From the NCBI GenBank assembly GCA_020050435.1, contig JAGVKQ010000030.1:1-64000 (forward strand): a DNA stretch of 64,000 bases, given 5' to 3'. Below the pieces are notes generated by a model, which was not told the DNA's origin, did not search any database, and saw only the letters and a program-made list of their open reading frames with translations. Source of the stretch: Candidatus Caenarcanales bacterium. GTDB taxonomy: Bacteria > Cyanobacteriota > Vampirovibrionia > 2-02-FULL-35-15. The translations under genes were made by a program, and so were the position numbers. Shown here piece after piece: positions 1 through 64,000 of this stretch; the stretch's first letter is position 1, and every line of letters starts with the position of its first letter.

Positions 1-1049
1 ATAAAATAGTTGCTGGTACATGCGGTTGTGGCGTAGCTGAAACTGATACTGATTCAGATGGCACTCTTGATTGTACTGATGAATGTGATAGCGATGCTAC
101 TAAAACGATGGCTGGCACATGTGGTTGTGGTGTAGCTGAAACTGATACAGACTCAGACGGAACATCTGATTGCAATGATCAATGTAAGGATGATGCTAAC
201 AAAACTGAAGCGGGTCAATGTGGTTGTGGAAATGCTGACACCGATAGCGATGCAGACGGAACATCTGATTGCAATGATAAATGTCCTAATAGTAAAATTA
301 AATTGAAACCTGGTTTCTGTGGCTGTAATGTCTCAGAAATAGATTCAGATGATGATGGTTACCCTGATTGTATCGATGGATGTCCACATGATAACTCTAA
401 AACTGAACCTGGAATATGTGGTTGCAAAGCACCAGATACTGACACAGACAGAGATGGCTTAGCAAACTGTAAAGATCGTTGTCCTAATGATGAAAAGAAA
501 ACAGAGCCTGGTCTTTGTGACTGTGGAATAGCTGACACTGATTTAAATACAAATGGAATTCCTGACTGTAAAGAGACTGCTGGACTCTTAGCAAATAACT
601 TAGCTCCGACTCCAACACCCACTCCAATAGAAAGTGCTTCACCAACACCATCCCCAACTCCAACAGAAAACCCCTTAACAACTGAAAATATACCAACAAG
701 CACTCCAACAAGTACTCCAACACCACCTCCTACTTGTTCAGACAATAAAAAACTCTGCAGTGATAATCTATGTAAAGAATGTTGTTCAACTCAAGACTGT
801 TCTAATGGAAACTTATGTACAGCCGATGGTATTTGCATTCAGGTTGATACTAACTGTAAAATATGCAAAGGAAAGAAATGTCCTAAAAATAAAAAATGTG
901 TTGAATGTTTAAAAAATAAAGATTGTCAAGATGGTTTCAGATGTAATAAAACAAAATTTACCTGTGTGAAACCAACGTCTAATCAAACTCCAAAACGCCC
1001 TTCGTCCAAGCATAATAAAGGCCAAGGACCAAAACAAATACAAAGATAA
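1..1049 (+). CDS. Cysteine-rich protein with thrombospondin type 3-like calcium-binding repeats (5' end missing)
   Basis: The reading frame (codons begin at position 3) is open to the left edge, so the N-terminus lies outside the window. The visible part starts with about six tandem repeats of 33 residues (99 bases), each built as GxCGCG..(E/D)TD.D.DG..DC.D.C.....KT. The DxDxDG loops resemble thrombospondin type 3 / calcium-binding repeats of exported proteins. A Pro/Thr/Ser linker (PTPTPTP and SPTPSPTP type) follows, then a second Cys-rich region with CxxC spacings and a basic Asn/Lys/Pro tail. The pattern suggests a secreted or surface protein that needs disulphides and calcium; this is inference. 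The last 71 bases overlap nuoA on the other strand. The repeat class is clear but the function is not. Confidence 0.75.
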   Translation, partial: KIVAGTCGCGVAETDTDSDGTLDCTDECDSDATKTMAGTCGCGVAETDTDSDGTSDCNDQCKDDANKTEAGQCGCGNADTDSDADGTSDCNDKCPNSKIKLKPGFCGCNVSEIDSDDDGYPDCIDGCPHDNSKTEPGICGCKAPDTDTDRDGLANCKDRCPNDEKKTEPGLCDCGIADTDLNTNGIPDCKETAGLLANNLAPTPTPTPIESASPTPSPTPTENPLTTENIPTSTPTSTPTPPPTCSDNKKLCSDNLCKECCSTQDCSNGNLCTADGICIQVDTNCKICKGKKCPKNKKCVECLKNKDCQDGFRCNKTKFTCVKPTSNQTPKRPSSKHNKGQGPKQIQR

Positions 1050-1356
1050 AAGCTTCAACAATAAGAATGGTTTTATTTGTGAAGTAGTCAAGAACTGATG
1101 CCCAAGGCACTAAGAATACGAACTCTACATCAAAAACAATAAACATAAGTGCATACAAATAGTATTTAACATCATATTGAATTTTAGTGTCATGAACTAC
1201 ATTCATTCCACATTCATAAGGTTGTGTTTTTGCACCTTTTGGACTATTGATTCCAAAGATTCTCTGAATGGTAATGGAAAGAGTTAAAAGCGTTGCTCCT
1301 AGTAGGAATCCAACAGTAGTAAAAAGCATTAGTTGTGAAAATTGTGTGTCTAACAT
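979..1356 (-). CDS. nuoA: NADH-quinone oxidoreductase subunit A
   Basis: The 125-residue product is full length for NuoA, a small membrane subunit at the quinone/proton-pumping junction of complex I. It has three hydrophobic segments (about 10-30, 65-85 and 95-115). The family signatures are visible: PYECG near residue 47, YDVKYYLYAL, FDVEFVFLVPWA, and the closing YAWTKGVLEF. A Shine-Dalgarno-like AAAGGA lies just before the ATG. nuoA is normally first in a nuo operon, but here the next same-strand position is occupied by a convergent gene that overlaps its last 71 bases. This nuoA is therefore separated from nuoB and the other subunits, which are not in the window. Confidence 0.95.
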   Translation of the reverse strand: MLDTQFSQLMLFTTVGFLLGATLLTLSITIQRIFGINSPKGAKTQPYECGMNVVHDTKIQYDVKYYLYALMFIVFDVEFVFLVPWASVLDYFTNKTILIVEAFIFVFVLVLGLYYAWTKGVLEFD

Positions 1357-1422
1357 ATTCCTTTCTATTTATAACATAAAGAACAGAAATTAATTTTTAT
1401 ATACATTCGTATTGCTATGAAA

Positions 1423-1488
1423 CAGAGGACAGAAGTTAGAGAACAGAAGATGGAATTCTAACCTCTGTTCTCCGTCTTCTGTTCTCTG
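1423..1488. repeat. Inverted repeat, CAGAGRACAGAAG family
   Basis: A purine-rich arm (CAGAGGACAGAAG, then GAACAGAAGATGG) is followed by its near reverse complement (CCTCTGTTCTCCGTCTTCTG, then TTCTCTG). It could fold into a long imperfect hairpin between nuoA and the AIM24-family gene. A similar pyrimidine-rich stretch occurs inside queA at 48669-48698, so this is a dispersed element and not simply a terminator. Confidence 0.75.
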
Positions 1489-1490
1489 CT

Positions 1491-2207
1491 CTAATCTCCG
1501 CCTAACACTCTTCCTACATCCCCTAAAGGTCCTTTACTAGCTTCACCACGAAATATTTCATTTTTGAATCTAGACCAAGGTAATGACTGTAAAATCACTT
1601 TTCCTGGACCAGTTAATGTAGATAAAAACAATCCCTCACCACCAAATAAAGCAGTTTTAATATTTCTCATACTTCTCACATCATAGTTAACCGTTTGTTC
1701 AAAAGCTACTATACATCCTGTATCCACCTGAATGGTTTCTTTTTCAGCCAACGTTTTTTCTACAGTCAATCCACCACAGTGAACAAAAACTTTTCCATTT
1801 CCTGAAAATTTTTCAAGAACAAAACCTTCTCCACCAAAAATTCCTACACTAAACTTTTTTATAAAAGCAATATTAATAGAAACGTTTCCAGTAGCACATA
1901 AAAAACTATTTTTTTGTGCTTGCCATGTAGTAGAGCTATTTACATCAATTTCAAGAACTTTCCCTGGATATGATGGTGAAAAAGCCACTTTTGAACCATC
2001 TTTTTTTGACTTAAAGACAGGAAGAACGAAAGATTCTCCGACAAACATTCTTTTTAATCCACCAACCCATCCACCTGGGACTTTTATATCTATATCAATA
2101 TCGCCTTCCATAAAAAACATTCCGCCAGCCTCAGCCTGCACAAATTCACCAGAATTCAATTCTAAAGTTACTATTTGCATTTCACTGCCTGAAATTTCAT
2201 GTTTCAT
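1491..2207 (-). CDS. AIM24 / TIGR00266 family protein
   Basis: The 238-residue protein begins MKHEISGSEMQIVTLELN and has the family's beta-rich, glycine-punctuated pattern: QAEAGGMFFMEGDI, then GGEGFVLEKFSGNGKVFV, then a second copy-like GGEGLFLSTLTGPGKVILQS, ending in GPLGDVGRVLGG. Members of this family (mitochondrial AIM24, bacterial TIGR00266) have a beta-helix-like fold and no settled biochemical role. No signal peptide or membrane helix is visible. An AAGGA ribosome-binding site lies about 10 bases before the ATG. The TPR gene at 2226-3500 lies upstream on the same strand with a short gap, so the two are probably co-transcribed. Confidence 0.85.
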   Translation of the reverse strand: MKHEISGSEMQIVTLELNSGEFVQAEAGGMFFMEGDIDIDIKVPGGWVGGLKRMFVGESFVLPVFKSKKDGSKVAFSPSYPGKVLEIDVNSSTTWQAQKNSFLCATGNVSINIAFIKKFSVGIFGGEGFVLEKFSGNGKVFVHCGGLTVEKTLAEKETIQVDTGCIVAFEQTVNYDVRSMRNIKTALFGGEGLFLSTLTGPGKVILQSLPWSRFKNEIFRGEASKGPLGDVGRVLGGD

Positions 2208-2225
2208 TAAAGATTTTCCTTATAT

Positions 2226-3500
2226 TTAATTTGTGGGATTTTCCCCTTCTTCAACTTTTGGATTCTGCGAATCTTCTATTCCTTCTGTTTTTTTATCTGC
2301 TTTTGGTAAGGTTTTAAATTCAGCTATAAACTCTTTATTTAAGAACAACCTTGCACTTACTTCTTTATTTTCACTTATAGGATTTCTAGCTGTAACTTCA
2401 ATTAGTTGATTAAGCTCTTCTTGAGTTACAGAAGATTCATAAATATCAATCTGACTAGTTCCTTCAAAAAATATAACTCTATAACTACTTATTTCTATAT
2501 CTGAAACTTGATCAATTTTAAATGAGATTGTAGGATATAAAAAATCTCCAACTCTTGAAACTTTTATAGAACCATCTTGAACTTTAAACTTAGCATTTAG
2601 GTTAATAATTTTACTCAATAAAGAAGATTTTCTTTGATCAGTACTACTGTCACCTATTAACAATTTTGCTTTTTCAGCATATTCTTTCTTTTTTTCTTTG
2701 TCATCCGATTTTGAAGCAGCTTGTTCTAAAGCTTCAGCATAAGCAATTTTATATTCATCATTTTCTTCTTCAATTTGAATAGCTTCTTCAAATTTCTTAG
2801 ATGCAATTTCTATCTTCCCTAGATCTCTATAAACAAGTGCCTCTTGAAACTTAACTTCTGCATTTTTACCTAAGACTTCAGCCCTTTCAAGCACATCAAG
2901 AGCATCTTCATTTTTATTTCCAGCTCTTAAATCTTTTACAAGTTGTAGATACTTAGGCATTAGAAGCCCACGAAGACTTTCTTTTAACTCAGTTTCTCTA
3001 AGTGCAGCAGCAACATTGAAAGCACCTTCCCAGATTTTTACGGCTTCAGTTTCATCAGTAAGAATTTGACCTATTTTAATCTGGTTTTTCACGATGCGTT
3101 TTGAATTTTCTTCTAGCTTCATACTTAAATATTTTTTTGCAAAGAAAGAAGCCAATTTTAAATCTCCAGCTCTTTGATTAGCTTCTGCAAGATCAACTAA
3201 AAAATCCTGAAATTCTTTATCATCTTTTAAAGTAACAAATAGTTGTTTGTCTTTAACCACTTTATTTGCATCTTCATATTCCCCAGAAGACAGGCATGCT
3301 TTTGCCAGTAAAAATGCAATCTCATCATTGTCTGGATAATGATTTAAGCCATCATTTAGGGTTTCAATCGCTTTGGCAACCTTACCACTTGTAAGATCAG
3401 TGCTTCCCTCCATTAAATACCTATATGGGGTTCCTGTCCAGAAGACAAAACCTGAAAAAAGAATTAATATAAATCCAAATAAAATACCCAAGTTCTTCAT
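2226..3500 (-). CDS. Membrane-anchored tetratricopeptide-repeat protein
   Basis: The 424-residue product has an N-terminal hydrophobic anchor (about 4-23). Helical repeats of TPR type follow: GKVAKAIETLNDGLNHYPDN, EIAFLLAKACLSSGEYEDA, and later KFQEALVYRDLGKIEIASKK. A beta-rich C-terminal segment (about 305-390) and a charged Glu/Lys/Pro tail end the protein. TPRs are protein-protein scaffolds, so this is probably an envelope assembly or adaptor protein facing the periplasm. No enzyme motif is visible. It stands upstream of the AIM24-family gene on the same strand and is divergent from gmk. Confidence 0.75.
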   Translation of the reverse strand: MKNLGILFGFILILFSGFVFWTGTPYRYLMEGSTDLTSGKVAKAIETLNDGLNHYPDNDEIAFLLAKACLSSGEYEDANKVVKDKQLFVTLKDDKEFQDFLVDLAEANQRAGDLKLASFFAKKYLSMKLEENSKRIVKNQIKIGQILTDETEAVKIWEGAFNVAAALRETELKESLRGLLMPKYLQLVKDLRAGNKNEDALDVLERAEVLGKNAEVKFQEALVYRDLGKIEIASKKFEEAIQIEEENDEYKIAYAEALEQAASKSDDKEKKKEYAEKAKLLIGDSSTDQRKSSLLSKIINLNAKFKVQDGSIKVSRVGDFLYPTISFKIDQVSDIEISSYRVIFFEGTSQIDIYESSVTQEELNQLIEVTARNPISENKEVSARLFLNKEFIAEFKTLPKADKKTEGIEDSQNPKVEEGENPTN

Positions 3501-3620
3501 AATGATTTAATGTTTAACGACAAAGGATGCAAAAACATTTATATTAGATATTGTACACTGTTCTAGAAACTAGAAATAAGATACTAGAGGATAAGAGAGA
3601 ACAAAAACTTAGAAATTCAT

Positions 3621-4190
3621 ATGTCAAAAGGTAAAATATTTGTTCTAACAGGTCCATCAGGGGTTGGAAAAGGTACTGTCGTTCAAGGTGTCTTAAAAAA
3701 TTTAAATAATATATATCTTTCTGTTTCTGCTACTACAAGAGAAAAAAGAGAAGGTGAGAAAGAAGGTACAAATTACTTCTTCAAAACTAAAGAAGAGTTT
3801 GAATCAATGATTAAAACCAACGAATTCCTAGAATGGGCAGAATTTGCTGGAAGCTATTATGGAACACCAAAGATACAAATCAACAATTATCTTTCCGTAG
3901 GAAAAGATATACTTCTTGAAATTGAAGTTCAAGGGGCCAAACAAATTAAAGAAAAAAGACCAGATGCAATACTAGTATTTTTAGCACCCCCTACATTTGA
4001 AGCACTTGAAGAAAGACTTATTAAGAGACAGACTGAAACACTTGAAAAAGTAAAAATAAGACTTAAAAAAGCAAAAGAAGAAATGAAAGAAATTTCATTG
4101 TTCAATTATTTAGTTATAAATGACCATTTAGATGAAGCTATTGAAAATGTAAGTAGTGTTATTAAAGCAGAAAGATGCCGGATTGGTTGA
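3621..4190 (+). CDS. gmk: Guanylate kinase
   Basis: The 189-residue product phosphorylates GMP to GDP with ATP. The P-loop GPSGVGKGT lies at residues 11-19. The GMP-binding region SATTREKREGEKEGTNYFF and the EWAEFAGSYYGTP and EIEVQGAKQIK motifs follow in the usual order, and the length is normal for the family. It opens a gmk-rpoZ-coaBC series, a common bacterial arrangement. The intergenic DNA before it (3501-3620) is purine-rich, and I see no convincing Shine-Dalgarno site. Confidence 0.96.
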   Translation: MSKGKIFVLTGPSGVGKGTVVQGVLKNLNNIYLSVSATTREKREGEKEGTNYFFKTKEEFESMIKTNEFLEWAEFAGSYYGTPKIQINNYLSVGKDILLEIEVQGAKQIKEKRPDAILVFLAPPTFEALEERLIKRQTETLEKVKIRLKKAKEEMKEISLFNYLVINDHLDEAIENVSSVIKAERCRIG

Positions 4191-4204
4191 TAGTCTGAGG
4201 GTTT

Positions 4205-4280
4205 ATAGTGGATGGTAAAAGGGAACATAGGACCAGTAAACCAACAGTCCCTAGTCCTTGCATCCTACCGTCTATACAGT
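4205..4280. repeat. Dispersed-repeat-like segment, GGTCCTAT family
   Basis: This stretch between gmk and rpoZ contains, on the minus strand, TGGTCCTATGTTCCC. That resembles the GGTCCTATAGTCTCATGG segment embedded in queA (48388-48419). It also contains AACAGTCCCTAGTCCTTGC. No protein or RNA gene is visible. I read it as a decayed copy of a short dispersed repeat, with modest certainty. Confidence 0.4.
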
Positions 4281-4347
4281 AATTGCTAAAAGCCAAATGC
4301 TAATATAGAATTAGTTATCGGAAAAGTTAATTAGGAGCCAAATAAAA

Positions 4348-4545
4348 ATGTCAATGAACCAGTTAATGAGTGACTTACTTTCTGAAGCAGAAAACAGATA
4401 TGATTTAGTTTTAAAAGTTGCAGGACTTGCAAAGCAGATTAAAGAAGAAACAAAAGAACTTGAAGGAACAACTAATCCTGTAATCCAAGCATTACAAGAA
4501 CTTTCTGCTCAAAGAGACGGCACAATGCTAGTAGATATAAAATAA
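4348..4545 (+). CDS. rpoZ: RNA polymerase omega subunit
   Basis: The 65-residue product shows the omega core RYDLVLKVAGLAKQIKEE followed by NPVIQALQELS, matching the helix that wraps the C-terminus of beta-prime and helps RNA polymerase assemble. The protein is short but within the range seen in the family. TTAGGAGCC lies about 10 bases before the ATG and acts as the ribosome-binding site. Its position between gmk and coaBC is the classic context for rpoZ and supports the call. Confidence 0.88.
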   Translation: MSMNQLMSDLLSEAENRYDLVLKVAGLAKQIKEETKELEGTTNPVIQALQELSAQRDGTMLVDIK

Positions 4546-4573
4546 GTTACAAGTTTCAAGTTATAAGTTTCAG
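4546..4573. repeat. Two direct copies of a 14-base unit
   Basis: GTTACAAGTTTCAA is followed directly by GTTATAAGTTTCAG. The two copies differ at two positions and fill most of the rpoZ-coaBC gap. Confidence 0.7.
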
Positions 4574-4590
4574 CAGAACTAAAATCAGAT

Positions 4591-5808
4591 ATGTCCACAA
4601 AACCAAAAAACATAATTTTAGGTATATCTGCAGGCATAGCTGCATACAGAATGTATGATCTTGTCAATGAATTAAAAAAACAAGGTCACAATGTAACTGT
4701 TGTTTTAACAAAAGATGCTAAAAATTTTGTAAGTGAGTTACCGCTTAAAGTATTGTCAGGAAATCCAGTTTACTCTGAAATGTTTTGTCCCAAAGAACAA
4801 AACAAACCTATTCACATAGACTTAGCAGATAATGCTGATCTTGTTCTTGTGGCTCCTGCTACAGCAGATATAATTGCAAAAATGGCAACTGGTATTTGCG
4901 ATGAGTTGATTACAAATATTCTTTTAGCTACAACTGCTCCGGTTTATCTTGCTCCAGCGATGAATACAAACATGTGGGATCATTTCACCACACAAAAGAA
5001 CATTGAAACTTTAGTCACTAAAATTGGTTACAAGATTATTGCTCCAGAAGAAGGGGATCTTGCCTGTGGTTACTCAGGGGTTGGGCACATTGCTCCAAAT
5101 GAAAGAATTATTAAAACTATACTCCTTGGTGAAAATGAAGTTAGACCACTACTTGGGAAGAAAGTTATTATTACTGCGGGCGGAACTAGAGAAGCCATAG
5201 ACCCCGTTAGATATATTGGAAATAAAAGTTCTGGAAAAATGGGCATAGCCATAGCTGATGCTGCTTATAACTTAGGTGCTGATGTAGTTTTGATTTCTAC
5301 CGTTTATGCAGAGAAAAAGTATCAAGTAATTGAAGTTGAAACAGCACAAGAATTACAGGAAGTTATTGAAGCAGAGTTTGATAAAGCTGATGCACTTATT
5401 ATGGCAGCAGCTGTAAGTGATTACAAACCCATGAAAACTTCAAAACAAAAGATAAAAAAGAAAAATGAAGATTTAACTCTTGAACTTATTAAGAATCCTG
5501 ACATTTTAGAAATTCTTGGCAGAACAAAAAGAGAAAAACAAATAATTGTTGGGTTCTCAGCAGAATCAGAAGAAATGGAAAAAAATGCAAAAGAAAAACT
5601 TGTAAAAAAGAAAATAGATATGATTGTTGCAAATGACATAACCGTTCCAGATTTAGGTTTTGGTTCTGATGAAAATGCCGTTATCATTTTGACTAAAGAT
5701 GGTCAAAGAGAGTGCTTACAGAGACAGCCCAAAATTCAAATAGCAAAACATATATGTCAAAAACTTGCAGAGTTATTTTTAAGTATAAAAGAGGCTAAAG
5801 AAGTATGA
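4591..5808 (+). CDS. coaBC: Bifunctional phosphopantothenoylcysteine decarboxylase / phosphopantothenate-cysteine ligase
   Basis: The 405-residue product carries out two successive steps of coenzyme A synthesis. The CoaC flavoprotein half (about 1-185) shows GISAGIAAYRMYDLV, the catalytic-His region KPIHIDLAD, APAMNTNMW, and the Cys loop ACGYSGVGHIA. The CoaB half (about 190-400) shows the nucleotide-binding ITAGGTREAIDPVRYIGN, the SSGKMG loop, and the conserved lysine stretch before LELIKNPDIL. The length is normal. No Shine-Dalgarno site is visible; a TAAAAT hexamer lies 5 bases before the ATG. Its stop codon overlaps the next gene's start (ATGA type), so translation of the two is probably coupled. 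Confidence 0.97.
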   Translation: MSTKPKNIILGISAGIAAYRMYDLVNELKKQGHNVTVVLTKDAKNFVSELPLKVLSGNPVYSEMFCPKEQNKPIHIDLADNADLVLVAPATADIIAKMATGICDELITNILLATTAPVYLAPAMNTNMWDHFTTQKNIETLVTKIGYKIIAPEEGDLACGYSGVGHIAPNERIIKTILLGENEVRPLLGKKVIITAGGTREAIDPVRYIGNKSSGKMGIAIADAAYNLGADVVLISTVYAEKKYQVIEVETAQELQEVIEAEFDKADALIMAAAVSDYKPMKTSKQKIKKKNEDLTLELIKNPDILEILGRTKREKQIIVGFSAESEEMEKNAKEKLVKKKIDMIVANDITVPDLGFGSDENAVIILTKDGQRECLQRQPKIQIAKHICQKLAELFLSIKEAKEV

Positions 5809-6431
5809 AAAAAATATTCAGTTTATTGTTAGTGCTTTCAATTTCCACACCATGTTTTGCAAATAACAGTGATAGAGACTTGCGGACGCAAGTCTCAACA
5901 AGCAATCCAACCCAATTAATATCTGCCAAGAAAAAAGACCCAAAAACAGCAAAGATTGAAGCAAAAAAAGAAGAAATAAAAAAACCAAAAGTAATAGTTG
6001 AATCAGAGTACGAACCTGCTTTTTTAGGTTCACTTCTTGATAATCCTGAGAAGTACATAGGAAAAAAAATTAAATTCAGAGGCAAATTTAGTTCATTTAC
6101 TACTCTTGCTTTAGATTATGACCCAGCTCTTAGAAAATCTAAAGATTACATCTCTCTTTGCATTTTTAGACCTGATACAAAGATTCCTTTATCAGAGTTA
6201 AAACTCGCCTATCCATTAAGCGAAGCAAAAGAAAATCTTGTAATTCGTGATGTTGAAGAAGGTGATTTAATTGAATTTTATGGTCAAGTATTTAGTGCTG
6301 CACTAGGTGAGCCTTGGGTTGATGTTGATTCTATTAAAAATTTAAACCTTACTAAAAAAGAGAAGATCGCTGAAAAAACAGAAAAAAGTAAGGATGCTAC
6401 AAAAAAAGACACAAAAAAGAGTAAGAAATAA
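5805..6431 (+). CDS. Exported OB-fold-like protein with charged tail
   Basis: The 208-residue product begins with a signal peptide (MKKIFSLLLVLSISTPCFA, cleavage near residue 19-20). A Lys-rich linker follows, then a domain of about 110 residues (PEKYIGKKIKFRGKFSSF ... EGDLIEFYGQV ... PWVDVDSIK) whose strand pattern resembles OB-fold modules of exported proteins. The tail is almost entirely Lys/Glu/Asp/Thr. Its start overlaps the coaBC stop by 4 bases and its stop overlaps the next start by 1 base. A perfect palindromic repeat (5875-5896) is read through in frame just after the signal peptide. The precise function is unknown. Confidence 0.6.
   Translation: MKKIFSLLLVLSISTPCFANNSDRDLRTQVSTSNPTQLISAKKKDPKTAKIEAKKEEIKKPKVIVESEYEPAFLGSLLDNPEKYIGKKIKFRGKFSSFTTLALDYDPALRKSKDYISLCIFRPDTKIPLSELKLAYPLSEAKENLVIRDVEEGDLIEFYGQVFSAALGEPWVDVDSIKNLNLTKKEKIAEKTEKSKDATKKDTKKSKK
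5875..5896. repeat. Palindromic element inside a coding region
   Basis: Ten-base perfect arms GAGACTTGCG / CGCAAGTCTC are separated by two bases. The element encodes part of DRDLRTQVST in the OB-fold-like protein, directly behind the signal peptide where an insertion would be tolerated. Confidence 0.8.
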
Positions 6432-6817
6432 TGAAAGAATCCTTCTTTAATGAGTTGATTTCTAAAACTAAAGAACTGTCGGGATTAGATGTTATTTATT
6501 TAATTGATGACTCATTCCAGGTCACTAATGTACATAAAGTAAATGATACTAGTGACTATTTAAATAACATTATAAATCTAATAAAGAAACAGGATTCCTT
6601 AGAAGAAGTAAGTAAACCTCTTTTTTCAGATAATTTTCATACTTATACGCTTTTAAATGAATCAGGACTTATCCTAATTACCAGGTTGAGTTCTGATGAA
6701 AATTGTTACCTTGTTGTTATAGCTGGCGAGAACAATCCTGTAGATTTAATAAATTTATTCAAAATTTGCAAGGAAGCCAGACAAAAGTATATGTCTAGTA
6801 CTCAGTTGAGTTCTTAG
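6431..6817 (+). CDS. Roadblock/LC7-like small protein
   Basis: The 128-residue product starts one base before the preceding stop ends. Its pattern resembles Roadblock/LC7 (MglB-like) domains: GLDVIYLIDDSFQVTNVHK, then a central helix, then SGLILITRLSSDENCYLVVIAG and a final helix NLFKICKEARQKYM. Such proteins dimerise and often regulate small GTPases, but no Ras/MglA-type GTPase gene is next to it. No signal peptide or membrane segment is visible. The family call comes from pattern only and needs a profile search. Confidence 0.5.
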   Translation: MKESFFNELISKTKELSGLDVIYLIDDSFQVTNVHKVNDTSDYLNNIINLIKKQDSLEEVSKPLFSDNFHTYTLLNESGLILITRLSSDENCYLVVIAGENNPVDLINLFKICKEARQKYMSSTQLSS

Positions 6818-6862
6818 TTGCAATTTTTCATTCTTAAGGGTTCCTTAAATCAGATTCTGTAC

Positions 6863-6894
6863 TATAATTTTTAAATAAGAACAGCTCGTTCTTA
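6863..6894 (+). promoter_or_regulatory. Candidate promoter -10 with overlapping operator-like palindrome
   Basis: TATAAT at 6863-6868 is followed by the palindrome TAAGAAC-AGCTC-GTTCTTA at 6876-6894, which sits at the expected transcription start. No strong -35 is seen at 17 bases. The palindrome could be a repressor site or a 5'-UTR hairpin. It resembles a LexA box (GAAC..GTTC) but has a 5-base spacer, not the usual 4. Confidence 0.5.
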
Positions 6895-6915
6895 AATAAA
6901 GTCAAAGAGGTATTT

Positions 6916-7680
6916 ATGGCAAATAAATCAATAAAGAAAATTTCAAGTTTATCACTAGCAATTTTATTTTCAATTCCAGGACTGAGTTCTTTTGCTCAAA
7001 GTGGTTACCAACAACCAATTGAACCTGATGAATCATACGATCAAATTCTTCAAGGTGGAAGCAAACCATTACCTCCATCAAATGGTACAGGAAATCGTCC
7101 TTTACGTGGAAGAGTGGTTGTAGCACCTGCAGGTGCTAGATTCCAAGCAGCTGTAGTTTCTACATTAAGCTCTGAAGTTAATCAAATTGGAGATGTTGTA
7201 ACTGCATCTGTATCCAGTCCACTCATAGTAGGAAATGATGTTGTTATTCCAGCAGGAAGTCAAATCATTGGTCAAGTGGTAAATGTAATTCCTTCAGCTA
7301 GATTTATGGCAGGAGCAGGTGGTCAGTTAGAAATTAGATTTACATCTATTCAAACTCCAGATGGTCAAAGATATCCACTTAGTGCTTCAGTAGATACTAC
7401 ACAGTTTAAACTTCAAGCTGAAACTGGCGGATCAAGAATTGCCAAAGGAGTTGGTAAAACAGCTGTAGGAGCAGGACTTGGAGCAGCATTAGGAACAGCA
7501 GTAGGAGCTATTGCAGGTGGAATGCCTGGACGTGGTGCATGGTCTGGAGCCGCAATTGGCGGGGGACTTGGTGCATTAGGCGCTGTAGCTGGTAAAGGCT
7601 CACAATTAGTAATTAAGGGTGGAACTCAGGTTCCTATTCTTCTTGATCAACAACTACAAGTTGTTGTACCTCAGCATTAA
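6916..7680 (+). CDS. Exported glycine-rich protein with TrbI-like beta domain
   Basis: The 254-residue product has a signal peptide (MANKSIKKISSLSLAILFSIPGLSSFAQ). A beta-rich region (VVAPAGARFQAAVVSTLSS, DVVIPAGSQIIGQVVNV) of the kind found in TrbI/VirB10-type C-terminal domains and in cyanobacterial exported proteins follows. Next comes a glycine-zipper segment (about 175-225: AVGAGLGAALGTAVGAIAGG) that probably inserts into or packs against a membrane, and a last strand QVPILLDQQLQVVV. Related VLPRGTKLLG-type wording occurs in the protein at 12916-13422. The gene has its own promoter region with a palindrome. No conjugation genes are nearby, so a role in DNA transfer is not supported. Confidence 0.55.
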   Translation: MANKSIKKISSLSLAILFSIPGLSSFAQSGYQQPIEPDESYDQILQGGSKPLPPSNGTGNRPLRGRVVVAPAGARFQAAVVSTLSSEVNQIGDVVTASVSSPLIVGNDVVIPAGSQIIGQVVNVIPSARFMAGAGGQLEIRFTSIQTPDGQRYPLSASVDTTQFKLQAETGGSRIAKGVGKTAVGAGLGAALGTAVGAIAGGMPGRGAWSGAAIGGGLGALGAVAGKGSQLVIKGGTQVPILLDQQLQVVVPQH

Positions 7681-7718
7681 GCTGATTAACTGACAGCTCA
7701 AATTGGTATAAAGAAATC

Positions 7719-8231
7719 ATGGCTTCAGGAAAAACCCATGATTTTTTAGCCTTAACCACCACTCTTGGTGCCAGTTATTATTTGTCTATTGCTGGAATTA
7801 CTTCTGATTTTTACTGCATTTTAATTTTTTCAATTGCATCTTTATTCGGCGGTTTAATGTTTGGTCCTGATCTTGATATTAGAAGTGTTCAATCTAAGAG
7901 ATGGGGTCCCTTAAAGTTTATTTGGCTTCCATATCAGTCTTTTGGTCATAGATCTAAGAAAACACAGAGTCATGATGCTCTATTTGGTCCAGTGGTTAGA
8001 ATACTATATTTTTATCTAGCAATTGTTTTTCTCTCTATATTTGTGGCAGGACTTTTTAGTGTTTTTAATTTAAAGCTATCTCTTGGATTTTTATTTTCCA
8101 TCTGGAATGTAATTCTAGAGATTCCTTTAAAGTATCAAGTTTCATTTTTAGCGGGGCTTTGGTATGGAAACATTGTTCATTATTTAGCAGATTGGTTCTG
8201 TGCTTTTACTCCGAAAAGAAAAAGAGTCTGA
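7719..8231 (+). CDS. DUF2227-family putative metal-binding membrane protein
   Basis: The 170-residue product begins MASGKTHDFLALTTTLG and contains FGGLMFGPDLDIRSVQSKRWGPLKFIWLPYQ, HRSKK..SHD, GPVVRILYF and a C-terminal HYLADW. These are hallmarks of the DUF2227 family, annotated as putative metal-binding and common in cyanobacteria. Conserved His and Asp residues lie between four hydrophobic segments. The protein is of normal family length. Its biochemical role is not known. Confidence 0.75.
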   Translation: MASGKTHDFLALTTTLGASYYLSIAGITSDFYCILIFSIASLFGGLMFGPDLDIRSVQSKRWGPLKFIWLPYQSFGHRSKKTQSHDALFGPVVRILYFYLAIVFLSIFVAGLFSVFNLKLSLGFLFSIWNVILEIPLKYQVSFLAGLWYGNIVHYLADWFCAFTPKRKRV

Positions 8232-8285
8232 TACTTAACCTGGATTAAGCTAAATTTTAAATAAAACTTTAGTACTTATGAAGTA

Positions 8286-8313
8286 TTGATCTTCTATATA
8301 CATCTGTTATACT
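8286..8313 (+). promoter_or_regulatory. Extended -10 promoter giving an apparently leaderless mRNA
   Basis: TTGATC is followed after 16 bases by TATACT, which is preceded by TGT (extended -10). The -10 ends 11 bases before the ATG at 8325, so transcription would start about 4-5 bases before the codon, and there is no Shine-Dalgarno site. Confidence 0.6.
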
Positions 8314-8324
8314 AAACCCCAAGT

Positions 8325-8978
8325 ATGACATCTCTAACCATTTCAATACCTCAGGTATGTAGGGTTGTAAGCTCATTAGTACCATCAAATCACATAAGAA
8401 GTCTTATGCACGATGTTGACTATCAAGTAGCTGCAGTAGATCTTGTACGTCCACCTCTTGATAGGATACCGCTTCAAGCACGGCATAATGCTAGCAATGA
8501 AGCACTAGAATCAAAACATCATAAACCACTTATACATAATTCAAACTTATTAAGTTTTGAGGCTATGGATGAAGTCACTCATAAAAGAGTTGATGAAGAG
8601 ACTTCACATCTTCTTGAAGAAATAAGACCAAGTTTACCTATTATAAGAGAATTTCTACTAAGTCTTGAGGAGGAATTAAGCGAGATTTCTAACTCCAGAG
8701 GAATAAGAACAATTATTGATGAGGATTTACTAAAAGATCATAATCCAAAACTGGAAATGAATTATAAATCAAAAAAGTTAGCAGCAGATTTATTTTATTT
8801 ATTAGCAATAGAGTGTAAAAGAAATCTTGAATTTAATAAAGAGCTGGAAATAAACTATGGAGATCCTACAAAACCCAGCTCATCAGAATTACTACTTTTA
8901 ATCTCTGACACTATTGGTGAAATTGGTAGAGAATTCAAGCTCTCATATTTAGGTGTTGATGTTAAAAAGAATGATTGA
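8325..8978 (+). CDS. Unknown 217-residue protein, mostly helical
   Basis: I do not recognise this protein. The N-terminal part (1-80) is low in structure. From about residue 85 it is strongly helical and acidic (VDEETSHLLEEIRPSLPIIREFLLSLEEELSEI, then KKLAADLFYLLAIECKRNLEF and SSELLLLISDTIGEIGREF). There is no signal peptide, membrane segment or enzyme motif. It has its own extended -10 promoter and no ribosome-binding site. Its stop codon abuts the stop of the convergent thrC. The N-terminal half-disordered, C-terminal helical layout recalls the large unknown proteins further on, but I found no specific shared motif. Confidence 0.6.
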   Translation: MTSLTISIPQVCRVVSSLVPSNHIRSLMHDVDYQVAAVDLVRPPLDRIPLQARHNASNEALESKHHKPLIHNSNLLSFEAMDEVTHKRVDEETSHLLEEIRPSLPIIREFLLSLEEELSEISNSRGIRTIIDEDLLKDHNPKLEMNYKSKKLAADLFYLLAIECKRNLEFNKELEINYGDPTKPSSSELLLLISDTIGEIGREFKLSYLGVDVKKND

Positions 8979-10064
8979 TTAAAACCCTAATAACTTAGCA
9001 ATTTTTCCTAAATCAGCATCTACTTCTAAACCTTGAGATCCACTAGCTTTTATAGCTGTGTCAGGATCTTTTAAACCATTTCCAGTAAGAACACAAACTA
9101 CTGTAGATTCAGGTGTAATTTTTCCAGCTTTTGCACTTTTTAAAAGTCCAGCTACAGATGCTGCACTGGCTGGTTCACAGGTAACACCTTCCATACCATG
9201 TAAGAGTTTATATGCAGCTAAAATTTCATCATCAGTCACACAATCAATAAAACCACCAGAATTATTTGCAGCATCTACAGCTGATTTCCAGCTAGCTGGA
9301 TTTCCAATTCTAATAGCAGTAGCAATGGTTTCTGGCTTTTCTACAATTTTATTTAAAACAATGGGTGCTGATCCTGCTGCTTCAAAGCCTATCATTTTCG
9401 GTTTGTTGCCTTTAGTATATTCACAAAAGCCTTTCCAATATGCAGTAATATTCCCAGCATTTCCTACTGGAATAGCTAATATATCTGGAGCACGACCTAA
9501 TTGATCGCAGACTTCAAATGCTGCACTTTTTTGTCCTTCAATTCTATAAGGATTTACTGAGTTAACAAGAGTTATAGGATATTTTTCAGACATCTCTCTA
9601 ACAAGTTTTAATGCTATATCAAAGTTTCCATGTACCTGAACAACTTTCGCTCCGTAGATCATTGCCTGAGATAATTTTCCTAGAGCTACATAGCCCTTAG
9701 GAACAAGAACATAGCATTCCATCTTATAACCATTTGCACGGGTGCGAGCAGCATAAGCAGCTGCACTGGCACTGGTATTTCCTGTACTAGCACAAACAAT
9801 AGCCTGAGATCCTTCTTCTACAGCTTTACTTACAGCCATAGTCATTCCACGATCTTTAAAACTACCGCTGGGATTAGCACCTTCTACTTTTAATAAAACT
9901 TTTAAACCTGGCACATTACATAATTTTGTAATATATGGTGCTTCAACAAGAGGAGTATTTCCTTCACATAAACTAATAATGGGTGTTTTTTCTGAAATGG
10001 GAAAGTGTGAACCATAAGCATCGATAATACCTTTCCATTCACGAGTAGAAGATTTTGAAATCAT
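8979..10064 (-). CDS. thrC: Threonine synthase
   Basis: The 361-residue PLP enzyme converts O-phosphohomoserine to threonine. The N-terminal [11 protein letters not shown] and the PLP-lysine motif GSFKDRGM (near residue 91) are present. [16 protein letters not shown], a phosphate-binding [12 protein letters not shown], and the late [12 protein letters not shown] complete the type II fold order and identify the ThrC branch rather than IlvA. The length fits the short (bacillus/cyanobacterial) class. Upstream, TGCTACAAT (extended -10) ends 8 bases before the ATG, so the message is probably leaderless. It is divergent from purQ across a palindromic repeat. Confidence 0.95.
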
Positions 10065-10072
10065 ACGTAAAT

Positions 10073-10081
10073 ATTGTAGCA
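10073..10081 (-). promoter_or_regulatory. Extended -10 of thrC
   Basis: Read on the minus strand, TGCTACAAT lies 8 bases before the thrC ATG. The start of transcription would fall at or next to the start codon, and no ribosome-binding site is present. Confidence 0.5.
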
Positions 10082-10090
10082 GGATTTTAT

Positions 10091-10184
10091 GTCATTGCGA
10101 GGAGGGTTTTACCCGACGAAGCAATCTCACCATCGTAATGCATTAATAGATTGCCACGCTTCACTTCGTTCAGCTCGCAATGAC
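10091..10184. repeat. Palindromic intergenic repeat, GTCATTGCGAGGAG type
   Basis: GTCATTGCGA at the left end pairs with TCGCAATGAC at the right, and an inner GCAATCT pairs with AGATTGC. Elements with this wording are scattered through many bacterial genomes. It fills most of the thrC-purQ divergent spacer and might act as a transcription barrier, but no gene lies inside it. Confidence 0.85.
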
Positions 10185-10195
10185 GTGTTTTGACA

Positions 10196-10204
10196 TGCTA
10201 AAAT
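10196..10204 (+). promoter_or_regulatory. Extended -10 of purQ
   Basis: TGCTAAAAT lies 6 bases before the purQ ATG, and no ribosome-binding site is present. This again suggests transcription starting at the start codon. Confidence 0.45.
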
Positions 10205-10210
10205 AAATTC

Positions 10211-10891
10211 ATGAAATTCTCAGTCATCACATTTCCTGGCTCTAACTGCGACACAGACTGTGTAGATGTTTTAAATAGAGTTTTAAAACAAGATGTAGTC
10301 TCTGTTTTTCATACAGAAGAAAATTTACCTAAAAATACAGACTGTGTAGTTCTTCCAGGCGGATTTAGCTATGGCGATTATTTAAGATCAGGAGCCATTG
10401 CAAGATTTTCAAAGATTACTAATTCTATTATTGATTTTGCAAATAAAGGTGGACTTGTTATAGGAATTTGTAATGGATTTCAAGTTTTATGTGAGATGGG
10501 ATTGTTAGAAGGTGCATTAACCAGAAATAAAAGTTTAAGTTTTATTTGTGATGATGTTTACTTAAAAGTAATCGATAATAAAACACCATTTACCAGCTTA
10601 TATAAAGAAGGTGAAGTTATAAGAATCCCTATTGCACATGGCGACGGAAGATATGTAAATAAAAACACTGATAAAAACATTATTACATTTCAATACTGTG
10701 ATAAAAATGGAAACATAACAGAAGAATCAAATCCAAATGGATCGATATTAAACATTGCAGGGATTACAAATAAAAAAGGAAATGTTCTAGGCATGATGCC
10801 ACATCCTGAAAGAGCTTCAGAAGCACTGCTGGGAAATGAAGACGGGAAAAGACTTTTTGAAAGCGTAATTAGAAGCCTTATAAAGATTTAG
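10211..10891 (+). CDS. purQ: Phosphoribosylformylglycinamidine synthase subunit PurQ (glutaminase)
   Basis: The 226-residue class I glutamine amidotransferase supplies ammonia to PurL in purine synthesis. It begins [16 protein letters not shown], has the oxyanion region [20 protein letters not shown], the catalytic Cys in [15 protein letters not shown] (Cys near residue 87), and the His/Glu pair in [10 protein letters not shown]. The length is normal. purL and purS are not in the window. It converges with the protease gene, overlapping its end by 14 bases. Confidence 0.96.
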
Positions 10892-12134
10892 CTAACTCTA
10901 ATGCTTTTTTAGCATTCAATATTCCATATCCAAAATCATCATCTTTGCCACTTGAGCCTAAATCATCTGCTGACTGAGTAAGAATAGTTCTAACTTGATT
11001 AGCAGTAAGATTTGGATTTATAGAAAGAATTAATGCTGCTACGCCTGATACCTGAGGAGCAGAAAAAGATGTCCCTGTTACTGCTGCATATGAACCATTA
11101 ATGGCTGTAGTTAAAACATCAGTACCTGGGGCCACTAAACTTACATGTCCACCTCTTGTGCTATATGATTCTATAGAATTATTTTTATCAACTGCACCGA
11201 CTCCAATAACACCATCAAATGCTGCTGGATACCTAAGTTCATTAACACCAGAGTTGCCTGCTGAAGTTATTATAACTAAGCCTCTGTCTTCTGCTAATTG
11301 AATAGCATCTCTAAGTGAAAAAGAAAATTGATTTGTACTTAAGCTAATTTGGATTACTTTTACACCAAGCTGATAGGCTCTATCAAGTGCTGAAGCTACA
11401 GTGGAAACTCTTGCTTGACCGAACTCATCAGTCACCATGATTGAAACGATTTGCGTATTCCAGGAAATGCCTGCTATACCTTGGTTATTGTTTGTATTTG
11501 CTGCAATTATTCCAGACACCTCTGTACCATGTCCAATGAGATCATCTAAATCATCACCACTTACACGTCCCTTTAAATCAGGATGAGTAGATTTTACACC
11601 TGTATCCAAGACACCTACTAAAACAGTATTTTCAAACATTGTAAGATTCCAGGCTTTAGTAGCATTTATTTGTTTTAGATAGTATTGTGATTTAAAGTTA
11701 GAATCATTAGTGGTTACATCAGGCAGATTCTCATCATTTACAATCATTAAATTATCAACTGGAAGATGCTTAGTAACTGAAATATAATTCTTTTCATTAC
11801 TGCTTTGATCAAAAGAAAGCTTGTAGTCAGGTTCCACTAAATCAAACAAACCGCTTTTCTTAAGCTTTTCAATTTTTGCTAGCTTTGCTTTTATGTTTTT
11901 TTCTTCTAAAGGAAGTACATATAATTCATTGTTTATTTTTTTATATTTGAATATGCCCTGTCTACGCATTAGGACATCAGCTCTTCTTAGCTTTAGAACT
12001 TTTTGAGTAGGTTTTAAAATAAGAGAATCAAAATCTTCTTCTTCACTTGCTTTTGCAAAACCACTTGTTATAAGAACAAATGAAGCTGCTATAAGCAAGG
12101 TTATAAAACCAAGTTTTTTCTTTGATTTATTCAT
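10878..12134 (-). CDS. Secreted subtilisin-like serine protease (S8)
   Basis: With the start at 12134 the product has 418 residues: a signal peptide ([29 protein letters not shown]), a propeptide-like region, then the S8 catalytic domain. The triad is visible: Asp in [15 protein letters not shown], His in [12 protein letters not shown], Ser in [15 protein letters not shown]. The oxyanion Asn is in ITSAGNSG. The frame extends upstream to a TTG at 12188, but that stretch is the riboswitch, so I reject it. The ATG follows the aptamer by only six bases, so c-di-GMP binding should decide whether ribosomes can start here. The natural substrate is unknown; c-di-GMP control suggests a surface adhesin or matrix protein. 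Confidence 0.93.
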
Positions 12135-12140
12135 TAGTTT

Positions 12141-12215
12141 CGGTAACCCAGCCAACCTTTTTAGGCTCTGTGGTTTTGCGCCCCACAATTACTTGTGGTT
12201 TGCCTTTGTCGTCTT
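12141..12215 (-). promoter_or_regulatory. Cyclic di-GMP-I (GEMM-I) riboswitch
   Basis: Read on the minus strand, the aptamer core is present in order. GACGACAAAGGCAAACC comes first, then a perfect 6-bp stem CCACAA / TTGTGG closed by a GTAA (GNRA) tetraloop, then GGGCGCAAAACC, and an AGCC / GGCT stem. It ends with GGGTTACCG, whose pairing with GGCAAACC closes the fold. These match the GEMM-I consensus (compare V. cholerae Vc2). The 3' strand ends six bases before the protease ATG, so translation control is the likeliest mode. Confidence 0.9.
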
Positions 12216-12449
12216 ATTGACTTAATCAAGTATTCGGATTTACTATGATTACCTGTAGTATTCCGCATCCACTAAAAGATGTAGATAATATTATTTGAAT
12301 GAACACTAGGCTTCTCCCGTAAAGGCAGTTATTCAGAAGAAACAGGAGATATTTTTAGGGTATTATCCCTGCATGTTTTTCAAATTTAGAGTTAAACTTA
12401 TAGTGTGTTTTAAACTGTAGGGAAAGCACTACACAGAATGGAGCTAATA

Positions 12450-12929
12450 ATGATTGAAGTTCAAAATGATCCAGAAGTAAAAATTAAAGAATTAGGGCTA
12501 TCCTTACCACAGGCCCCAAAGCCTGTAGCTAGCTACATTCCGACAATGATTGTGGGAAATCTTTTATATACTTCAGGCACTCTACCCATGAAAGATGGTA
12601 AAGTCGCTTATTTAGGAAAAATGGGAGAAGAAAATAACTCCATTGAAGTTGGACAAGAAGCATGTAAATTAGCAGTATTAAATTCTTTAAGTGCAGTCAA
12701 AGAAACGATAGGAAGCTTATCAAAAATAAAAAGGATTGTTAAAGTAACAGCTTTTGTAAATAGTGCTAATGGCTTCACTGACCAATCAAAAGTAGTAAAT
12801 GGTGCATCTGATTTACTTGTAAAGGTTTTTGGTGAAGAAAAAGGGAAACATGTTCGTTCAGCATTAGGTATAGCTGAACTTCCATTAAATGCTCTTGTTG
12901 AGATAGAATTTATATATGAACTTAACTAA
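12450..12929 (+). CDS. RidA/YjgF/UK114-family protein
   Basis: The 159-residue protein belongs to the RidA family, the subgroup with an N-terminal extension (LPQAPKPVASYIPTMIVGNLLYTSGTLP). Later motifs fit: GQEACKLAVLNSLSAVKETIGSL, IKRIVKVTAFVNS, GASDLLVKVFGEEKGKHVRSALGIAELPLNALVEIEFIYE. Canonical RidA hydrolyses reactive enamines/imines made by PLP enzymes such as threonine dehydratase. The Arg (HVRSA) and Glu near the C-terminus needed for that are present. A GGAG six bases before the ATG at 12450 makes this a better start than the ATG at 12438. It overlaps the next gene by 14 bases. Confidence 0.88.
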   Translation: MIEVQNDPEVKIKELGLSLPQAPKPVASYIPTMIVGNLLYTSGTLPMKDGKVAYLGKMGEENNSIEVGQEACKLAVLNSLSAVKETIGSLSKIKRIVKVTAFVNSANGFTDQSKVVNGASDLLVKVFGEEKGKHVRSALGIAELPLNALVEIEFIYELN

Positions 12930-13422
12930 TAAAAAAAGAAATCTTGGGCTGCTTGCTATTTTTATAATTGTTTTAGGTAGCAGTATTTTTATGCTATCTT
13001 CCATAAGCACAGGATCAAAAGGTACTATTTCTGCAATACTACAGAACGATTTAAACTTACATAATCCATCAGGAAATATAACAGCTGTATCCACTACAGA
13101 CCAAGTATTAGCAGATGGTTCAACCTTACCAAGAGGTACAAAACTTCTAGGTAAAACCAGCTTAGAAGGTAATAATTTAATTGTATTTTTTGATTCTATT
13201 GAAACATTAGATGGTATGAATCAACAGTTTATAGGGAAATTAACAATTAATAAAACAGACAACACACAAGCCAGCGGAGTATCAGCAAAACTTGGAAAGA
13301 CCTTGTACAATCAATCAAAATCTAATGTGTTGGGTGCAATTTTTTACAATCCAGGAAATTCTAAAGTAGGTGATGTGTCAGTATTACCTAGAGGCTCAGC
13401 ACTAAAAATTGAAGTGGATTAA
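12916..13422 (+). CDS. Membrane-anchored TrbI-like beta-domain protein
   Basis: The 168-residue protein has an N-terminal transmembrane anchor (LGLLAIFIIVLGSSIFMLSSI, about 10-30) and a beta-rich domain: VLADGSTLPRGTKLLGKTSLEGNNLIVFFDSIETLDG and a final VLPRGSALKIEV. This recalls the exported protein at 6916-7680. Both have the proline-glycine turn followed by a repeat of it at the C-terminus, as in TrbI/VirB10-type domains. It overlaps the RidA-family gene by 14 bases, so the pair is translationally coupled. The function is unknown. Confidence 0.55.
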   Translation: MNLTNKKRNLGLLAIFIIVLGSSIFMLSSISTGSKGTISAILQNDLNLHNPSGNITAVSTTDQVLADGSTLPRGTKLLGKTSLEGNNLIVFFDSIETLDGMNQQFIGKLTINKTDNTQASGVSAKLGKTLYNQSKSNVLGAIFYNPGNSKVGDVSVLPRGSALKIEVD

Positions 13423-13483
13423 TAAAGATTTAGTCTTCAAATGTTATGATTTTACATGTTAACCAACCTTACTCGCACAAAAA

Positions 13484-13511
13484 GGATTCATCCGATTTAT
13501 TCGGTGAATCC
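13484..13511. repeat. Inverted repeat GGATTCA / TGAATCC
   Basis: GGATTCATCCGA pairs with TCGGTGAATCC around a short AT loop. It lies in the spacer before the TonB gene together with the next hairpin. Confidence 0.6.
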
Positions 13512-13539
13512 GATCATACGGAAAAAAGCAAAAAATAAA

Positions 13540-13560
13540 AGCTCAAGCTTGTCTTGAGCT
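13540..13560. repeat. Inverted repeat AGCTCAAG / CTTGAGCT
   Basis: Eight-base perfect arms are separated by five bases. On the minus strand it is followed by T-rich DNA and could terminate leftward transcription, but no minus-strand gene ends here, so I class it as a repeat and not a terminator. Confidence 0.6.
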
Positions 13561-13570
13561 AAAAAAACAA

Positions 13571-14986
13571 ATGACAAGTATATTATTTGAACAAAGACCA
13601 AAACCACAAGGACCCGATCCTATAGTAGTGGCTTTTTATTCTATAATTCCAGGACTTGGTCAAATTTATAATGGGAAAATAAGTAAAGGGGTTTTATTTC
13701 TCTCTGCAAGTCTTTTAAGTCTTTTAATGTTACTTGGTTCTATCTTTCCAAAAGCAACTCTGCCTATAGCACTTTTCATTTTAAGCACTTTAAAAGCAAT
13801 TCTAGGTTTCTTTTTTATACTAGACTACAAACCTTCCCCAGCAGCAGATCTATTAATGGAATCAATTAGATTTGGTGGATCATTTTCTACTCTGCTTTGC
13901 TTGATGATATTTGGCTTTATTCTTTACAGCATGATTGATGCTTATCTCGATGCAGAAAGAGCAAGACAAAGCAATGATCAAAGACTTATTCTTACAGACT
14001 CTACCAATTTTAGATTTTCAGAATCTGCAGCAGGTTCATACATCATTCATTCAATTGCTTTTATATTACTTTTTTGCCTTAGTTTATTCTTAGTCATTCC
14101 AACACATAAAAAAGAGCAAGTTACTGAAATTGAATTTATAATGCCTCAGGTAGAATCAAAACAGCCTCCTCCACCAGAAACAAAAAGAAGATCCACTGTA
14201 CAATCTGTAGACCAAGGTAAACATGATCCTCAAAAACCTATTGCACCAGCCCAGATGTCTCAACCAGTTTCTCAACCACCACCAATGGCTGCACCTCAAC
14301 CACCTAAACCAATTTCTCCACCAAGACCAGTTCAACCTCAGCCTAAACCTGTCGTTGAACCACCTATGGCAATTCAACCTCCTATGCCAAAAGCAGCACC
14401 AAAAGCAATGCCCAAAGTAAGTCAAAACGAAGGGCTAACACAAGCACAGCCACAACCTGCCCCAATAAGACCAACTCAAAATTCATCAAATACAGGTACT
14501 GGTAATAATAATTTGCCGCAGCCAGCAGCTCCAGATGCTCCATCCAATGGCGGTGGTTCACCAGGAACAGTAACAGGAATTGCAATAGTTCCAAAGGTAC
14601 CTGGTTTTGGCGGAGTTGGAAATGCTGGAAATCCTCCACCAAATTCAAGACCAGGTGGACCTACAAGCTTAGCGGCAAAAAAAGATATAGATTTTGGTCC
14701 ATACATGAATGACTTACAAAGAAGAATAAAAAGAGCATGGAGACCACCTCGGGGAAATGAATCTAAAAGAGTTATTGTAACTTTTAGAGTTGGTGTAAAT
14801 GGTGAATTATCTAACCTGGCTATAAAAGTAGGTAGTGGTTTTGAACCTTCAGACAAAGCTGCATTACTTGCAGTGCAGGCTGCTGCGCCATTTAATAGAT
14901 TACCTGAAGGCGCTCCACCAGGTGTAGATATTGAATTTACATTTGACTACAATGTTTTTGGTGATAAAGGGTACTACAGACAGTAA
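13571..14986 (+). CDS. TonB-type energy transducer with an N-terminal TM2-like membrane domain
   Basis: The 471-residue protein has an unusual N-terminus. After a short lead comes a TM2-like hairpin (SIIPGLGQIYNGKISKGVLFL, about 24-55), further hydrophobic segments (near 55-75 and 95-120) and a final anchor (about 155-175). A long Pro/Gln/Ala-rich periplasmic spacer (about 190-330) follows. The C-terminal TonB domain (about 375-471) includes YMNDLQRRIKRAWRPPRGN and VTFRVGVNGELSNLAIKVGSG, ending in a beta strand. TonB passes energy from ExbB/ExbD to outer-membrane receptors, and exbB and exbD follow directly. Ordinary TonB has one anchor helix, so the extra membrane domain is odd. Confidence 0.85.
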   Translation: MTSILFEQRPKPQGPDPIVVAFYSIIPGLGQIYNGKISKGVLFLSASLLSLLMLLGSIFPKATLPIALFILSTLKAILGFFFILDYKPSPAADLLMESIRFGGSFSTLLCLMIFGFILYSMIDAYLDAERARQSNDQRLILTDSTNFRFSESAAGSYIIHSIAFILLFCLSLFLVIPTHKKEQVTEIEFIMPQVESKQPPPPETKRRSTVQSVDQGKHDPQKPIAPAQMSQPVSQPPPMAAPQPPKPISPPRPVQPQPKPVVEPPMAIQPPMPKAAPKAMPKVSQNEGLTQAQPQPAPIRPTQNSSNTGTGNNNLPQPAAPDAPSNGGGSPGTVTGIAIVPKVPGFGGVGNAGNPPPNSRPGGPTSLAAKKDIDFGPYMNDLQRRIKRAWRPPRGNESKRVIVTFRVGVNGELSNLAIKVGSGFEPSDKAALLAVQAAAPFNRLPEGAPPGVDIEFTFDYNVFGDKGYYRQ

Positions 14987-15033
14987 GATTCTTTAAATAT
15001 GTTAAAGTTTTTAGAGGAGAAAAGAGCTAAATT

Positions 15034-15726
15034 ATGGAATCACACGCAGCAACACATGGAAACAAATTCTTTGAGTATTTCTTTGCATTTATGGTACAAG
15101 ATTGGTTTGCCTTTTGGCCAATTACAATTTGTTCAGTTTTAACAATTGCTGTTGTTATTGAAAGATTCTTTTACTATATGAGAAATAAAAGAGATGTTGC
15201 TCTTTTCATCCAAAGACTTCAAAGAGAATTAGAACGTGGAAATTTAGAAGTAGCTCAATCCCTATCAAATCAATTAGGTGGGGTAATTGGTGAAATAGCT
15301 GAAGAAGGAATTAGATTAATTGCTGTTGAAAAAGAAGATTTTTCCAGAGCATTTGATATTACTGTAAATATTGTTAGCAGAAAATTAGAAAAGTATCTAA
15401 CTGTCCTAGCTACAGTAGGTGCAACAGCTCCATTTATCGGATTGTTTGGAACAGTAGTAGGTGTGATCGTCACACTTCAAATCTTAGGTGAACAAGGTGG
15501 GCAAACTCAAGAAGTAGTTATCGGTATTGCAAAAGCACTTATTGCTACTGGGTATGGTCTTGTAGTAGCTATTATTGCAGTAGTTATGAATAACGTTTAT
15601 AACAACACTGTTAAAACTTTTGAAGAAGATTTCCAATTACTTAAACTTTTATTTTTAAGCTTCTCAAACACTCCACCAGCACCAAAAGCACAACAAAGTG
15701 GACCTCCTGGCGGATATAGAAGATAG
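15034..15726 (+). CDS. exbB: ExbB/TolQ-family proton channel subunit
   Basis: The 230-residue product has three membrane helices (about 23-43, 125-150 and 165-195). The family signature is in helices two and three: ATVGATAPFIGLFGTVVGVI and GIAKALIATGYGLVVAIIAVV, with the channel threonines. The cytoplasmic loop between helices one and two is of the usual length. ExbB/ExbD make the inner-membrane motor that drives TonB. A GGAG site precedes the ATG. The neighbouring tonB-like gene favours ExbB over TolQ or MotA. Confidence 0.92.
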   Translation: MESHAATHGNKFFEYFFAFMVQDWFAFWPITICSVLTIAVVIERFFYYMRNKRDVALFIQRLQRELERGNLEVAQSLSNQLGGVIGEIAEEGIRLIAVEKEDFSRAFDITVNIVSRKLEKYLTVLATVGATAPFIGLFGTVVGVIVTLQILGEQGGQTQEVVIGIAKALIATGYGLVVAIIAVVMNNVYNNTVKTFEEDFQLLKLLFLSFSNTPPAPKAQQSGPPGGYRR

Positions 15727-15768
15727 AACAATTGGGCAAAGCGACGAGAGGCAATAAATGTCATGTAG

Positions 15769-15788
15769 GGGCATTTTACAAAATGCCC
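15769..15788. repeat. Palindromic repeat GGGCATTTT / AAAATGCCC
   Basis: Nine-base perfect arms with two central bases lie inside a GTAGGGGC...GCCCT frame, between exbB and exbD. The wording (GTAGGG + variable core + its complement) matches the elements seen inside trpC and after the 23S gene. Confidence 0.75.
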
Positions 15789-15816
15789 TCAAACGAAAGG
15801 GAAGTTAAACAAAAGT

Positions 15817-16269
15817 ATGTCATTTAGCAGTGGTGGATCCAGCGGCAGACAAAACTTCAGTGATATAAATATCACCCCACTTACTGACGTTTTCCTCGTG
15901 CTTTTAATCATCATGATTTTAATAGCACCTATGATGAATCAAAGCTCTCTTAAAATAGAACCACCAATGGCTGCTCATGGAAAATCAGAGCAAAATAATA
16001 AGACCATCACCATTGAAGTTAGCAAAGATGGAACCATTGCTATAAACAGTAAAATAATTTCAGATTCACGAACACCTGTTGAAAAAATTCAAGTATTAGT
16101 CAGTGATGCAATGAAAGCTGAATTTGAAAAACTAGGAATGGCTCCAGATGAAGTCCCAGTAGCAGTTAAAGCTGATGAAGATGCAAGACAAAAATATGTA
16201 GTGGCTGTATTAGATGCTGCAGCTGGAAATAAAGTCAAAAAGCTTAGAATAATCACTCAGCAAAATTAG
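15817..16269 (+). CDS. exbD: ExbD/TolR-family subunit
   Basis: The 150-residue product has one N-terminal membrane helix, preceded by SDINITPLTDVFLVLLIIMILIA. The aspartate in PLTDV (near residue 24) is the essential proton-carrying residue of ExbD/TolR. A periplasmic domain follows (TITIEVSKDGTIAINSK, PVAVKADEDARQKYVVAVLDAA). It completes the tonB-exbB-exbD unit. The convergent small gene on the minus strand overlaps its last 4 bases. Confidence 0.92.
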   Translation: MSFSSGGSSGRQNFSDINITPLTDVFLVLLIIMILIAPMMNQSSLKIEPPMAAHGKSEQNNKTITIEVSKDGTIAINSKIISDSRTPVEKIQVLVSDAMKAEFEKLGMAPDEVPVAVKADEDARQKYVVAVLDAAAGNKVKKLRIITQQN

Positions 16270-16661
16270 AATTCTCTATTTCTTAAATCACTTTGCTGTA
16301 GAAGTGATCTTCGTGCTTCTGGACTTAATTGACCTTCTGGTAATGGCTTATCATCTGCACCAACTTGTCCAGGTGTTTCACCGTCAAATGGAATAGCTTC
16401 ACCTTCACCAAATTGACCTCTTCTATCAATCCAATTAGGAATTAAAGTGGGTCTGGGAGTTACTTGATTATCATATTGAAATGCATGATTCCGTGGAATT
16501 ATTTGAGTAAATGGTGGATATTGCTGTGGAGAAGTAGTATGTGGATCATAAATTACATTTACAATCATTTGTGGACCCTTTACAATATCACGTGCAACAA
16601 ATCCCCCTGCAGCAGCACCAAGCAGTGAAACAGCTAAAACAGGACTTGACATCCGCACCAT
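16266..16661 (-). CDS. Small exported or membrane-anchored protein, unknown
   Basis: The 131-residue product has a short hydrophobic N-terminus (MVRMSSPVLAVSLLGAAAGGFVA) and then a Pro/Asn/Gly-rich, polar body with no recognisable domain. A good ribosome-binding site (AAGGAG, seven bases before the ATG) supports translation from this start. It ends inside the last codons of exbD. I do not recognise the family. Confidence 0.55.
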   Translation of the reverse strand: MVRMSSPVLAVSLLGAAAGGFVARDIVKGPQMIVNVIYDPHTTSPQQYPPFTQIIPRNHAFQYDNQVTPRPTLIPNWIDRRGQFGEGEAIPFDGETPGQVGADDKPLPEGQLSPEARRSLLQQSDLRNREF

Positions 16662-16730
16662 AAAGTAACTCCTTATAATATTGGATTTATTTTAACTCAA
16701 AGCCAAGTATTAATCAATAAGTTTTAGAAA

Positions 16731-17123
16731 TTATTTAGATTTAGCCTTGCTACTTTTAGCTGTATTTTGTGCTTCTTCATATGCAAAGGTTAAATTACGC
16801 GAAGCAAAGACATAGGGACATTCATATGGATTTGACTGTAAGTTTCTTAATTCAAGCATTGTTCTGTAAAATTGGGTTGGATCAGTATTTTGATTTTTTG
16901 AAACCCATTCTCTCGCCTCAGGAACTGTTAAATAGCCATTCTCATCAGAGTCTACCTGTGAAAATGTAGTCCCTCTTGCTTTATCAAAGTTTTTTAATGC
17001 AGATTCTTCAAATCTACATCTACCAACAGCAGCCATTCCTAAGAAAGTAACGGGAATATACAACAATGCTGTTGCACCTGCTGCAACTCCAATTTCCCCG
17101 GCCGTAAAACATCCTATTCTCAC
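16731..17123 (-). CDS. Small membrane-anchored protein with one EF-hand
   Basis: The 130-residue product starts at GTG, seven bases after an AGGGG site. Residues about 8-33 are hydrophobic (IGVAAGATALLYIPVTFLGMAAVG). A single EF-hand calcium loop follows: DSDENGYLTVPE, with Asp/Asp/Asn/Gly/Glu in the 1, 3, 5, 6 and 12 positions, flanked by helices. Two cysteines lie outside the loop (CRFEE and YECPY). It could sense or hold calcium at the membrane. It is next to, and points the same way as, the unknown gene at 16266-16661. Confidence 0.6.
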   Translation of the reverse strand: MRIGCFTAGEIGVAAGATALLYIPVTFLGMAAVGRCRFEESALKNFDKARGTTFSQVDSDENGYLTVPEAREWVSKNQNTDPTQFYRTMLELRNLQSNPYECPYVFASRNLTFAYEEAQNTAKSSKAKSK

Positions 17124-17179
17124 TCTTAAACCCCTTACCTAAGGTAACCATATTAATACAATTTTAGCATTTTTCTATG

Positions 17180-17188
17180 TGTTTTAAT
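17180..17188 (+). promoter_or_regulatory. Extended -10 of proB
   Basis: TGTTTTAAT lies 7 bases before the ATG of proB, and no ribosome-binding site is present. It fits the leaderless pattern seen at thrC and purQ. Confidence 0.4.
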
Positions 17189-17195
17189 TATCTAT

Positions 17196-17975
17196 ATGGA
17201 GAAGAAAGAAAAAATAGTAATAAAAATAGGCACAGCCAGCATTAGCTCTATAAATAAAGGGAAAGGCATTAATACTTTAATTGTTAAGAAATTAACCTCA
17301 GTAATTGCTCAGTTAAAGAAATCTGGACATAAGATAGTTTTAGTTACTTCAGGTGCTGTAGCGCTCGGGCTTAAAGAGTTGAAAACTTCAAAAGCAAAGT
17401 CTATTTTAGAAAAACAAATGGCTGCATCCATTGGTCAGGTAAAGTTAATGGAAACCTATGAACAATGTTTTTCTAAATATAAAATTACAATAGCTCAAAT
17501 ACTTCTTACTAGAGATGGCTTTGAACAAAAAAATGTTTATCAAAATGCTAGAGAGAATTTAAACTCACTACTTAACTTAGGAGTAGTACCTATCATAAAT
17601 GAAAATGATGCTGTAGCAAATGAAGAAATTAGGTTTGGTGATAATGACATGCTAAGTGCCATGGTCAGCGATTTAATTAATGCAAATAGACTAATAATTT
17701 TGACAGATGAAGAAGGATTATATGACAGTAATCCTAAAACTAATAAAAAAGCAAAGTTAATTCCCATAGTGAAAAAAATCACAAAGCAAATTGAAAAAAT
17801 GGCTTCAGGAAAAGGAAGCGAACTTAGTTTAGGCGGGATGAAATCAAAACTTCAAGCAGCAAAACTAGCCACTTCATCTGGCATTAAGACGCATATAGTT
17901 TACGGGAAATATCCGAAGAGTATTTTAGATACTTTAAGTGGAAAAGAAGTCGGCACTACATTTTTACCTCTATGA
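17196..17975 (+). CDS. proB: Glutamate 5-kinase (no PUA domain)
   Basis: The 259-residue product is the amino-acid kinase domain alone, which starts proline synthesis by phosphorylating glutamate. Visible motifs are VIKIGTASI, the glycine-rich VTSGAVALGLKEL, QILLTRDGFEQKNVYQNARENLNSLL, PIINENDAVANEEIRFGDND, and SLGGMKSKLQAAKLATSSGI. Many ProB proteins add a C-terminal PUA domain (about 360 residues in E. coli); this one ends at TTFLPL without it. proA is not nearby. Its stop overlaps the tatC start by 4 bases. Confidence 0.94.
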   Translation: MEKKEKIVIKIGTASISSINKGKGINTLIVKKLTSVIAQLKKSGHKIVLVTSGAVALGLKELKTSKAKSILEKQMAASIGQVKLMETYEQCFSKYKITIAQILLTRDGFEQKNVYQNARENLNSLLNLGVVPIINENDAVANEEIRFGDNDMLSAMVSDLINANRLIILTDEEGLYDSNPKTNKKAKLIPIVKKITKQIEKMASGKGSELSLGGMKSKLQAAKLATSSGIKTHIVYGKYPKSILDTLSGKEVGTTFLPL

Positions 17976-18724
17976 AACCTCTATCTACAAAAGATTTAGA
18001 CCTTTATGAAAAAGATGACAATGTCGGAGAACTAGCACCATTAACTATTCACCTGGATGAACTTAGAAATAAAATAATAATCTCACTAATAGCGTTTTGC
18101 ATTGCTACTATTCTTAGTTTTTCATTTAGCAAAGAAGTCATCAGACTACTAACAAACATATCTCCTTCTGACACCATTTTCATACAAATCAGACCTGGTG
18201 AATTTTTCTTTAGCTGCATTAGAATATCTCTTTATTTTGGAATAGTTTTATCTTCTCCTGTAATAATCTGGCAGTTAGGAAGTTTTATTCTCCCTGGATT
18301 AAAGCCTCATGAAAAGAAGATTGCTTTACCAATATTAATTGGGGCTCCATTTTTATTTTTAGCCGGTTCTATATTTGCATACTATTTCATAGCACCGTCC
18401 ATGCTTAATTTTTTATTTGGTTTTGGGGAGAGTGTGATTTCAACCAGCATTAGTATAGAAAATTTTATTTCTTTCACTTTAAGCATTATGGCTATGTGTG
18501 GATTAACATTTCTTTTACCTGTAGTGATTTTCGCACTTGCAAGTGTTGGAATAATAGATACAAAGATTTTAATTTCAAGCTGGAGATATGCTATTTTTGG
18601 TAGCGTAGTTTTAGGTGCCATCCTTACACCAACCCCTGACCCATTTAATATGAGCATCATAAGCGGACTATTAATTACTTTATATTTCTTAAGTTATGGA
18701 TTACTACTTATTTGTAAGAAGTAA
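17972..18724 (+). CDS. tatC: Twin-arginine translocase subunit TatC
   Basis: The 250-residue protein has six hydrophobic segments and begins with the TatC lead APLTIHLDELRNKIIISL (the conserved HLxELR motif that binds the twin-arginine signal). PGEFFFSCIRISLYFGIVLSSPVIIWQLGSFILPGLKPHEKK and the late GAILTPTPDP are typical. Tat moves folded proteins across the inner membrane. tatA is not in the window, but possible Tat cargoes are (44806-47730 and perhaps 56928-58592). It is coupled to proB by an ATGA overlap and converges on trpC with a 21-base overlap. Confidence 0.95.
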   Translation: MKPLSTKDLDLYEKDDNVGELAPLTIHLDELRNKIIISLIAFCIATILSFSFSKEVIRLLTNISPSDTIFIQIRPGEFFFSCIRISLYFGIVLSSPVIIWQLGSFILPGLKPHEKKIALPILIGAPFLFLAGSIFAYYFIAPSMLNFLFGFGESVISTSISIENFISFTLSIMAMCGLTFLLPVVIFALASVGIIDTKILISSWRYAIFGSVVLGAILTPTPDPFNMSIISGLLITLYFLSYGLLLICKK

Positions 18725-19531
18725 TTCTGTGGCTTTCTTTATATCTTTTTCTCTCATCAAGCTTTCACCCACAAGAAAAGAATAAACATCAGATTCATTC
18801 AACAACTTAATATCACTATTTTTAAAGATTCCAGATTCGCTAACAATAACTTTATTTTCTAAATCTCTTTTATATTTAGTGACAAGTCTTTTTGTGGTTT
18901 CTAGTTTTGTTTCAAAGGTTTTAAGATCTCTATTATTAATTCCTACTAGAGACATGCCTTTGCATGTCTCTAAAGCAATCTCCAGCTCTCTTTCATCATG
19001 GACTTCAACAAGAATATCGAGGTCATTATCCTGAGATAGCTTATACAAGTCACCTAGTAGGGTCGTATTGCAATACGCCTCTAGCGTAAACGCCCCAACA
19101 ATGAGTAAAACACAATCTGCCCCTAGAAAAACAGATTCATAAATCTGATAAGGATCAACAATAAAATCTTTTCTGAGAATTGGTAGACTTACCTTTTTCT
19201 TTATTTGTTCAATATACTTTTCATCTCCTTGAAAATATTTTTTATCAGTTAAAACGGATAAGCAACTGGCACCACCGGCTTCATAAGCACATGCAATTTC
19301 AACAGGATTAAAGTCTTTCCTGATGATACCTTTAGAAGGGGAAGCTTTCTTTACTTCTGCTATTAAGCCAATTTCCTTTTTATCTTTTTTATCTTTTAAT
19401 TTCTGATAAAAAGGTCTTTTATCTCTGTTAACAGATTTAGCTTTTTTCTTGATTTCATCAAAAGAAATAACACTGCTTGCTTTATCAACCTCAGTCTTTT
19501 TATAAGCAATGATTTCTTCTAGGATGTTCAT
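18704..19531 (-). CDS. trpC: Indole-3-glycerol-phosphate synthase with repeat-derived insertions
   Basis: The 275-residue TIM-barrel enzyme closes the indole ring in tryptophan synthesis. The active-site landmarks are present: AEVKKASPSKGII, SVLTDKKYFQG, LRKDFIVDPYQIYE, LVEVHDERELE, GINNRDLKTF and VSESGI. It is about 15-20 residues longer than typical enzymes. Two places look inserted: EAYCNTTLLG (19064-19077 lies inside) and ETCKGMS (18948-18971), both encoded by perfect palindromes. The core motifs remain intact, so the enzyme is probably active. It lies 5 bases downstream of the ATP sulfurylase gene. Confidence 0.94.
   Translation of the reverse strand: MNILEEIIAYKKTEVDKASSVISFDEIKKKAKSVNRDKRPFYQKLKDKKDKKEIGLIAEVKKASPSKGIIRKDFNPVEIACAYEAGGASCLSVLTDKKYFQGDEKYIEQIKKKVSLPILRKDFIVDPYQIYESVFLGADCVLLIVGAFTLEAYCNTTLLGDLYKLSQDNDLDILVEVHDERELEIALETCKGMSLVGINNRDLKTFETKLETTKRLVTKYKRDLENKVIVSESGIFKNSDIKLLNESDVYSFLVGESLMREKDIKKATELLLTNK
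18948..18971. repeat. Palindromic element in trpC (AGAGACATGC)
   Basis: Ten-base perfect arms AGAGACATGC / GCATGTCTCT surround a 4-base loop. It encodes ETCKGMS-type residues just before GINNRDLK of TrpC. Confidence 0.85.
19064..19077. repeat. Palindromic element in trpC (CGTATTGCAATACG)
   Basis: A perfect 14-base palindrome lies in a CTAGTAGGGT ... CCTCTAG frame. It encodes residues AYCNTT of an apparent insertion in TrpC. Confidence 0.8.
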
Positions 19532-19536
19532 GATTC

Positions 19537-20700
19537 TTAAGACGGGACCATTGATTTCATGCTATCAATTAAAATTTTAGCAATCTCTGGTCTGGTAAAT
19601 TCCACAGGTGGGATTTCACCATTGTTTAGCATTTCTCTAACCTTAGTACCGCTTAAAACGACATGGTTTGATTTGTCATGTGGACAGGTTTTAAATGATG
19701 CCATATCATTGCAAGCTTTACAGAAAAAACTATGTTCAAAGAACATGGTTTGTATTTTCAAATCATCTTCTTTTAATTGACTGAAAATTTCCTGCGCTTC
19801 ATATGTACCATAATAATTACCAACACCAGCATGATCTCTTCCTACGATGAAGTGAGTACAACCATAGTTTTGTCTGATAATGGCATGCAACATAGCTTCT
19901 TTAGGTCCAGCATATCTCATACTTGCTGGCATTACACAAAGCAAAGCTCTGTTTGGTGGAAAGAATTCAATGGTTCTTTCATAGCATTTCATTCTTACGC
20001 TTGCAGGAATGTCATCACCTTTTGTTTCACCCATTGTAGGATGTAAAAGTAATCCATCAACCGTTTCAAGAGCAACTTTTAAAAGATATTCATGAGCTCT
20101 ATGAACAGGATTTCTAGTTTGAAAAGCTACTATTTTTTTCCATTTTCTTTCAGCAAATACTTTTCTTGTTCCTTCACAACCAAGATTAAACTCAGAAAAT
20201 TCATCATATAAATGCTTTAGAAGTTTTACTTCACCAGCCACATAATAACTACCAGCTTCCATTAAATATTTAACTCCAGGATGAGCAATATCAGTAGTCT
20301 TATATATATTTTGAGCCTCTTTGTTTTGGTCAGGTTGATAGATTTCACTTACTGAAAGAACTGCAGCAACTTCTCCGCTGTCATCAATAAGTCCTATTTT
20401 CTTTTGATCTTTAATAGTTTCATATTCTTCTTTTTTTACTTGAAGAGCGATCGGTATCGGCCATGTCAAACCATTTGCTAATCTCATATTTTCAACAATT
20501 GACTCATAATCCTTTTTAGAAACAAAACCATTTAATGGAGAAAATGCTCCAATTCCAATCATTTCCAAATCGCATTGAGTTTTTTTAGATACTTTTAGTG
20601 TTTTTAAGGTTTTAACTTCTTTTTGAAGTTCTTTTAACTCTTCACCTTCAGCAAAACAATTAATTAGCTTCTCGCCATGTGGCTTTATAACGTTGTTCAT
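19537..20700 (-). CDS. sat: Sulfate adenylyltransferase (ATP sulfurylase)
   Basis: The 387-residue protein makes adenosine 5'-phosphosulfate from sulfate and ATP. The nucleotide-binding motif QTRNPVHRAHEY, PTMGETKGDDIP, MRYAGPKEAMLHAIIRQNYGCTHFIVGRDHAGVG, and the late SGTKVREML are all present. The stretch CKACND...CPHDKSNH gives the Cys/His zinc site known from bacterial and thermophile enzymes of this dissimilatory-type family. AGGAG lies 7 bases before the ATG. APS reductase and APS kinase genes are not nearby, so assimilation versus dissimilation cannot be decided here. Confidence 0.95.
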   Translation of the reverse strand: MNNVIKPHGEKLINCFAEGEELKELQKEVKTLKTLKVSKKTQCDLEMIGIGAFSPLNGFVSKKDYESIVENMRLANGLTWPIPIALQVKKEEYETIKDQKKIGLIDDSGEVAAVLSVSEIYQPDQNKEAQNIYKTTDIAHPGVKYLMEAGSYYVAGEVKLLKHLYDEFSEFNLGCEGTRKVFAERKWKKIVAFQTRNPVHRAHEYLLKVALETVDGLLLHPTMGETKGDDIPASVRMKCYERTIEFFPPNRALLCVMPASMRYAGPKEAMLHAIIRQNYGCTHFIVGRDHAGVGNYYGTYEAQEIFSQLKEDDLKIQTMFFEHSFFCKACNDMASFKTCPHDKSNHVVLSGTKVREMLNNGEIPPVEFTRPEIAKILIDSMKSMVPS

Positions 20701-20779
20701 GTATAACTCCTATTTATAAGTAGCGAACTAGTTAATTTTAACCTATTAATGAGTAGAGGACTTATCTTTACACTCTGCT

Positions 20780-22138
20780 ATGATGGAACTATACATTTCT
20801 TTCAACGGTCAAAAGTATTATATGGCAAAAGATAAAGATCTAACAAAAGTCACCATAATAACTCTTCTAGGGTTATCAATATTAGTTTTTAGTCTCTTCT
20901 GGTTAAAAGGATATAAATTCTACAATCAAGAGAAAATCAAAGTATCTTTTGAAGATGTAAGTGGATTAGAAGAAGGAGCCATCGTCAGATGGAGTGGCTT
21001 AAGAGTAGGAGTAGTTGAAAGCATTGATCCGGTAATTAAATCAGAGGAAAAAACAAATAAAGCTGAAAATAAAAAGAACGCACCATTAAATAAAGATAAT
21101 GAGGATTTAAAAGCAACTGCAGAAGTAAAAATAGTTGAAGACTTAAAAACAAAGATTTCAGTTACTACAGAAAAAAATGAATTAGAAAAATTAAATAAAG
21201 ATCTTGAGATTTCAAAGAGAAAACTTGAATTACATGTCAAGCAAGGAATTACAAGAGAAGAGCAAAAATTAAAAGAAGAAAAAAGCCACGTAGTAGTTAC
21301 TTTAGTAATAACTGAAAAAGATGTACCCTTTGGTCCACTATCTACTGTAAGCATTGTACCTACGGGATTTATTGGTGAACAATATGTGGAAATTAGTCCA
21401 CTTGTAAATGAAAGCTTTCAGGGAATAGATTATAAGCCCATGTTTATTTCAAAGGAACCTCTCAGGTTTGAAAGACTAATGAAAGCAAACATTGAATCTT
21501 CTGAAGCATTTAGGGATGCAATCACAAAAATAAATAAGTTAGTTAAAGATGACGATATAAAACTTCTAATCTCAACAGTAAAAGATGTTAGTCACGTTGT
21601 TAAAAATGTAAACACTTTAATTGACAATGCTGGTGTTTTAATTGGTACTACCAGTGAAAAGCTTGATCAGTTAGCCACTAGTTCAAATCAACTCTCAAAA
21701 AGCGTGGTACAGGTCAGTGACAATTTAAATAAAATCATTGGTGATGATGAAATTACAAACAATGTCAAATCCACAACTCAATCTTTAAATATAATAACCA
21801 CTGAGGTTGCAAAATTATTTGATGAGGAAGGGTTAGCAAAAGATATTAAAGACATTAGCAATTCTGCAAAATCTACTTCTGTAGAGCTATCCAGCTTCAT
21901 TAAAGATTTAAGAAAAACTCAAGAAGAACTTGAGCTTACAAAGACAGTGTCTAATTTAAATGCATTATCTACAAAATTAGATACGTTAGCTACAGAAGTA
22001 AACACTGTAGTAGCAGATAAAGAATTTCAAAAAGATATAAAACTTACAGCTAAACAATCTAGAGAAACTAGTGAGAATCTCCAAAAAGCATCAAAGAAAT
22101 TAACAAAACGATTCTTACTATTTAGACTACTGTTTTGA
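20780..22138 (+). CDS. MlaD-like MCE-domain lipid-transport protein
   Basis: The 452-residue protein has one N-terminal membrane helix (VTIITLLGLSILVFSLFWL) and an MCE domain beginning IKVSFEDVSGLEEGAIVRWSGLRVGVVESID. MCE proteins form hexameric rings that shuttle phospholipids between the two membranes. The domain is interrupted by about 90 highly charged residues (roughly 75-165) before it resumes with VVVTLVITEKDVPFGPLSTVSIVPTGFIGEQYVEI. The C-terminal half is a long coiled coil. The ATG at 20822 (MAKDKDLTK) is an alternative start. No mlaE/mlaF genes are adjacent. It overlaps the convergent panE by 17 bases. Confidence 0.85.
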   Translation: MMELYISFNGQKYYMAKDKDLTKVTIITLLGLSILVFSLFWLKGYKFYNQEKIKVSFEDVSGLEEGAIVRWSGLRVGVVESIDPVIKSEEKTNKAENKKNAPLNKDNEDLKATAEVKIVEDLKTKISVTTEKNELEKLNKDLEISKRKLELHVKQGITREEQKLKEEKSHVVVTLVITEKDVPFGPLSTVSIVPTGFIGEQYVEISPLVNESFQGIDYKPMFISKEPLRFERLMKANIESSEAFRDAITKINKLVKDDDIKLLISTVKDVSHVVKNVNTLIDNAGVLIGTTSEKLDQLATSSNQLSKSVVQVSDNLNKIIGDDEITNNVKSTTQSLNIITTEVAKLFDEEGLAKDIKDISNSAKSTSVELSSFIKDLRKTQEELELTKTVSNLNALSTKLDTLATEVNTVVADKEFQKDIKLTAKQSRETSENLQKASKKLTKRFLLFRLLF

Positions 22139-23045
22139 TTTTGGCTTTAATAGCATTATAAACTTTTTCAGTATTTGGAACAGGTATATTTTTTTCTTTG
22201 GATTTTCTAATAACAACTCCTACTAATCCTTCAAGTTCAATTTCTCTACCCTTTTCAAAATCCTGAAGCATTGATGTTTTAAAGCCTTTGTAGTAGTAAG
22301 AACGATCAATGTTGTACTGAACAGTGTCTTCTCTTATAGCTATATCATGAGCAACTGCTACAGCTTTCACTTCTTCCATAATATTTTTCAATAGCTCTAA
22401 AGTATCAGAATCACTTAAAATCTCATCTACTGTTTTTCCGGTTACGACACTTATAGAATTAAAAGATGTATTCCAAACAAGCTTATTCCATAAATCTGCC
22501 AAAATATCCTCTGACACTTTTACATCCACTCCACATTTTTGGAAAACATCAGAGATATATTGAACTCTTTCACTCTTAGATTTACCCAACTCGCCTACAA
22601 AGCCACCATTGTAACCAAACTGATAAATAACACCAGGTTCTTTTAATTTACTAGCCACAAAAACTAAAGCTCCAATAGCATTCCTAGAGCCAAAATATCT
22701 TAAAATAATATCTTCATTTTCAACACCATTTTGAAAAGAACCAATAGCTGTATTTTCTCCTACATTCTCTTTTATTAGTTTACAAGTCTCTTCAGTATGA
22801 TAAGACTTTGTACAAATAAAAATATAATCAAAAACACCAAGCCCTTTAGATGAGTCATATACTTTTATAGGAAACCTTGATTCTTCTTCTCCTAAAATCA
22901 AAGTAAGCCCCTTTTCTTTTAAAACTTTATAATTTTCACCCCGAGCAATAAAAGTAACATCATGCCCAGCCTTTGCTAACATACCGCCATAATAACCACC
23001 GACTGCACCAGTTCCAAAGATTAGGATTTTTTTATTTTGACTCAT
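22122..23045 (-). CDS. panE: 2-dehydropantoate 2-reductase
   Basis: The 307-residue NADPH enzyme reduces ketopantoate to pantoate for coenzyme A synthesis. The N-terminal Rossmann loop is ILIFGTGAVGGYYGGMLAKAGHDVTFIARG. Mid-protein FQNGVENED and the catalytic-lysine region LWNKLVWNTSFNSISVVTG are typical, as is the C-terminal SMLQDFEKGREIELEGLVGVV. Its start overlaps the ilvA end by 14 bases, so the two are co-translated. Together with coaBC (4591) it gives two coenzyme A steps in this window. Confidence 0.93.
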   Translation of the reverse strand: MSQNKKILIFGTGAVGGYYGGMLAKAGHDVTFIARGENYKVLKEKGLTLILGEEESRFPIKVYDSSKGLGVFDYIFICTKSYHTEETCKLIKENVGENTAIGSFQNGVENEDIILRYFGSRNAIGALVFVASKLKEPGVIYQFGYNGGFVGELGKSKSERVQYISDVFQKCGVDVKVSEDILADLWNKLVWNTSFNSISVVTGKTVDEILSDSDTLELLKNIMEEVKAVAVAHDIAIREDTVQYNIDRSYYYKGFKTSMLQDFEKGREIELEGLVGVVIRKSKEKNIPVPNTEKVYNAIKAKIKTVV

Positions 23046-24039
23046 TGCTTAAAATCTCCCTCAAAACATTCATCTGCAAATTCCCACCAGTTAAAACACA
23101 AACGACTTTTTTTCCTTTAAATATTTCTTTATTTTTTATTAATCCGGCTAATGATGCAGCCCCTGCACCTTCAGCTAAATTGTGAGTATGCTCAAGAAGC
23201 AATAAAATTGATTTTTTAATCTCATCATCACTAACTACAAACATATCATCTACATATTTTTGCATGATATTAAAAGCATATTCAAAGGTACTTCGTGTGG
23301 CTAAGCCTTCAGCAAAAGTATTTAACGAAGGATGAGAAATTAATTTTTTCTGTTTAAAACTATCATAAACAGCAGGTGCACCACTAGCCTGGACACCATA
23401 AGTTTTGATTTTTGGATTTAGATTTTTCAAAGCAATAGATGAACCGCATAGCCCACTACCACCACCAGTAGCTGTTATAAAACAATCCACATCAGGCAAA
23501 TCTTCAAAGACTTCTAAGCCTATCGTTCCAACCCCTTCAAAAAGTTCTGGCTGGTCTACTGAATGTACATAAGTATAGTTTTTTTCTTTCGCCAGTTTTT
23601 CACAATAATTCCAGGTTTCAGCAACATCTTTTCCATACAAAACCACTTCAGCTCCTAAGTCTTTCATAGCTTGAACCTTAGCTGAATTCGCACCAACGGG
23701 TGCAGCAATTACCACCGGTATATTAAAAAGCTTTCCTGCATAAGCAATAGATTGACCATGATTTCCTGTCGATCCTGCTAGTAGGGTCAAGTCATGACTT
23801 GACCTTTCATTGCAAACCCCACCTTCCTGTGACGTTAATTTCAACACATAATTAACCCCGCCCCTCACCTTAAAAGCACAGGTAGGATTATGATTTTCAT
23901 ATTTGATATAAACTTCAGCTCCAATTAATTTACTTAAAGGTTCAGAATATCTAAGTGGTGTTTTTAAAAGATATTTAGATATTCTTTGTTTTGCTTTTTT
24001 TATATCTTCTAATGTGGGAATGTATAAGGCTTTTTGCAT
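23032..24039 (-). CDS. ilvA: Threonine dehydratase-like PLP enzyme with repeat-derived insertion
   Basis: The 335-residue fold type II PLP enzyme resembles short (catabolic or serine/threonine dehydratase) forms: TPLRYSEPLSKLIGAEVYIKYENHNPTCAFKVRGG holds the PLP lysine, STGNHGQSIAYAG the Asn loop, and ATGGGSGLCGSS the phosphate-binding glycines. There is no ACT regulatory domain. Between KLTS and AGSTGNHG an extra stretch (QEGGVCNERSSHDLTLL) is encoded partly by a perfect 20-base palindrome, so it looks like an inserted repeat. It begins 7 bases after the large unknown gene at 24047-26890. Dehydratase versus racemase activity cannot be settled by eye. Confidence 0.85.
   Translation of the reverse strand: MQKALYIPTLEDIKKAKQRISKYLLKTPLRYSEPLSKLIGAEVYIKYENHNPTCAFKVRGGVNYVLKLTSQEGGVCNERSSHDLTLLAGSTGNHGQSIAYAGKLFNIPVVIAAPVGANSAKVQAMKDLGAEVVLYGKDVAETWNYCEKLAKEKNYTYVHSVDQPELFEGVGTIGLEVFEDLPDVDCFITATGGGSGLCGSSIALKNLNPKIKTYGVQASGAPAVYDSFKQKKLISHPSLNTFAEGLATRSTFEYAFNIMQKYVDDMFVVSDDEIKKSILLLLEHTHNLAEGAGAASLAGLIKNKEIFKGKKVVCVLTGGNLQMNVLREILSNESK
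23785..23804. repeat. Palindromic element in ilvA
   Basis: GGTCAAGTCATGACTTGACC is a perfect 20-base palindrome, preceded by GTAG as in the other elements. It encodes RSSHDL in an apparent insertion just before the conserved STGNHGQ loop. Confidence 0.85.
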
Positions 24040-24046
24040 GGATTAA

Positions 24047-26890
24047 TTATATTACACCATACATTGCTCTCCAAAATATTTTTAATCTCATAGGGAAATC
24101 ATCAGCATTTGGTATAAGCATCTTAGCAGGTAAAGATTTCAGGTAACCTCTTTCAAAAGAATTAAAAGCAGCAAGTGTTGTTAATTCAAGATTCGGCATA
24201 AATCTAAGATCATCTGTGACCCTTCTCCCAACATCTTTAACTTGATCTCTAAAATTATCATACTCAGGAACCTCACCAGCTAATGCAATTAAAGTATTTC
24301 GATGAATTGCATCTGATATTCGACTTGAGATTTGAGTTATACTATCAGGAATTCTTTCACATACGGAAGGGAAAGGAGTAATTCCTTTTTTATCTTGAAC
24401 ATCTTTAAGCACAGTACTGTATACAACATGATTTAAAAGTAAAATTATAGCTCCAATATTTCTAGATTTATCTCGCCCCCTCGCTCTCATTCTTTCTGAT
24501 ACAGAAGAATCTGTTAAATCTGATATATTTTGCCTAATATCACCTTTCTTATCTAAAATAATTTGAATTACATCTTCTAAATCTTTTTTTGAAGCAGCTT
24601 TTAAATCAAAGTCACTCAATACTTCTTTTAGAATAGTTAGAAAATCTCTGATTTCCTGCTCACTTAAAACAAAAGACTCTCTTCTTTTTTCATTTACTAA
24701 TGTTTGAATTAGAAACGGGCTCTCTCTCCTTTCATCAAACAATTCAGAGGAAATTAAGGTATCAGCAACTTTTCTAATAACAGTAGAAGAAGGTTCATTT
24801 TCTAATAGTTCATTTAAGAGTGTATCCTTACAATCAAATCTTGGTAAAGCACCTGTTTTTCCCTTAAAAGCAGGCATTCCTCCATTGAATGGTTCTACAT
24901 TGAAAGCATATAATCTTCTTTTTATATAATCGACATCATTTAAATCATTAGATGTTTCTGCTACAATTTTCTTTTTTACTCTTTTCAACTCATCTTCTAA
25001 TATTTCTTGTTCAAGTTTTGTAAGCTTAGCTAAGGGTATGGTTACTGAGCCACCTTTTTCTTTTATTACAGCAACAATAGTAGCTTTTGTTACCTGTGAC
25101 CTGCTGCACGCTAAAGAAGGCAAAGGCTTATCAACAGGAATATCAAATAATAACCTGGTTAGATTTTCTGCATTTGTATTACAAGCTATTTTAAAACCAC
25201 CAGATAAGTGTTTAGATGTAAAAAATTCCAAAATATCATGATGGTATCTTTTTTCAATTACATTTTCCCACCAAGCATCAAATTCTCTATCAGTAAAAGT
25301 AAGTCTTAAATTTTTATTATCTATGCTTAAAGTTCCTAAACCAGGCTGAGCTTTAGTATGAGCTGCATGGAAATTATATAAAGCTGCTGTTCTAAAAAAT
25401 GCTTTATTATCCCACCTACGCTCTATAAGTGCTTCCCACGGTTTGATTTGAGATTCTCCAAACCCAAAAAGATAAGGATGTCTTCTACGTAATGCCTGGA
25501 CAGCATTCATACCAGAACCTCTTAGGCAATCATTAGCTAATCCATTATATTCGGCAGGAAGAGAATATTCATCTCTTAAGAAAAAAGATCTGGCTTCTTT
25601 TGTTTTAAACTTACCACTTCCATGATCATCAGCATCCACAGATTCAAAAAGTTCTGGGTTATTTATCCTCAAATTGTCAACCAATTCATCAGTTACACAA
25701 TCTATTGTTTTTCTATGCCCAGATTGTTCTGCCCACATTCCTCTATGTAAAATTATATGAGGTTGAATTAGTTTTATTAGATTTTCATCATTCAATCCTC
25801 TTACACCAAGTTTAACTGCTTTATAATTATTATTTGCTTCTTCGCATCCATTTAACATTCCCTTTAAACCATGAGATATCAAAACATCTCCCCAATTTCT
25901 TTTCCTAATTTCCTTTAAATTTAATTTTCCACTGCGAGGATTATAAAGTCTCTCCCCAAAAACCAATACCCAGGTACAAGCTCTTTGAGCATTCATTTCA
26001 CCATCTTCACCACTCCACTTAACACCTGGCAATAACCATGGCCTTATTTTAGGGTTTTTTCCCTGCATAGAATCAGGACATAAAATCTCTACAATTTTTT
26101 CAGGAGATTCACTTTCTAAAGCAGGTCTAAGTTTTCCATCTGCAACTTCCTTATGAAAACTTTCTACTGTTTCTATATTTCTTGCAGTAAGTAAATGTCT
26201 TTCATTAAAGAAGTAATATTTTAGTAATGTGGCTTCGCACTCTTCGATTTCATCTTTAATTTTACTAGGCAATGAATCCAGATATTTATCTGTATAATCA
26301 TAAGCAACAAGTGCTTTTAATTCATTATCTTCTAAATTACATTTAAATTTTCCTGTTTGAACTAAATACTCTAAAGTATTAGTGAATTTATTTATATGAA
26401 TTTTCCTAGAGTCACCAGGTATAAATCTGATACCATTTGTCTCTAAATATCTTATACCTTCCAGTTCTTGCAATTCAGCTAGTTTACTAGGCGCACGACC
26501 ACTTTCCTGTAACTCTCTTATTGTTTTTCCAAGTTTTACATCTTTATACTTAGCTTTTAAAGTGTCAATTCTTTCAATTCCTTGTCTTAGTAAAGTAGCT
26601 ATTTCATTAGCCCTTTTTGCTTTTCTTTCTCTTCTTCTGGTAGCAGTTCTATCTTCTAATCTATATTTTTCACGTGCTTCATTTGGAGGAAGTTTTTCAT
26701 CTAAAGGCTTTAAAAGTGCTGGAGAAGCACCCACTGAAAACAATCTAGCTCTTGCAGCCAAAGCACTATCATTACCATTCACTGCACCATTTCCAGCTGG
26801 AGAAGATGCCACTGTACTCATAGCAGGGGTTAGATTCCTATGAGATATTGAATCTACAACTCTTGCGATTTGTTTATCTACTACTTTCAT
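24047..26890 (-). CDS. Large paralogous protein, I(K/R)PW-module family, member 1
   Basis: I do not recognise the function of this 947-residue protein. Its parts match those of the six genes upstream. An N-terminal LPPNEAREKYRL ... KAKRANEIA segment (about 68-95) comes first. Modules follow near residues 282 (NPKIRPWLLPGVKWSGEDGE), 378 (degenerate) and 483 (QIKPWEALIERRW), with the NWGDVLISHGLKGML and ALRRRHPYLFGFGE wording between them. The GLGTL...FTDREFDAWW segment is near 520, and the helical C-terminal module includes VLSEQEIRDFLTIL and ends FWRAMYGVI. There is no signal peptide or membrane helix. It starts 3 bases after the stop of member 2, and ilvA follows after 7 bases. Confidence 0.8.
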   Translation of the reverse strand: MKVVDKQIARVVDSISHRNLTPAMSTVASSPAGNGAVNGNDSALAARARLFSVGASPALLKPLDEKLPPNEAREKYRLEDRTATRRRERKAKRANEIATLLRQGIERIDTLKAKYKDVKLGKTIRELQESGRAPSKLAELQELEGIRYLETNGIRFIPGDSRKIHINKFTNTLEYLVQTGKFKCNLEDNELKALVAYDYTDKYLDSLPSKIKDEIEECEATLLKYYFFNERHLLTARNIETVESFHKEVADGKLRPALESESPEKIVEILCPDSMQGKNPKIRPWLLPGVKWSGEDGEMNAQRACTWVLVFGERLYNPRSGKLNLKEIRKRNWGDVLISHGLKGMLNGCEEANNNYKAVKLGVRGLNDENLIKLIQPHIILHRGMWAEQSGHRKTIDCVTDELVDNLRINNPELFESVDADDHGSGKFKTKEARSFFLRDEYSLPAEYNGLANDCLRGSGMNAVQALRRRHPYLFGFGESQIKPWEALIERRWDNKAFFRTAALYNFHAAHTKAQPGLGTLSIDNKNLRLTFTDREFDAWWENVIEKRYHHDILEFFTSKHLSGGFKIACNTNAENLTRLLFDIPVDKPLPSLACSRSQVTKATIVAVIKEKGGSVTIPLAKLTKLEQEILEDELKRVKKKIVAETSNDLNDVDYIKRRLYAFNVEPFNGGMPAFKGKTGALPRFDCKDTLLNELLENEPSSTVIRKVADTLISSELFDERRESPFLIQTLVNEKRRESFVLSEQEIRDFLTILKEVLSDFDLKAASKKDLEDVIQIILDKKGDIRQNISDLTDSSVSERMRARGRDKSRNIGAIILLLNHVVYSTVLKDVQDKKGITPFPSVCERIPDSITQISSRISDAIHRNTLIALAGEVPEYDNFRDQVKDVGRRVTDDLRFMPNLELTTLAAFNSFERGYLKSLPAKMLIPNADDFPMRLKIFWRAMYGVI

Positions 26891-26893
26891 TAT

Positions 26894-29719
26894 TTAAGAT
26901 CCCATAGCATATCGCCAAAGAGCACTAACTCTGGATGAAAATTCTTTAGAGCCTACCGTCAAATAGTCCTCAGGAATTCCTTGTACAAATGGGTTTGAGA
27001 TATTTGATTTAGCTAGCTTTGCTACTACAATAGCTTCTAATCCATTAGGGATTTGCTGACTTTCTCTTAAAGCAAAAGCAAGATCTGTTTTAAAAGTTTC
27101 AGCTGTATATTGCACATCAGTAAACTTAACACTTTCATTAGTTTGGTTATCAAATTTTGTTTTAACAATTCTTGTTTTTAAATGCTGTAATTCTAACTGT
27201 TCTAAATCTGTACGCGAAGAGCTTTGTGCAATCTTACTAAATCTATCAATCGTATCGCCATAATCCATATTTTTATATTTTGCATAAATCTTTTCCCAGT
27301 TTCCCCTAATAACTTCTGCAGTTCTTTCTGCTTGCTCTTCTATTTCAGCAATCTTTTCAAATCTTATCCCACTATGCAAAAGTGAAGGAGAACCACTTCT
27401 CAGCTTATTATGCATACCTTTCATACAAGCCTGTGCAGCAAAATAGCTAAATGAGTGATCTAAAAGTTTTAACCTAGTCAAAGCTTCTGGAGCTTGCCCA
27501 TCAGATTTTATTTTTATCGCCTCAAGAAGAACATCTCTAGGGTTCTTTTGTGTAGCCAATACACTTTCTATGGTAATTCTTAAGTCATCCCTAAGAGCAT
27601 CATTAGCTTCTCCAGGAAAAAGATACTCTGAATTAGTTTTTATAATTTTCAAGATATCTCTTATATCATCATTACTTAAAATATAATTACTTGTTTCCGC
27701 ATTTTGTGCATTTAATATTTTTTCTAAATTAGAGCCTTCATTAGTGTCAGATGAAGAAACGACTAATGCATCCGTCAGTTTGTATAGAGTAAAGAGATTT
27801 TCTACACTACTAAATGGAGTTAATGCTGATAGTACACCAGGGCTATATTCTGTAGAGAATTGTTTTGAGTCATATGTAGAATCAACAGGTTTAGCAACTT
27901 CACTAGAAACTTCTTCTGAAGTAAACAGCTCCTGTTTAAAAGGATTATTTAATACTATTTCAAATTTGTTTTTCTTCATCTCGGAAATCATTTCTTTTCC
28001 AGTTAAGCCATTTGCCACTTTTTGCCCTAGTAAAAATTCTAAAGCAGTTTTAACATTGCTACCTAAATTACAATGAAACCAAGTTCCTGTATTTTTAACA
28101 AAGAAACTCTTTAATCCTTTCCCATTATTACCTTCTGGATCATCACACCACTTAACAAACTGTGCTTTTGTAAATCCAAAAATAGGGCTTGGACCAGAGA
28201 GATCAAGCTCTCCAAGTCCAGCATCATGTAGTTTTACTGCCATTTCCAATCTGGAAAGATCTTCTCCATATTTTCCAATTCTAATTCCAGCATGCGAAAT
28301 CTCCCAAATATGAAATTGGTTTGGTCGCAATCCAATTAAATCTGGATATTTATGAGACACTGCTTTTAATGAACCACGTCCCTTTAAAGCGTTACTAGCG
28401 ACCCTTTCATAATATCCAGCAAGACCAAAGACTTCAGATCTTTTCTCAACATCAATTTCTCCATCATATGAAAAGTTTCCAGCAATCACATGTTCTGAAA
28501 GCTGATCCAAGACCTCAAAGCCTTCCCAAGTACCATGATGTTTATAAGACCAGGGATTTACTCTATTATTTCCTATACCTACAAGATTAGGTTCAGCAAA
28601 TCTCAAGAAATTAACAAGTCCACCTAATTCAGGATGACGTTCAATTAATCCCCTTAATCCAGATTTTTTATTATAAACAAAGGGAGCAAATGCTCTATCC
28701 TTAATTTTATCAATTCTATATTCTCCCACTTCATTTACTGCATCTGCACCATATTTTAAAAACCATTTAGCAGCTCTCACTGCTAACAATTTTCTTAGCA
28801 AAAGTTCTTCATCATCACATTCTCCACTCCATTTAGCCATGTAATACATTGACCATTCTCTTACAATAGGATTTTCACCCTCTAAATATCCAGGGAATGA
28901 AATTTTACATAGCTCAGGTCGTTCAATTTGTAACAGACAATCCAAGCCAGCTTTTACTAAATCATCTACAGCCCCCTCATAGTTTTCTAATAATATGGGA
29001 GTATCTTTTTTCTTAATATTGATATAAAACAATCTACCAAGTGTTTTTAGTCTTTCCTCTAGGTGTGGGCTGTTTGCATTTAATAATCCATTAGGGAATT
29101 TAGACAGTAACCCTTTTTTATTAAAGGAATTGTTTTTTAGCGAAAAATATGCAGTAAGGGTAAACAATTCTTGATCACTATTTAAAGTTTCAGCATCACC
29201 CGTTTTTCTTACATTTGCATATGCTTTTTGTGCAATATCTTCAAATTTATCCATTTCAACATACTCAGGAGAAAGCCGTGCTTCTGTCCACATGAATTTT
29301 ACTTGTTCTGATATTGCTTTTGCTTTTTCAATTTTCTCTGTGTTAATTCCAGGAAGCTTAATTTCACTTCTAGGAACTTCATTCAGATTAGGTAAAGAAG
29401 CCCTATCATATTTAACTTCTAGTTTTTGTTTAGGATTTCCAAAACCTCTATTGATCCTAACAATACTTACACCAGACTCATCAAAAGGAATTGGTGTGTG
29501 GCATACAGTAGCTCCACCATTCCCTACATCTCTCCTAGGGATCAAACATTCAACTGTAGCACCAGGAGCAAATCCTAAAGTAGATGTAATTTTTTGTCTT
29601 GTGGGTTCAAGAACTCTTGGTAATGGATCTATTGGAGTGCTAACTTTAATTCCTGAAAGAAGCCTTTCTTTAGGCTTTATCCCAGTATCTACTGCTATAG
29701 GTAATATTGCTGTTGTCAT
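26894..29719 (-). CDS. Large paralogous protein, I(K/R)PW-module family, member 2
   Basis: The 941-residue protein carries the family layout. The N-terminal helix (ITNEKI-like GINTEKIEKAKAISEQVKFM) is followed by modules near 285 (NPIVREWSMYYMAKWSGE), 388 (RVNPWSYKHHGTWEG) and 470 (QFHIWEI). A clear GLGELDLSGPSPIFGFTKAQFVKW segment lies near 510-525, then LSNDDIRDILKII and NPRDVLLEAI of the C-terminal module. The tail FSSRVSALWRYAMGS is nearly identical to member 3. A TTAAGGAAAG ribosome-binding site precedes the ATG, 9 bases after the previous stop. No catalytic motif is seen and the function is unknown. Confidence 0.8.
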   Translation of the reverse strand: MTTAILPIAVDTGIKPKERLLSGIKVSTPIDPLPRVLEPTRQKITSTLGFAPGATVECLIPRRDVGNGGATVCHTPIPFDESGVSIVRINRGFGNPKQKLEVKYDRASLPNLNEVPRSEIKLPGINTEKIEKAKAISEQVKFMWTEARLSPEYVEMDKFEDIAQKAYANVRKTGDAETLNSDQELFTLTAYFSLKNNSFNKKGLLSKFPNGLLNANSPHLEERLKTLGRLFYINIKKKDTPILLENYEGAVDDLVKAGLDCLLQIERPELCKISFPGYLEGENPIVREWSMYYMAKWSGECDDEELLLRKLLAVRAAKWFLKYGADAVNEVGEYRIDKIKDRAFAPFVYNKKSGLRGLIERHPELGGLVNFLRFAEPNLVGIGNNRVNPWSYKHHGTWEGFEVLDQLSEHVIAGNFSYDGEIDVEKRSEVFGLAGYYERVASNALKGRGSLKAVSHKYPDLIGLRPNQFHIWEISHAGIRIGKYGEDLSRLEMAVKLHDAGLGELDLSGPSPIFGFTKAQFVKWCDDPEGNNGKGLKSFFVKNTGTWFHCNLGSNVKTALEFLLGQKVANGLTGKEMISEMKKNKFEIVLNNPFKQELFTSEEVSSEVAKPVDSTYDSKQFSTEYSPGVLSALTPFSSVENLFTLYKLTDALVVSSSDTNEGSNLEKILNAQNAETSNYILSNDDIRDILKIIKTNSEYLFPGEANDALRDDLRITIESVLATQKNPRDVLLEAIKIKSDGQAPEALTRLKLLDHSFSYFAAQACMKGMHNKLRSGSPSLLHSGIRFEKIAEIEEQAERTAEVIRGNWEKIYAKYKNMDYGDTIDRFSKIAQSSSRTDLEQLELQHLKTRIVKTKFDNQTNESVKFTDVQYTAETFKTDLAFALRESQQIPNGLEAIVVAKLAKSNISNPFVQGIPEDYLTVGSKEFSSRVSALWRYAMGS

Positions 29720-29728
29720 TTTCTTTCC

Positions 29729-32700
29729 TTAAGAACCCACGGCAAATCGCCAAAGAGCACTAACTCTTAATGCAAATTTATCGTTATTTGGATTTATTAA
29801 ACCCTCTGGAAGCAATGTAATGTTTTTACCATCTTCCATACTTTTCCCCAAAGCAATCATTGCAACTTCTTCACTCACTACTAATCCACATTTTTTCCTG
29901 ATATATTCAACATCTCTTTCAAATAAACTACCTCTCATAAATGTTTTTTCTATAGCTTTATTAGATGCTTTTTCATTAAACCGCTCATTAAATCTTGCTT
30001 TTATAAGCCTTTCAATATGGGATCTAAGCAATCTTTCATCATCTATCATTTCTACACCACGATAAAATTCAGATTTTATTTTTCCAGGGCTAGCAAACAT
30101 AGTTAATACATGAGTGGTTTCAAAGTATGCTTCTTCCCCACTTGAATAAGATTTTCTAAATGGATGATATATACCACTCCAATGTTTTTCTAATTCTACC
30201 GTTAAACGATCTGCTCTTTGAGTTATATCTCCACTAGGACTTTCTATAGAACTATGAACTCTTTTTCTTTTTGCAGCTTTATCTTCAATAGTTCTAATAG
30301 CAGCATTTCCAATTATGTACTTTATGAAAGTATCTAAGATTTGTACGCTATCTGTGTTTTCTGGTAATTTGCCTTTTGATGAAACTTCATATGCTGCAAG
30401 TAAAATATTTCTAACATCATCTTTTCCCCTAGCCAAGGGATTAAGTGCAGCTGAAAGTGCTACTTTAGCTGGCTCTTTTAATTCAATCTTATCAAAATCA
30501 TCAATATTTTTTTCAACTATTCCTAAAAGTTTTCTTATATCATCATCACATAAAGCATGTCCACCCCCACCTGGCAACTTAGCAAGTAATAAACTTTCTA
30601 GAGATGAGTTTGATGGATTTTGAGAACCAATTACAAATGCATCTACCACTCTAGAAATTAATTCCACATTCCCTGGTTTAAAAACAGAAGGGAGTAAAAC
30701 ATCGTCATTATCATTTTGCATCCTACAAGCAGGTAATTCTTTTCTTTCACAAGGAGCTTTAATTACAGTAACTAAAGCTTGTGCTTTTTCGGCAGCTGCT
30801 TCTCTAGCTCTAGTTACTTCTTCTTCTCTTCTTTTTGCTAACACTAAAGCTCTTCGAAGAGCTTCTGTAGCAGTTTTTGCATCTCTGGACACTTCACTAA
30901 GTACATCTGTAATAAGTCCTTTAGCTTCATCTGCAGCACCTTGAGAATTTGTTCTAATTTGAGTTATTCTTTCTTTTCCAGTTCTTGCTTCTTCTAGAGT
31001 CTGTTTATTAGAAACCTCTGTCTTTGCAGCATCAGCATTATCAGCAACTTCTTGAAGCTTGTTACGGATCTCATCTTTTGCAGCATCAACTCCATCTACA
31101 GGTTTTTCCAAAGGTCCTAACTCTCTGGAACTTAAAATAACAGCTTTAACATCTGCTTCAGCAGTATCAATAATGGTATTAGAACTTTCAGCAACTGTTC
31201 TAGCGCCTCCTACAGCAGCTTCCATAATACTATTAGCAGCATCTTTAGCAGCATTAATTTTCACTTCTTGTGTAGTGATTTTTCCTTCCTGAATATCAAG
31301 TTCACTTAAAACTCTTCCTAACTCAACATCTATATTTTTATTAGGCTGTTCTACTATTTTTTTAGCATTTGCTTCAGCCTCAGAAACTTCTTTTATTGCA
31401 GCTTCAATTTCAGTTACCGGAACATCATATCCTCTGGAAGTTACACTCAATGCAGTTGCAATTTTATCTTTATTAGAACCAATTCCTTGAAGAGCAGTAT
31501 CTTTTATAGGGGTGATTTTGCCTGGTGCCTCAGTAGCTATTTCTTCAACTTTAGCTTTCACACTACTAATTACTGCCGAAGCAGGTTCTTTTATTTTTTT
31601 AGGATTAGCTTTTGCTCTTTCAATGCTTTTTAAAGCAATATTAGATTTACTAATAGCACTTTCTTTTGCTCTCCTAATTTTTCCTATTGCTATTTTTTTA
31701 GCTCTTTCTTCTTGTACTTCTGCTCCAACATCTGCTGGTTTTAAAGATGTTTTTAAACTTTGTCGAGCAGAAGCAACCTGTTCAGAGATTTCACAAAGTG
31801 CAGTGTTAATAGCATTTTTAGCCTCATCTGCAGAGCTTTGAACACTAGTTACAGCTTGTGTTATTTCTCCTTTTACAGCTTCAGCCTGTTGAAGAACACC
31901 ATCTCTAGAAATCTCTTCACTTACAGCACTCAATTCTTCACTAGCAACATCAGGAATACCTCTAACTTTTGCTTCTTCTCTAGCGATTCTTCCTGTTTGA
32001 GCACTTGCTTCACTTCTAACTTCTCTTGCTTTTCTATCTATATTTCTTATAGCTTCTCTAGCTTTCTCTTTAGCACTTCTTTCAGCTTCATTAATTTTTC
32101 CCCTAACGATTCCAGCTTCTTGCATAGGCATTTGTACAGCACTTGTGATGTTATCTTTGCCCTCTGCAATTGCGTTATAAGTTGTTTCTTTTAGAGAAAC
32201 AATTTCATTTAATTCACGATCAGACAATACTTTAATATTGTTTTGTGCAAAATTAATTACTGCCAAAGCATTATCTTTTATTTCTTTAGGATCAGGCTTT
32301 GGCTTTTCAATTCTTACGGGAGCAACTCTAGGTTCTCTAATTCTTTGCTCTCTTCGTGGTCTAGGTTCTCTTCGTTGTCCAAACTCTCTTTGCAGTCCAG
32401 ATTCTCCTAGTAGTCCAAGTTCTCCTAGCAGTCCAGGGGTTTTTCCTGGTTTAGGTAATTTTACTCTAGGTTCCCTTTGTACTCTTACTCTAGGCTCTCT
32501 TGGGATTTTTACTCTAGGCTCTTTTGGTGGTCTTGGTTTTCTGACCTTAGGAGCTCTATTTTCCTTAGCTTCAATTCTACCGACTCTTAAAGTATTACTT
32601 GATTTTCCAAATCTTGCTGTTGTACTAACAACTATTGATTTCCCAGCAGCATTGACTTTCCCCGAATTGCCTAACATAAATTCTTCTAGTGGAACATCAG

Positions 32701-34081
32701 CTCCACAAATTATTACTGGACTTTGAATAGGATCTTCTTTTTTTTCAACTGGTGCACTTGCCTCTTCTTTCTTTGGAAATAAAACTCCATGTACTTTTAC
32801 TGGACTCTTATTAAAATTGTGAAATGCAGCACTTAAGTCACAATTTTCAAAAAATGCTTCCCAGTCTTTATCTTTAAAGTGCTCATTTCTCCATTGCAAA
32901 AATTCTTCCAAAGTATAATGAAGTTCAAATCCATTTTTTGTATATTTTGTATTAGGATTATTTTTACCCAATCCAGCATCCATTAAACTTCTAAAAGTTA
33001 CATTTCTAAACCTTTCATGACCACTCTCTCCATCCCATTTACCTATAAACTTAAATCCAGCTAATCTATCATCAATTTGTCCAGAACCATACCCTAGATC
33101 TTGCGGAAATGATTTCTGTAGCAAAGGAAAGATTTCATCTAAACCGCTATGCCCTTTCCAGTCAGACACCTCTGCTCTAAATTGCCCAGCTACATCATTA
33201 AATGTTTTAAGTTTTTCAAAGTCTAATCTACCATCATCTCTTACAACCCTCATTCTTCTCCGGGCTACAAATTTTGAAAGTCTATCAATCATGGGAAACT
33301 TCATGTTTTCCAATTCTTTCAATAAAACCCCATTAGCCACTCTCCAGGGTCTAAGTATAGGATCCGTCTCATCATGCATCCAGTTTGGAACTGAAGCATC
33401 GATTAAGTATCCAACTTCAAAATTATTTGTTAAATATGTTGCTCCAAATGACTCCAACTGTCTTCTATAATTAGATAGATTTTCAAGTTCAAAAGCATTT
33501 TTTACACCTTTTGAAGCATAAAAAAGTTTCATAAGTGCACCAGCTCTTTGAGTAGAAGCCTCTACCTTATCAGGATCTATAAATCCTTTTGGTACTCTGT
33601 CTAAGAAGCTCAAGTCGCCATTTGACGTATAATGAACTGCAAGTGCCAAAATATTTTCATCTATAATTTCAGCACTTGAATTGAATACAACATGATCTAT
33701 ATCAACCTCTCTAACCAAGTCTTTGAAATTATAGAATTCTATACTTGATTTAGGTAATTGTTTATCAGTATGGGATTGCTTTGCAGCTTGAACTAACGCT
33801 AGTGCTTTTACAATTTGTTCAGAATCTGACTTTAATAGAGGCAGTTCTATTTTTTTTCGAGCAGTATCAGGATCTAAAGCAGTATCTATTATGGGTAATT
33901 TTCCTATTTCAGCAGCAGACAACTCTATTGCTCTTAATTTAGGCTTTCTTTCTTTCCCTTGACTATCATCAGTATTTGAAACTGGAGATAGTCCAATCCT
34001 CTCTAGAACATCAATATTAGTTCCAATATTAACTCTTCTAGTTTTAATAGTTAGTTTTGCTTGGGCTGAATCAATTTCCAT
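29729..34081 (-). CDS. Giant chimeric paralogue, I(K/R)PW-module family, member 3
   Basis: The 1450-residue product has the family front part: DPDTARKKIEL near 73, DPILRPW near 244, a second module with KFIGKWDGESGHERF near 343, and YTLEEFLQW near 393. The family's C-terminal module and the RVSALWRFAVGS tail are at the end. Between them about 700 residues are inserted. First comes an Arg/Pro-rich tract with 8-residue repeats (KEPRVKIP, REPRVRVQ, REPRVKLP) and 6-residue repeats (GLLGEL, GLLGES). Then follows a long Ala/Glu/Lys/Ile helical region of weakly repeated type, probably a stalk. The function is unknown; the layout suggests a head, a basic linker, a stalk and a tail. Confidence 0.8.
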   Translation of the reverse strand: MEIDSAQAKLTIKTRRVNIGTNIDVLERIGLSPVSNTDDSQGKERKPKLRAIELSAAEIGKLPIIDTALDPDTARKKIELPLLKSDSEQIVKALALVQAAKQSHTDKQLPKSSIEFYNFKDLVREVDIDHVVFNSSAEIIDENILALAVHYTSNGDLSFLDRVPKGFIDPDKVEASTQRAGALMKLFYASKGVKNAFELENLSNYRRQLESFGATYLTNNFEVGYLIDASVPNWMHDETDPILRPWRVANGVLLKELENMKFPMIDRLSKFVARRRMRVVRDDGRLDFEKLKTFNDVAGQFRAEVSDWKGHSGLDEIFPLLQKSFPQDLGYGSGQIDDRLAGFKFIGKWDGESGHERFRNVTFRSLMDAGLGKNNPNTKYTKNGFELHYTLEEFLQWRNEHFKDKDWEAFFENCDLSAAFHNFNKSPVKVHGVLFPKKEEASAPVEKKEDPIQSPVIICGADVPLEEFMLGNSGKVNAAGKSIVVSTTARFGKSSNTLRVGRIEAKENRAPKVRKPRPPKEPRVKIPREPRVRVQREPRVKLPKPGKTPGLLGELGLLGESGLQREFGQRREPRPRREQRIREPRVAPVRIEKPKPDPKEIKDNALAVINFAQNNIKVLSDRELNEIVSLKETTYNAIAEGKDNITSAVQMPMQEAGIVRGKINEAERSAKEKAREAIRNIDRKAREVRSEASAQTGRIAREEAKVRGIPDVASEELSAVSEEISRDGVLQQAEAVKGEITQAVTSVQSSADEAKNAINTALCEISEQVASARQSLKTSLKPADVGAEVQEERAKKIAIGKIRRAKESAISKSNIALKSIERAKANPKKIKEPASAVISSVKAKVEEIATEAPGKITPIKDTALQGIGSNKDKIATALSVTSRGYDVPVTEIEAAIKEVSEAEANAKKIVEQPNKNIDVELGRVLSELDIQEGKITTQEVKINAAKDAANSIMEAAVGGARTVAESSNTIIDTAEADVKAVILSSRELGPLEKPVDGVDAAKDEIRNKLQEVADNADAAKTEVSNKQTLEEARTGKERITQIRTNSQGAADEAKGLITDVLSEVSRDAKTATEALRRALVLAKRREEEVTRAREAAAEKAQALVTVIKAPCERKELPACRMQNDNDDVLLPSVFKPGNVELISRVVDAFVIGSQNPSNSSLESLLLAKLPGGGGHALCDDDIRKLLGIVEKNIDDFDKIELKEPAKVALSAALNPLARGKDDVRNILLAAYEVSSKGKLPENTDSVQILDTFIKYIIGNAAIRTIEDKAAKRKRVHSSIESPSGDITQRADRLTVELEKHWSGIYHPFRKSYSSGEEAYFETTHVLTMFASPGKIKSEFYRGVEMIDDERLLRSHIERLIKARFNERFNEKASNKAIEKTFMRGSLFERDVEYIRKKCGLVVSEEVAMIALGKSMEDGKNITLLPEGLINPNNDKFALRVSALWRFAVGS

Positions 34082-34249
34082 TAATTTAAACTTTTCTTAA
34101 ATGCTTTTAATTTGCTGTAGATTTTAATCATTTTACAAGGTTAATAAGCAGTGAAAGTTAAAATCGTATTTCAATTTTGTCTAGTTAAAATTTCTCTAAT
34201 AATACTAATATTCTTCTATTAAAAAATGTCTTTTTTTACTACTTAAAAC

Positions 34250-36205
34250 TTACACGTCTCTATATAACGCTTGAAGAAATGGTGATGCTTGTAATCTTGC
34301 TCTCCATTCCTCTACACTTCTTTCAAGTTCTAGATCTTCCTGTCTTTCCTCTTCTTGTATGCGTCTTTCTAATGCTTCAAGTCTTTCTTGACTCATAATT
34401 GCAAGTAAAAAACCATCTACTTCATCAGGAGGAACAACAGGAAACGCAGTACAATCATCATAAGCACTTACAGGATCAAATATGACTTGAAGCGTTCCTC
34501 CATTTTCTTCAAAAAGTTTTGTTATCAATTGTCTTTGGAATTTTTTTTCTACATTACCAAAATCAGGATTCATATCAAAAAGCTTTCTATATGCCAATGC
34601 AACATTTCGCCCACATACATCTTTAAACCCAGGAAATCTAATTTTATTTTCAATAATATATTTAATAGGATCTTGAGAGTTTCTTTCCATCCACTCTTCA
34701 AATTCTCTTTGGGTAACTGTATAAATCCCTGGAGTTTCATGAGTATCTAATTTACCAATTTCTAAAGTGCTTAAAATATAAGCAAAATACTCTCTGAATA
34801 ATCTTTCTCCGTCATTACCTTCCCACATATTTCCAAAACTTATATCTCCTGGATGGATTTGATCACTTTTCCAACCAAATCGCTCAGGATATTTATGAAC
34901 TAAGGCTTCATAAGCATTTCTGAAGTTAGATTTTTCAAAAATTCTTTTATCTACTTCACTAAATCTTGTTGACCATCTAGTTTCATTTAAGATTCCTGCA
35001 TTAGTAATTTCTCCATCAGCATCAGAACAATTAGCTCTAACAAGTTCGCTTGTGATCATATCCATATCTTCATTTGAGATTCTTTCATGTTCTTCACCTA
35101 TTTTCAAACTTAACTCAGCAATTTTTGATCCTTTAAATTCTGGTAATCCTAATAAAATTATCTGCCTGACACTTCTTCTAGGAGTAATTGTCAGAAGTCC
35201 TTCAAGTGGATTTCGTTTATCTCCTAACACCGCTTCCCAACCACCATGCCTACTAATATGCTTAATAGCATCTACATCTATTCTCTCATTCGCATCAATT
35301 ACACCTGCTACAAATTTTAAAGTATATCGAACTGCTCTGCTTGCAAGTTCTTCACCTTCATGATTTTGCCACATATCTTTGCCTCTAATTAACCAGGGTC
35401 TTATAAACGGATAATCCCCATCTGTAAGCTCAGCGAATGTATTGCTAATCAAGGCAGGAGCACTATTATCACTCTGATGAATTAATATAGGCAAATAATA
35501 TGCCTGCAAACTATCTGCTAAACCTACAATTCCTTCTATGTCTTTTGCTGTTTTATATCCTTTTAAATCTATAAAATAATGTTTTGCTAAAATCCTTAAT
35601 TTGGTTTCTTTATCTTGATCAAAAAAATTATCAGGAAATTTTTCAAAGCCTAAGAATTGGTCTGTTCTTTCACTTTCATCATGAACCCGGAGGCTGTAAT
35701 AAGCACATAGAGCAGTTATTTCATTATCTATATCCAAATCAGATATCCCATTTTTTAGAGCTACCAATTTTAAGAATTTAATAAACCTGTCAGATGATGT
35801 TCTTTGCATGCCAGGCTCAAACACTGGTACTTTACGATTTCTTACACGAGCGTCATGCAATCCGTTTGCTTCCTCTTTAATCATAGAAACAAGTTCTTTT
35901 GCGATTTGCAGTTTTATGTTTCGTGTTTTAGTTTCTTCACTTGATTCAAGAAGTAAGCTTTCTCTGAGATCAGACACAAAAGCACCGCTTGTTTGAGTCG
36001 CTAGACTTACTGCTGCCCCCTCAAAAGCAAAAGTATTAGAAACTGAATCTGAGTCAACAGGTGAAGAAGCGAATTCCTTTATAGAAGCTACAACAGTTGC
36101 ATGATTAGCTTTTGGAATTGAATTAGCAGCACAAGCATCACTGAGACGAGGTGGCAAAGTACCTAGTTTAGCCCGTAATCGAGTTATAGAATTTGATCCT
36201 GTCAT
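34250..36205 (-). CDS. Paralogous protein, I(K/R)PW-module family, member 4 (short)
   Basis: The 651-residue member has the helical N-terminal segment (ETKTRNIKLQIAKELVSMI), YPFIRPWLIRGKDMWQNHEGE near 268, a degenerate middle module near 365, and ALVHKYPERFGWKSDQIHPG near 440-450 followed by GNMWEGNDGERLF. TPGIYTVTQREFEEWMERN completes the core. It then ends early with a charged Glu/Arg coiled stretch, lacking the long C-terminal module of the other members. On the minus strand TGCTAGGAT lies 13 bases before the ATG, a possible promoter with a very short leader. Unknown function. Confidence 0.78.
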   Translation of the reverse strand: MTGSNSITRLRAKLGTLPPRLSDACAANSIPKANHATVVASIKEFASSPVDSDSVSNTFAFEGAAVSLATQTSGAFVSDLRESLLLESSEETKTRNIKLQIAKELVSMIKEEANGLHDARVRNRKVPVFEPGMQRTSSDRFIKFLKLVALKNGISDLDIDNEITALCAYYSLRVHDESERTDQFLGFEKFPDNFFDQDKETKLRILAKHYFIDLKGYKTAKDIEGIVGLADSLQAYYLPILIHQSDNSAPALISNTFAELTDGDYPFIRPWLIRGKDMWQNHEGEELASRAVRYTLKFVAGVIDANERIDVDAIKHISRHGGWEAVLGDKRNPLEGLLTITPRRSVRQIILLGLPEFKGSKIAELSLKIGEEHERISNEDMDMITSELVRANCSDADGEITNAGILNETRWSTRFSEVDKRIFEKSNFRNAYEALVHKYPERFGWKSDQIHPGDISFGNMWEGNDGERLFREYFAYILSTLEIGKLDTHETPGIYTVTQREFEEWMERNSQDPIKYIIENKIRFPGFKDVCGRNVALAYRKLFDMNPDFGNVEKKFQRQLITKLFEENGGTLQVIFDPVSAYDDCTAFPVVPPDEVDGFLLAIMSQERLEALERRIQEEERQEDLELERSVEEWRARLQASPFLQALYRDV

Positions 36206-36287
36206 TTAAATTAGGTTTATCCTAGCATAAAGTTTAAAGACATTTCTAGAATGTTAATAAAAGTTTAGAGGTTATTAAAAAAATTAA

Positions 36288-38714
36288 TCAATAATCTGCC
36301 TCTGGTGTTTTTTCAACTCCTAGAGGGGCGACTAGTGTATATTGGTTTTTACGTCCGGCAGAAAGCTGTTTCATTTTATCTAAAACATCTTTCATACTTT
36401 TTTCATTTAAAACTAAATATTTTCTCAATTTCTCAAAGTCATCACTATTAGTTTCATAATTTCTAATAATTTCTTCACTTACACCTGCTTCAATGCAACT
36501 ATGTTTAAATACAGCAACACTGTATCCAAATACATCACTATCAAAATTGACTTTTATAGATCTTAGCCACCTTAGCATTCTAAGTCCAGCAACTGGGCTG
36601 GTTTTAATAGTTTCCCGAACTGGGGAAACTTGTCTTTGAACATAATCAGTAGGATAATTCAAAATTGGTCTATCTACCGCTGCAATTGGTTTTGTTCCCA
36701 TTTGAACTTCTGAATTAGGTTCTACTTTTACTTCTGCAATTGATTCTATAACTGTTTTCGTCTCTATAATTGTTTCTGGAACTGGATCTAGAATTGGCTC
36801 AGGGACCACTTCTGCATTGGGTTTTATTCCCACATTAGCCAATTCAATTGAATAGCTCCCTCCATTTCTGGATAGCAATTCTAGAAACGATCTATTAACA
36901 CTTTCTGTTTCCAGATTTTCTGCAGCTTCAATTTTAAAAAGTAACTTAATAGCTACACCTAATTTGTTTTGTGCAATTTTTTCAAAACCTCCTGAAATGG
37001 AAACAGCTCCATGATCAAGTATTGTTCTTAGGGATTTTTGTTGACTTCTAAAATTGGTTTCATATGCACGTTCAAATGAATCCTTATCTATAGTTACCAC
37101 TGTAGATAAAGGAGTTGAAACAATTCTAGCCAAACCTGCTTTAGCCAAATTATATGCAAACCCTTTTCTAAACAATTCAACTCCTTCCTTCTCGTCCCAC
37201 TTCCCTTCCCAACTAAATTGTTGAGGCTTTATTTGATCATCGTTATAACCAAATGAATTAGGACAAACTCTTTGAAGAGCTTCATGTGCTTTAACTCCAG
37301 AACGAAGTTGACAGCCTGGTGCTACGAGATCATACATCCTTGCCCAGTTCACTTCCTTAGCAATTTCTGGGTTGAGATTACCATCTGCATTTAAGACTTT
37401 AATCCCCTCATCAGGTAATCGATGCTCGACAATATAATTAGTAACATTATCAATTAAAAGTTTTCCATCAGATCCCTGATCTTTCCACATGTGCTTAGTT
37501 CTTATTTGCCAAGGTTTTATATTATGTTCTTCAAGCCCAATTAAATCCGGTGCTGCAAGCTTTAAGGCATCTCTAACATTTTTTGTATGAGGACAACAAG
37601 CATACATGCTTTTCAATCCATATTCGTCTTTTGAGAAAACCTCTCCCCAATTAGTATCTTTTATGGTTTCTAAATTATAAGACCCGTCTTCATTTACAAC
37701 TTTTTCTCCATATTTAAGAACCCATTGAACAGCTTTTCTTGCAGTGTTTTTTCCTTCTTCCCCACCCCACTTAGCTGTAGTGCTTTGTAATACCCAATCT
37801 CTTACAATAGGGTTTGATCCTTCAAAAAAACCTTTCCGGCATACCATCCTATAAAGATCAGTCAGCTCAAACGCTCTAACAATAGATCTGAGTCCAAGCT
37901 TATCTAATTCGGGATATACACCTTTTGATTTTTCTAAATCTGCAGGACTTTGAATTCCTTTCAAATCAAAGAAATAATGCTTCATTAATAGCTCAGAAAT
38001 AGCCAGGAAATTATCGTCATTAGCATTGTATAAACCAGGATGTATTTTATCTAAAAAGCCGTTTTGTTTTTTTAATAATTCATCATGATCAGTTATCATA
38101 GAGTAAAAACCAGTAAGTGCAATTAGCCCCTCATCTGTATCAGCACCATCAAAATTTCTATCTGATCCAGCGATCTGTTTAATTATTTGTCTAAATTTTG
38201 TTCTACCAATAATTTTAGTATCTTTATTTACCTCTAAGTGAGTAAACTCGTCCTTATTTTTTCCCTCTTCAATTCTTCTAGCTAATTTTTTTGCTAAAGC
38301 TACTGTATTAAGTCTGCTTTCAGTAGTTTTTTTTGACTCTAGTCGAATTGACTCTTTTGGAAGTTTTTGTACTTTCTCAATAAATTTTGGATTGTATTCA
38401 ACTAGTAAAGTTTTTGTGGAATCACCAGCTTTATATTTAATTTCATAATTTCCAGTAAGCTTTGCAACTTCCTGATGAATAACTTTTTTTGGTTCAGATA
38501 CTTCTCTTAAAATAGCAGCAGTCATTTCTACTGGCAGAACCAATTGAACAGGAGGACTTCCCCTTCTTGAATTAAACTGACTTCTAGAACCAAATAGATC
38601 AGAAGAAGCATTATCATCAGGAAAAATGACTTCATGAGGTGGTGATTCTTGGCAAAGAGGTTGAAGTCTTAACCAATGTCTTGGAAACAATGCTCTTTTT
38701 GTTAAAATAGACAT
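36288..38714 (-). CDS. Large paralogous protein, I(K/R)PW-module family, member 5
   Basis: I place the start at 38714 (MSILTKRALFPRHW), which has GGAG 10 bases upstream. The alternative ATG at 38738 has no such site. The 808-residue product shows the clearest triple repeat: NPIVRDW...AKWGGEEGK near 300, NIKPWQIRTKHMW near 398, QIKPQQFSWEGKWDEKEGV near 494, a spacing of about 98 residues. Each is followed by A..A..W+LK..E..V, an NW.....GL block, and ALK...P. The FTRxxF segment is degenerate here (VVTIDKDSFERAYE). A Pro/Val/Glu-rich linker (PEPILDPVPETIIETK) precedes a short C-terminal helical domain. Unknown function. Confidence 0.8.
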   Translation of the reverse strand: MSILTKRALFPRHWLRLQPLCQESPPHEVIFPDDNASSDLFGSRSQFNSRRGSPPVQLVLPVEMTAAILREVSEPKKVIHQEVAKLTGNYEIKYKAGDSTKTLLVEYNPKFIEKVQKLPKESIRLESKKTTESRLNTVALAKKLARRIEEGKNKDEFTHLEVNKDTKIIGRTKFRQIIKQIAGSDRNFDGADTDEGLIALTGFYSMITDHDELLKKQNGFLDKIHPGLYNANDDNFLAISELLMKHYFFDLKGIQSPADLEKSKGVYPELDKLGLRSIVRAFELTDLYRMVCRKGFFEGSNPIVRDWVLQSTTAKWGGEEGKNTARKAVQWVLKYGEKVVNEDGSYNLETIKDTNWGEVFSKDEYGLKSMYACCPHTKNVRDALKLAAPDLIGLEEHNIKPWQIRTKHMWKDQGSDGKLLIDNVTNYIVEHRLPDEGIKVLNADGNLNPEIAKEVNWARMYDLVAPGCQLRSGVKAHEALQRVCPNSFGYNDDQIKPQQFSWEGKWDEKEGVELFRKGFAYNLAKAGLARIVSTPLSTVVTIDKDSFERAYETNFRSQQKSLRTILDHGAVSISGGFEKIAQNKLGVAIKLLFKIEAAENLETESVNRSFLELLSRNGGSYSIELANVGIKPNAEVVPEPILDPVPETIIETKTVIESIAEVKVEPNSEVQMGTKPIAAVDRPILNYPTDYVQRQVSPVRETIKTSPVAGLRMLRWLRSIKVNFDSDVFGYSVAVFKHSCIEAGVSEEIIRNYETNSDDFEKLRKYLVLNEKSMKDVLDKMKQLSAGRKNQYTLVAPLGVEKTPEADY

Positions 38715-38764
38715 TTTAAATTGGCTCCATAATAACACAAAGACAATAAGAATTAAATGTGTTT

Positions 38765-41752
38765 TTATCCATTAGGAAACCCCTCAGGAAGCCTTTGTAA
38801 AATACCTCTTGGATTACCATCAGATCTTATGTTTTTCTTAACAGCTTCTATAATTTGATTTTGACTTGGTTCTAGTCCCAAATCTCCACATATCTGATTA
38901 GCATATAAACACAATTCATCAAATGCCATATTTTCAAACCTAGCCATTTGAATACCTGCTCTTTTAGCTGCGCATAATCTTTCAAGGGATATAGAAACAA
39001 GCATAGCTTTCCTGGCTTCTTTTGCATTATTAGCATAGTGATAGTCTATGGCTTCACAATCTTTTTGAAGGGAAAAGCTTTCTAAACTCTCTACAGTCTG
39101 TGAATCATATCTGGTACGAACTATAACATCAGCAATCATTGAATGTGCAATAAAGTTAACTAAACCAGAAGAAAATCCATTATTTAAATTTAAAATGGTT
39201 CTTTTTGTTTGATTCTTAAACATAGTAGGATCAAACCCTGAGGGGAAATCTGCCGGTTTTGTATAGAATCTATCCTCCAATAAATCTAAACTCAACCTAA
39301 AAGAATCTTCAAGCAAGCGCATACTGTTATATCGTTCTCCATTAGGGACTCTTCCAACTCTTTCTAAAACCATTCTTGGATTTATTTCAGGATCTAATAA
39401 TAAATCTAAATGTCTTGCAAACCTTACTCTTGCAGGTAAAGTTAGAGTTGTAAGAGGTATCAATTCTCTTATAGAAATAACCACTTCTCTTAAATTATCA
39501 CCAGAAACCAAATAACCTCTTGCATCTTTCATAGAAGTCATATCTCGCAAAGAATATTTATCAATTGTAGACAGACGACGCCAAGAGTCTTCTCTTGTCT
39601 CTAATACTTCTATAGCAGTATTTTTATTAGGATCAGGAATTTTCAAGTTCTCTGCTTTTTCTAAAAATGGATTTGCATACAAATGGCAGATCTTTCCTCT
39701 GACAGCTTTAGCTTTTAAAGAAAATCGTTGTTCTTCAGATATCATTTTTCCACCAGTAAAAGAAAAACATACAGATCTAACTTCTGGTAATAGATTTAAA
39801 AGCAATCCCTTAGATAAAACCTTTGGTCCTTTCTTTATTTGTAGTGGTTCTCCATTTCCAAATAAAGTCTTATAAGCATCAAGCGTTTTATCAAAGGCTT
39901 TATACAGTCTTTGCTGCGTAGCATCAGAAACCAATTCAGCAGTAATAAAACCTCTATCTGATGTATTTTCATCCACCCATCTGACTAATTGATCCCTGGA
40001 AAGTGTATAGATTGGCAGGGTTTTACTTCTATCCAGAATCCCTAGCCCGCACTTTGCAAAATCAATAACAAGTGATTCAATAGCAAACTGCCTTCCATTT
40101 TCACTGTCAAGATTTTCAACGGGTCTAGCACTTGAAATTCTTACTGTATCTTCAAAGCTCGCAGGCAAATAAGAATGTCTTCTCCTTAATGCACCTATAT
40201 GAGTAGTCCCTGACTGTTCACAACATGATAAAACAACACTATTATATTCACTATTCCAGTTAACTTGACCTGCTTTTTCATTTAACTTGCCTTGAGTAAA
40301 AATATCGGGATTTCGTGTTTTTAAATCCTCTACGATATAGTCTGTTATTAAATCTATCATTAACATTCCATGACTAATTTCATCCTGCCACATTCTTTGT
40401 CTTTGAAAATCCCACTCATGCAATTGATCTTTTCCTTGTCCTACTAAAGGCTGTTCACTTCTTACCACTCTTCTATCCTGAAGAGTTTTATAACCAAGTT
40501 CTACTACTTTTCTTACACCACCACACTTTTCTATTACTCTTTGCATTTTATGCTCTTCTAAAGCAGCTTTCCATGAAATTTTTCTAGCTTCTTCAGATTT
40601 AAACTTCCCATCAGCATCTACCAAACCTAAGCCATATTGAAGACACCAGGCAGATGAATTTCTTTTCACTTCTTCTTGATCAATTTTTACAATTCCAGGG
40701 ATCGAACATTCCTCAGAAGTTCCATCAGTTTTAGCTGCTTCATTTCCAAACAACAGAACATCCATTTCCCACATCCTTAGAGGAGGATTTTCACCATGAA
40801 AAAGTGAAACAATTTCACCATTATTTAATTGCACGGGGAAACCATCACTAATTCCCTGAACTATACCAAGTCTAGTAACCTGATCTAATCCCAAATTTTT
40901 TAATTTACTTTTCCACCCTGAAAACTGTTCTATAGCTAAGATATTGTTTTTTTTAAGTAAGTCTACAAAGAGGTGTTCATATAAAGTTTTAATTCTTACT
41001 TCATACCCCTCATCTCTACTTACAATCATTTTTGGTAAAAGTTTACAAACACCATCTGGATTTTTAGAATTTTTTGTAAGAAAGCATGCGACTAAAGTAG
41101 CAAACTCTTCATCCCCCATATATTCAGGAGTAATTCTTTTTACGATTTCTCTCACCTTAGAAAACTCTAAAGAATCAACACTAGGCATTAAGTGATCTTT
41201 TTGATAGGCTCTTTTATCAGTAATATCAATAGCATCAAACATATCTAATGCTTCTTGTAGCCTGGCTTTGTATTCTTCACCTTCAATACGGCTTAAAGAG
41301 AATGCTTCTTGTGCACTAGTACATATTTCAAAAGCTCTTCTTCCTAAAACTTCATTTTCTTCATTTCCATACTTTTCACTTAGTGCCTTATCTCTTTCTA
41401 GCTCTATTTTGAGAGCATCTCTTACTTCTTTTGCTTTTTCCACTTTAAAATTTCTAGTTTTAGTGTCGGTAACTATATGGATTTTTTTTCTGGCTTCATT
41501 TTGATCAATACCATTTTTTATTACGGGATATCTTCTTATGACTGCTTTATCTCTCGCTTCAAACACATCTGCGACGAATGGTGAAGTTACACACGAAGCA
41601 GCTAATCCATCAGTTTGTACTATTCCCGAAACATCATTTACTAAAGCTTGTCTTAGTTGTGGCTGCAACTCTCTTTTAACAAGATAAAATCTGGTAAATT
41701 TTGTAGGCAAAATAAGTCCAGGTTTTATAACATCACTATTCAAGACACACAT
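38765..41752 (-). CDS. Large paralogous protein, I(K/R)PW-module family, member 6
   Basis: The 995-residue product is most like member 7, its immediate upstream neighbour. Both have EARKKIHI...KVEKAKEV, an inserted coiled segment, EFATLVACFLTKNSKNPDGV, and the C-terminal NPRMVLERVG, YNSMRLLEDSFR wording. Modules: NPPLRMWEMDV near 324, QLHEWDFQRQRMW near 444, and a degenerate third near 537. The GLGILDRSKTLPIYTLSRDQLVRWV segment is well kept. The start codon overlaps the end of member 7 by 13 bases, so translation is probably coupled and the pair probably arose by tandem duplication. Unknown function. Confidence 0.8.
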   Translation of the reverse strand: MCVLNSDVIKPGLILPTKFTRFYLVKRELQPQLRQALVNDVSGIVQTDGLAASCVTSPFVADVFEARDKAVIRRYPVIKNGIDQNEARKKIHIVTDTKTRNFKVEKAKEVRDALKIELERDKALSEKYGNEENEVLGRRAFEICTSAQEAFSLSRIEGEEYKARLQEALDMFDAIDITDKRAYQKDHLMPSVDSLEFSKVREIVKRITPEYMGDEEFATLVACFLTKNSKNPDGVCKLLPKMIVSRDEGYEVRIKTLYEHLFVDLLKKNNILAIEQFSGWKSKLKNLGLDQVTRLGIVQGISDGFPVQLNNGEIVSLFHGENPPLRMWEMDVLLFGNEAAKTDGTSEECSIPGIVKIDQEEVKRNSSAWCLQYGLGLVDADGKFKSEEARKISWKAALEEHKMQRVIEKCGGVRKVVELGYKTLQDRRVVRSEQPLVGQGKDQLHEWDFQRQRMWQDEISHGMLMIDLITDYIVEDLKTRNPDIFTQGKLNEKAGQVNWNSEYNSVVLSCCEQSGTTHIGALRRRHSYLPASFEDTVRISSARPVENLDSENGRQFAIESLVIDFAKCGLGILDRSKTLPIYTLSRDQLVRWVDENTSDRGFITAELVSDATQQRLYKAFDKTLDAYKTLFGNGEPLQIKKGPKVLSKGLLLNLLPEVRSVCFSFTGGKMISEEQRFSLKAKAVRGKICHLYANPFLEKAENLKIPDPNKNTAIEVLETREDSWRRLSTIDKYSLRDMTSMKDARGYLVSGDNLREVVISIRELIPLTTLTLPARVRFARHLDLLLDPEINPRMVLERVGRVPNGERYNSMRLLEDSFRLSLDLLEDRFYTKPADFPSGFDPTMFKNQTKRTILNLNNGFSSGLVNFIAHSMIADVIVRTRYDSQTVESLESFSLQKDCEAIDYHYANNAKEARKAMLVSISLERLCAAKRAGIQMARFENMAFDELCLYANQICGDLGLEPSQNQIIEAVKKNIRSDGNPRGILQRLPEGFPNG

Positions 41753-44694
41753 CCATTCAGCAAAGCCAATTCTGGAAATGCAGCAGACAGTGGATCTTTA
41801 AATCTATCTTTAAGATAAGTTAGCCCGTTTACTTCTAAAAGTTCATCAACTTGAGTTTTTTTAACCTTACTTAAATAAGTAGAAGAAGAGGCATCATCAT
41901 ATAAAAAGACATAACGCATCAACTCTCCCAAAACAACATCTGGTGCAGATTTCAAGCCATTCAAAGAAATGGACTTATTTTTTAAAAATGAAAATAAAGC
42001 TATTCCTTTCACTTCATGATTTAGAGAAAAAACATCTCTCTTAGCTATTTCTTTTACGGCTTCATCAAAATCATAATAAGTAGCTTTTTCTAGTCCGCTC
42101 TCAAATAGCGGTTTTGCTGATAGCTCTCTAACAATTTCTAAAGCTCGACTACAATCTTCTAAGTTGTTTCCTGCTATCCCTGAAAGCAAACCAACCCTTC
42201 CCTGCTGAGAATAAGGACCAAGTAGAGGATTACCAGCAACCACTGCAAATCTAAAAAGCTCATCCATTAGTCTAAGTGAATTATATTTGCAGTTTCTACT
42301 TACAGTACTGTGTACTTTCGATTCATAAAGTTTAGTTAGCATATATCTTGGATCAGGAGATAATGCAACAACATCTTCCAAATGTCTTAAGAATCTATCA
42401 TCCATAGCATCTTTCAAATCCACACATGCAGCAAATCGCCCAAGAGCTATCATTAGGTTTTTTAATTCCTGAGTAGTAAGAACATAATCTCTACCACTTT
42501 TAGCTTCCATCAATCTTTTAAGTGAAAAATCTTCTGCATGATTATATCCTGCTTGTAGAAATCTTTTTTCTGAAGTTGCAAATACCCTACCTTCATTTTT
42601 AAAGAATTCTTGAGCCAGAGTTCCTTCTATATCAAACCTATTCGAATCAACTAACAAAGAACCAGAACTTAGAAGATGAAATCTGCCATTCTTATAAGGA
42701 GAATCATTGGGCTGTACTAATAATTTTGCTTTTTGTTCAAGTACTGCTTCTTGTTTAGTAATCTCATCACTATTAAAGACCAAGACATATCTATCACCTC
42801 TCATCAAAGCAGGGAAAAATCCTTTTCCTTTTGCTCTAAGAACTTCTGGAACAGTTTCATTATTATAATCCCATCCAAAGAAATCTAAAAAAGTATTTCT
42901 TCTATTTTTTCCATGAGAATTAGATGCCATTTGTGACTCTATATCTTGAAATATATTTTCCACCACTACTCTTTGTTTTGGGTCATAGATTCGATCACAC
43001 CAAGCATTTAACTGATCTCTAGTAAAACTATAGACTGCTGGTTCCTGAGATCGATCAATTTCACCTAAGCCTGCATTTGCAAAACGCTCTGCTATTAACT
43101 CTCTTAGATACTGTTTACCACCTGGAGTAGCAAATTTTCCATGATGTTTTGCATCCACTAAATGTCCTGCACCAGCCTCAAATAAATAAGGATATTTTCT
43201 ATTAAGTGCATTTTCTACGGTAAGACTTGAGGCTGTCAAGCATGAAGGAGCAACTTCATCATAATAATCTCTCCAGTTTATACCTTGATACGTTTTTAAT
43301 CTATCACCATCAAACAGTTTAGGTATTTCATTTTTCAACCTAACTTCTACAATATATTCAGTTACTAAATCTATAAGGTGTTCTTCTTTTCCTCTAACTT
43401 TTAAAGGCTTTGTCCATTTGCATTGTTGATCTAGCTCCCATGGTTTTATTTGATCATCATCCAAGCCTATTAAAACTTTTTTAGCACTTCTAGTTCTTAC
43501 TAATTCCTCTGAGCCTACCTGAAGAAAACTTATCGTTCCCCCTTCTTCTCTAATTGTCATATCCATATTTGAAGCTATAAGAAGTTTGCTCCATTTCGCA
43601 TTTCTTACTTTATCTAAGTCCCATATGCCATTTTCATTAACAACTTTTTCAACATGCTTTAGAAGCCATGCTGATTGTTGAGCATTAGTGTGATCTAACG
43701 TGTCATGAGTTTTTGACAGTCCTTCTTTCCAGTCTCTTATTACAGGATCTTCACCGCTTAGCCAGGATACTTTTTCACCATTTTCAGCCATTCCAAAAAA
43801 TGCTCTTCTTAGCAATGGCTTTAAACCAACTTCTCTAATTTTATAAAATCCTATTCTACTAACTTCATCCCATATGCTGGCTTCTTCTAAATCTTTAATA
43901 TTCTCTTTTTTATAGATATCCACAAAAATATGTTCTAATACTGTTCTTGCTTTTATGGGGTCTACTTCTTCAGCATCAACTGAATCTTTTCTAGTATTTG
44001 CAATTGTCTCTGTAGGCAATGCACTAAATACGCCTCTGGGATTTTTAGGGGATTTTATCAAGAAACAACAAACCAATGTAACAAACTCAGTATCATGACT
44101 TAAAGAGGGCTCTAAAGCATTAACAGCAGCTTGAACATTTTCAAAAGTAACAAATTGAACTCCAGGGTTTAAGTGCGAATCTCTATATGTTTTTGATTTA
44201 AATTCTACAGCTCTCAACATATCTAAAAGCTCTGCTTTTTTCTCTTGATACTTAGCTGTTCTTTTGCTCTGACCTTCCGTAGAATCAAATTCTTGAATTA
44301 GTTTTTTAGCCAAAGGTCTTAAGTCTTCAGGATGTCTCTTTATAATCTTAGTAGCAAACTTATAATCACTAGCGAGTTTTTTCGCAACTTCTTTTGCTTT
44401 TTTTACTTTCCATTTTCTTTCATCTTTTCTTTCTTTTGGAATAAGAGGAATTGATTGTCTTGCTTCGTCTGGAGGCAAATTATTAGAAATTTCGGGAGGA
44501 TTTTCTAACTGAATATCCCTTAACAGTAAAGAATAAATAGGATGATGATTTGTACTTATCCAGGGTATTTCTTTTTTTTGTCTTGGAATAAGGGCCTTAC
44601 GTATAGATTGCATTTTCTTTGTTTCAAGAACGGGGGTAGTTCCTCGTGCAAATCCAGGCTTACTTATATGTGGTTTTCCTATGATAGTAGACAT
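41740..44694 (-). CDS. Large paralogous protein, I(K/R)PW-module family, member 7
   Basis: The 984-residue product opens the family block. It has LPPDEARQSIPL with WKVKKAKEVAKKLA (about 73-110), EFVTLVCCFLIKSPKNPRGV, DPVIRDWKEGL near 316, QIKPWELDQQCKW near 415, a worn third module near 513, then GLGEIDRSQEPAVYSFTRDQLNAWC. The C-terminal module includes YVLTTQELKNLMIAL, DPRYMLTKLYES and YNSLRLMDELFRF, matching member 6. No signal peptide, transmembrane helix or known catalytic motif is visible. The 111 bases before it hold no clear promoter. Unknown function. Confidence 0.8.
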   Translation of the reverse strand: MSTIIGKPHISKPGFARGTTPVLETKKMQSIRKALIPRQKKEIPWISTNHHPIYSLLLRDIQLENPPEISNNLPPDEARQSIPLIPKERKDERKWKVKKAKEVAKKLASDYKFATKIIKRHPEDLRPLAKKLIQEFDSTEGQSKRTAKYQEKKAELLDMLRAVEFKSKTYRDSHLNPGVQFVTFENVQAAVNALEPSLSHDTEFVTLVCCFLIKSPKNPRGVFSALPTETIANTRKDSVDAEEVDPIKARTVLEHIFVDIYKKENIKDLEEASIWDEVSRIGFYKIREVGLKPLLRRAFFGMAENGEKVSWLSGEDPVIRDWKEGLSKTHDTLDHTNAQQSAWLLKHVEKVVNENGIWDLDKVRNAKWSKLLIASNMDMTIREEGGTISFLQVGSEELVRTRSAKKVLIGLDDDQIKPWELDQQCKWTKPLKVRGKEEHLIDLVTEYIVEVRLKNEIPKLFDGDRLKTYQGINWRDYYDEVAPSCLTASSLTVENALNRKYPYLFEAGAGHLVDAKHHGKFATPGGKQYLRELIAERFANAGLGEIDRSQEPAVYSFTRDQLNAWCDRIYDPKQRVVVENIFQDIESQMASNSHGKNRRNTFLDFFGWDYNNETVPEVLRAKGKGFFPALMRGDRYVLVFNSDEITKQEAVLEQKAKLLVQPNDSPYKNGRFHLLSSGSLLVDSNRFDIEGTLAQEFFKNEGRVFATSEKRFLQAGYNHAEDFSLKRLMEAKSGRDYVLTTQELKNLMIALGRFAACVDLKDAMDDRFLRHLEDVVALSPDPRYMLTKLYESKVHSTVSRNCKYNSLRLMDELFRFAVVAGNPLLGPYSQQGRVGLLSGIAGNNLEDCSRALEIVRELSAKPLFESGLEKATYYDFDEAVKEIAKRDVFSLNHEVKGIALFSFLKNKSISLNGLKSAPDVVLGELMRYVFLYDDASSSTYLSKVKKTQVDELLEVNGLTYLKDRFKDPLSAAFPELALLNGCVS

Positions 44695-44805
44695 CCTGAA
44701 ATTCTACTTTTTCAGAAGTTTGTTTACCTTAAATCCATTTAATCTAGATATGCTTTTTTGGCTTAAAAAATAAAGAAATTATTAATTCACTGGAAAATCA
44801 GTAAA

Positions 44806-47730
44806 TCACTGCCTCAAACCCACTTGAAAATACTTCTGATGGGCTGGCTTCCAATGATAGGTATCATCTAAATATTTAAAAGGGGCATTTAAAGTGGTAC
44901 TAGTTTCTCCTGACATTGAAGCAAATGTTTTTCTATTTTCAGCCAATTTTCTTTCTTTTGTACCAGCCAGAAAGCCCTCAGCCATTCTAAGTTTAAAAAT
45001 TATGGTTTCTCGTTTTATTGCACTGATTCCATCCTCATACTTTTTAAGTTTTTTCACTTCAGGGATATTTATTTTTGTTTCTTTTTCTATCCAAAGCCTA
45101 TATTCATTAGCAAGACTTCTCTTTAGTTCTTCTTCTTTACCTTCTTCTATCATTCGAATTACAGATGGAGCCCTCCATTTCTTCTTCACATCTTCTTCTT
45201 TTTCACTAAAAGCAACTTCCGTATCATAACCATCAAACAATATTTCCTTAAAACGATCTTTTAAATCAGGATTTAGCTCTAACATTGCAGAGACTTTTTC
45301 TCCGATAAACTCAGGTCGACTTCTGTCAAATTCATAAATACTTGCTTCTCGCCTAAGTAAAAATTTCTCCAAATTAGCTTTTAGTCTTTTATTTTTACTT
45401 GAAGTACTTCCAGGATAATTACCATTAGGATTATATTTACTTCTATCCTCATCTAAACCACTTGCTAGATATGCAAGAGCTAGATGTCCATTGTGCATTG
45501 TTCTAAATAATCTATGGATATCCCTTACATCTTGCTCATCTTTCCTGAATTCACTTTTAATAAGCTTTGCTTCACTATACCTATAGTAATCATCTGCAAC
45601 TGACTCCTCAGGGTTATTAAAACCATATCTAATATCCAGATCAATTTTTTGCCCATCTACCAGTTGATAGGTTTTTAGTTCACGAGGAAAAACATTTCCC
45701 CCACCCATAATTTCATAAGGTAATTGATAACCTCCAATCACCAGTGACATTGAATCAATTATAAATTTCTGAGTATTAGTTAGATTTTCTTTTCTTAATT
45801 CATCCAGTGCAGCACGTCCATTCTCATCTGTTTCAATTATTAAATTTATTCTTTCTATAAAGTCTGCATTTGGCATCTTTTCATTGACATCTATATTTAA
45901 AGCAGATGCAACAGCAAATCCCACTCCACGCATTTCCTGTGGAGAAGTAGCACCTCCTAAACTTTTTCTAAAGAGATCCGTATTCCCTAGCTCAAAATCT
46001 AATTTTTCCTGGCTATTTCCAAAAGATATTCCCAATGTTTGAAAATTCATTTCTCTTTCATACGAATTATCAGTTGCCAATCTTTTTCTTAACGCTTCTG
46101 CAATTTCTGATTGGAATAAAAATCCAGAAGTAGTAAACTCCTTAACAACTGCATTCAAACCATTCCATCCATTAGCATCAATTGATCTTTGTCTGCCAGC
46201 AGTAGTAGTGTTAGTGTCAAAGACTTTGATTTTTTGTCTTTCAATCAAGGGAGAAAGTATACCTATAAATTCTCCTAAGATTTGTTCTTTAATTAGTTTA
46301 TTAACTTTCGCCCTATTTTCAACAGGTACAGCTGGGTAATATGTAGAACAATTACTCGGTGATCCTTTATGTTTTTCACTTCTTACTTCAAAAGGGAAAT
46401 AATAAGATTGTCCCATTGAATTTATTCCTGCAAAAAATCTAAAAAATCTCCCTACATCTTCTGTAACAGTTAAGCTTTTTGTAATATCATCAGATTCAAG
46501 TAATTGTTTTTTTAATTCTTTAACTTCATCCGTCACGATAGAAGAAAAATATTCAGGATTTTTTTCAATTACACCATATAAAATATATGGCGCCCAACCA
46601 CAGTTAAAAGTTTTATCCGAGACACTTCCAGCCACCCTGGTAATTAATGCATCAAGTCCTCCGGAACATGAGTTAAATTTCTTTTGCCCAAAATAATTAT
46701 CAGAAAGTATTTTAACCATTCTGTCATGGCATTCTTTTATCTGGGTTTCATTAGATTTTCCACCTTTAATTTCTTCACCAGTAAAATACTCTCCGAAACA
46801 TTCAGAATCCCATGGCACTTCAAAAATGAGCTTATGAGTCTCTGCATCTAAATCTGCTTTCTCTAATTTGCTAACTCCGATTAATGCTGCTTCATAAGTA
46901 TCTAGTATTCCTGTAGTAAATTTTTTCGAACCTTCCCTCTTTTCATCTTCAGTACTTTTAATAGATTGCAAATCGGGGTGAATAACTAAATCGCAGGTTT
47001 TTAATCCATTTTGTATGAAGTGTTTAGCAACTTCTTTATTCGGCAAAACCGCATTTCTTTTTATTACTTCTGTATACTCAGGGAAAAGATCACCCACTAA
47101 AGCTGCTTTTTCTCCATCACTTTTTCCAGGGAATTGACTAAAGCCCTCAATAATACTTCTTCCAATATCTTCTAATTTTATCTGGGACTCTACATAACCT
47201 TCAGGCACACTTTCAGCTTTATTTTTAGGATCGTTTTGAACTTTACTCTCTATTTCACTCTCAAATTCATCAGGCTCTTTACTTTCAGCTTTTATTTCAA
47301 TTTTACTTACAGGTTTAGCTACAGATTTACCCACAGGTTTATCTTCAATTGCTACTTTTGATTTGTACCATTTTAAGAACTCAGGAAAATTTCCTTTTGC
47401 AATCTTCACGAAATCATCTGCAGCAACTTCTTTACTAAAAAGTTCATCTAATACTTTTAGATCAAAAACATTACTTTCAACTGCATTAACTTCTCCCATA
47501 TCAGAAAATACGAAGAGCCCAGCTATACCAGCAGCTGAAGTTCTAAGAAAACCTCTTCTTGAATCAATCCAAGGCCCGCTTCTAGAATTAACAACAGCAG
47601 GTTTAGCAGGAACAGGCTTAGGAGAAGCACATTGCTCAGGAATAGATTCAATACCAAGTCCAGACATAAGGTTCTGTCTTTCTGAGCGTTGATGTACTTT
47701 AGGAAGAGAAGGAATCCCTGTAGTTCTCAT
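44806..47730 (-). CDS. Large protein with twin-arginine signal, unknown
   Basis: The 974-residue protein has a twin-arginine motif at residues 57-62 (SRRGFL) followed by TSAAGIAGLFVF and a possible AxA-like cleavage region (GEVNAVES). The n-region of about 55 residues is unusually long. It should be exported folded by Tat; tatC lies at 17972. The mature part begins with a Lys/Glu/Pro-rich linker (about 110-170) and then a long helical region without a motif I recognise. It lacks the I(K/R)PW modules of its neighbours, so it belongs to the block by position and size only. AAGGA lies 6 bases before the ATG. Confidence 0.78.
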   Translation of the reverse strand: MRTTGIPSLPKVHQRSERQNLMSGLGIESIPEQCASPKPVPAKPAVVNSRSGPWIDSRRGFLRTSAAGIAGLFVFSDMGEVNAVESNVFDLKVLDELFSKEVAADDFVKIAKGNFPEFLKWYKSKVAIEDKPVGKSVAKPVSKIEIKAESKEPDEFESEIESKVQNDPKNKAESVPEGYVESQIKLEDIGRSIIEGFSQFPGKSDGEKAALVGDLFPEYTEVIKRNAVLPNKEVAKHFIQNGLKTCDLVIHPDLQSIKSTEDEKREGSKKFTTGILDTYEAALIGVSKLEKADLDAETHKLIFEVPWDSECFGEYFTGEEIKGGKSNETQIKECHDRMVKILSDNYFGQKKFNSCSGGLDALITRVAGSVSDKTFNCGWAPYILYGVIEKNPEYFSSIVTDEVKELKKQLLESDDITKSLTVTEDVGRFFRFFAGINSMGQSYYFPFEVRSEKHKGSPSNCSTYYPAVPVENRAKVNKLIKEQILGEFIGILSPLIERQKIKVFDTNTTTAGRQRSIDANGWNGLNAVVKEFTTSGFLFQSEIAEALRKRLATDNSYEREMNFQTLGISFGNSQEKLDFELGNTDLFRKSLGGATSPQEMRGVGFAVASALNIDVNEKMPNADFIERINLIIETDENGRAALDELRKENLTNTQKFIIDSMSLVIGGYQLPYEIMGGGNVFPRELKTYQLVDGQKIDLDIRYGFNNPEESVADDYYRYSEAKLIKSEFRKDEQDVRDIHRLFRTMHNGHLALAYLASGLDEDRSKYNPNGNYPGSTSSKNKRLKANLEKFLLRREASIYEFDRSRPEFIGEKVSAMLELNPDLKDRFKEILFDGYDTEVAFSEKEEDVKKKWRAPSVIRMIEEGKEEELKRSLANEYRLWIEKETKINIPEVKKLKKYEDGISAIKRETIIFKLRMAEGFLAGTKERKLAENRKTFASMSGETSTTLNAPFKYLDDTYHWKPAHQKYFQVGLRQ

Positions 47731-47832
47731 TTATGTCCTTGATTTCTAATTAGATTTAGATTAACATAAAGGCATTAAATTACAAGAACTACATAAAGAA
47801 TGTAATGTAAAATTTTGCAAATACTCACACAG

Positions 47833-48924
47833 TTAGCAAATGAACGTACTGTCTCCATAACTAAAGAAACGATATTTTTCTTTTATAGCCTCATCATATA
47901 TATTTTTCAAGTTATCCCATCCTATCAAGGCACTGACTAAGAGTAAAAGACTGGATTTAGGCAAGTGAAAATTAGTAATTAAGGCATCTACGATTTTATA
48001 TTTATAACCTGGGGAAATATAGAGGTCATTTTCGCCTGTACAGACGTTGTATACAACGTCTCTTTCGGATAAATATTCCAACGTACGTGTCACAGTAGTT
48101 CCACATGCCACTATCCTTTTTCCATTTTTCTTATGTTCTAATATTTTTTCCCAAACGTCTTTTTCTATAGAAAACTTTTCAGGCATTAATTTATGCTCTC
48201 TAACATCGTCAGTTCTAATAGGCAAAAAAGTCCCTGGTCCCACATGAAGAGTTAGATATAAAATCTCCACACCTTTGTTTTTTATTTTTTGTAGAAGTTC
48301 TTCTGTAAAGTGAAGTGATGCTGTCGGTGCTGCTACTGCTCCTGGCTCTTTAGCAAAGACTGTTTGGTATCGATCTGAATCTTGCTTATGGTCCCATGGT
48401 CCTATAGTCTCATGGTCTCTTTTAATATATGGCGGCAAAGGCATTTGCCCGACTTTATCAAGTATGGTTTTCAGATCATCATGCGATTGAAAACGAATGG
48501 TTTCATTATCAATGATTTCGATTTCAATGTCATCCTGAGTCTTAGCGAAGGATCCGCTTACGGTAACACAAATACCCTGTTTCAAATCCTTCCTCGGATT
48601 AGCAAAAACCTTCCACGTTAAATTATCAGCACTAACAGAACTTATTAAAAGAATTTCTATTTCTTTTTTCTGTCCTCCGTCTTCTATCCTCTGTCCTCTA
48701 AATTTTGCCCTAATCACCTTTGTATTGTTTAGAACCAGTACATCATTTTCATTCAAGAAATCAACAATGTCATAAAACTTATGGTGAGACATTTCTTTTT
48801 TGTCTTTTTTATAGACAAGTAACTTGGATTCATCTCTTTTATCACAAGGATATTGTGCAATTAACTCTTTTGGCAGAGAATAGTTATATGTTTCAAGGTC
48901 GTATAATTGTTCTTCTGTAATCAT
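47833..48924 (-). CDS. queA: S-adenosylmethionine:tRNA ribosyltransferase-isomerase, with several repeat-derived insertions
   Basis: QueA makes epoxyqueuosine in tRNA from preQ1 and SAM. From the start at 48924 it has 363 residues, about 20 more than B. subtilis QueA. Hallmarks: YSLPKELIAQYP, VLVLNNTKVI, GQMPLPPYI, DRYQTVFAKEPGAVAAPTASLHFTEELL, LHVGPGTFLPIRTDDVREHKLMPE, GTTVTRTLEYL, NFHLPKSSLLLLVSALIG, YRFFSYGDSTFI. Four segments are encoded by dispersed-repeat DNA read in frame (48042-48061, 48388-48419, 48528-48555, 48669-48698). All core motifs survive. The frame extends to 49002 but the ATG at 48924 fits the family start. That ATG overlaps the start of the divergent glycosyltransferase. 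Confidence 0.95.
   Translation of the reverse strand: MITEEQLYDLETYNYSLPKELIAQYPCDKRDESKLLVYKKDKKEMSHHKFYDIVDFLNENDVLVLNNTKVIRAKFRGQRIEDGGQKKEIEILLISSVSADNLTWKVFANPRKDLKQGICVTVSGSFAKTQDDIEIEIIDNETIRFQSHDDLKTILDKVGQMPLPPYIKRDHETIGPWDHKQDSDRYQTVFAKEPGAVAAPTASLHFTEELLQKIKNKGVEILYLTLHVGPGTFLPIRTDDVREHKLMPEKFSIEKDVWEKILEHKKNGKRIVACGTTVTRTLEYLSERDVVYNVCTGENDLYISPGYKYKIVDALITNFHLPKSSLLLLVSALIGWDNLKNIYDEAIKEKYRFFSYGDSTFIC
48042..48061. repeat. Palindromic element in queA (AGACGTTG core)
   Basis: AGACGTTGTATACAACGTCT is a perfect 20-base palindrome encoding RDVVYNV, close to the C-terminal third of QueA. Very similar GAGACGTTG palindromes are abundant in cyanobacterial genomes. Confidence 0.85.
48388..48419. 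repeat. Repeat in queA (ATGGTCC / GGTCCTATAG family)
   Basis: ATGGTCCCATGGTCCTATAG followed by TCTCATGGTCTC encodes the residues between PPYIKR and DRYQTVF. Other QueA proteins have only a few residues there. Related wording occurs between gmk and rpoZ. Confidence 0.75.
48528..48555. repeat. Repeat in queA (TGTCATCCTGAG...CGAAGGATCC)
   Basis: TGTCATCCTGAGTCTTAGCG with AAGGATCC is a version of a repeat (GTCATCCTGAG...GAAGGATC) scattered in many bacterial genomes. It encodes GSFAKTQDD in a beta region of QueA. Confidence 0.75.
48669..48698. repeat. Repeat in queA (TCTGTCCTCCGTCTTCT)
   Basis: TCTGTCCTCCGTCTTCTATC continues CTCTGTCCTCT. It matches the intergenic repeat at 1466-1488 (CTGTTCTCCGTCTTCTGTTC) with about three differences in 25 bases and encodes RGQRIEDGGQK of QueA. 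Confidence 0.75.
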
Positions 48925-49972
48925 GAATAATGAAAAAACACAAATTGAACTTTCAGTAATTATTTGCACAAGAAATCGTGCACGCAAGCTAGCCACTCTC
49001 ATTCAGTGTTTAGGTTCTCAAAGAGATATTGAAAAACTAAACTGGGAAATTATCATAGTCGATAATAACTCAACTGACAATACAAAAGAAGTAGCATATG
49101 CATTTTCTGAAGGTAGCAACTTAAGAATTAATTACATATTTGAACCTAGAACAGGGCTTTCTTATGCTAGAAATATTGGAATACTAGTCTCTAAAGGTTC
49201 ATACATACTTTTTATTGATGACGATGTATTGATACCAAAAGAATTTGTAAGTAATGTTTTATTTGGAGTTCAGGAATTTCCAGAGTTTCATATTTTTGGC
49301 TTTAGAGTTTTAGCTGACTGGCATGAAACGACGAAAAAGCCATTATGGATAAATTTTAAAAAGCCTTTCAATTTAGTTCAAAGTTTTTTACCCACACATG
49401 ACTTAGGAAAAGAGCCTCTACAGTATCCAAATAGATATTCCAGAAATCCTATTGGTGCAGCATTTCTAATTAAGAAAGAGATTATTGAGAACCTTGGACC
49501 ATTTAGAGAAGATTTAGGTGCTGGTCAAAGTGGACTTTGTGAAGATACTGAGTTTTTTTGGTATGCCATCTTAAAAGGTTATAAAATTTTATATTGGCCT
49601 TATGCAGCCATTTATCATCCTGTTTTGCCAGATAGACCCACTTTAAATTATTTACACAAATGGTATTTCAATCTTGGGAAATCACTTTATTTAGTTAAGA
49701 ACTCTGGAAGACTTTTAAACAATAGAAAAAAGCCTTTACTAGGAATAGAAGGTTTTATTACAAACAAATTACCACCTATATTTGAAAAGATTTTACTTGA
49801 TATAAAAATATTCAATGTTTCATTTTTTCTATTGATCAAGTTTTTACTCGTGGTAATTCTTTTACCTCTAAGCATTCCTTTACTACTAATAAATAGAACT
49901 TTTTACATTTCTACTCTATTAGCAAAAACACTGGGTGAAATGAAGCAGGCTCTGCAAAGAATACATAATTAA
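48923..49972 (+). CDS. Family 2 glycosyltransferase with C-terminal membrane segment
   Basis: The 349-residue protein has a GT-A fold. It opens with ELSVIICTRNRARKLATLIQCL, has IIVDNNSTDNT (nucleotide-sugar binding), FEPRTGLSYARNIGILVSKG, the metal-binding DDD motif in ILFIDDDVLIP, and the late acceptor/catalytic region GLCEDTEFFWYAILKGYKILYWPYAAIYH. A C-terminal hydrophobic hairpin (about 290-325) would hold it at the membrane. It probably adds a sugar to an envelope polysaccharide or lipid; donor and acceptor cannot be read. No other glycan genes are adjacent. Its ATG overlaps the queA ATG by two bases on the opposite strand, so its promoter must lie inside queA. Confidence 0.9.
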   Translation: MNNEKTQIELSVIICTRNRARKLATLIQCLGSQRDIEKLNWEIIIVDNNSTDNTKEVAYAFSEGSNLRINYIFEPRTGLSYARNIGILVSKGSYILFIDDDVLIPKEFVSNVLFGVQEFPEFHIFGFRVLADWHETTKKPLWINFKKPFNLVQSFLPTHDLGKEPLQYPNRYSRNPIGAAFLIKKEIIENLGPFREDLGAGQSGLCEDTEFFWYAILKGYKILYWPYAAIYHPVLPDRPTLNYLHKWYFNLGKSLYLVKNSGRLLNNRKKPLLGIEGFITNKLPPIFEKILLDIKIFNVSFFLLIKFLLVVILLPLSIPLLLINRTFYISTLLAKTLGEMKQALQRIHN

Positions 49973-50030
49973 CCTATAGCTTTTAAAGTTTTTACAATTA
50001 ATACAATACTTAAAAAATTGTTAATTATGT
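49963..50030 (+). terminator. Long-loop inverted repeat at the end of the glycosyltransferase gene
   Basis: ACATAATTAAC (including the last codons and stop) pairs perfectly with GTTAATTATGT 46 bases later. The arms are AT-rich with a long loop, so it may slow or end transcription but is not a classic intrinsic terminator. It could equally be chance in AT-rich DNA. Confidence 0.35.
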
Positions 50031-50158
50031 TCTTAATTTCCCCATAAGAATCAATACATTAAAAAAAATTAATCTCTCAATACTTTTATATTCATTTCTC
50101 TTCTGTTAGCATTATTTAAAATATTTTAGATGAGTATTAAGTATAAGGAGATTTATAA

Positions 50159-50662
50159 ATGACATTAGAAGTTATACCTGGGGTTTCAGCAGGAGCAAGA
50201 TTTAGGCACGAAGCAGAAGTAACATTTTATGGATTTCAAGCTACAGATCCAGATGGTTTTGGTTCAGAAATTATAAAAGATGGAAAACCCAATTTACTAC
50301 AAGTACCAGACAGATGGTTCCAACAGTCATTTCAACTTAGTGATGATGCAGCAGTAAGAATAGCAAAACCACATCCTAGTGCAAAATCTACAAGAGATTT
50401 AAAAATTGCAGGTCCTGTTTTAATTACTGTATATAACCCAAGTGGTGAAGGTAAAAAAGAAAACTTCTGGGTAACAGCACCAAGAAGTCAAACTATTACA
50501 GATTTCGCTTCAGAATTCTCAGCCTCTTTAGATAGCAAAGACTTTGCAGGTGTTACAAGCAAAATTACTTCACGCGGTGCAGCAGATAGACAATATTTAC
50601 TATATGACGTAGGGAATTTAGTAACAGTAGATGTTCCAACTGAAATAAGTCCTTTAAGCTAA
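50159..50662 (+). CDS. Unknown 167-residue protein, beta-rich
   Basis: I do not recognise this protein. It has a strong ribosome-binding site (AAGGAG, eight bases before the ATG), so it is likely expressed. There is no signal peptide, membrane helix or cysteine. The sequence alternates short strands and turns (AEVTFYGFQATDPDGFGS, GPVLITVYNPSGEGKKENFWVTAP), compatible with a beta-sandwich. It stands alone between the glycosyltransferase and the 23S region. Confidence 0.65.
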   Translation: MTLEVIPGVSAGARFRHEAEVTFYGFQATDPDGFGSEIIKDGKPNLLQVPDRWFQQSFQLSDDAAVRIAKPHPSAKSTRDLKIAGPVLITVYNPSGEGKKENFWVTAPRSQTITDFASEFSASLDSKDFAGVTSKITSRGAADRQYLLYDVGNLVTVDVPTEISPLS

Positions 50663-51001
50663 TAAAATAGCCATCAAATAGAACTAAGAAATTATCTTTA
50701 TTAATTCTAAAAAGAATCTTAAGCTATACAAATGTACAGGTTGTAACCCTGTGTTTATAGTTAAAAGAATACGTATTTTTGTCAATATTACACTATGAAA
50801 GTCAAACATAACAAAAATTGATTTGTAATTCCTTGACCAAGTCACATCACCTTGATAGAGTGTTACTCCGCTATTTAATTTCCTTATCTCCAAAGTGCGA
50901 TAAGGGCTAATTAAAAAGAAGAAAAAAAAAGAATCTCAAAAAGTTTTTATTCTTTCTTCTTTATGTAGCTGTGGCCTGTTAAATCAAGCCGATGAACTCT
51001 G

Positions 51002-51014
51002 AAAACTGCATACA
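51002..51014 (+). other. 5' strand of a long-range 23S-flanking pairing
   Basis: AAAACTGCATACA is perfectly complementary to TGTATGCAGTTTT at 54301-54313, 66 bases after the 23S gene. GAAAACTGCATA wording is typical of 16S-23S spacers in cyanobacteria and Firmicutes, so this looks like a remnant of a normal rRNA operon spacer. Confidence 0.6.
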
Positions 51015-51256
51015 AATAGATTAGTTAAATATCGAAGTTAGTTTTAAGTTTCAATCAAGTTTTTAGAAATAAAAACAAGAATTGAAGCACCAAAAAAGCT
51101 AAAAACAGATAGATAAATGTAAACAAAAGCCTAAATACAGGTGACTAGACAGGTTGGGGGCAACCCTAAAATGTAATAGCATCTGTAGTGTCAATTCAAA
51201 AAAATTGACGTAGTCAAAAAAATATCTATTGTTCTCTGTAATGGAGAATAATATAT

Positions 51257-51279
51257 CGATCTTTTTGTAGTCTAGAAGA
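51257..51279 (+). other. 5' half of the 23S processing stem
   Basis: GTAGTCTAGAAGA (51267-51279) pairs perfectly with TCTTCTAGACTAC (54241-54253). The stem continues less perfectly outward (ATCGATCTTTTT with AAAGAGATCAATCGAT). Such stems flank 23S rRNA and are cut by RNase III. Confidence 0.8.
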
Positions 51280-51285
51280 TTACAA

Positions 51286-54235
<2,950 letters not shown>

Positions 54236-54240
54236 TTTCT

Positions 54241-54266
54241 TCTTCTAGACTACAAAGAGATCAATC
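54241..54266 (+). other. 3' half of the 23S processing stem
   Basis: TCTTCTAGACTAC is the complement of 51267-51279 and begins six bases after the likely 3' end of the rRNA. The following AAAGAGATCAATC continues the stem imperfectly. Confidence 0.8.
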
Positions 54267-54275
54267 GATGAAGTT

Positions 54276-54298
54276 GTAAGGGTGTTAACTACCCTTAC
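54276..54298. repeat. Hairpin element GTAAGGGT / ACCCTTAC
   Basis: Eight-base perfect arms with a 7-base loop lie just after the 23S processing stem. The following bases (GTTGTATGCAGTTTTAAG) resemble those after the next hairpin, so the two copies share flank as well as arms. Confidence 0.75.
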
Positions 54299-54334
54299 GT
54301 TGTATGCAGTTTTAAGCGTTCTAAAAAAAATATT

Positions 54335-54363
54335 GTAAGGGCGGGTGTAATACTCGCCCTTAC
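54335..54363. repeat. Hairpin element GTAAGGGCG / CGCCCTTAC
   Basis: Nine-base perfect arms, extended by GT / AC. It is followed by GTTTCATGTAGTTTTAA, similar to the flank of the element at 54276. It is probably another copy of the same mobile palindrome. Confidence 0.8.
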
Positions 54364-54400
54364 GTTTCATGTAGTTTTAACCTGTCCAAAGATTGTTTCT

Positions 54401-54406
54401 TATAAA
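54401..54406 (+). promoter_or_regulatory. -10-like hexamer of the 121-residue gene
   Basis: TATAAA lies 8 bases before the ATG at 54415. No ribosome-binding site is visible, so the mRNA may be leaderless. Confidence 0.35.
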
Positions 54407-54414
54407 ATATATTT

Positions 54415-54780
54415 ATGACATTAACAAGGCTTAGAGGGGTTTTATTTGGAGCAGTCACTTTAGGTTTATTTAATGGAGGTGGAGTTAAAACTGTACTTCC
54501 CAAGATTATAAATGTAGAACCAGAAACTCCTACTAAAAGCTTTGATGAGGATTTACGAGAAAATTCAATTCACCTTGCTTACCAGGTTTTCTTAGAACGA
54601 TTTAATACATCCGAAAAACCAGACTTCTATACTTTTTTAACTAATCAAAAATCAAGTGGTTTATATACAAGGGAAACTATAGCTGGAGCTTATGTTTATA
54701 CGGATACTAAAACTAGGCACACTTTGAAAATATCTTTATCCGGTAATATTCTTGAATCTAATGGTGTTAAAAAAATCTAG
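54415..54780 (+). CDS. Unknown 121-residue protein with hydrophobic N-terminus
   Basis: The product begins MTLTRLRGVLFGAVTLGLFNGGG, a weak signal peptide or anchor, followed by a mixed alpha/beta domain of about 90 residues (SIHLAYQVFLERF, YVYTDTKTRHTLKISLSG). I do not recognise a family. There is no ribosome-binding site; a TATAAA hexamer lies 8 bases upstream. It begins about 180 bases after the 23S gene and is separated from it by two hairpin elements. Confidence 0.5.
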   Translation: MTLTRLRGVLFGAVTLGLFNGGGVKTVLPKIINVEPETPTKSFDEDLRENSIHLAYQVFLERFNTSEKPDFYTFLTNQKSSGLYTRETIAGAYVYTDTKTRHTLKISLSGNILESNGVKKI

Positions 54781-54865
54781 ATTTACTTAATTTTAAATTT
54801 TAAACTTATGGATTGAAACTAAATATTTACTGATCGGTCATAATTAAAAGAAAAAGGGGGATATT

Positions 54866-55006
54866 ATGGGAGACTTAAGTACACTTTTAAATTCAAATAT
54901 TACACAGTTAGTAGTAATCGTTGGTGGGTTTTACTGGTTAGGTAAAAAAGTAGATGAGCATTTTGACGCATTAAATAAAAAATGCGACGAGAAGAAAGCA
55001 GCGTAG
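54866..55006 (+). CDS. 46-residue single-span membrane protein
   Basis: This short gene encodes a protein beginning MGDLSTLLNSNITQLVVIVG. It has one hydrophobic segment (about residues 11-26: ITQLVVIVGGFYWLG) followed by a charged tail (KKVDEHFDALNKKCDEKKAA). A strong AAGGGGG site lies 5-6 bases before the ATG and an intrinsic terminator follows 20 bases after the stop, so it looks like a monocistronic unit. The topology recalls small holin-like or regulatory membrane peptides, but no family can be named. Confidence 0.65.
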   Translation: MGDLSTLLNSNITQLVVIVGGFYWLGKKVDEHFDALNKKCDEKKAA

Positions 55007-55026
55007 ATTCAAACTGTAAAATTTAT

Positions 55027-55066
55027 AAGCCTACTAGCCCATAAAAAAGGTTTGTAGGTTTTTTTT
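55027..55066 (+). terminator. Intrinsic terminator
   Basis: AAGCCTAC pairs with GTAGGTTT (one wobble), with an inner AGCC / GGTT extension around an A-rich loop. The stem runs into eight or more Ts. It ends the transcript of the 46-residue protein. Confidence 0.8.
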
Positions 55067-55146
55067 ATTGATATATTAAAAAAAGATAAAATAATTTCCA
55101 TTTTATACGTACCAGACTTATCATTACCCTAATTTCAGGAGTATAT

Positions 55147-55725
55147 ATGAATTCAGTAGATGTTTTAAGAGGTGCTGTATATGGTGAAGATAGTAGCCCA
55201 TATACAAGTATGGTTAAAAAAAATATGCTGCATCTTACTATTCCAGTTTCAAAGAGTGGAGCAGTTCCAGCAAAACCCCCAAAGACTCCTTTTTATCAGG
55301 TAGGATTATGTGCAGAATTACTTGATATAAGACAAAGTATAGCACCAAATAATTTAAAACTTTTAGATGTGGATGGTGTTACAAAACAAGGTGAAATTTT
55401 AGAGCTTGATGAAGGCATGGATCAATTGCCTGAAGCATTTTTTGAAACGTTAGGGAAAGTAAATAATGAAATTGAAACGGCTACGGGTTTTAATCCTGAT
55501 AATGATAGCCCATTGGCACATTTATTTGCCCCGGACGCTGCTGTTACTAAGCCACGCCCTTCTAAACCCTCTTCAAAACCAGAACCAAACGGCAAAGTGA
55601 CTGAACAAGATTTAGAAAGACTCCATCTAGATATTGATAGGTTAGAAGAAATGGGACTTACTGTTGCAATGATTAATGAGCGTGGAATTACCTTAGAGCA
55701 ATTAACAGGGATACTTCAAAGTTAA
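55147..55725 (+). CDS. Unknown 192-residue protein with C-terminal helical hairpin
   Basis: A good AGGAG site lies 6 bases before the ATG. The N-terminal 110 residues are a mixed domain without a motif I recognise. A Pro/Lys/Ser linker (TKPRPSKPSSKPEPNGK, about 133-150) leads to a short helical segment (QDLERLHLDIDRLEEMGLTVAMINERGITLEQLTGIL) whose spacing resembles a helix-turn-helix or small binding hairpin. There is no signal peptide. It stands alone between the small membrane protein and mqnE. Confidence 0.55.
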   Translation: MNSVDVLRGAVYGEDSSPYTSMVKKNMLHLTIPVSKSGAVPAKPPKTPFYQVGLCAELLDIRQSIAPNNLKLLDVDGVTKQGEILELDEGMDQLPEAFFETLGKVNNEIETATGFNPDNDSPLAHLFAPDAAVTKPRPSKPSSKPEPNGKVTEQDLERLHLDIDRLEEMGLTVAMINERGITLEQLTGILQS

Positions 55726-55743
55726 GCTTATACATATTTATTC

Positions 55744-55772
55744 TTGCTTCTTTGAAATTTACCATCTAAAAT
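55744..55772 (+). promoter_or_regulatory. Promoter of mqnE
   Basis: TTGCTT, 17 bases, TAAAAT. The -10 ends 8 bases before the mqnE ATG and there is no ribosome-binding site, so the mRNA is probably leaderless. Confidence 0.5.
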
Positions 55773-55780
55773 ATATACAG

Positions 55781-56866
55781 ATGTTAAATAAAATCAAAGA
55801 AAAAATTCTAAACAAAGAAAGAATTACTTTTGAAGAAGGAGTTTCTTTATATAAACATCCAAATCTTTTAGAAATTGGTGAATTAGGAAGATTAGCTCGT
55901 GAAGTAAAAGCTGGACCTGAAAAAGCAAAATGGGTTTATTGGAATAAAAACTTACACTTAAATCCGACCAATGTATGTATTGGGCGTTGTAATTTTTGTG
56001 CATTTGCAAAACTCCCTGGTGAAGAAGGTGGATGGACTTACACCACAGCTGAATCTCTGGAAAGGGTAGCAAAAGGTGTAAAAGCTGGAGCTAAAGAAGT
56101 TCATATTGTCGGAGGATTAAATCCTAAAGCAGCACTCCCATATTACACAGATCTTTTAAAAGCTATAAAAAAAGAATTTCCTAAATTACATTTAAAAGCA
56201 TTTACAGCAGTAGAAATAGAATTTTTCAGCAAGCTTACTAAATTGAGTTTTGAAGAAACTTTAAAACAGTTAATGGACGCTGGATTAAATAGTATGCCTG
56301 GTGGTGGAGCAGAAATATTTTCTAAATCCGTTCGTGATGACACTTGTCCAGATAAAATACCAGCGGACAAATGGATGGAAATCCATGGCATAGCTCATAA
56401 GCTTGGGTTAAAAACAAATGCCACTATGCTAGCTGGAATCGGTGAAAATGTAGAAGATAGAATAGATCACATGATTCAGCTGCGAGATCAACAGGATAAA
56501 TCGGGTGGATTCCAAACTTTCATCCCACTTAGTTGCCACTATGAAGACACAGAAATAGCCGGTACAGTTCAACCTATAACTGCATTTGATGAATTGAAAA
56601 ATATTGCTGTATCCAGGATTATGCTAGATAATTTTGATCATATAAAAGCCTATTGGATTCAATTAGGTGTAGGTGTGGCCCAGATAGGTTTACAGTTTGG
56701 TGCTGATGACTTAGATGGCACTGTTCAGGAAGAGAGCATAACCCATGCTGCTGGAGCTAAGAAACGTGGTCTTGAAAAGAATTTCATTCAAAATCTTATA
56801 GAGGATGCTGGATTTATCCCTGTAGAGAGAGACACTATTTATAATGTACTAAACATAACAGTATAA
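55781..56866 (+). CDS. mqnE: Aminofutalosine synthase (radical SAM, menaquinone pathway)
   Basis: The 361-residue radical-SAM enzyme acts in the futalosine route to menaquinone, joining SAM's adenosyl radical to the MqnA product. The CxxxCxxC cluster motif is CIGRCNFC (about 67-74) after LHLNPTNV. Further family wording includes EVHIVGGLNPK, LKAFTAVEIEFF, MDAGLNSMPGGGAEIFSKSVRDD, ATMLAGIGE, and QTFIPLSCHYEDTEI. The SMPGGGAEIF and FIPL signatures favour MqnE over MqnC or the F420 enzyme CofH, which are related. The other mqn genes are outside the window. Menaquinone would be the electron acceptor for the complex I represented by nuoA. Confidence 0.9.
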   Translation: MLNKIKEKILNKERITFEEGVSLYKHPNLLEIGELGRLAREVKAGPEKAKWVYWNKNLHLNPTNVCIGRCNFCAFAKLPGEEGGWTYTTAESLERVAKGVKAGAKEVHIVGGLNPKAALPYYTDLLKAIKKEFPKLHLKAFTAVEIEFFSKLTKLSFEETLKQLMDAGLNSMPGGGAEIFSKSVRDDTCPDKIPADKWMEIHGIAHKLGLKTNATMLAGIGENVEDRIDHMIQLRDQQDKSGGFQTFIPLSCHYEDTEIAGTVQPITAFDELKNIAVSRIMLDNFDHIKAYWIQLGVGVAQIGLQFGADDLDGTVQEESITHAAGAKKRGLEKNFIQNLIEDAGFIPVERDTIYNVLNITV

Positions 56867-56913
56867 TTTCTTATTAATTTGAAATATAAGCCTTTATTAA
56901 ATCTTTAAAATAG

Positions 56914-56919
56914 TAAAAT
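56914..56919 (+). promoter_or_regulatory. -10-like hexamer of the 554-residue gene
   Basis: TAAAAT lies 8 bases before the ATG at 56928, with no ribosome-binding site and only a weak -35. The spacing is the same as at mqnE and thrC. Confidence 0.35.
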
Positions 56920-56927
56920 TCTTCTTA

Positions 56928-58592
56928 ATGAGATTATCAAACTATTTAGGCTCTTTAGCGAGCAGGATGTTTGGTTTACGAACATCCTCTAAAGTGAAGA
57001 GAACTACTGTCAGTGATGAAGTAGATAAAATATTAGATTGTATAAATAATAGGCCAAAGCCCCCTGTAGGATTAACAAGAAGAGATTTTAATCAAACCAG
57101 TGCTTCTCTTACTGCTGGGACGATGATTCCAGACATGCCCATTGATCCAGCTTTACTTGAAGCAGCCAAAGAAGTAAAAGAAAAAGTCTTACCTAGCATA
57201 ACTAACCCAAAGTTTAGAGAATTTTTATTTGATGAAATTGTAAACTTAGCTTTTAATAAAAAGTACAGTCCAAAGACTGAAATATTTTACCCTGGCACTA
57301 AAGACTTTCCAGGTGAAACTCGTCCTTATGAAAGACTTACTCCACCTGTTTGTGAAAGAGATATTCATTTTCCACTTAGAGATTTTACAAATTTAGATGG
57401 GATGTTTAGTAAATTAGAAACATCAGTTAATGTGGAAAATATCCTTTCCCCAGGGCACACTAGTGATGATGATATTCCTGGTCCATTTGCATGGGGTTAT
57501 CCGGTGAATTTTGAACATGTAAAAAATTGTCCTTATTGTCTTGGGAAATGGTCTGAAAGCTGGATAACACTTTCAAAAGAATACGAGAAATTGTTAGTAC
57601 CATTTGAAGAAGCAGTTACATCATTTCTTCAAGTCCTTCCCTCTATACCAAACTCAGAAATAATTTCAGGATTTACGACAGGAATGGAAGAAGAGAAAAC
57701 CCCTAAATTTTATGACAGCATTATCCATAGATTTGTAACGTCTGAATACTTCAGAGAAAATCATAATTTTGATAACGTTCCAGATGAAGGTGAGATGAGA
57801 AAATTAGTTCATAGTTTTATTGAAACCACACCGAGAGATGAGTTCAATGAAGTAATCACTGAAAAATTACAATCAGGGATTGAGATTTATAAAAGATGGA
57901 TGGGGGATCTTACTCCTGCCATACAACAAATCCAATCAAAAGGATTGTCAGAACTTTTAGAGAAATTTAGACCTAAGGCTATCAAACAAAATGAAGATGA
58001 AGTTAATGATAAAGTGGAATTTATTAAAAACAGAATCAGGCAAGTCTTAAAAGGAAAAGAAGATTTCAAAGGAACACTTTTAATTTTTCAATTTAGTTCT
58101 GAAATGGATGATTTTAAGTTAATAAAAGAGGTTTTAAATGAACAGGGAAATGAGATCTTCAGAAAAAACATGAGAGTTATAAGGGTGCCAGATGACCATT
58201 CGTCATATGACACTCTTTATAGAGCATTAGAATATGCTTACAGAAATGCTGATAGAAAAGATGACAATTTAGCTATAGCATTTCAATCCAATAATTCAAA
58301 ATGTACTCATTCACCAGAGTTACAAGCTTTATATGACTATGAGGTTTACTTACTTCATGAAGTAACAAATTACATAAACTTAAATAAGCAACAAAAAGTT
58401 AAATTTCTAACTGCTCCAAGGTATGAAGATAGGGAAAATGATGATGAAGAGAAAACTTTATCTTATTCAGACTTTTTTATACAATGGCTTAATTCTATAG
58501 AAGAGGAAAGATCACCCATACCGGTATCAGCCACACTGGTAATGGAAGACAGAATATCAAGAATTATCAGTGAAAGATATAGAGATCGTTAA
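56928..58592 (+). CDS. Unknown 554-residue protein with twin-arginine-like motif
   Basis: Residues 50-55 read TRRDFN, a twin-arginine-like motif after a 49-residue lead, followed by only a weakly hydrophobic stretch (QTSASLTAGTMIPDMP). This lead resembles, but is poorer than, the one in the protein at 44806-47730. The body contains a CPYC pair (KNCPYCLGKWSESW, near 204), then mostly acidic helical sequence. The last third has an alpha/beta look (LLIFQFSSEMDDFKLIKEVL, DNLAIAFQSNN). No family is recognised. If the motif works, it is a folded Tat cargo; otherwise it is cytoplasmic. Confidence 0.6.
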   Translation: MRLSNYLGSLASRMFGLRTSSKVKRTTVSDEVDKILDCINNRPKPPVGLTRRDFNQTSASLTAGTMIPDMPIDPALLEAAKEVKEKVLPSITNPKFREFLFDEIVNLAFNKKYSPKTEIFYPGTKDFPGETRPYERLTPPVCERDIHFPLRDFTNLDGMFSKLETSVNVENILSPGHTSDDDIPGPFAWGYPVNFEHVKNCPYCLGKWSESWITLSKEYEKLLVPFEEAVTSFLQVLPSIPNSEIISGFTTGMEEEKTPKFYDSIIHRFVTSEYFRENHNFDNVPDEGEMRKLVHSFIETTPRDEFNEVITEKLQSGIEIYKRWMGDLTPAIQQIQSKGLSELLEKFRPKAIKQNEDEVNDKVEFIKNRIRQVLKGKEDFKGTLLIFQFSSEMDDFKLIKEVLNEQGNEIFRKNMRVIRVPDDHSSYDTLYRALEYAYRNADRKDDNLAIAFQSNNSKCTHSPELQALYDYEVYLLHEVTNYINLNKQQKVKFLTAPRYEDRENDDEEKTLSYSDFFIQWLNSIEEERSPIPVSATLVMEDRISRIISERYRDR

Positions 58593-58617
58593 AAATATAG
58601 TCCATATTTACATAAAG

Positions 58618-58626
58618 TGTTATAAT
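58618..58626 (+). promoter_or_regulatory. Extended -10 of the DUF1285-like gene
   Basis: TGTTATAAT ends 11 bases before the ATG at 58638, the same arrangement as TGTTATACT before 8325. Transcription should start about 4-5 bases before the codon. Confidence 0.55.
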
Positions 58627-58637
58627 ATATTTCTGAA

Positions 58638-59024
58638 ATGGAAAATCCCCACATAAAAATAGATATAGAGGGAGACTTATATTTTGATGGTAATAAACTT
58701 ACCCACGATAAGATTATTGAATTTTTTAAAAAGCTTGACTATGAAAAACTAGATGACTCTACATATCAGCTTAAATGGCATCAAAATAACATTACACAAA
58801 GAATAAATATAATTCCTGAAGACACTCTTTTTATTGTAAAAGATGTGGTTAAAGAGGGTAGTGAAATAAAGCTTATTTTAAATGATGAAACTCTTGAAAA
58901 GTTAGATACATCTACACTAGAGTTTATTGGAAATATTCCTTATGCCATGATTAAACGTGGAAGAATAAAAGCCAGATTTAATAGACATGCTGCATTTAGG
59001 CTAGGCTCAGCAATATTAGGATAA
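58638..59024 (+). CDS. DUF1285-like protein
   Basis: The 128-residue product shows a pattern like DUF1285: a first strand IDIEGDLYFDGNKLTHDKIIEFFKKLD, then TYQLKWHQNNITQRINIIPEDTLFIVKDV, and a last block NIPYAMIKRGRIKARFNRHAAFRLGSAIL in which the PYxxIxxGxxARxxRxxxxxL order is kept. The function of that family is unknown. There is no signal peptide or membrane span. The gene has an extended -10 element and apparently no leader. A profile search should confirm or reject the family. Confidence 0.55.
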   Translation: MENPHIKIDIEGDLYFDGNKLTHDKIIEFFKKLDYEKLDDSTYQLKWHQNNITQRINIIPEDTLFIVKDVVKEGSEIKLILNDETLEKLDTSTLEFIGNIPYAMIKRGRIKARFNRHAAFRLGSAILG

Positions 59025-59280
59025 GATCAAAAACAATATTAAATAAATTTAATGTCGTCTTATTGGCAGTATTTATGGGCTTTTAAGCTTAAATAATGCT
59101 TAAGAACTAGGTTAAACCTTGCTTTTTTAGCAATAATCGAAATGGCTATATAAATCTTATTTAAGAACACTTTTTATAGATATGACCAGCACCCCACTCC
59201 ACAGGCTTTTAGTAATTTCTTTTGAGAAGTTATTTTAGGGCCAATTTTAGAAATTAAGCAATTTTAGGTAAAACTTTAAA
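59025..59280. other. Spacer before the giant open frame
   Basis: The 256 bases are AT-rich. The only structure I see is the small inverted repeat AGCTTAAATAATGCTTAAG near 59088. No RNA gene is recognised. Confidence 0.4.
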
Positions 59281-62200
59281 ATGAGTAATGAAATTCCACG
59301 CAGAATCCATCAGCCTTCAGAAAATTTAATGGCTTTGAGAGAAGTAATAGCTCATGCTCGTGCAACAGGAAAATCAATAGATGCAAATACTCAGAAAGCA
59401 TTAGATCGAGGATTAATAAGACAAGATCTCAGTAAAATTCCGGAGGAAAAAGAAATAAGTGAAGAAAAGCGTCAAGAAACCTTTCGTTTTATGATGGCTA
59501 GATTTGGAATACTTACTAGAGCTTGTCCTGCTGGAAGCGAAAGTGAACAATGTCTTTTTGAAGAAGGTTTTATAGATAAAGTTTTAGAACACTATGACAT
59601 AGAATATTTCTATGCAAAAGAAGGGATTTCTAGAGCGGGTTTAACAGAAAAAGATAAAGACCCAGGATCTAATGACACCACTCCTTTTACTACTGATGAA
59701 AATGGGCACAACCCACATCATGTATACATTTTAAAAGATAAAAAAAATGGAGTAAAGTTCTTTTTTGGACCAGATGATTTAGAAACACTTTTTAAAGATA
59801 AGAATCATTTAATAGAAAGAGCTATCGTTTTTCATTTACAAGAACAAAGACAAAGAGGAGTTAAATTTCATAAGTCAAGGTTAAATCAATTAGAAAAAGT
59901 TTTATTAATCTCTACTAAATCCACTGAACCAAAAAAATCTGAATTCAAAAAAACAATAGATGAATTAAAAAAGATTAAAAATGATTATTTCACTGATACT
60001 GATTTTGAAAAATCTGATAAATTGATTGCTGATTTCAGTACTGTGTGGGATACTCACTGGACAAATGCAGGAAAAGATGATGCCTGGCTAGAAGACCATA
60101 ACTTAGATCATTTCTTAACAGCTATGAAAGAAATTAACAGAAATAATGTTAGAAAGAATCCAGATGTTTTAAGCTTGCTAAATCCTGACACAGCGACAAT
60201 ACAAAAAGAATTAAATACAAGTTTTGCTTTTATTAGACTTGGTCCTTTAGGTGAGCCTAATGAACTTAGTGACAAAGCAGTAGAACTTATAACCAGTACA
60301 TTTAATAAGTTAAGAAATGAGCAAACACTCTGTCACATTGGAGAAGAAAATGTAAATGGAGAAGATGGGAAAAGCTCAGCAGCAACAGCAAAACACCCAT
60401 TGGCTACGGTTAAGGGACAAGCATCTCTTTATGTAGCAGAAGCTCTAATTAAAGCCTCACCTGCCCCTAAAGTATTAAATGTTTCACTAGCCACACCTGG
60501 TCCATTGTCAGCTATTTTAAAAGATCTTACAGGAGGTGATGCTGTAACAGTTACTGATATTTGTACTCGTAAAGATGAACACACTCCAGCAGAGACATTT
60601 GATGTAGTAGTAGCAAATCATATCTTCCATAAGATGACAGGTAAAAAAGAAGAAGTTATAAATAATCTTATAGAAATCAGAAAAGCTATGACTAAAGATT
60701 CTACTCTTATGGTCACCATGCCACAACAGCATCAAATGGCTAAAAGTAAATTCGGAGAGATCTTTACAAGAGCTGGCTTCAAATTAGAACACCCTCCAGA
60801 AATAGAAAGAAATACACCCACTCCTGCTTATCATGAATTAACAGCAAATAACGCTGCAGCAAAAGGCATTGTAAATAAAGCATTTGAGGTTTGCACATTG
60901 AGATTAGACACTGAACTTTCAGAAAAACAAATTAGAGAAAATTTAAATGGTTTACCAGGTAATTTCTTTGAGACTAAAAATCCTGCACAAAATGGCACAT
61001 ATGGTTCCAGGGAAATACTTCCAGAATATATTTTACGAATAGATTACCTTAAAGCATTAGCAGTATTAAATGCCAGTGCTATTGCTCAGGAATTTATTGC
61101 CACAGATTCAAGACCAGTTACCAGAGCAAATATTATTCAAAATCATGAAGCACAATTTGAAGAGTCACTAGCAGCACTTCAATATTTCAGTACTACTGAT
61201 CATGGTGGAATAGATTTATTAACTGAATTCCAAAAAGATAAATTGGCTGGAGTTATTCATGCATATGATGAAAGATTTTTACCAACTTTAAGTTCTACAC
61301 AGGTAGACTTCGTCCAACGTAGCGCACATCTTATAACTACTGAAATAGAAGATTTACCACCTCATCTACATGGGATTCTAAGATCTGGTTCTAGTAGTCA
61401 AGGAGATAGATGTACTTTATGGGATGCCTACCAAGCAGAAAAAGCACACAGATCAAGCCCGCCTCAAACAAGTGTTTTAAATCAAATAAGACCCAGACAA
61501 ACACTTGCAGAAAAAGTTAAATATGCATTTGAAAAAAGACTGGAAATATATAAAAATTATGATAGGGGTGAACTACCAGAAATAATTCATAATTTAAATC
61601 CAAAAGATAGAAGTAAAATGGTTTCTATAGGAGAATTACCTACAGGTAGAGTTCAAGTCATCCCAAATAGCATTCCAGATGCTGAAATAGCTCTTAGCTT
61701 TTTAGGATTAGATAAGTCAGGCATCTGCTCCACACTAGTTATCGACAAAGATAGAAATTCTTCTGCATACGTATTCCCATCACAGCTAGTAAAAAATAAT
61801 GAGCTAAGTTCATATTTTAAAAATGATGGAACTGATCAGTTTACAATTAGATTAAACGCCTTTAAAAGCAATACAAACTTTACTAATCAAATGTTAGCAG
61901 GCACAGAGATTCCGATAGAAAGAATTAATGGCTTAATAAGTGGGCAGCTAGAACCATTTCGTGCAGAAGTAGAAATCTTAGCCCATAGATTTTATGTGAC
62001 ACCTGTGGTATTAGATCCACTCTATGAATATCGCGAAAATAAACCAGAGCCCACTCCACTTCCTCCTACTCCTAAGCCACAGCTCCTTTTACTTGGTCCT
62101 AAAACTCTTTTAGGCTTACCATTTCATAAATTAACTTCAGTTTCTAACACCACAGATCAAACCCCACCTGTAGATCCCACAAGCTCTACCACAACCAAAG

Positions 62201-64000
62201 TAAACACCACTCCAATAACACTTAAGTGTCCTTTATCTGAAATAGAAATAACTGTAGAACCAAATGAAGATGGATCCTTCAAGAGAAAAGACATATCAGA
62301 TTTCGTAGAAGAGTCGCTAGCAGCTTTAGAGTTTGCTACCCAAAACAAACATTTAGAAGATGAGATTGTAACGGGGAGATGCATTCAAATAATTAAAGCT
62401 TTATGGGACGAGAAATTTGTACTCAGTCTAAATAGAGATCAATTAGATTATTTAACTACTATTCTTCAATCAAACATAAGATCTAACCGGTCTGTAACCA
62501 TAGAAAGTCTATCAAAACGAACTCATGACAGAAGAGGTAGTTTAATAAAGAAATTCAGGACTCTATTATCAGAAAGAATAGCAAATGTCATCTCTAAAAA
62601 AAGAATTGATGCTACAAGTGGATTAGGTAATTCTGATCTAAATGATATAACCGCTGCTCTATCAAGAATAGGAAAACTACCCGCCCATGTAAGTACTGGT
62701 AATAAAAGCAAATCATTATATTCCAAAATTGCGGAATTTAATAGAACTCATTTAATTGCACCTAGAAGACTATTAACACCAGAACATGTAACTCAGCTAT
62801 TTACAGATAAAACACCAGTAGGGGAAAGAATTAACTGCTTAAGTAATAATGAAAACTATTCACATATTGGACTTAAACATTTTTTTATTGATTTTTTAAA
62901 AACCACCTACAATATGCCGCAGCAAACTACAGAAGATACATATACTATTGTAGATTCTGTTTGCAACGGAATAAACCTTCTTGAATTACAAAGACCTACA
63001 GTGTTTTTACTTTCAAGGTTTTTTGGAGTGCACCCCACTGACATAGATCCAACAGATCTAAATCCATTAACAGATTTCCCAGTGTTTGCAACTCCTCCAG
63101 CTGGACCACCACCTCCCCCAGCTAATCCTACTCCCCCATCAGCCCCTACACCACCAGCAACTGGGAGTGTTAACTTTGCAGCATTAGGTGCAGTGTCAAA
63201 AGAAGAATTAGTAGCATTACTTAATAGCAGAGATTCTTACAAACCATTAGATTTTGCATCTATAGATGAAAGAATAGAATTATATAGAAAACTTCCAGGA
63301 AACCATACAGGAAGAAGGGATATAAATGAAGCTGTTTTAGTAGAGTTAGCGTTAGGGTTTGTTGAAAAACACTTAGAAAATCAAGGAAGAACTATACCTG
63401 AAATTAATGCTCTTTATCTTTCAATTATGGAAAGCTGGGATTTAAAACTTGATTTAACATTATCTACTGAAAACAAAGAGAAGTTAATTCAATTACTAAC
63501 AGAGAAAATACCAACATCTCATAAAGTAACAATAACAGAGAGTGTTGATGTAATGGGAGAGATTACAAAAAATTCAATTACTAGTATCGAACAACATGGA
63601 AGTAGTAGTTTGGTTTTCAAAAGATCTAATTTAGCAACTAGATTAGATTTTACAATACAAGCACACTTAGGGCAGATAGGAGATGATTTAACTATCGATC
63701 CAAACAAATATCTTAAAGGACATCCATTTTACGAATTATTTGAATACACCATTCCTGCCAACTCCCCACCTCTTAGCAATCATTCATTAATATCTGTAAG
63801 TGGAGATCCCAGAAGCTTAGGGCATACAGTCCATACCGTGCCAGCTGTAGTTATCCCGCACAATGAATTAACTCTAAGATATAACCTATTGCATAGTGCT
63901 AGAGAAAGAGTTCTCGCTCATTGTGCAAATAATAATGTAACTCCTTTTGGTTTATATAATCAAATAATTACAAAACATCCTGAAGCTCAAACCCAAGTAC
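59281..64000 (+). CDS. Giant protein, 3' end beyond the window, with a methyltransferase-like region
   Basis: The frame is open from the ATG at 59281 to the right edge: at least 1573 codons with no stop, so the gene is partial at its 3' end. The N-terminal 380 residues are helical and charged. Residues about 385-520 look like a class I SAM-methyltransferase fold: APKVLNVSLATPGPLSAIL, VTVTDICTRKDE, ETFDVVVANHIFHKM, and STLMVTMPQQH. The glycine-rich SAM loop is degenerate, so activity is doubtful. Two Pro/Thr-rich linkers (near 925 and 1275) separate further helical segments. No signal peptide is seen. It does not carry the I(K/R)PW modules. Unknown function. Confidence 0.8.
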   Translation, partial: MSNEIPRRIHQPSENLMALREVIAHARATGKSIDANTQKALDRGLIRQDLSKIPEEKEISEEKRQETFRFMMARFGILTRACPAGSESEQCLFEEGFIDKVLEHYDIEYFYAKEGISRAGLTEKDKDPGSNDTTPFTTDENGHNPHHVYILKDKKNGVKFFFGPDDLETLFKDKNHLIERAIVFHLQEQRQRGVKFHKSRLNQLEKVLLISTKSTEPKKSEFKKTIDELKKIKNDYFTDTDFEKSDKLIADFSTVWDTHWTNAGKDDAWLEDHNLDHFLTAMKEINRNNVRKNPDVLSLLNPDTATIQKELNTSFAFIRLGPLGEPNELSDKAVELITSTFNKLRNEQTLCHIGEENVNGEDGKSSAATAKHPLATVKGQASLYVAEALIKASPAPKVLNVSLATPGPLSAILKDLTGGDAVTVTDICTRKDEHTPAETFDVVVANHIFHKMTGKKEEVINNLIEIRKAMTKDSTLMVTMPQQHQMAKSKFGEIFTRAGFKLEHPPEIERNTPTPAYHELTANNAAAKGIVNKAFEVCTLRLDTELSEKQIRENLNGLPGNFFETKNPAQNGTYGSREILPEYILRIDYLKALAVLNASAIAQEFIATDSRPVTRANIIQNHEAQFEESLAALQYFSTTDHGGIDLLTEFQKDKLAGVIHAYDERFLPTLSSTQVDFVQRSAHLITTEIEDLPPHLHGILRSGSSSQGDRCTLWDAYQAEKAHRSSPPQTSVLNQIRPRQTLAEKVKYAFEKRLEIYKNYDRGELPEIIHNLNPKDRSKMVSIGELPTGRVQVIPNSIPDAEIALSFLGLDKSGICSTLVIDKDRNSSAYVFPSQLVKNNELSSYFKNDGTDQFTIRLNAFKSNTNFTNQMLAGTEIPIERINGLISGQLEPFRAEVEILAHRFYVTPVVLDPLYEYRENKPEPTPLPPTPKPQLLLLGPKTLLGLPFHKLTSVSNTTDQTPPVDPTSSTTTKVNTTPITLKCPLSEIEITVEPNEDGSFKRKDISDFVEESLAALEFATQNKHLEDEIVTGRCIQIIKALWDEKFVLSLNRDQLDYLTTILQSNIRSNRSVTIESLSKRTHDRRGSLIKKFRTLLSERIANVISKKRIDATSGLGNSDLNDITAALSRIGKLPAHVSTGNKSKSLYSKIAEFNRTHLIAPRRLLTPEHVTQLFTDKTPVGERINCLSNNENYSHIGLKHFFIDFLKTTYNMPQQTTEDTYTIVDSVCNGINLLELQRPTVFLLSRFFGVHPTDIDPTDLNPLTDFPVFATPPAGPPPPPANPTPPSAPTPPATGSVNFAALGAVSKEELVALLNSRDSYKPLDFASIDERIELYRKLPGNHTGRRDINEAVLVELALGFVEKHLENQGRTIPEINALYLSIMESWDLKLDLTLSTENKEKLIQLLTEKIPTSHKVTITESVDVMGEITKNSITSIEQHGSSSLVFKRSNLATRLDFTIQAHLGQIGDDLTIDPNKYLKGHPFYELFEYTIPANSPPLSNHSLISVSGDPRSLGHTVHTVPAVVIPHNELTLRYNLLHSARERVLAHCANNNVTPFGLYNQIITKHPEAQTQV

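Follow-up and report, generated by a model that had tools for sequence, protein, structure and literature searches.

The window analysed here, a 64,000-nucleotide stretch of DNA from a groundwater Candidatus Melainabacterium, harbours giant cytoplasmic proteins, expanded in a lineage-specific manner, that are formed around a three-unit helical repeat domain. This domain almost certainly shares a common ancestor with DUF4046 (PF13255), a Pfam family of Bacillales. Judged from sequence profiles, the repeat family can thus be attached to a family that is named but uncharacterised; what is new is the giant size, the multi-domain layout, the occurrence in another phylum and a fusion to a sigma factor, rather than the kind of family. 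A relative of the window proteins carries a complete sigma-70 factor, and we tentatively predict that the seven proteins are transcription-associated regulators or scaffolds.

Organisation of the gene block and its repeat domain

Seven consecutive minus-strand ORFs, with no internal stop codons on inspection of the window, span positions 24047–44694 and encode proteins of 651–1450 residues. All seven were found as described in a first-pass annotation made from the sequence alone. They are named W1 (41740–44694) to W7 (24047–26890) in the order of transcription. Their packing is operon-like, with intergenic distances of −13 nt (W1-W2, an overlap), 26 nt (W2-W3), 82 nt (W3-W4), 168 nt (W4-W5), 9 nt (W5-W6) and 3 nt (W6-W7). 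Downstream, a threonine-dehydratase-like gene (23032–24039, minus strand) lies 7 nt from W7 and overlaps at its other end with panE, a ketopantoate-reductase-like gene (22122–23045, minus strand). The opposite side of the locus is bordered by a queA-like gene (47833–49002, minus strand) and a glycosyltransferase gene (48923–49972, plus strand). These four flanking genes were recognised by sequence and by synteny in relatives, where they are conserved. The gene immediately upstream of the block (44806–47730, minus strand; 974 aa) does not belong to the repeat family; its long N-terminus includes a twin-arginine-like motif, RRGFLRTSAAG.

Repeat units were located with an HMM that was seeded from a single W3 module and refined iteratively on 16 family proteins. 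Full units are present in each of the seven genes (i-E-values of 1e-34 to 5e-13), scoring 40–110 bits in the window, while the top score among 960 shuffled sequences was 6.8 bits. The modules proposed in the first-pass annotation are therefore a real repeat that aligns above background. Each unit is about 97 residues long, and most of the genes contain one or two full units followed by a truncated last one. When the unit profile is compared to that of the domain, approximately 0.6 + 1 + 1 + 0.4 units are seen, in the order partial, two full and last partial. The three modules originally counted are thus correct as a sum of about three units, but they consist of two full units with a partial one on either side, and W5 has fewer. 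A "GLG.LD...FTR.QF..W" segment, previously listed as a separate element, does exist, but represents the altered end of the final unit.

W1 (984 aa) has units at 43441–43749 and 43168–43449 and a C-terminal domain at 42235–42633, and is nearest to W2. The corresponding features of W2 (38765–41752, 995 aa), which overlaps W1 by 13 nt, are found at 40418–40789 and 40166–40423, with the C-terminal domain at 39278–39619. The clearest units (37512–37814 and 37224–37520) are those of W3 (36288–38738, 816 aa), which starts with GTG and has an additional part-unit at 37119–37232. W4 (34250–36205), the shortest protein with 651 residues, contains units at 35123–35410 and 34850–35098 and a part-unit at 34673–34858. 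W5 (29729–34081, 1450 aa) retains about one full unit (33074–33364) and one partial unit (32843–33055), together with a C-terminal domain (30278–30667); an insert of about 650 residues (approximately residues 445–1100) is K/R/P-rich at first, with a net charge of +13 in 50 residues, and then Ala-rich and helical. In W6 (26894–29719, 941 aa), two units (28553–28873 and 28310–28561) are followed by a worn part-unit (28142–28309) and a C-terminal domain (27404–27805). W7 (947 aa) is arranged similarly, with units at 25793–26056 and 25439–25768, a worn part-unit at 25247–25447 and a C-terminal domain at 24389–24835.

The separate C-terminal domain, which had been noted as an "LSxxDIR...NPR" module common to the block, is therefore a feature of five of the seven proteins (W1, W2, W5, W6 and W7) and was not found in W3 or W4. 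In the 11 genomes from the GTDB family of the window genome, it occurs only in proteins of the repeat family. The EAR helix assigned to all seven is literally present only in W1, W2 and W7. The N-termini of family proteins are long and of low complexity, as in further giant orphan proteins encoded by these genomes, and most members have a repeat domain of roughly neutral net charge. In agreement with the earlier description, the repeat is regular and W/PW-rich, and no signal peptide, membrane span or enzyme domain was recognised in the family proteins scanned.

The predicted structure of the W3 repeat region (pLDDT 80.9, pTM 0.71) is nearly all helical. Each unit is modelled as a long helix, a short bridge loop and several short helices. 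This repeated all-helical architecture is reminiscent of solenoids such as PUF-like Nop9/Puf6, HEAT and TPR proteins. However, the best Foldseek match in the PDB had an E-value of only 0.22, with TM-scores by query length of 0.08–0.18, and no significant match in fold or sequence connects the family to PUF, HEAT or TPR solenoids. The fold search proposed in the first-pass annotation has thus returned no significant match to a known, characterised fold. The predicted repeat fold also had no significant match to DNA- or RNA-binding folds, or to viral models (BFVD). Repeats that read a nucleic-acid code, like those of PUF or TALE proteins, were rejected in view of the nearly fixed number of about three units and the lack of significant fold matches. 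Weak BFVD matches also brought homing-endonuclease repeats into consideration.

Relationship to DUF4046

No significant match to the family was obtained in Pfam, NCBIfam, PHROGs, PADLOC or PDB sequences. The first-pass annotation, which could not match the repeat to a named family, was right as far as curated models at threshold are concerned, but profile-profile comparison does link it to DUF4046. The connection appeared in a tblastn search of plasmids with the repeat domain of the relative from genome nzgw193, where nine of ten sub-threshold matches, covering one unit, were in Priestia plasmids. Two of the matched Priestia proteins were scanned, and Pfam assigns both to DUF4046.

A DUF4046 profile was built from an alignment of eight proteins from five genera. 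In hhalign, the domain profile (A1) matches this profile with a probability of 96.7% (E = 4.6e-10, score 78.5) over 181 co-linear columns, which pass through two units in register and include the RFPNYFF-like opening. A wider alignment (A4) gives 96.8% (E = 2.6e-10), and the unit alone 94.3% (E = 1.1e-7). As controls, 100 column-permuted profiles scored at most 21.5, the reversed profile 15.3, a sigma profile 17.1 and MlaD 13.7. The family and DUF4046 HMMs also each score proteins of the other side above shuffled sequences. A chance or low-complexity resemblance of the units is virtually excluded, being refuted by the shuffled and permuted controls.

Both groups have tandem units of about 80–100 residues in which shared landmarks follow one another in an identical order, xPWxh...W-(D/G)-GEEG...A-h-YhhEEKL...F...GL-G...P/SP..h...YP..F.PW, at an identity of approximately 20–30%. 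They differ in that the units here are longer (∼97 aa) and contain an inserted "V-x-(D/N)-x-x-G" loop. DUF4046 proteins are about 250–315 residues long, whereas the repeat domain of the present family is embedded in proteins of 650–1450 residues with extra N- and C-terminal parts. Since none of the members and units scanned is matched by the curated PF13255 model up to an E-value of 1, the family is best regarded as a distant sister of DUF4046 and not as a member of it. The orphan family thereby gains a relative, and DUF4046 gains a far larger range, extending to giant multi-domain proteins and to another phylum. No mention of DUF4046 was found in the papers searched.

Distribution and age

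Of the 11 genomes of this GTDB family, 8 carry members of the repeat family, usually at an equivalent locus, which answers the earlier proposal to look for the block in related genomes. Relatives were named with the neighbouring mlaD-like gene as bait, and are groundwater Candidatus Melainabacteria MAGs (nzgw190–193, SSGW_16, RIFCSPHIGHO2_02_FULL_34_12 and others). Outside this GTDB family, no member was detected in sampled genomes of the class (289 searched) or the phylum (386 searched). A combined profile of DUF4046 and the modules matched only the same repeat family in the 386 phylum genomes, and the Pfam DUF4046 model gave no match above its cut-off in 146 genomes of the phylum. A viral origin was considered and rejected, as three viral_contigs scans and a phage tblastn search returned no match; the family likewise has no match to phage or defence families in PHROGs, PADLOC, or phage or viral contigs.

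In relatives, the member usually lies between queA/glycosyltransferase and panE/mlaD. RIFCSPHIGHO2_02_FULL_34_12 has this place but no member, and in another genome (G006) a different giant orphan gene occupies it, indicating that the queA-panE interval is a variable island. A second giant orphan family, whose members are 40–47% identical, is also found in the island of relatives (L127:10917–13568, L022:11553–14183 and L021:18014–19774), beside the repeat family or in its place.

The seven paralogues share mostly 20–28% identity over hundreds of residues in BLAST alignments, in accordance with the old age ascribed to the family. The closest pair is W1 and W2, the two upstream genes (26% identity over 792 residues; tree support 99/96), and not the sixth and seventh members, which had been taken for the youngest pair. 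Since even W1 and W2 are merely 26% identical, duplication is old and not, as had been thought, still ongoing. W7 groups with member a of nzgw192 (97/93), while other placements in the family tree are weak. Considered with the pairing of W1 and W2, this grouping indicates that several paralogues probably predate the genus. An eighth paralogue of 745 residues is encoded on another contig of the same genome (G000, contig C8, approximately 149.3–151.5 kb).

Putative function

The clues to function come from relatives. In one relative (genome G001, L021:8937–12017), a single open frame of 1026 residues encodes the repeat domain followed by a complete sigma-70 factor, with regions 1.2, 2, 3 and 4 all above Pfam cut-offs; this fusion was seen in one MAG only. 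In genome G010, the family gene has a sigma-70 gene a short way upstream; a single small ORF on the opposite strand separates the two. In a tree of 48 sigma factors, the G001 and G010 sigmas sit on long branches and belong to none of the four groups recurring in the family genomes. The window proteins differ from sigma-70 (primary/group 2) proteins: W1–W7 contain no sigma-70 region 2 or 4 by Pfam, no sigma gene lies at the block in the window genome, and neither the module nor the C-terminal domain is homologous to sigma-70. The C-terminal domain did reach 11.7 bits against a G2 sigma in an HMM comparison, but a sigma homology was rejected, with a probability of 0.3% in profile-profile comparison. 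A sigma gene is also found near members in G002 and G003. G006, which lacks a member, has the same sigma at the corresponding position, so this proximity is ancestral and says little; we did not accept it as independent support. In genome G008, two adjacent sigma-70 ORFs (L128:8063–9619) are present on a contig without a repeat gene, and one of them is 58% identical to the fused sigma of G001.

DUF4046 genes are mostly carried on Priestia plasmids. In each of the eight Priestia plasmid loci viewed, and in the single Alicyclobacillus locus viewed, they are next to spore-germination (ger) genes (L131, L132, L134 and L138–L143). As the Priestia loci are related plasmids, these are not nine independent cases. 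Three of the eight loci first aligned, from Paenibacillus, Aneurinibacillus and Pontibacillus, have no ger genes beside DUF4046. The position next to ger genes would be typical of a dedicated regulator. A short stand-alone protein beside a ger operon is, however, a trait of DUF4046 that is not shared by W1–W7, which are 651–1450 residues long and have no ger genes nearby. One Paenibacillus copy has a helix-turn-helix-like end, whose best Pfam match (CENP-B_N, E = 0.065) is below the cut-off. The consulted portion of the Priestia gerU operon paper does not mention the neighbouring DUF4046 gene (PMC4661057).

The sigma fusion in G001, the sigma neighbour in G010 and the ger adjacency, each a thin clue, together point to a transcription-associated domain, and the first two indirectly favour a role in transcription for the window proteins. 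The K/R/P-rich stretch of W5 and the failure to recognise a signal peptide, membrane span or enzyme domain also count in its favour. The repeat domain may hold a partner, as the first-pass annotation proposed, either promoter DNA or a sigma factor/RNA polymerase; each paralogue could receive its own input or partner through its variable N-terminal tail and its C-terminal domain. Against this stand the restriction of the fusion to one MAG, the lack of a sigma gene at the block in the window genome, the C-terminal domain's lack of homology to sigma, the near-neutral repeat, the lack of a significant match to a nucleic-acid-binding fold and the three DUF4046 loci without ger genes. Almost as likely, the proteins are general protein-protein scaffolds in lineage-specific assembly or signalling, whose repeat would bind proteins and not DNA or RNA polymerase, with the sigma fusion being incidental at a hotspot of giant orphans and accessory sigmas. 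The near-neutral repeat domain and its unspecific, solenoid-like fold matches would suit such scaffolds, as would the presence of unrelated giant proteins in the queA-panE interval (L127, L022 and L021) and of the sigma at mlaD without members. However, general scaffolding predicts neither a fused complete sigma factor nor the pairing of DUF4046 with ger operons.

A link to second messengers or pili is suggested by relatives outside the window. The model of the C-terminal half of the nzgw193 member is of limited quality (pLDDT 70, pTM 0.43), but for its last α/β part, each of the first 16 Foldseek matches is a PilB/PilF/MshE N-terminal domain or a model of the pilus machine, with probabilities of up to 1.00 and E-values of 0.5–2. 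The C-terminal domain of four long relatives is predicted to share the fold of the PilB/MshE N-terminal domain. The resemblance to GSPII_E_N/MshEN of PilB, PilF and MshE concerns the predicted fold of the C-terminal ∼90 residues; no ATPase part accompanies it. The Pfam MshEN model found no match at E = 0.001 in six genomes, including the four that carry the long relatives, and none in the A7 members. In a scaffold of this kind, the GSPII_E_N-like C-terminus would act as a sensor, of c-di-GMP or of a PilZ-type partner, and the signal would be relayed by the repeat, with the window copies lacking the domain. We consider this unlikely given the weak E-values, the low pTM and the absence of the domain from all seven window proteins. 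Even less probable is that the family is exported or effector-like, with disordered N-terminal tails and no classical signal. The long, low-complexity N-termini would be compatible with export, but no signal or secretion domain was found, the genes are packed in an operon-like manner with metabolic genes, and a relative is fused to an intracellular sigma factor.

Returning to the transcription-associated reading, a broader and decidedly speculative extension is that DUF4046-type repeats are an unrecognised class of sigma-factor- or promoter-binding domains. These would control spore-germination operons in Bacillales and would have given rise, in non-photosynthetic cyanobacteria, to giant, fast-diverging transcription regulators, one of which would have turned into a sigma factor that is self-contained and brings its own domain for targeting. 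The sigma-70 fusion partner makes the function of DUF4046 testable, and Priestia, where it is paired with the ger operon, would allow this question to be addressed in a culturable system. Should the proteins indeed be regulators, the repeat would represent a new domain in bacterial transcription control.

Several other features of the window were observed. A c-di-GMP-I-GGC riboswitch (12138–12213, minus strand; 60.5 bits, cut-off 59) is found where a subtilisin-like protease ORF (10878–12188) begins. The listed TTG start of this ORF overlaps the riboswitch, so that the true start is probably further in. A complete 23S rRNA gene (51286–54237, plus strand) is apparently unlinked, as no tRNA and no other rRNA was matched in the window. 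A giant ORF at 59281–63999 encodes at least 1573 residues and runs past the end of the window; a later stretch resembles the open ORF with which the next 20 kb of this contig starts (L028:3–1379), with 25% identity over 243 residues.
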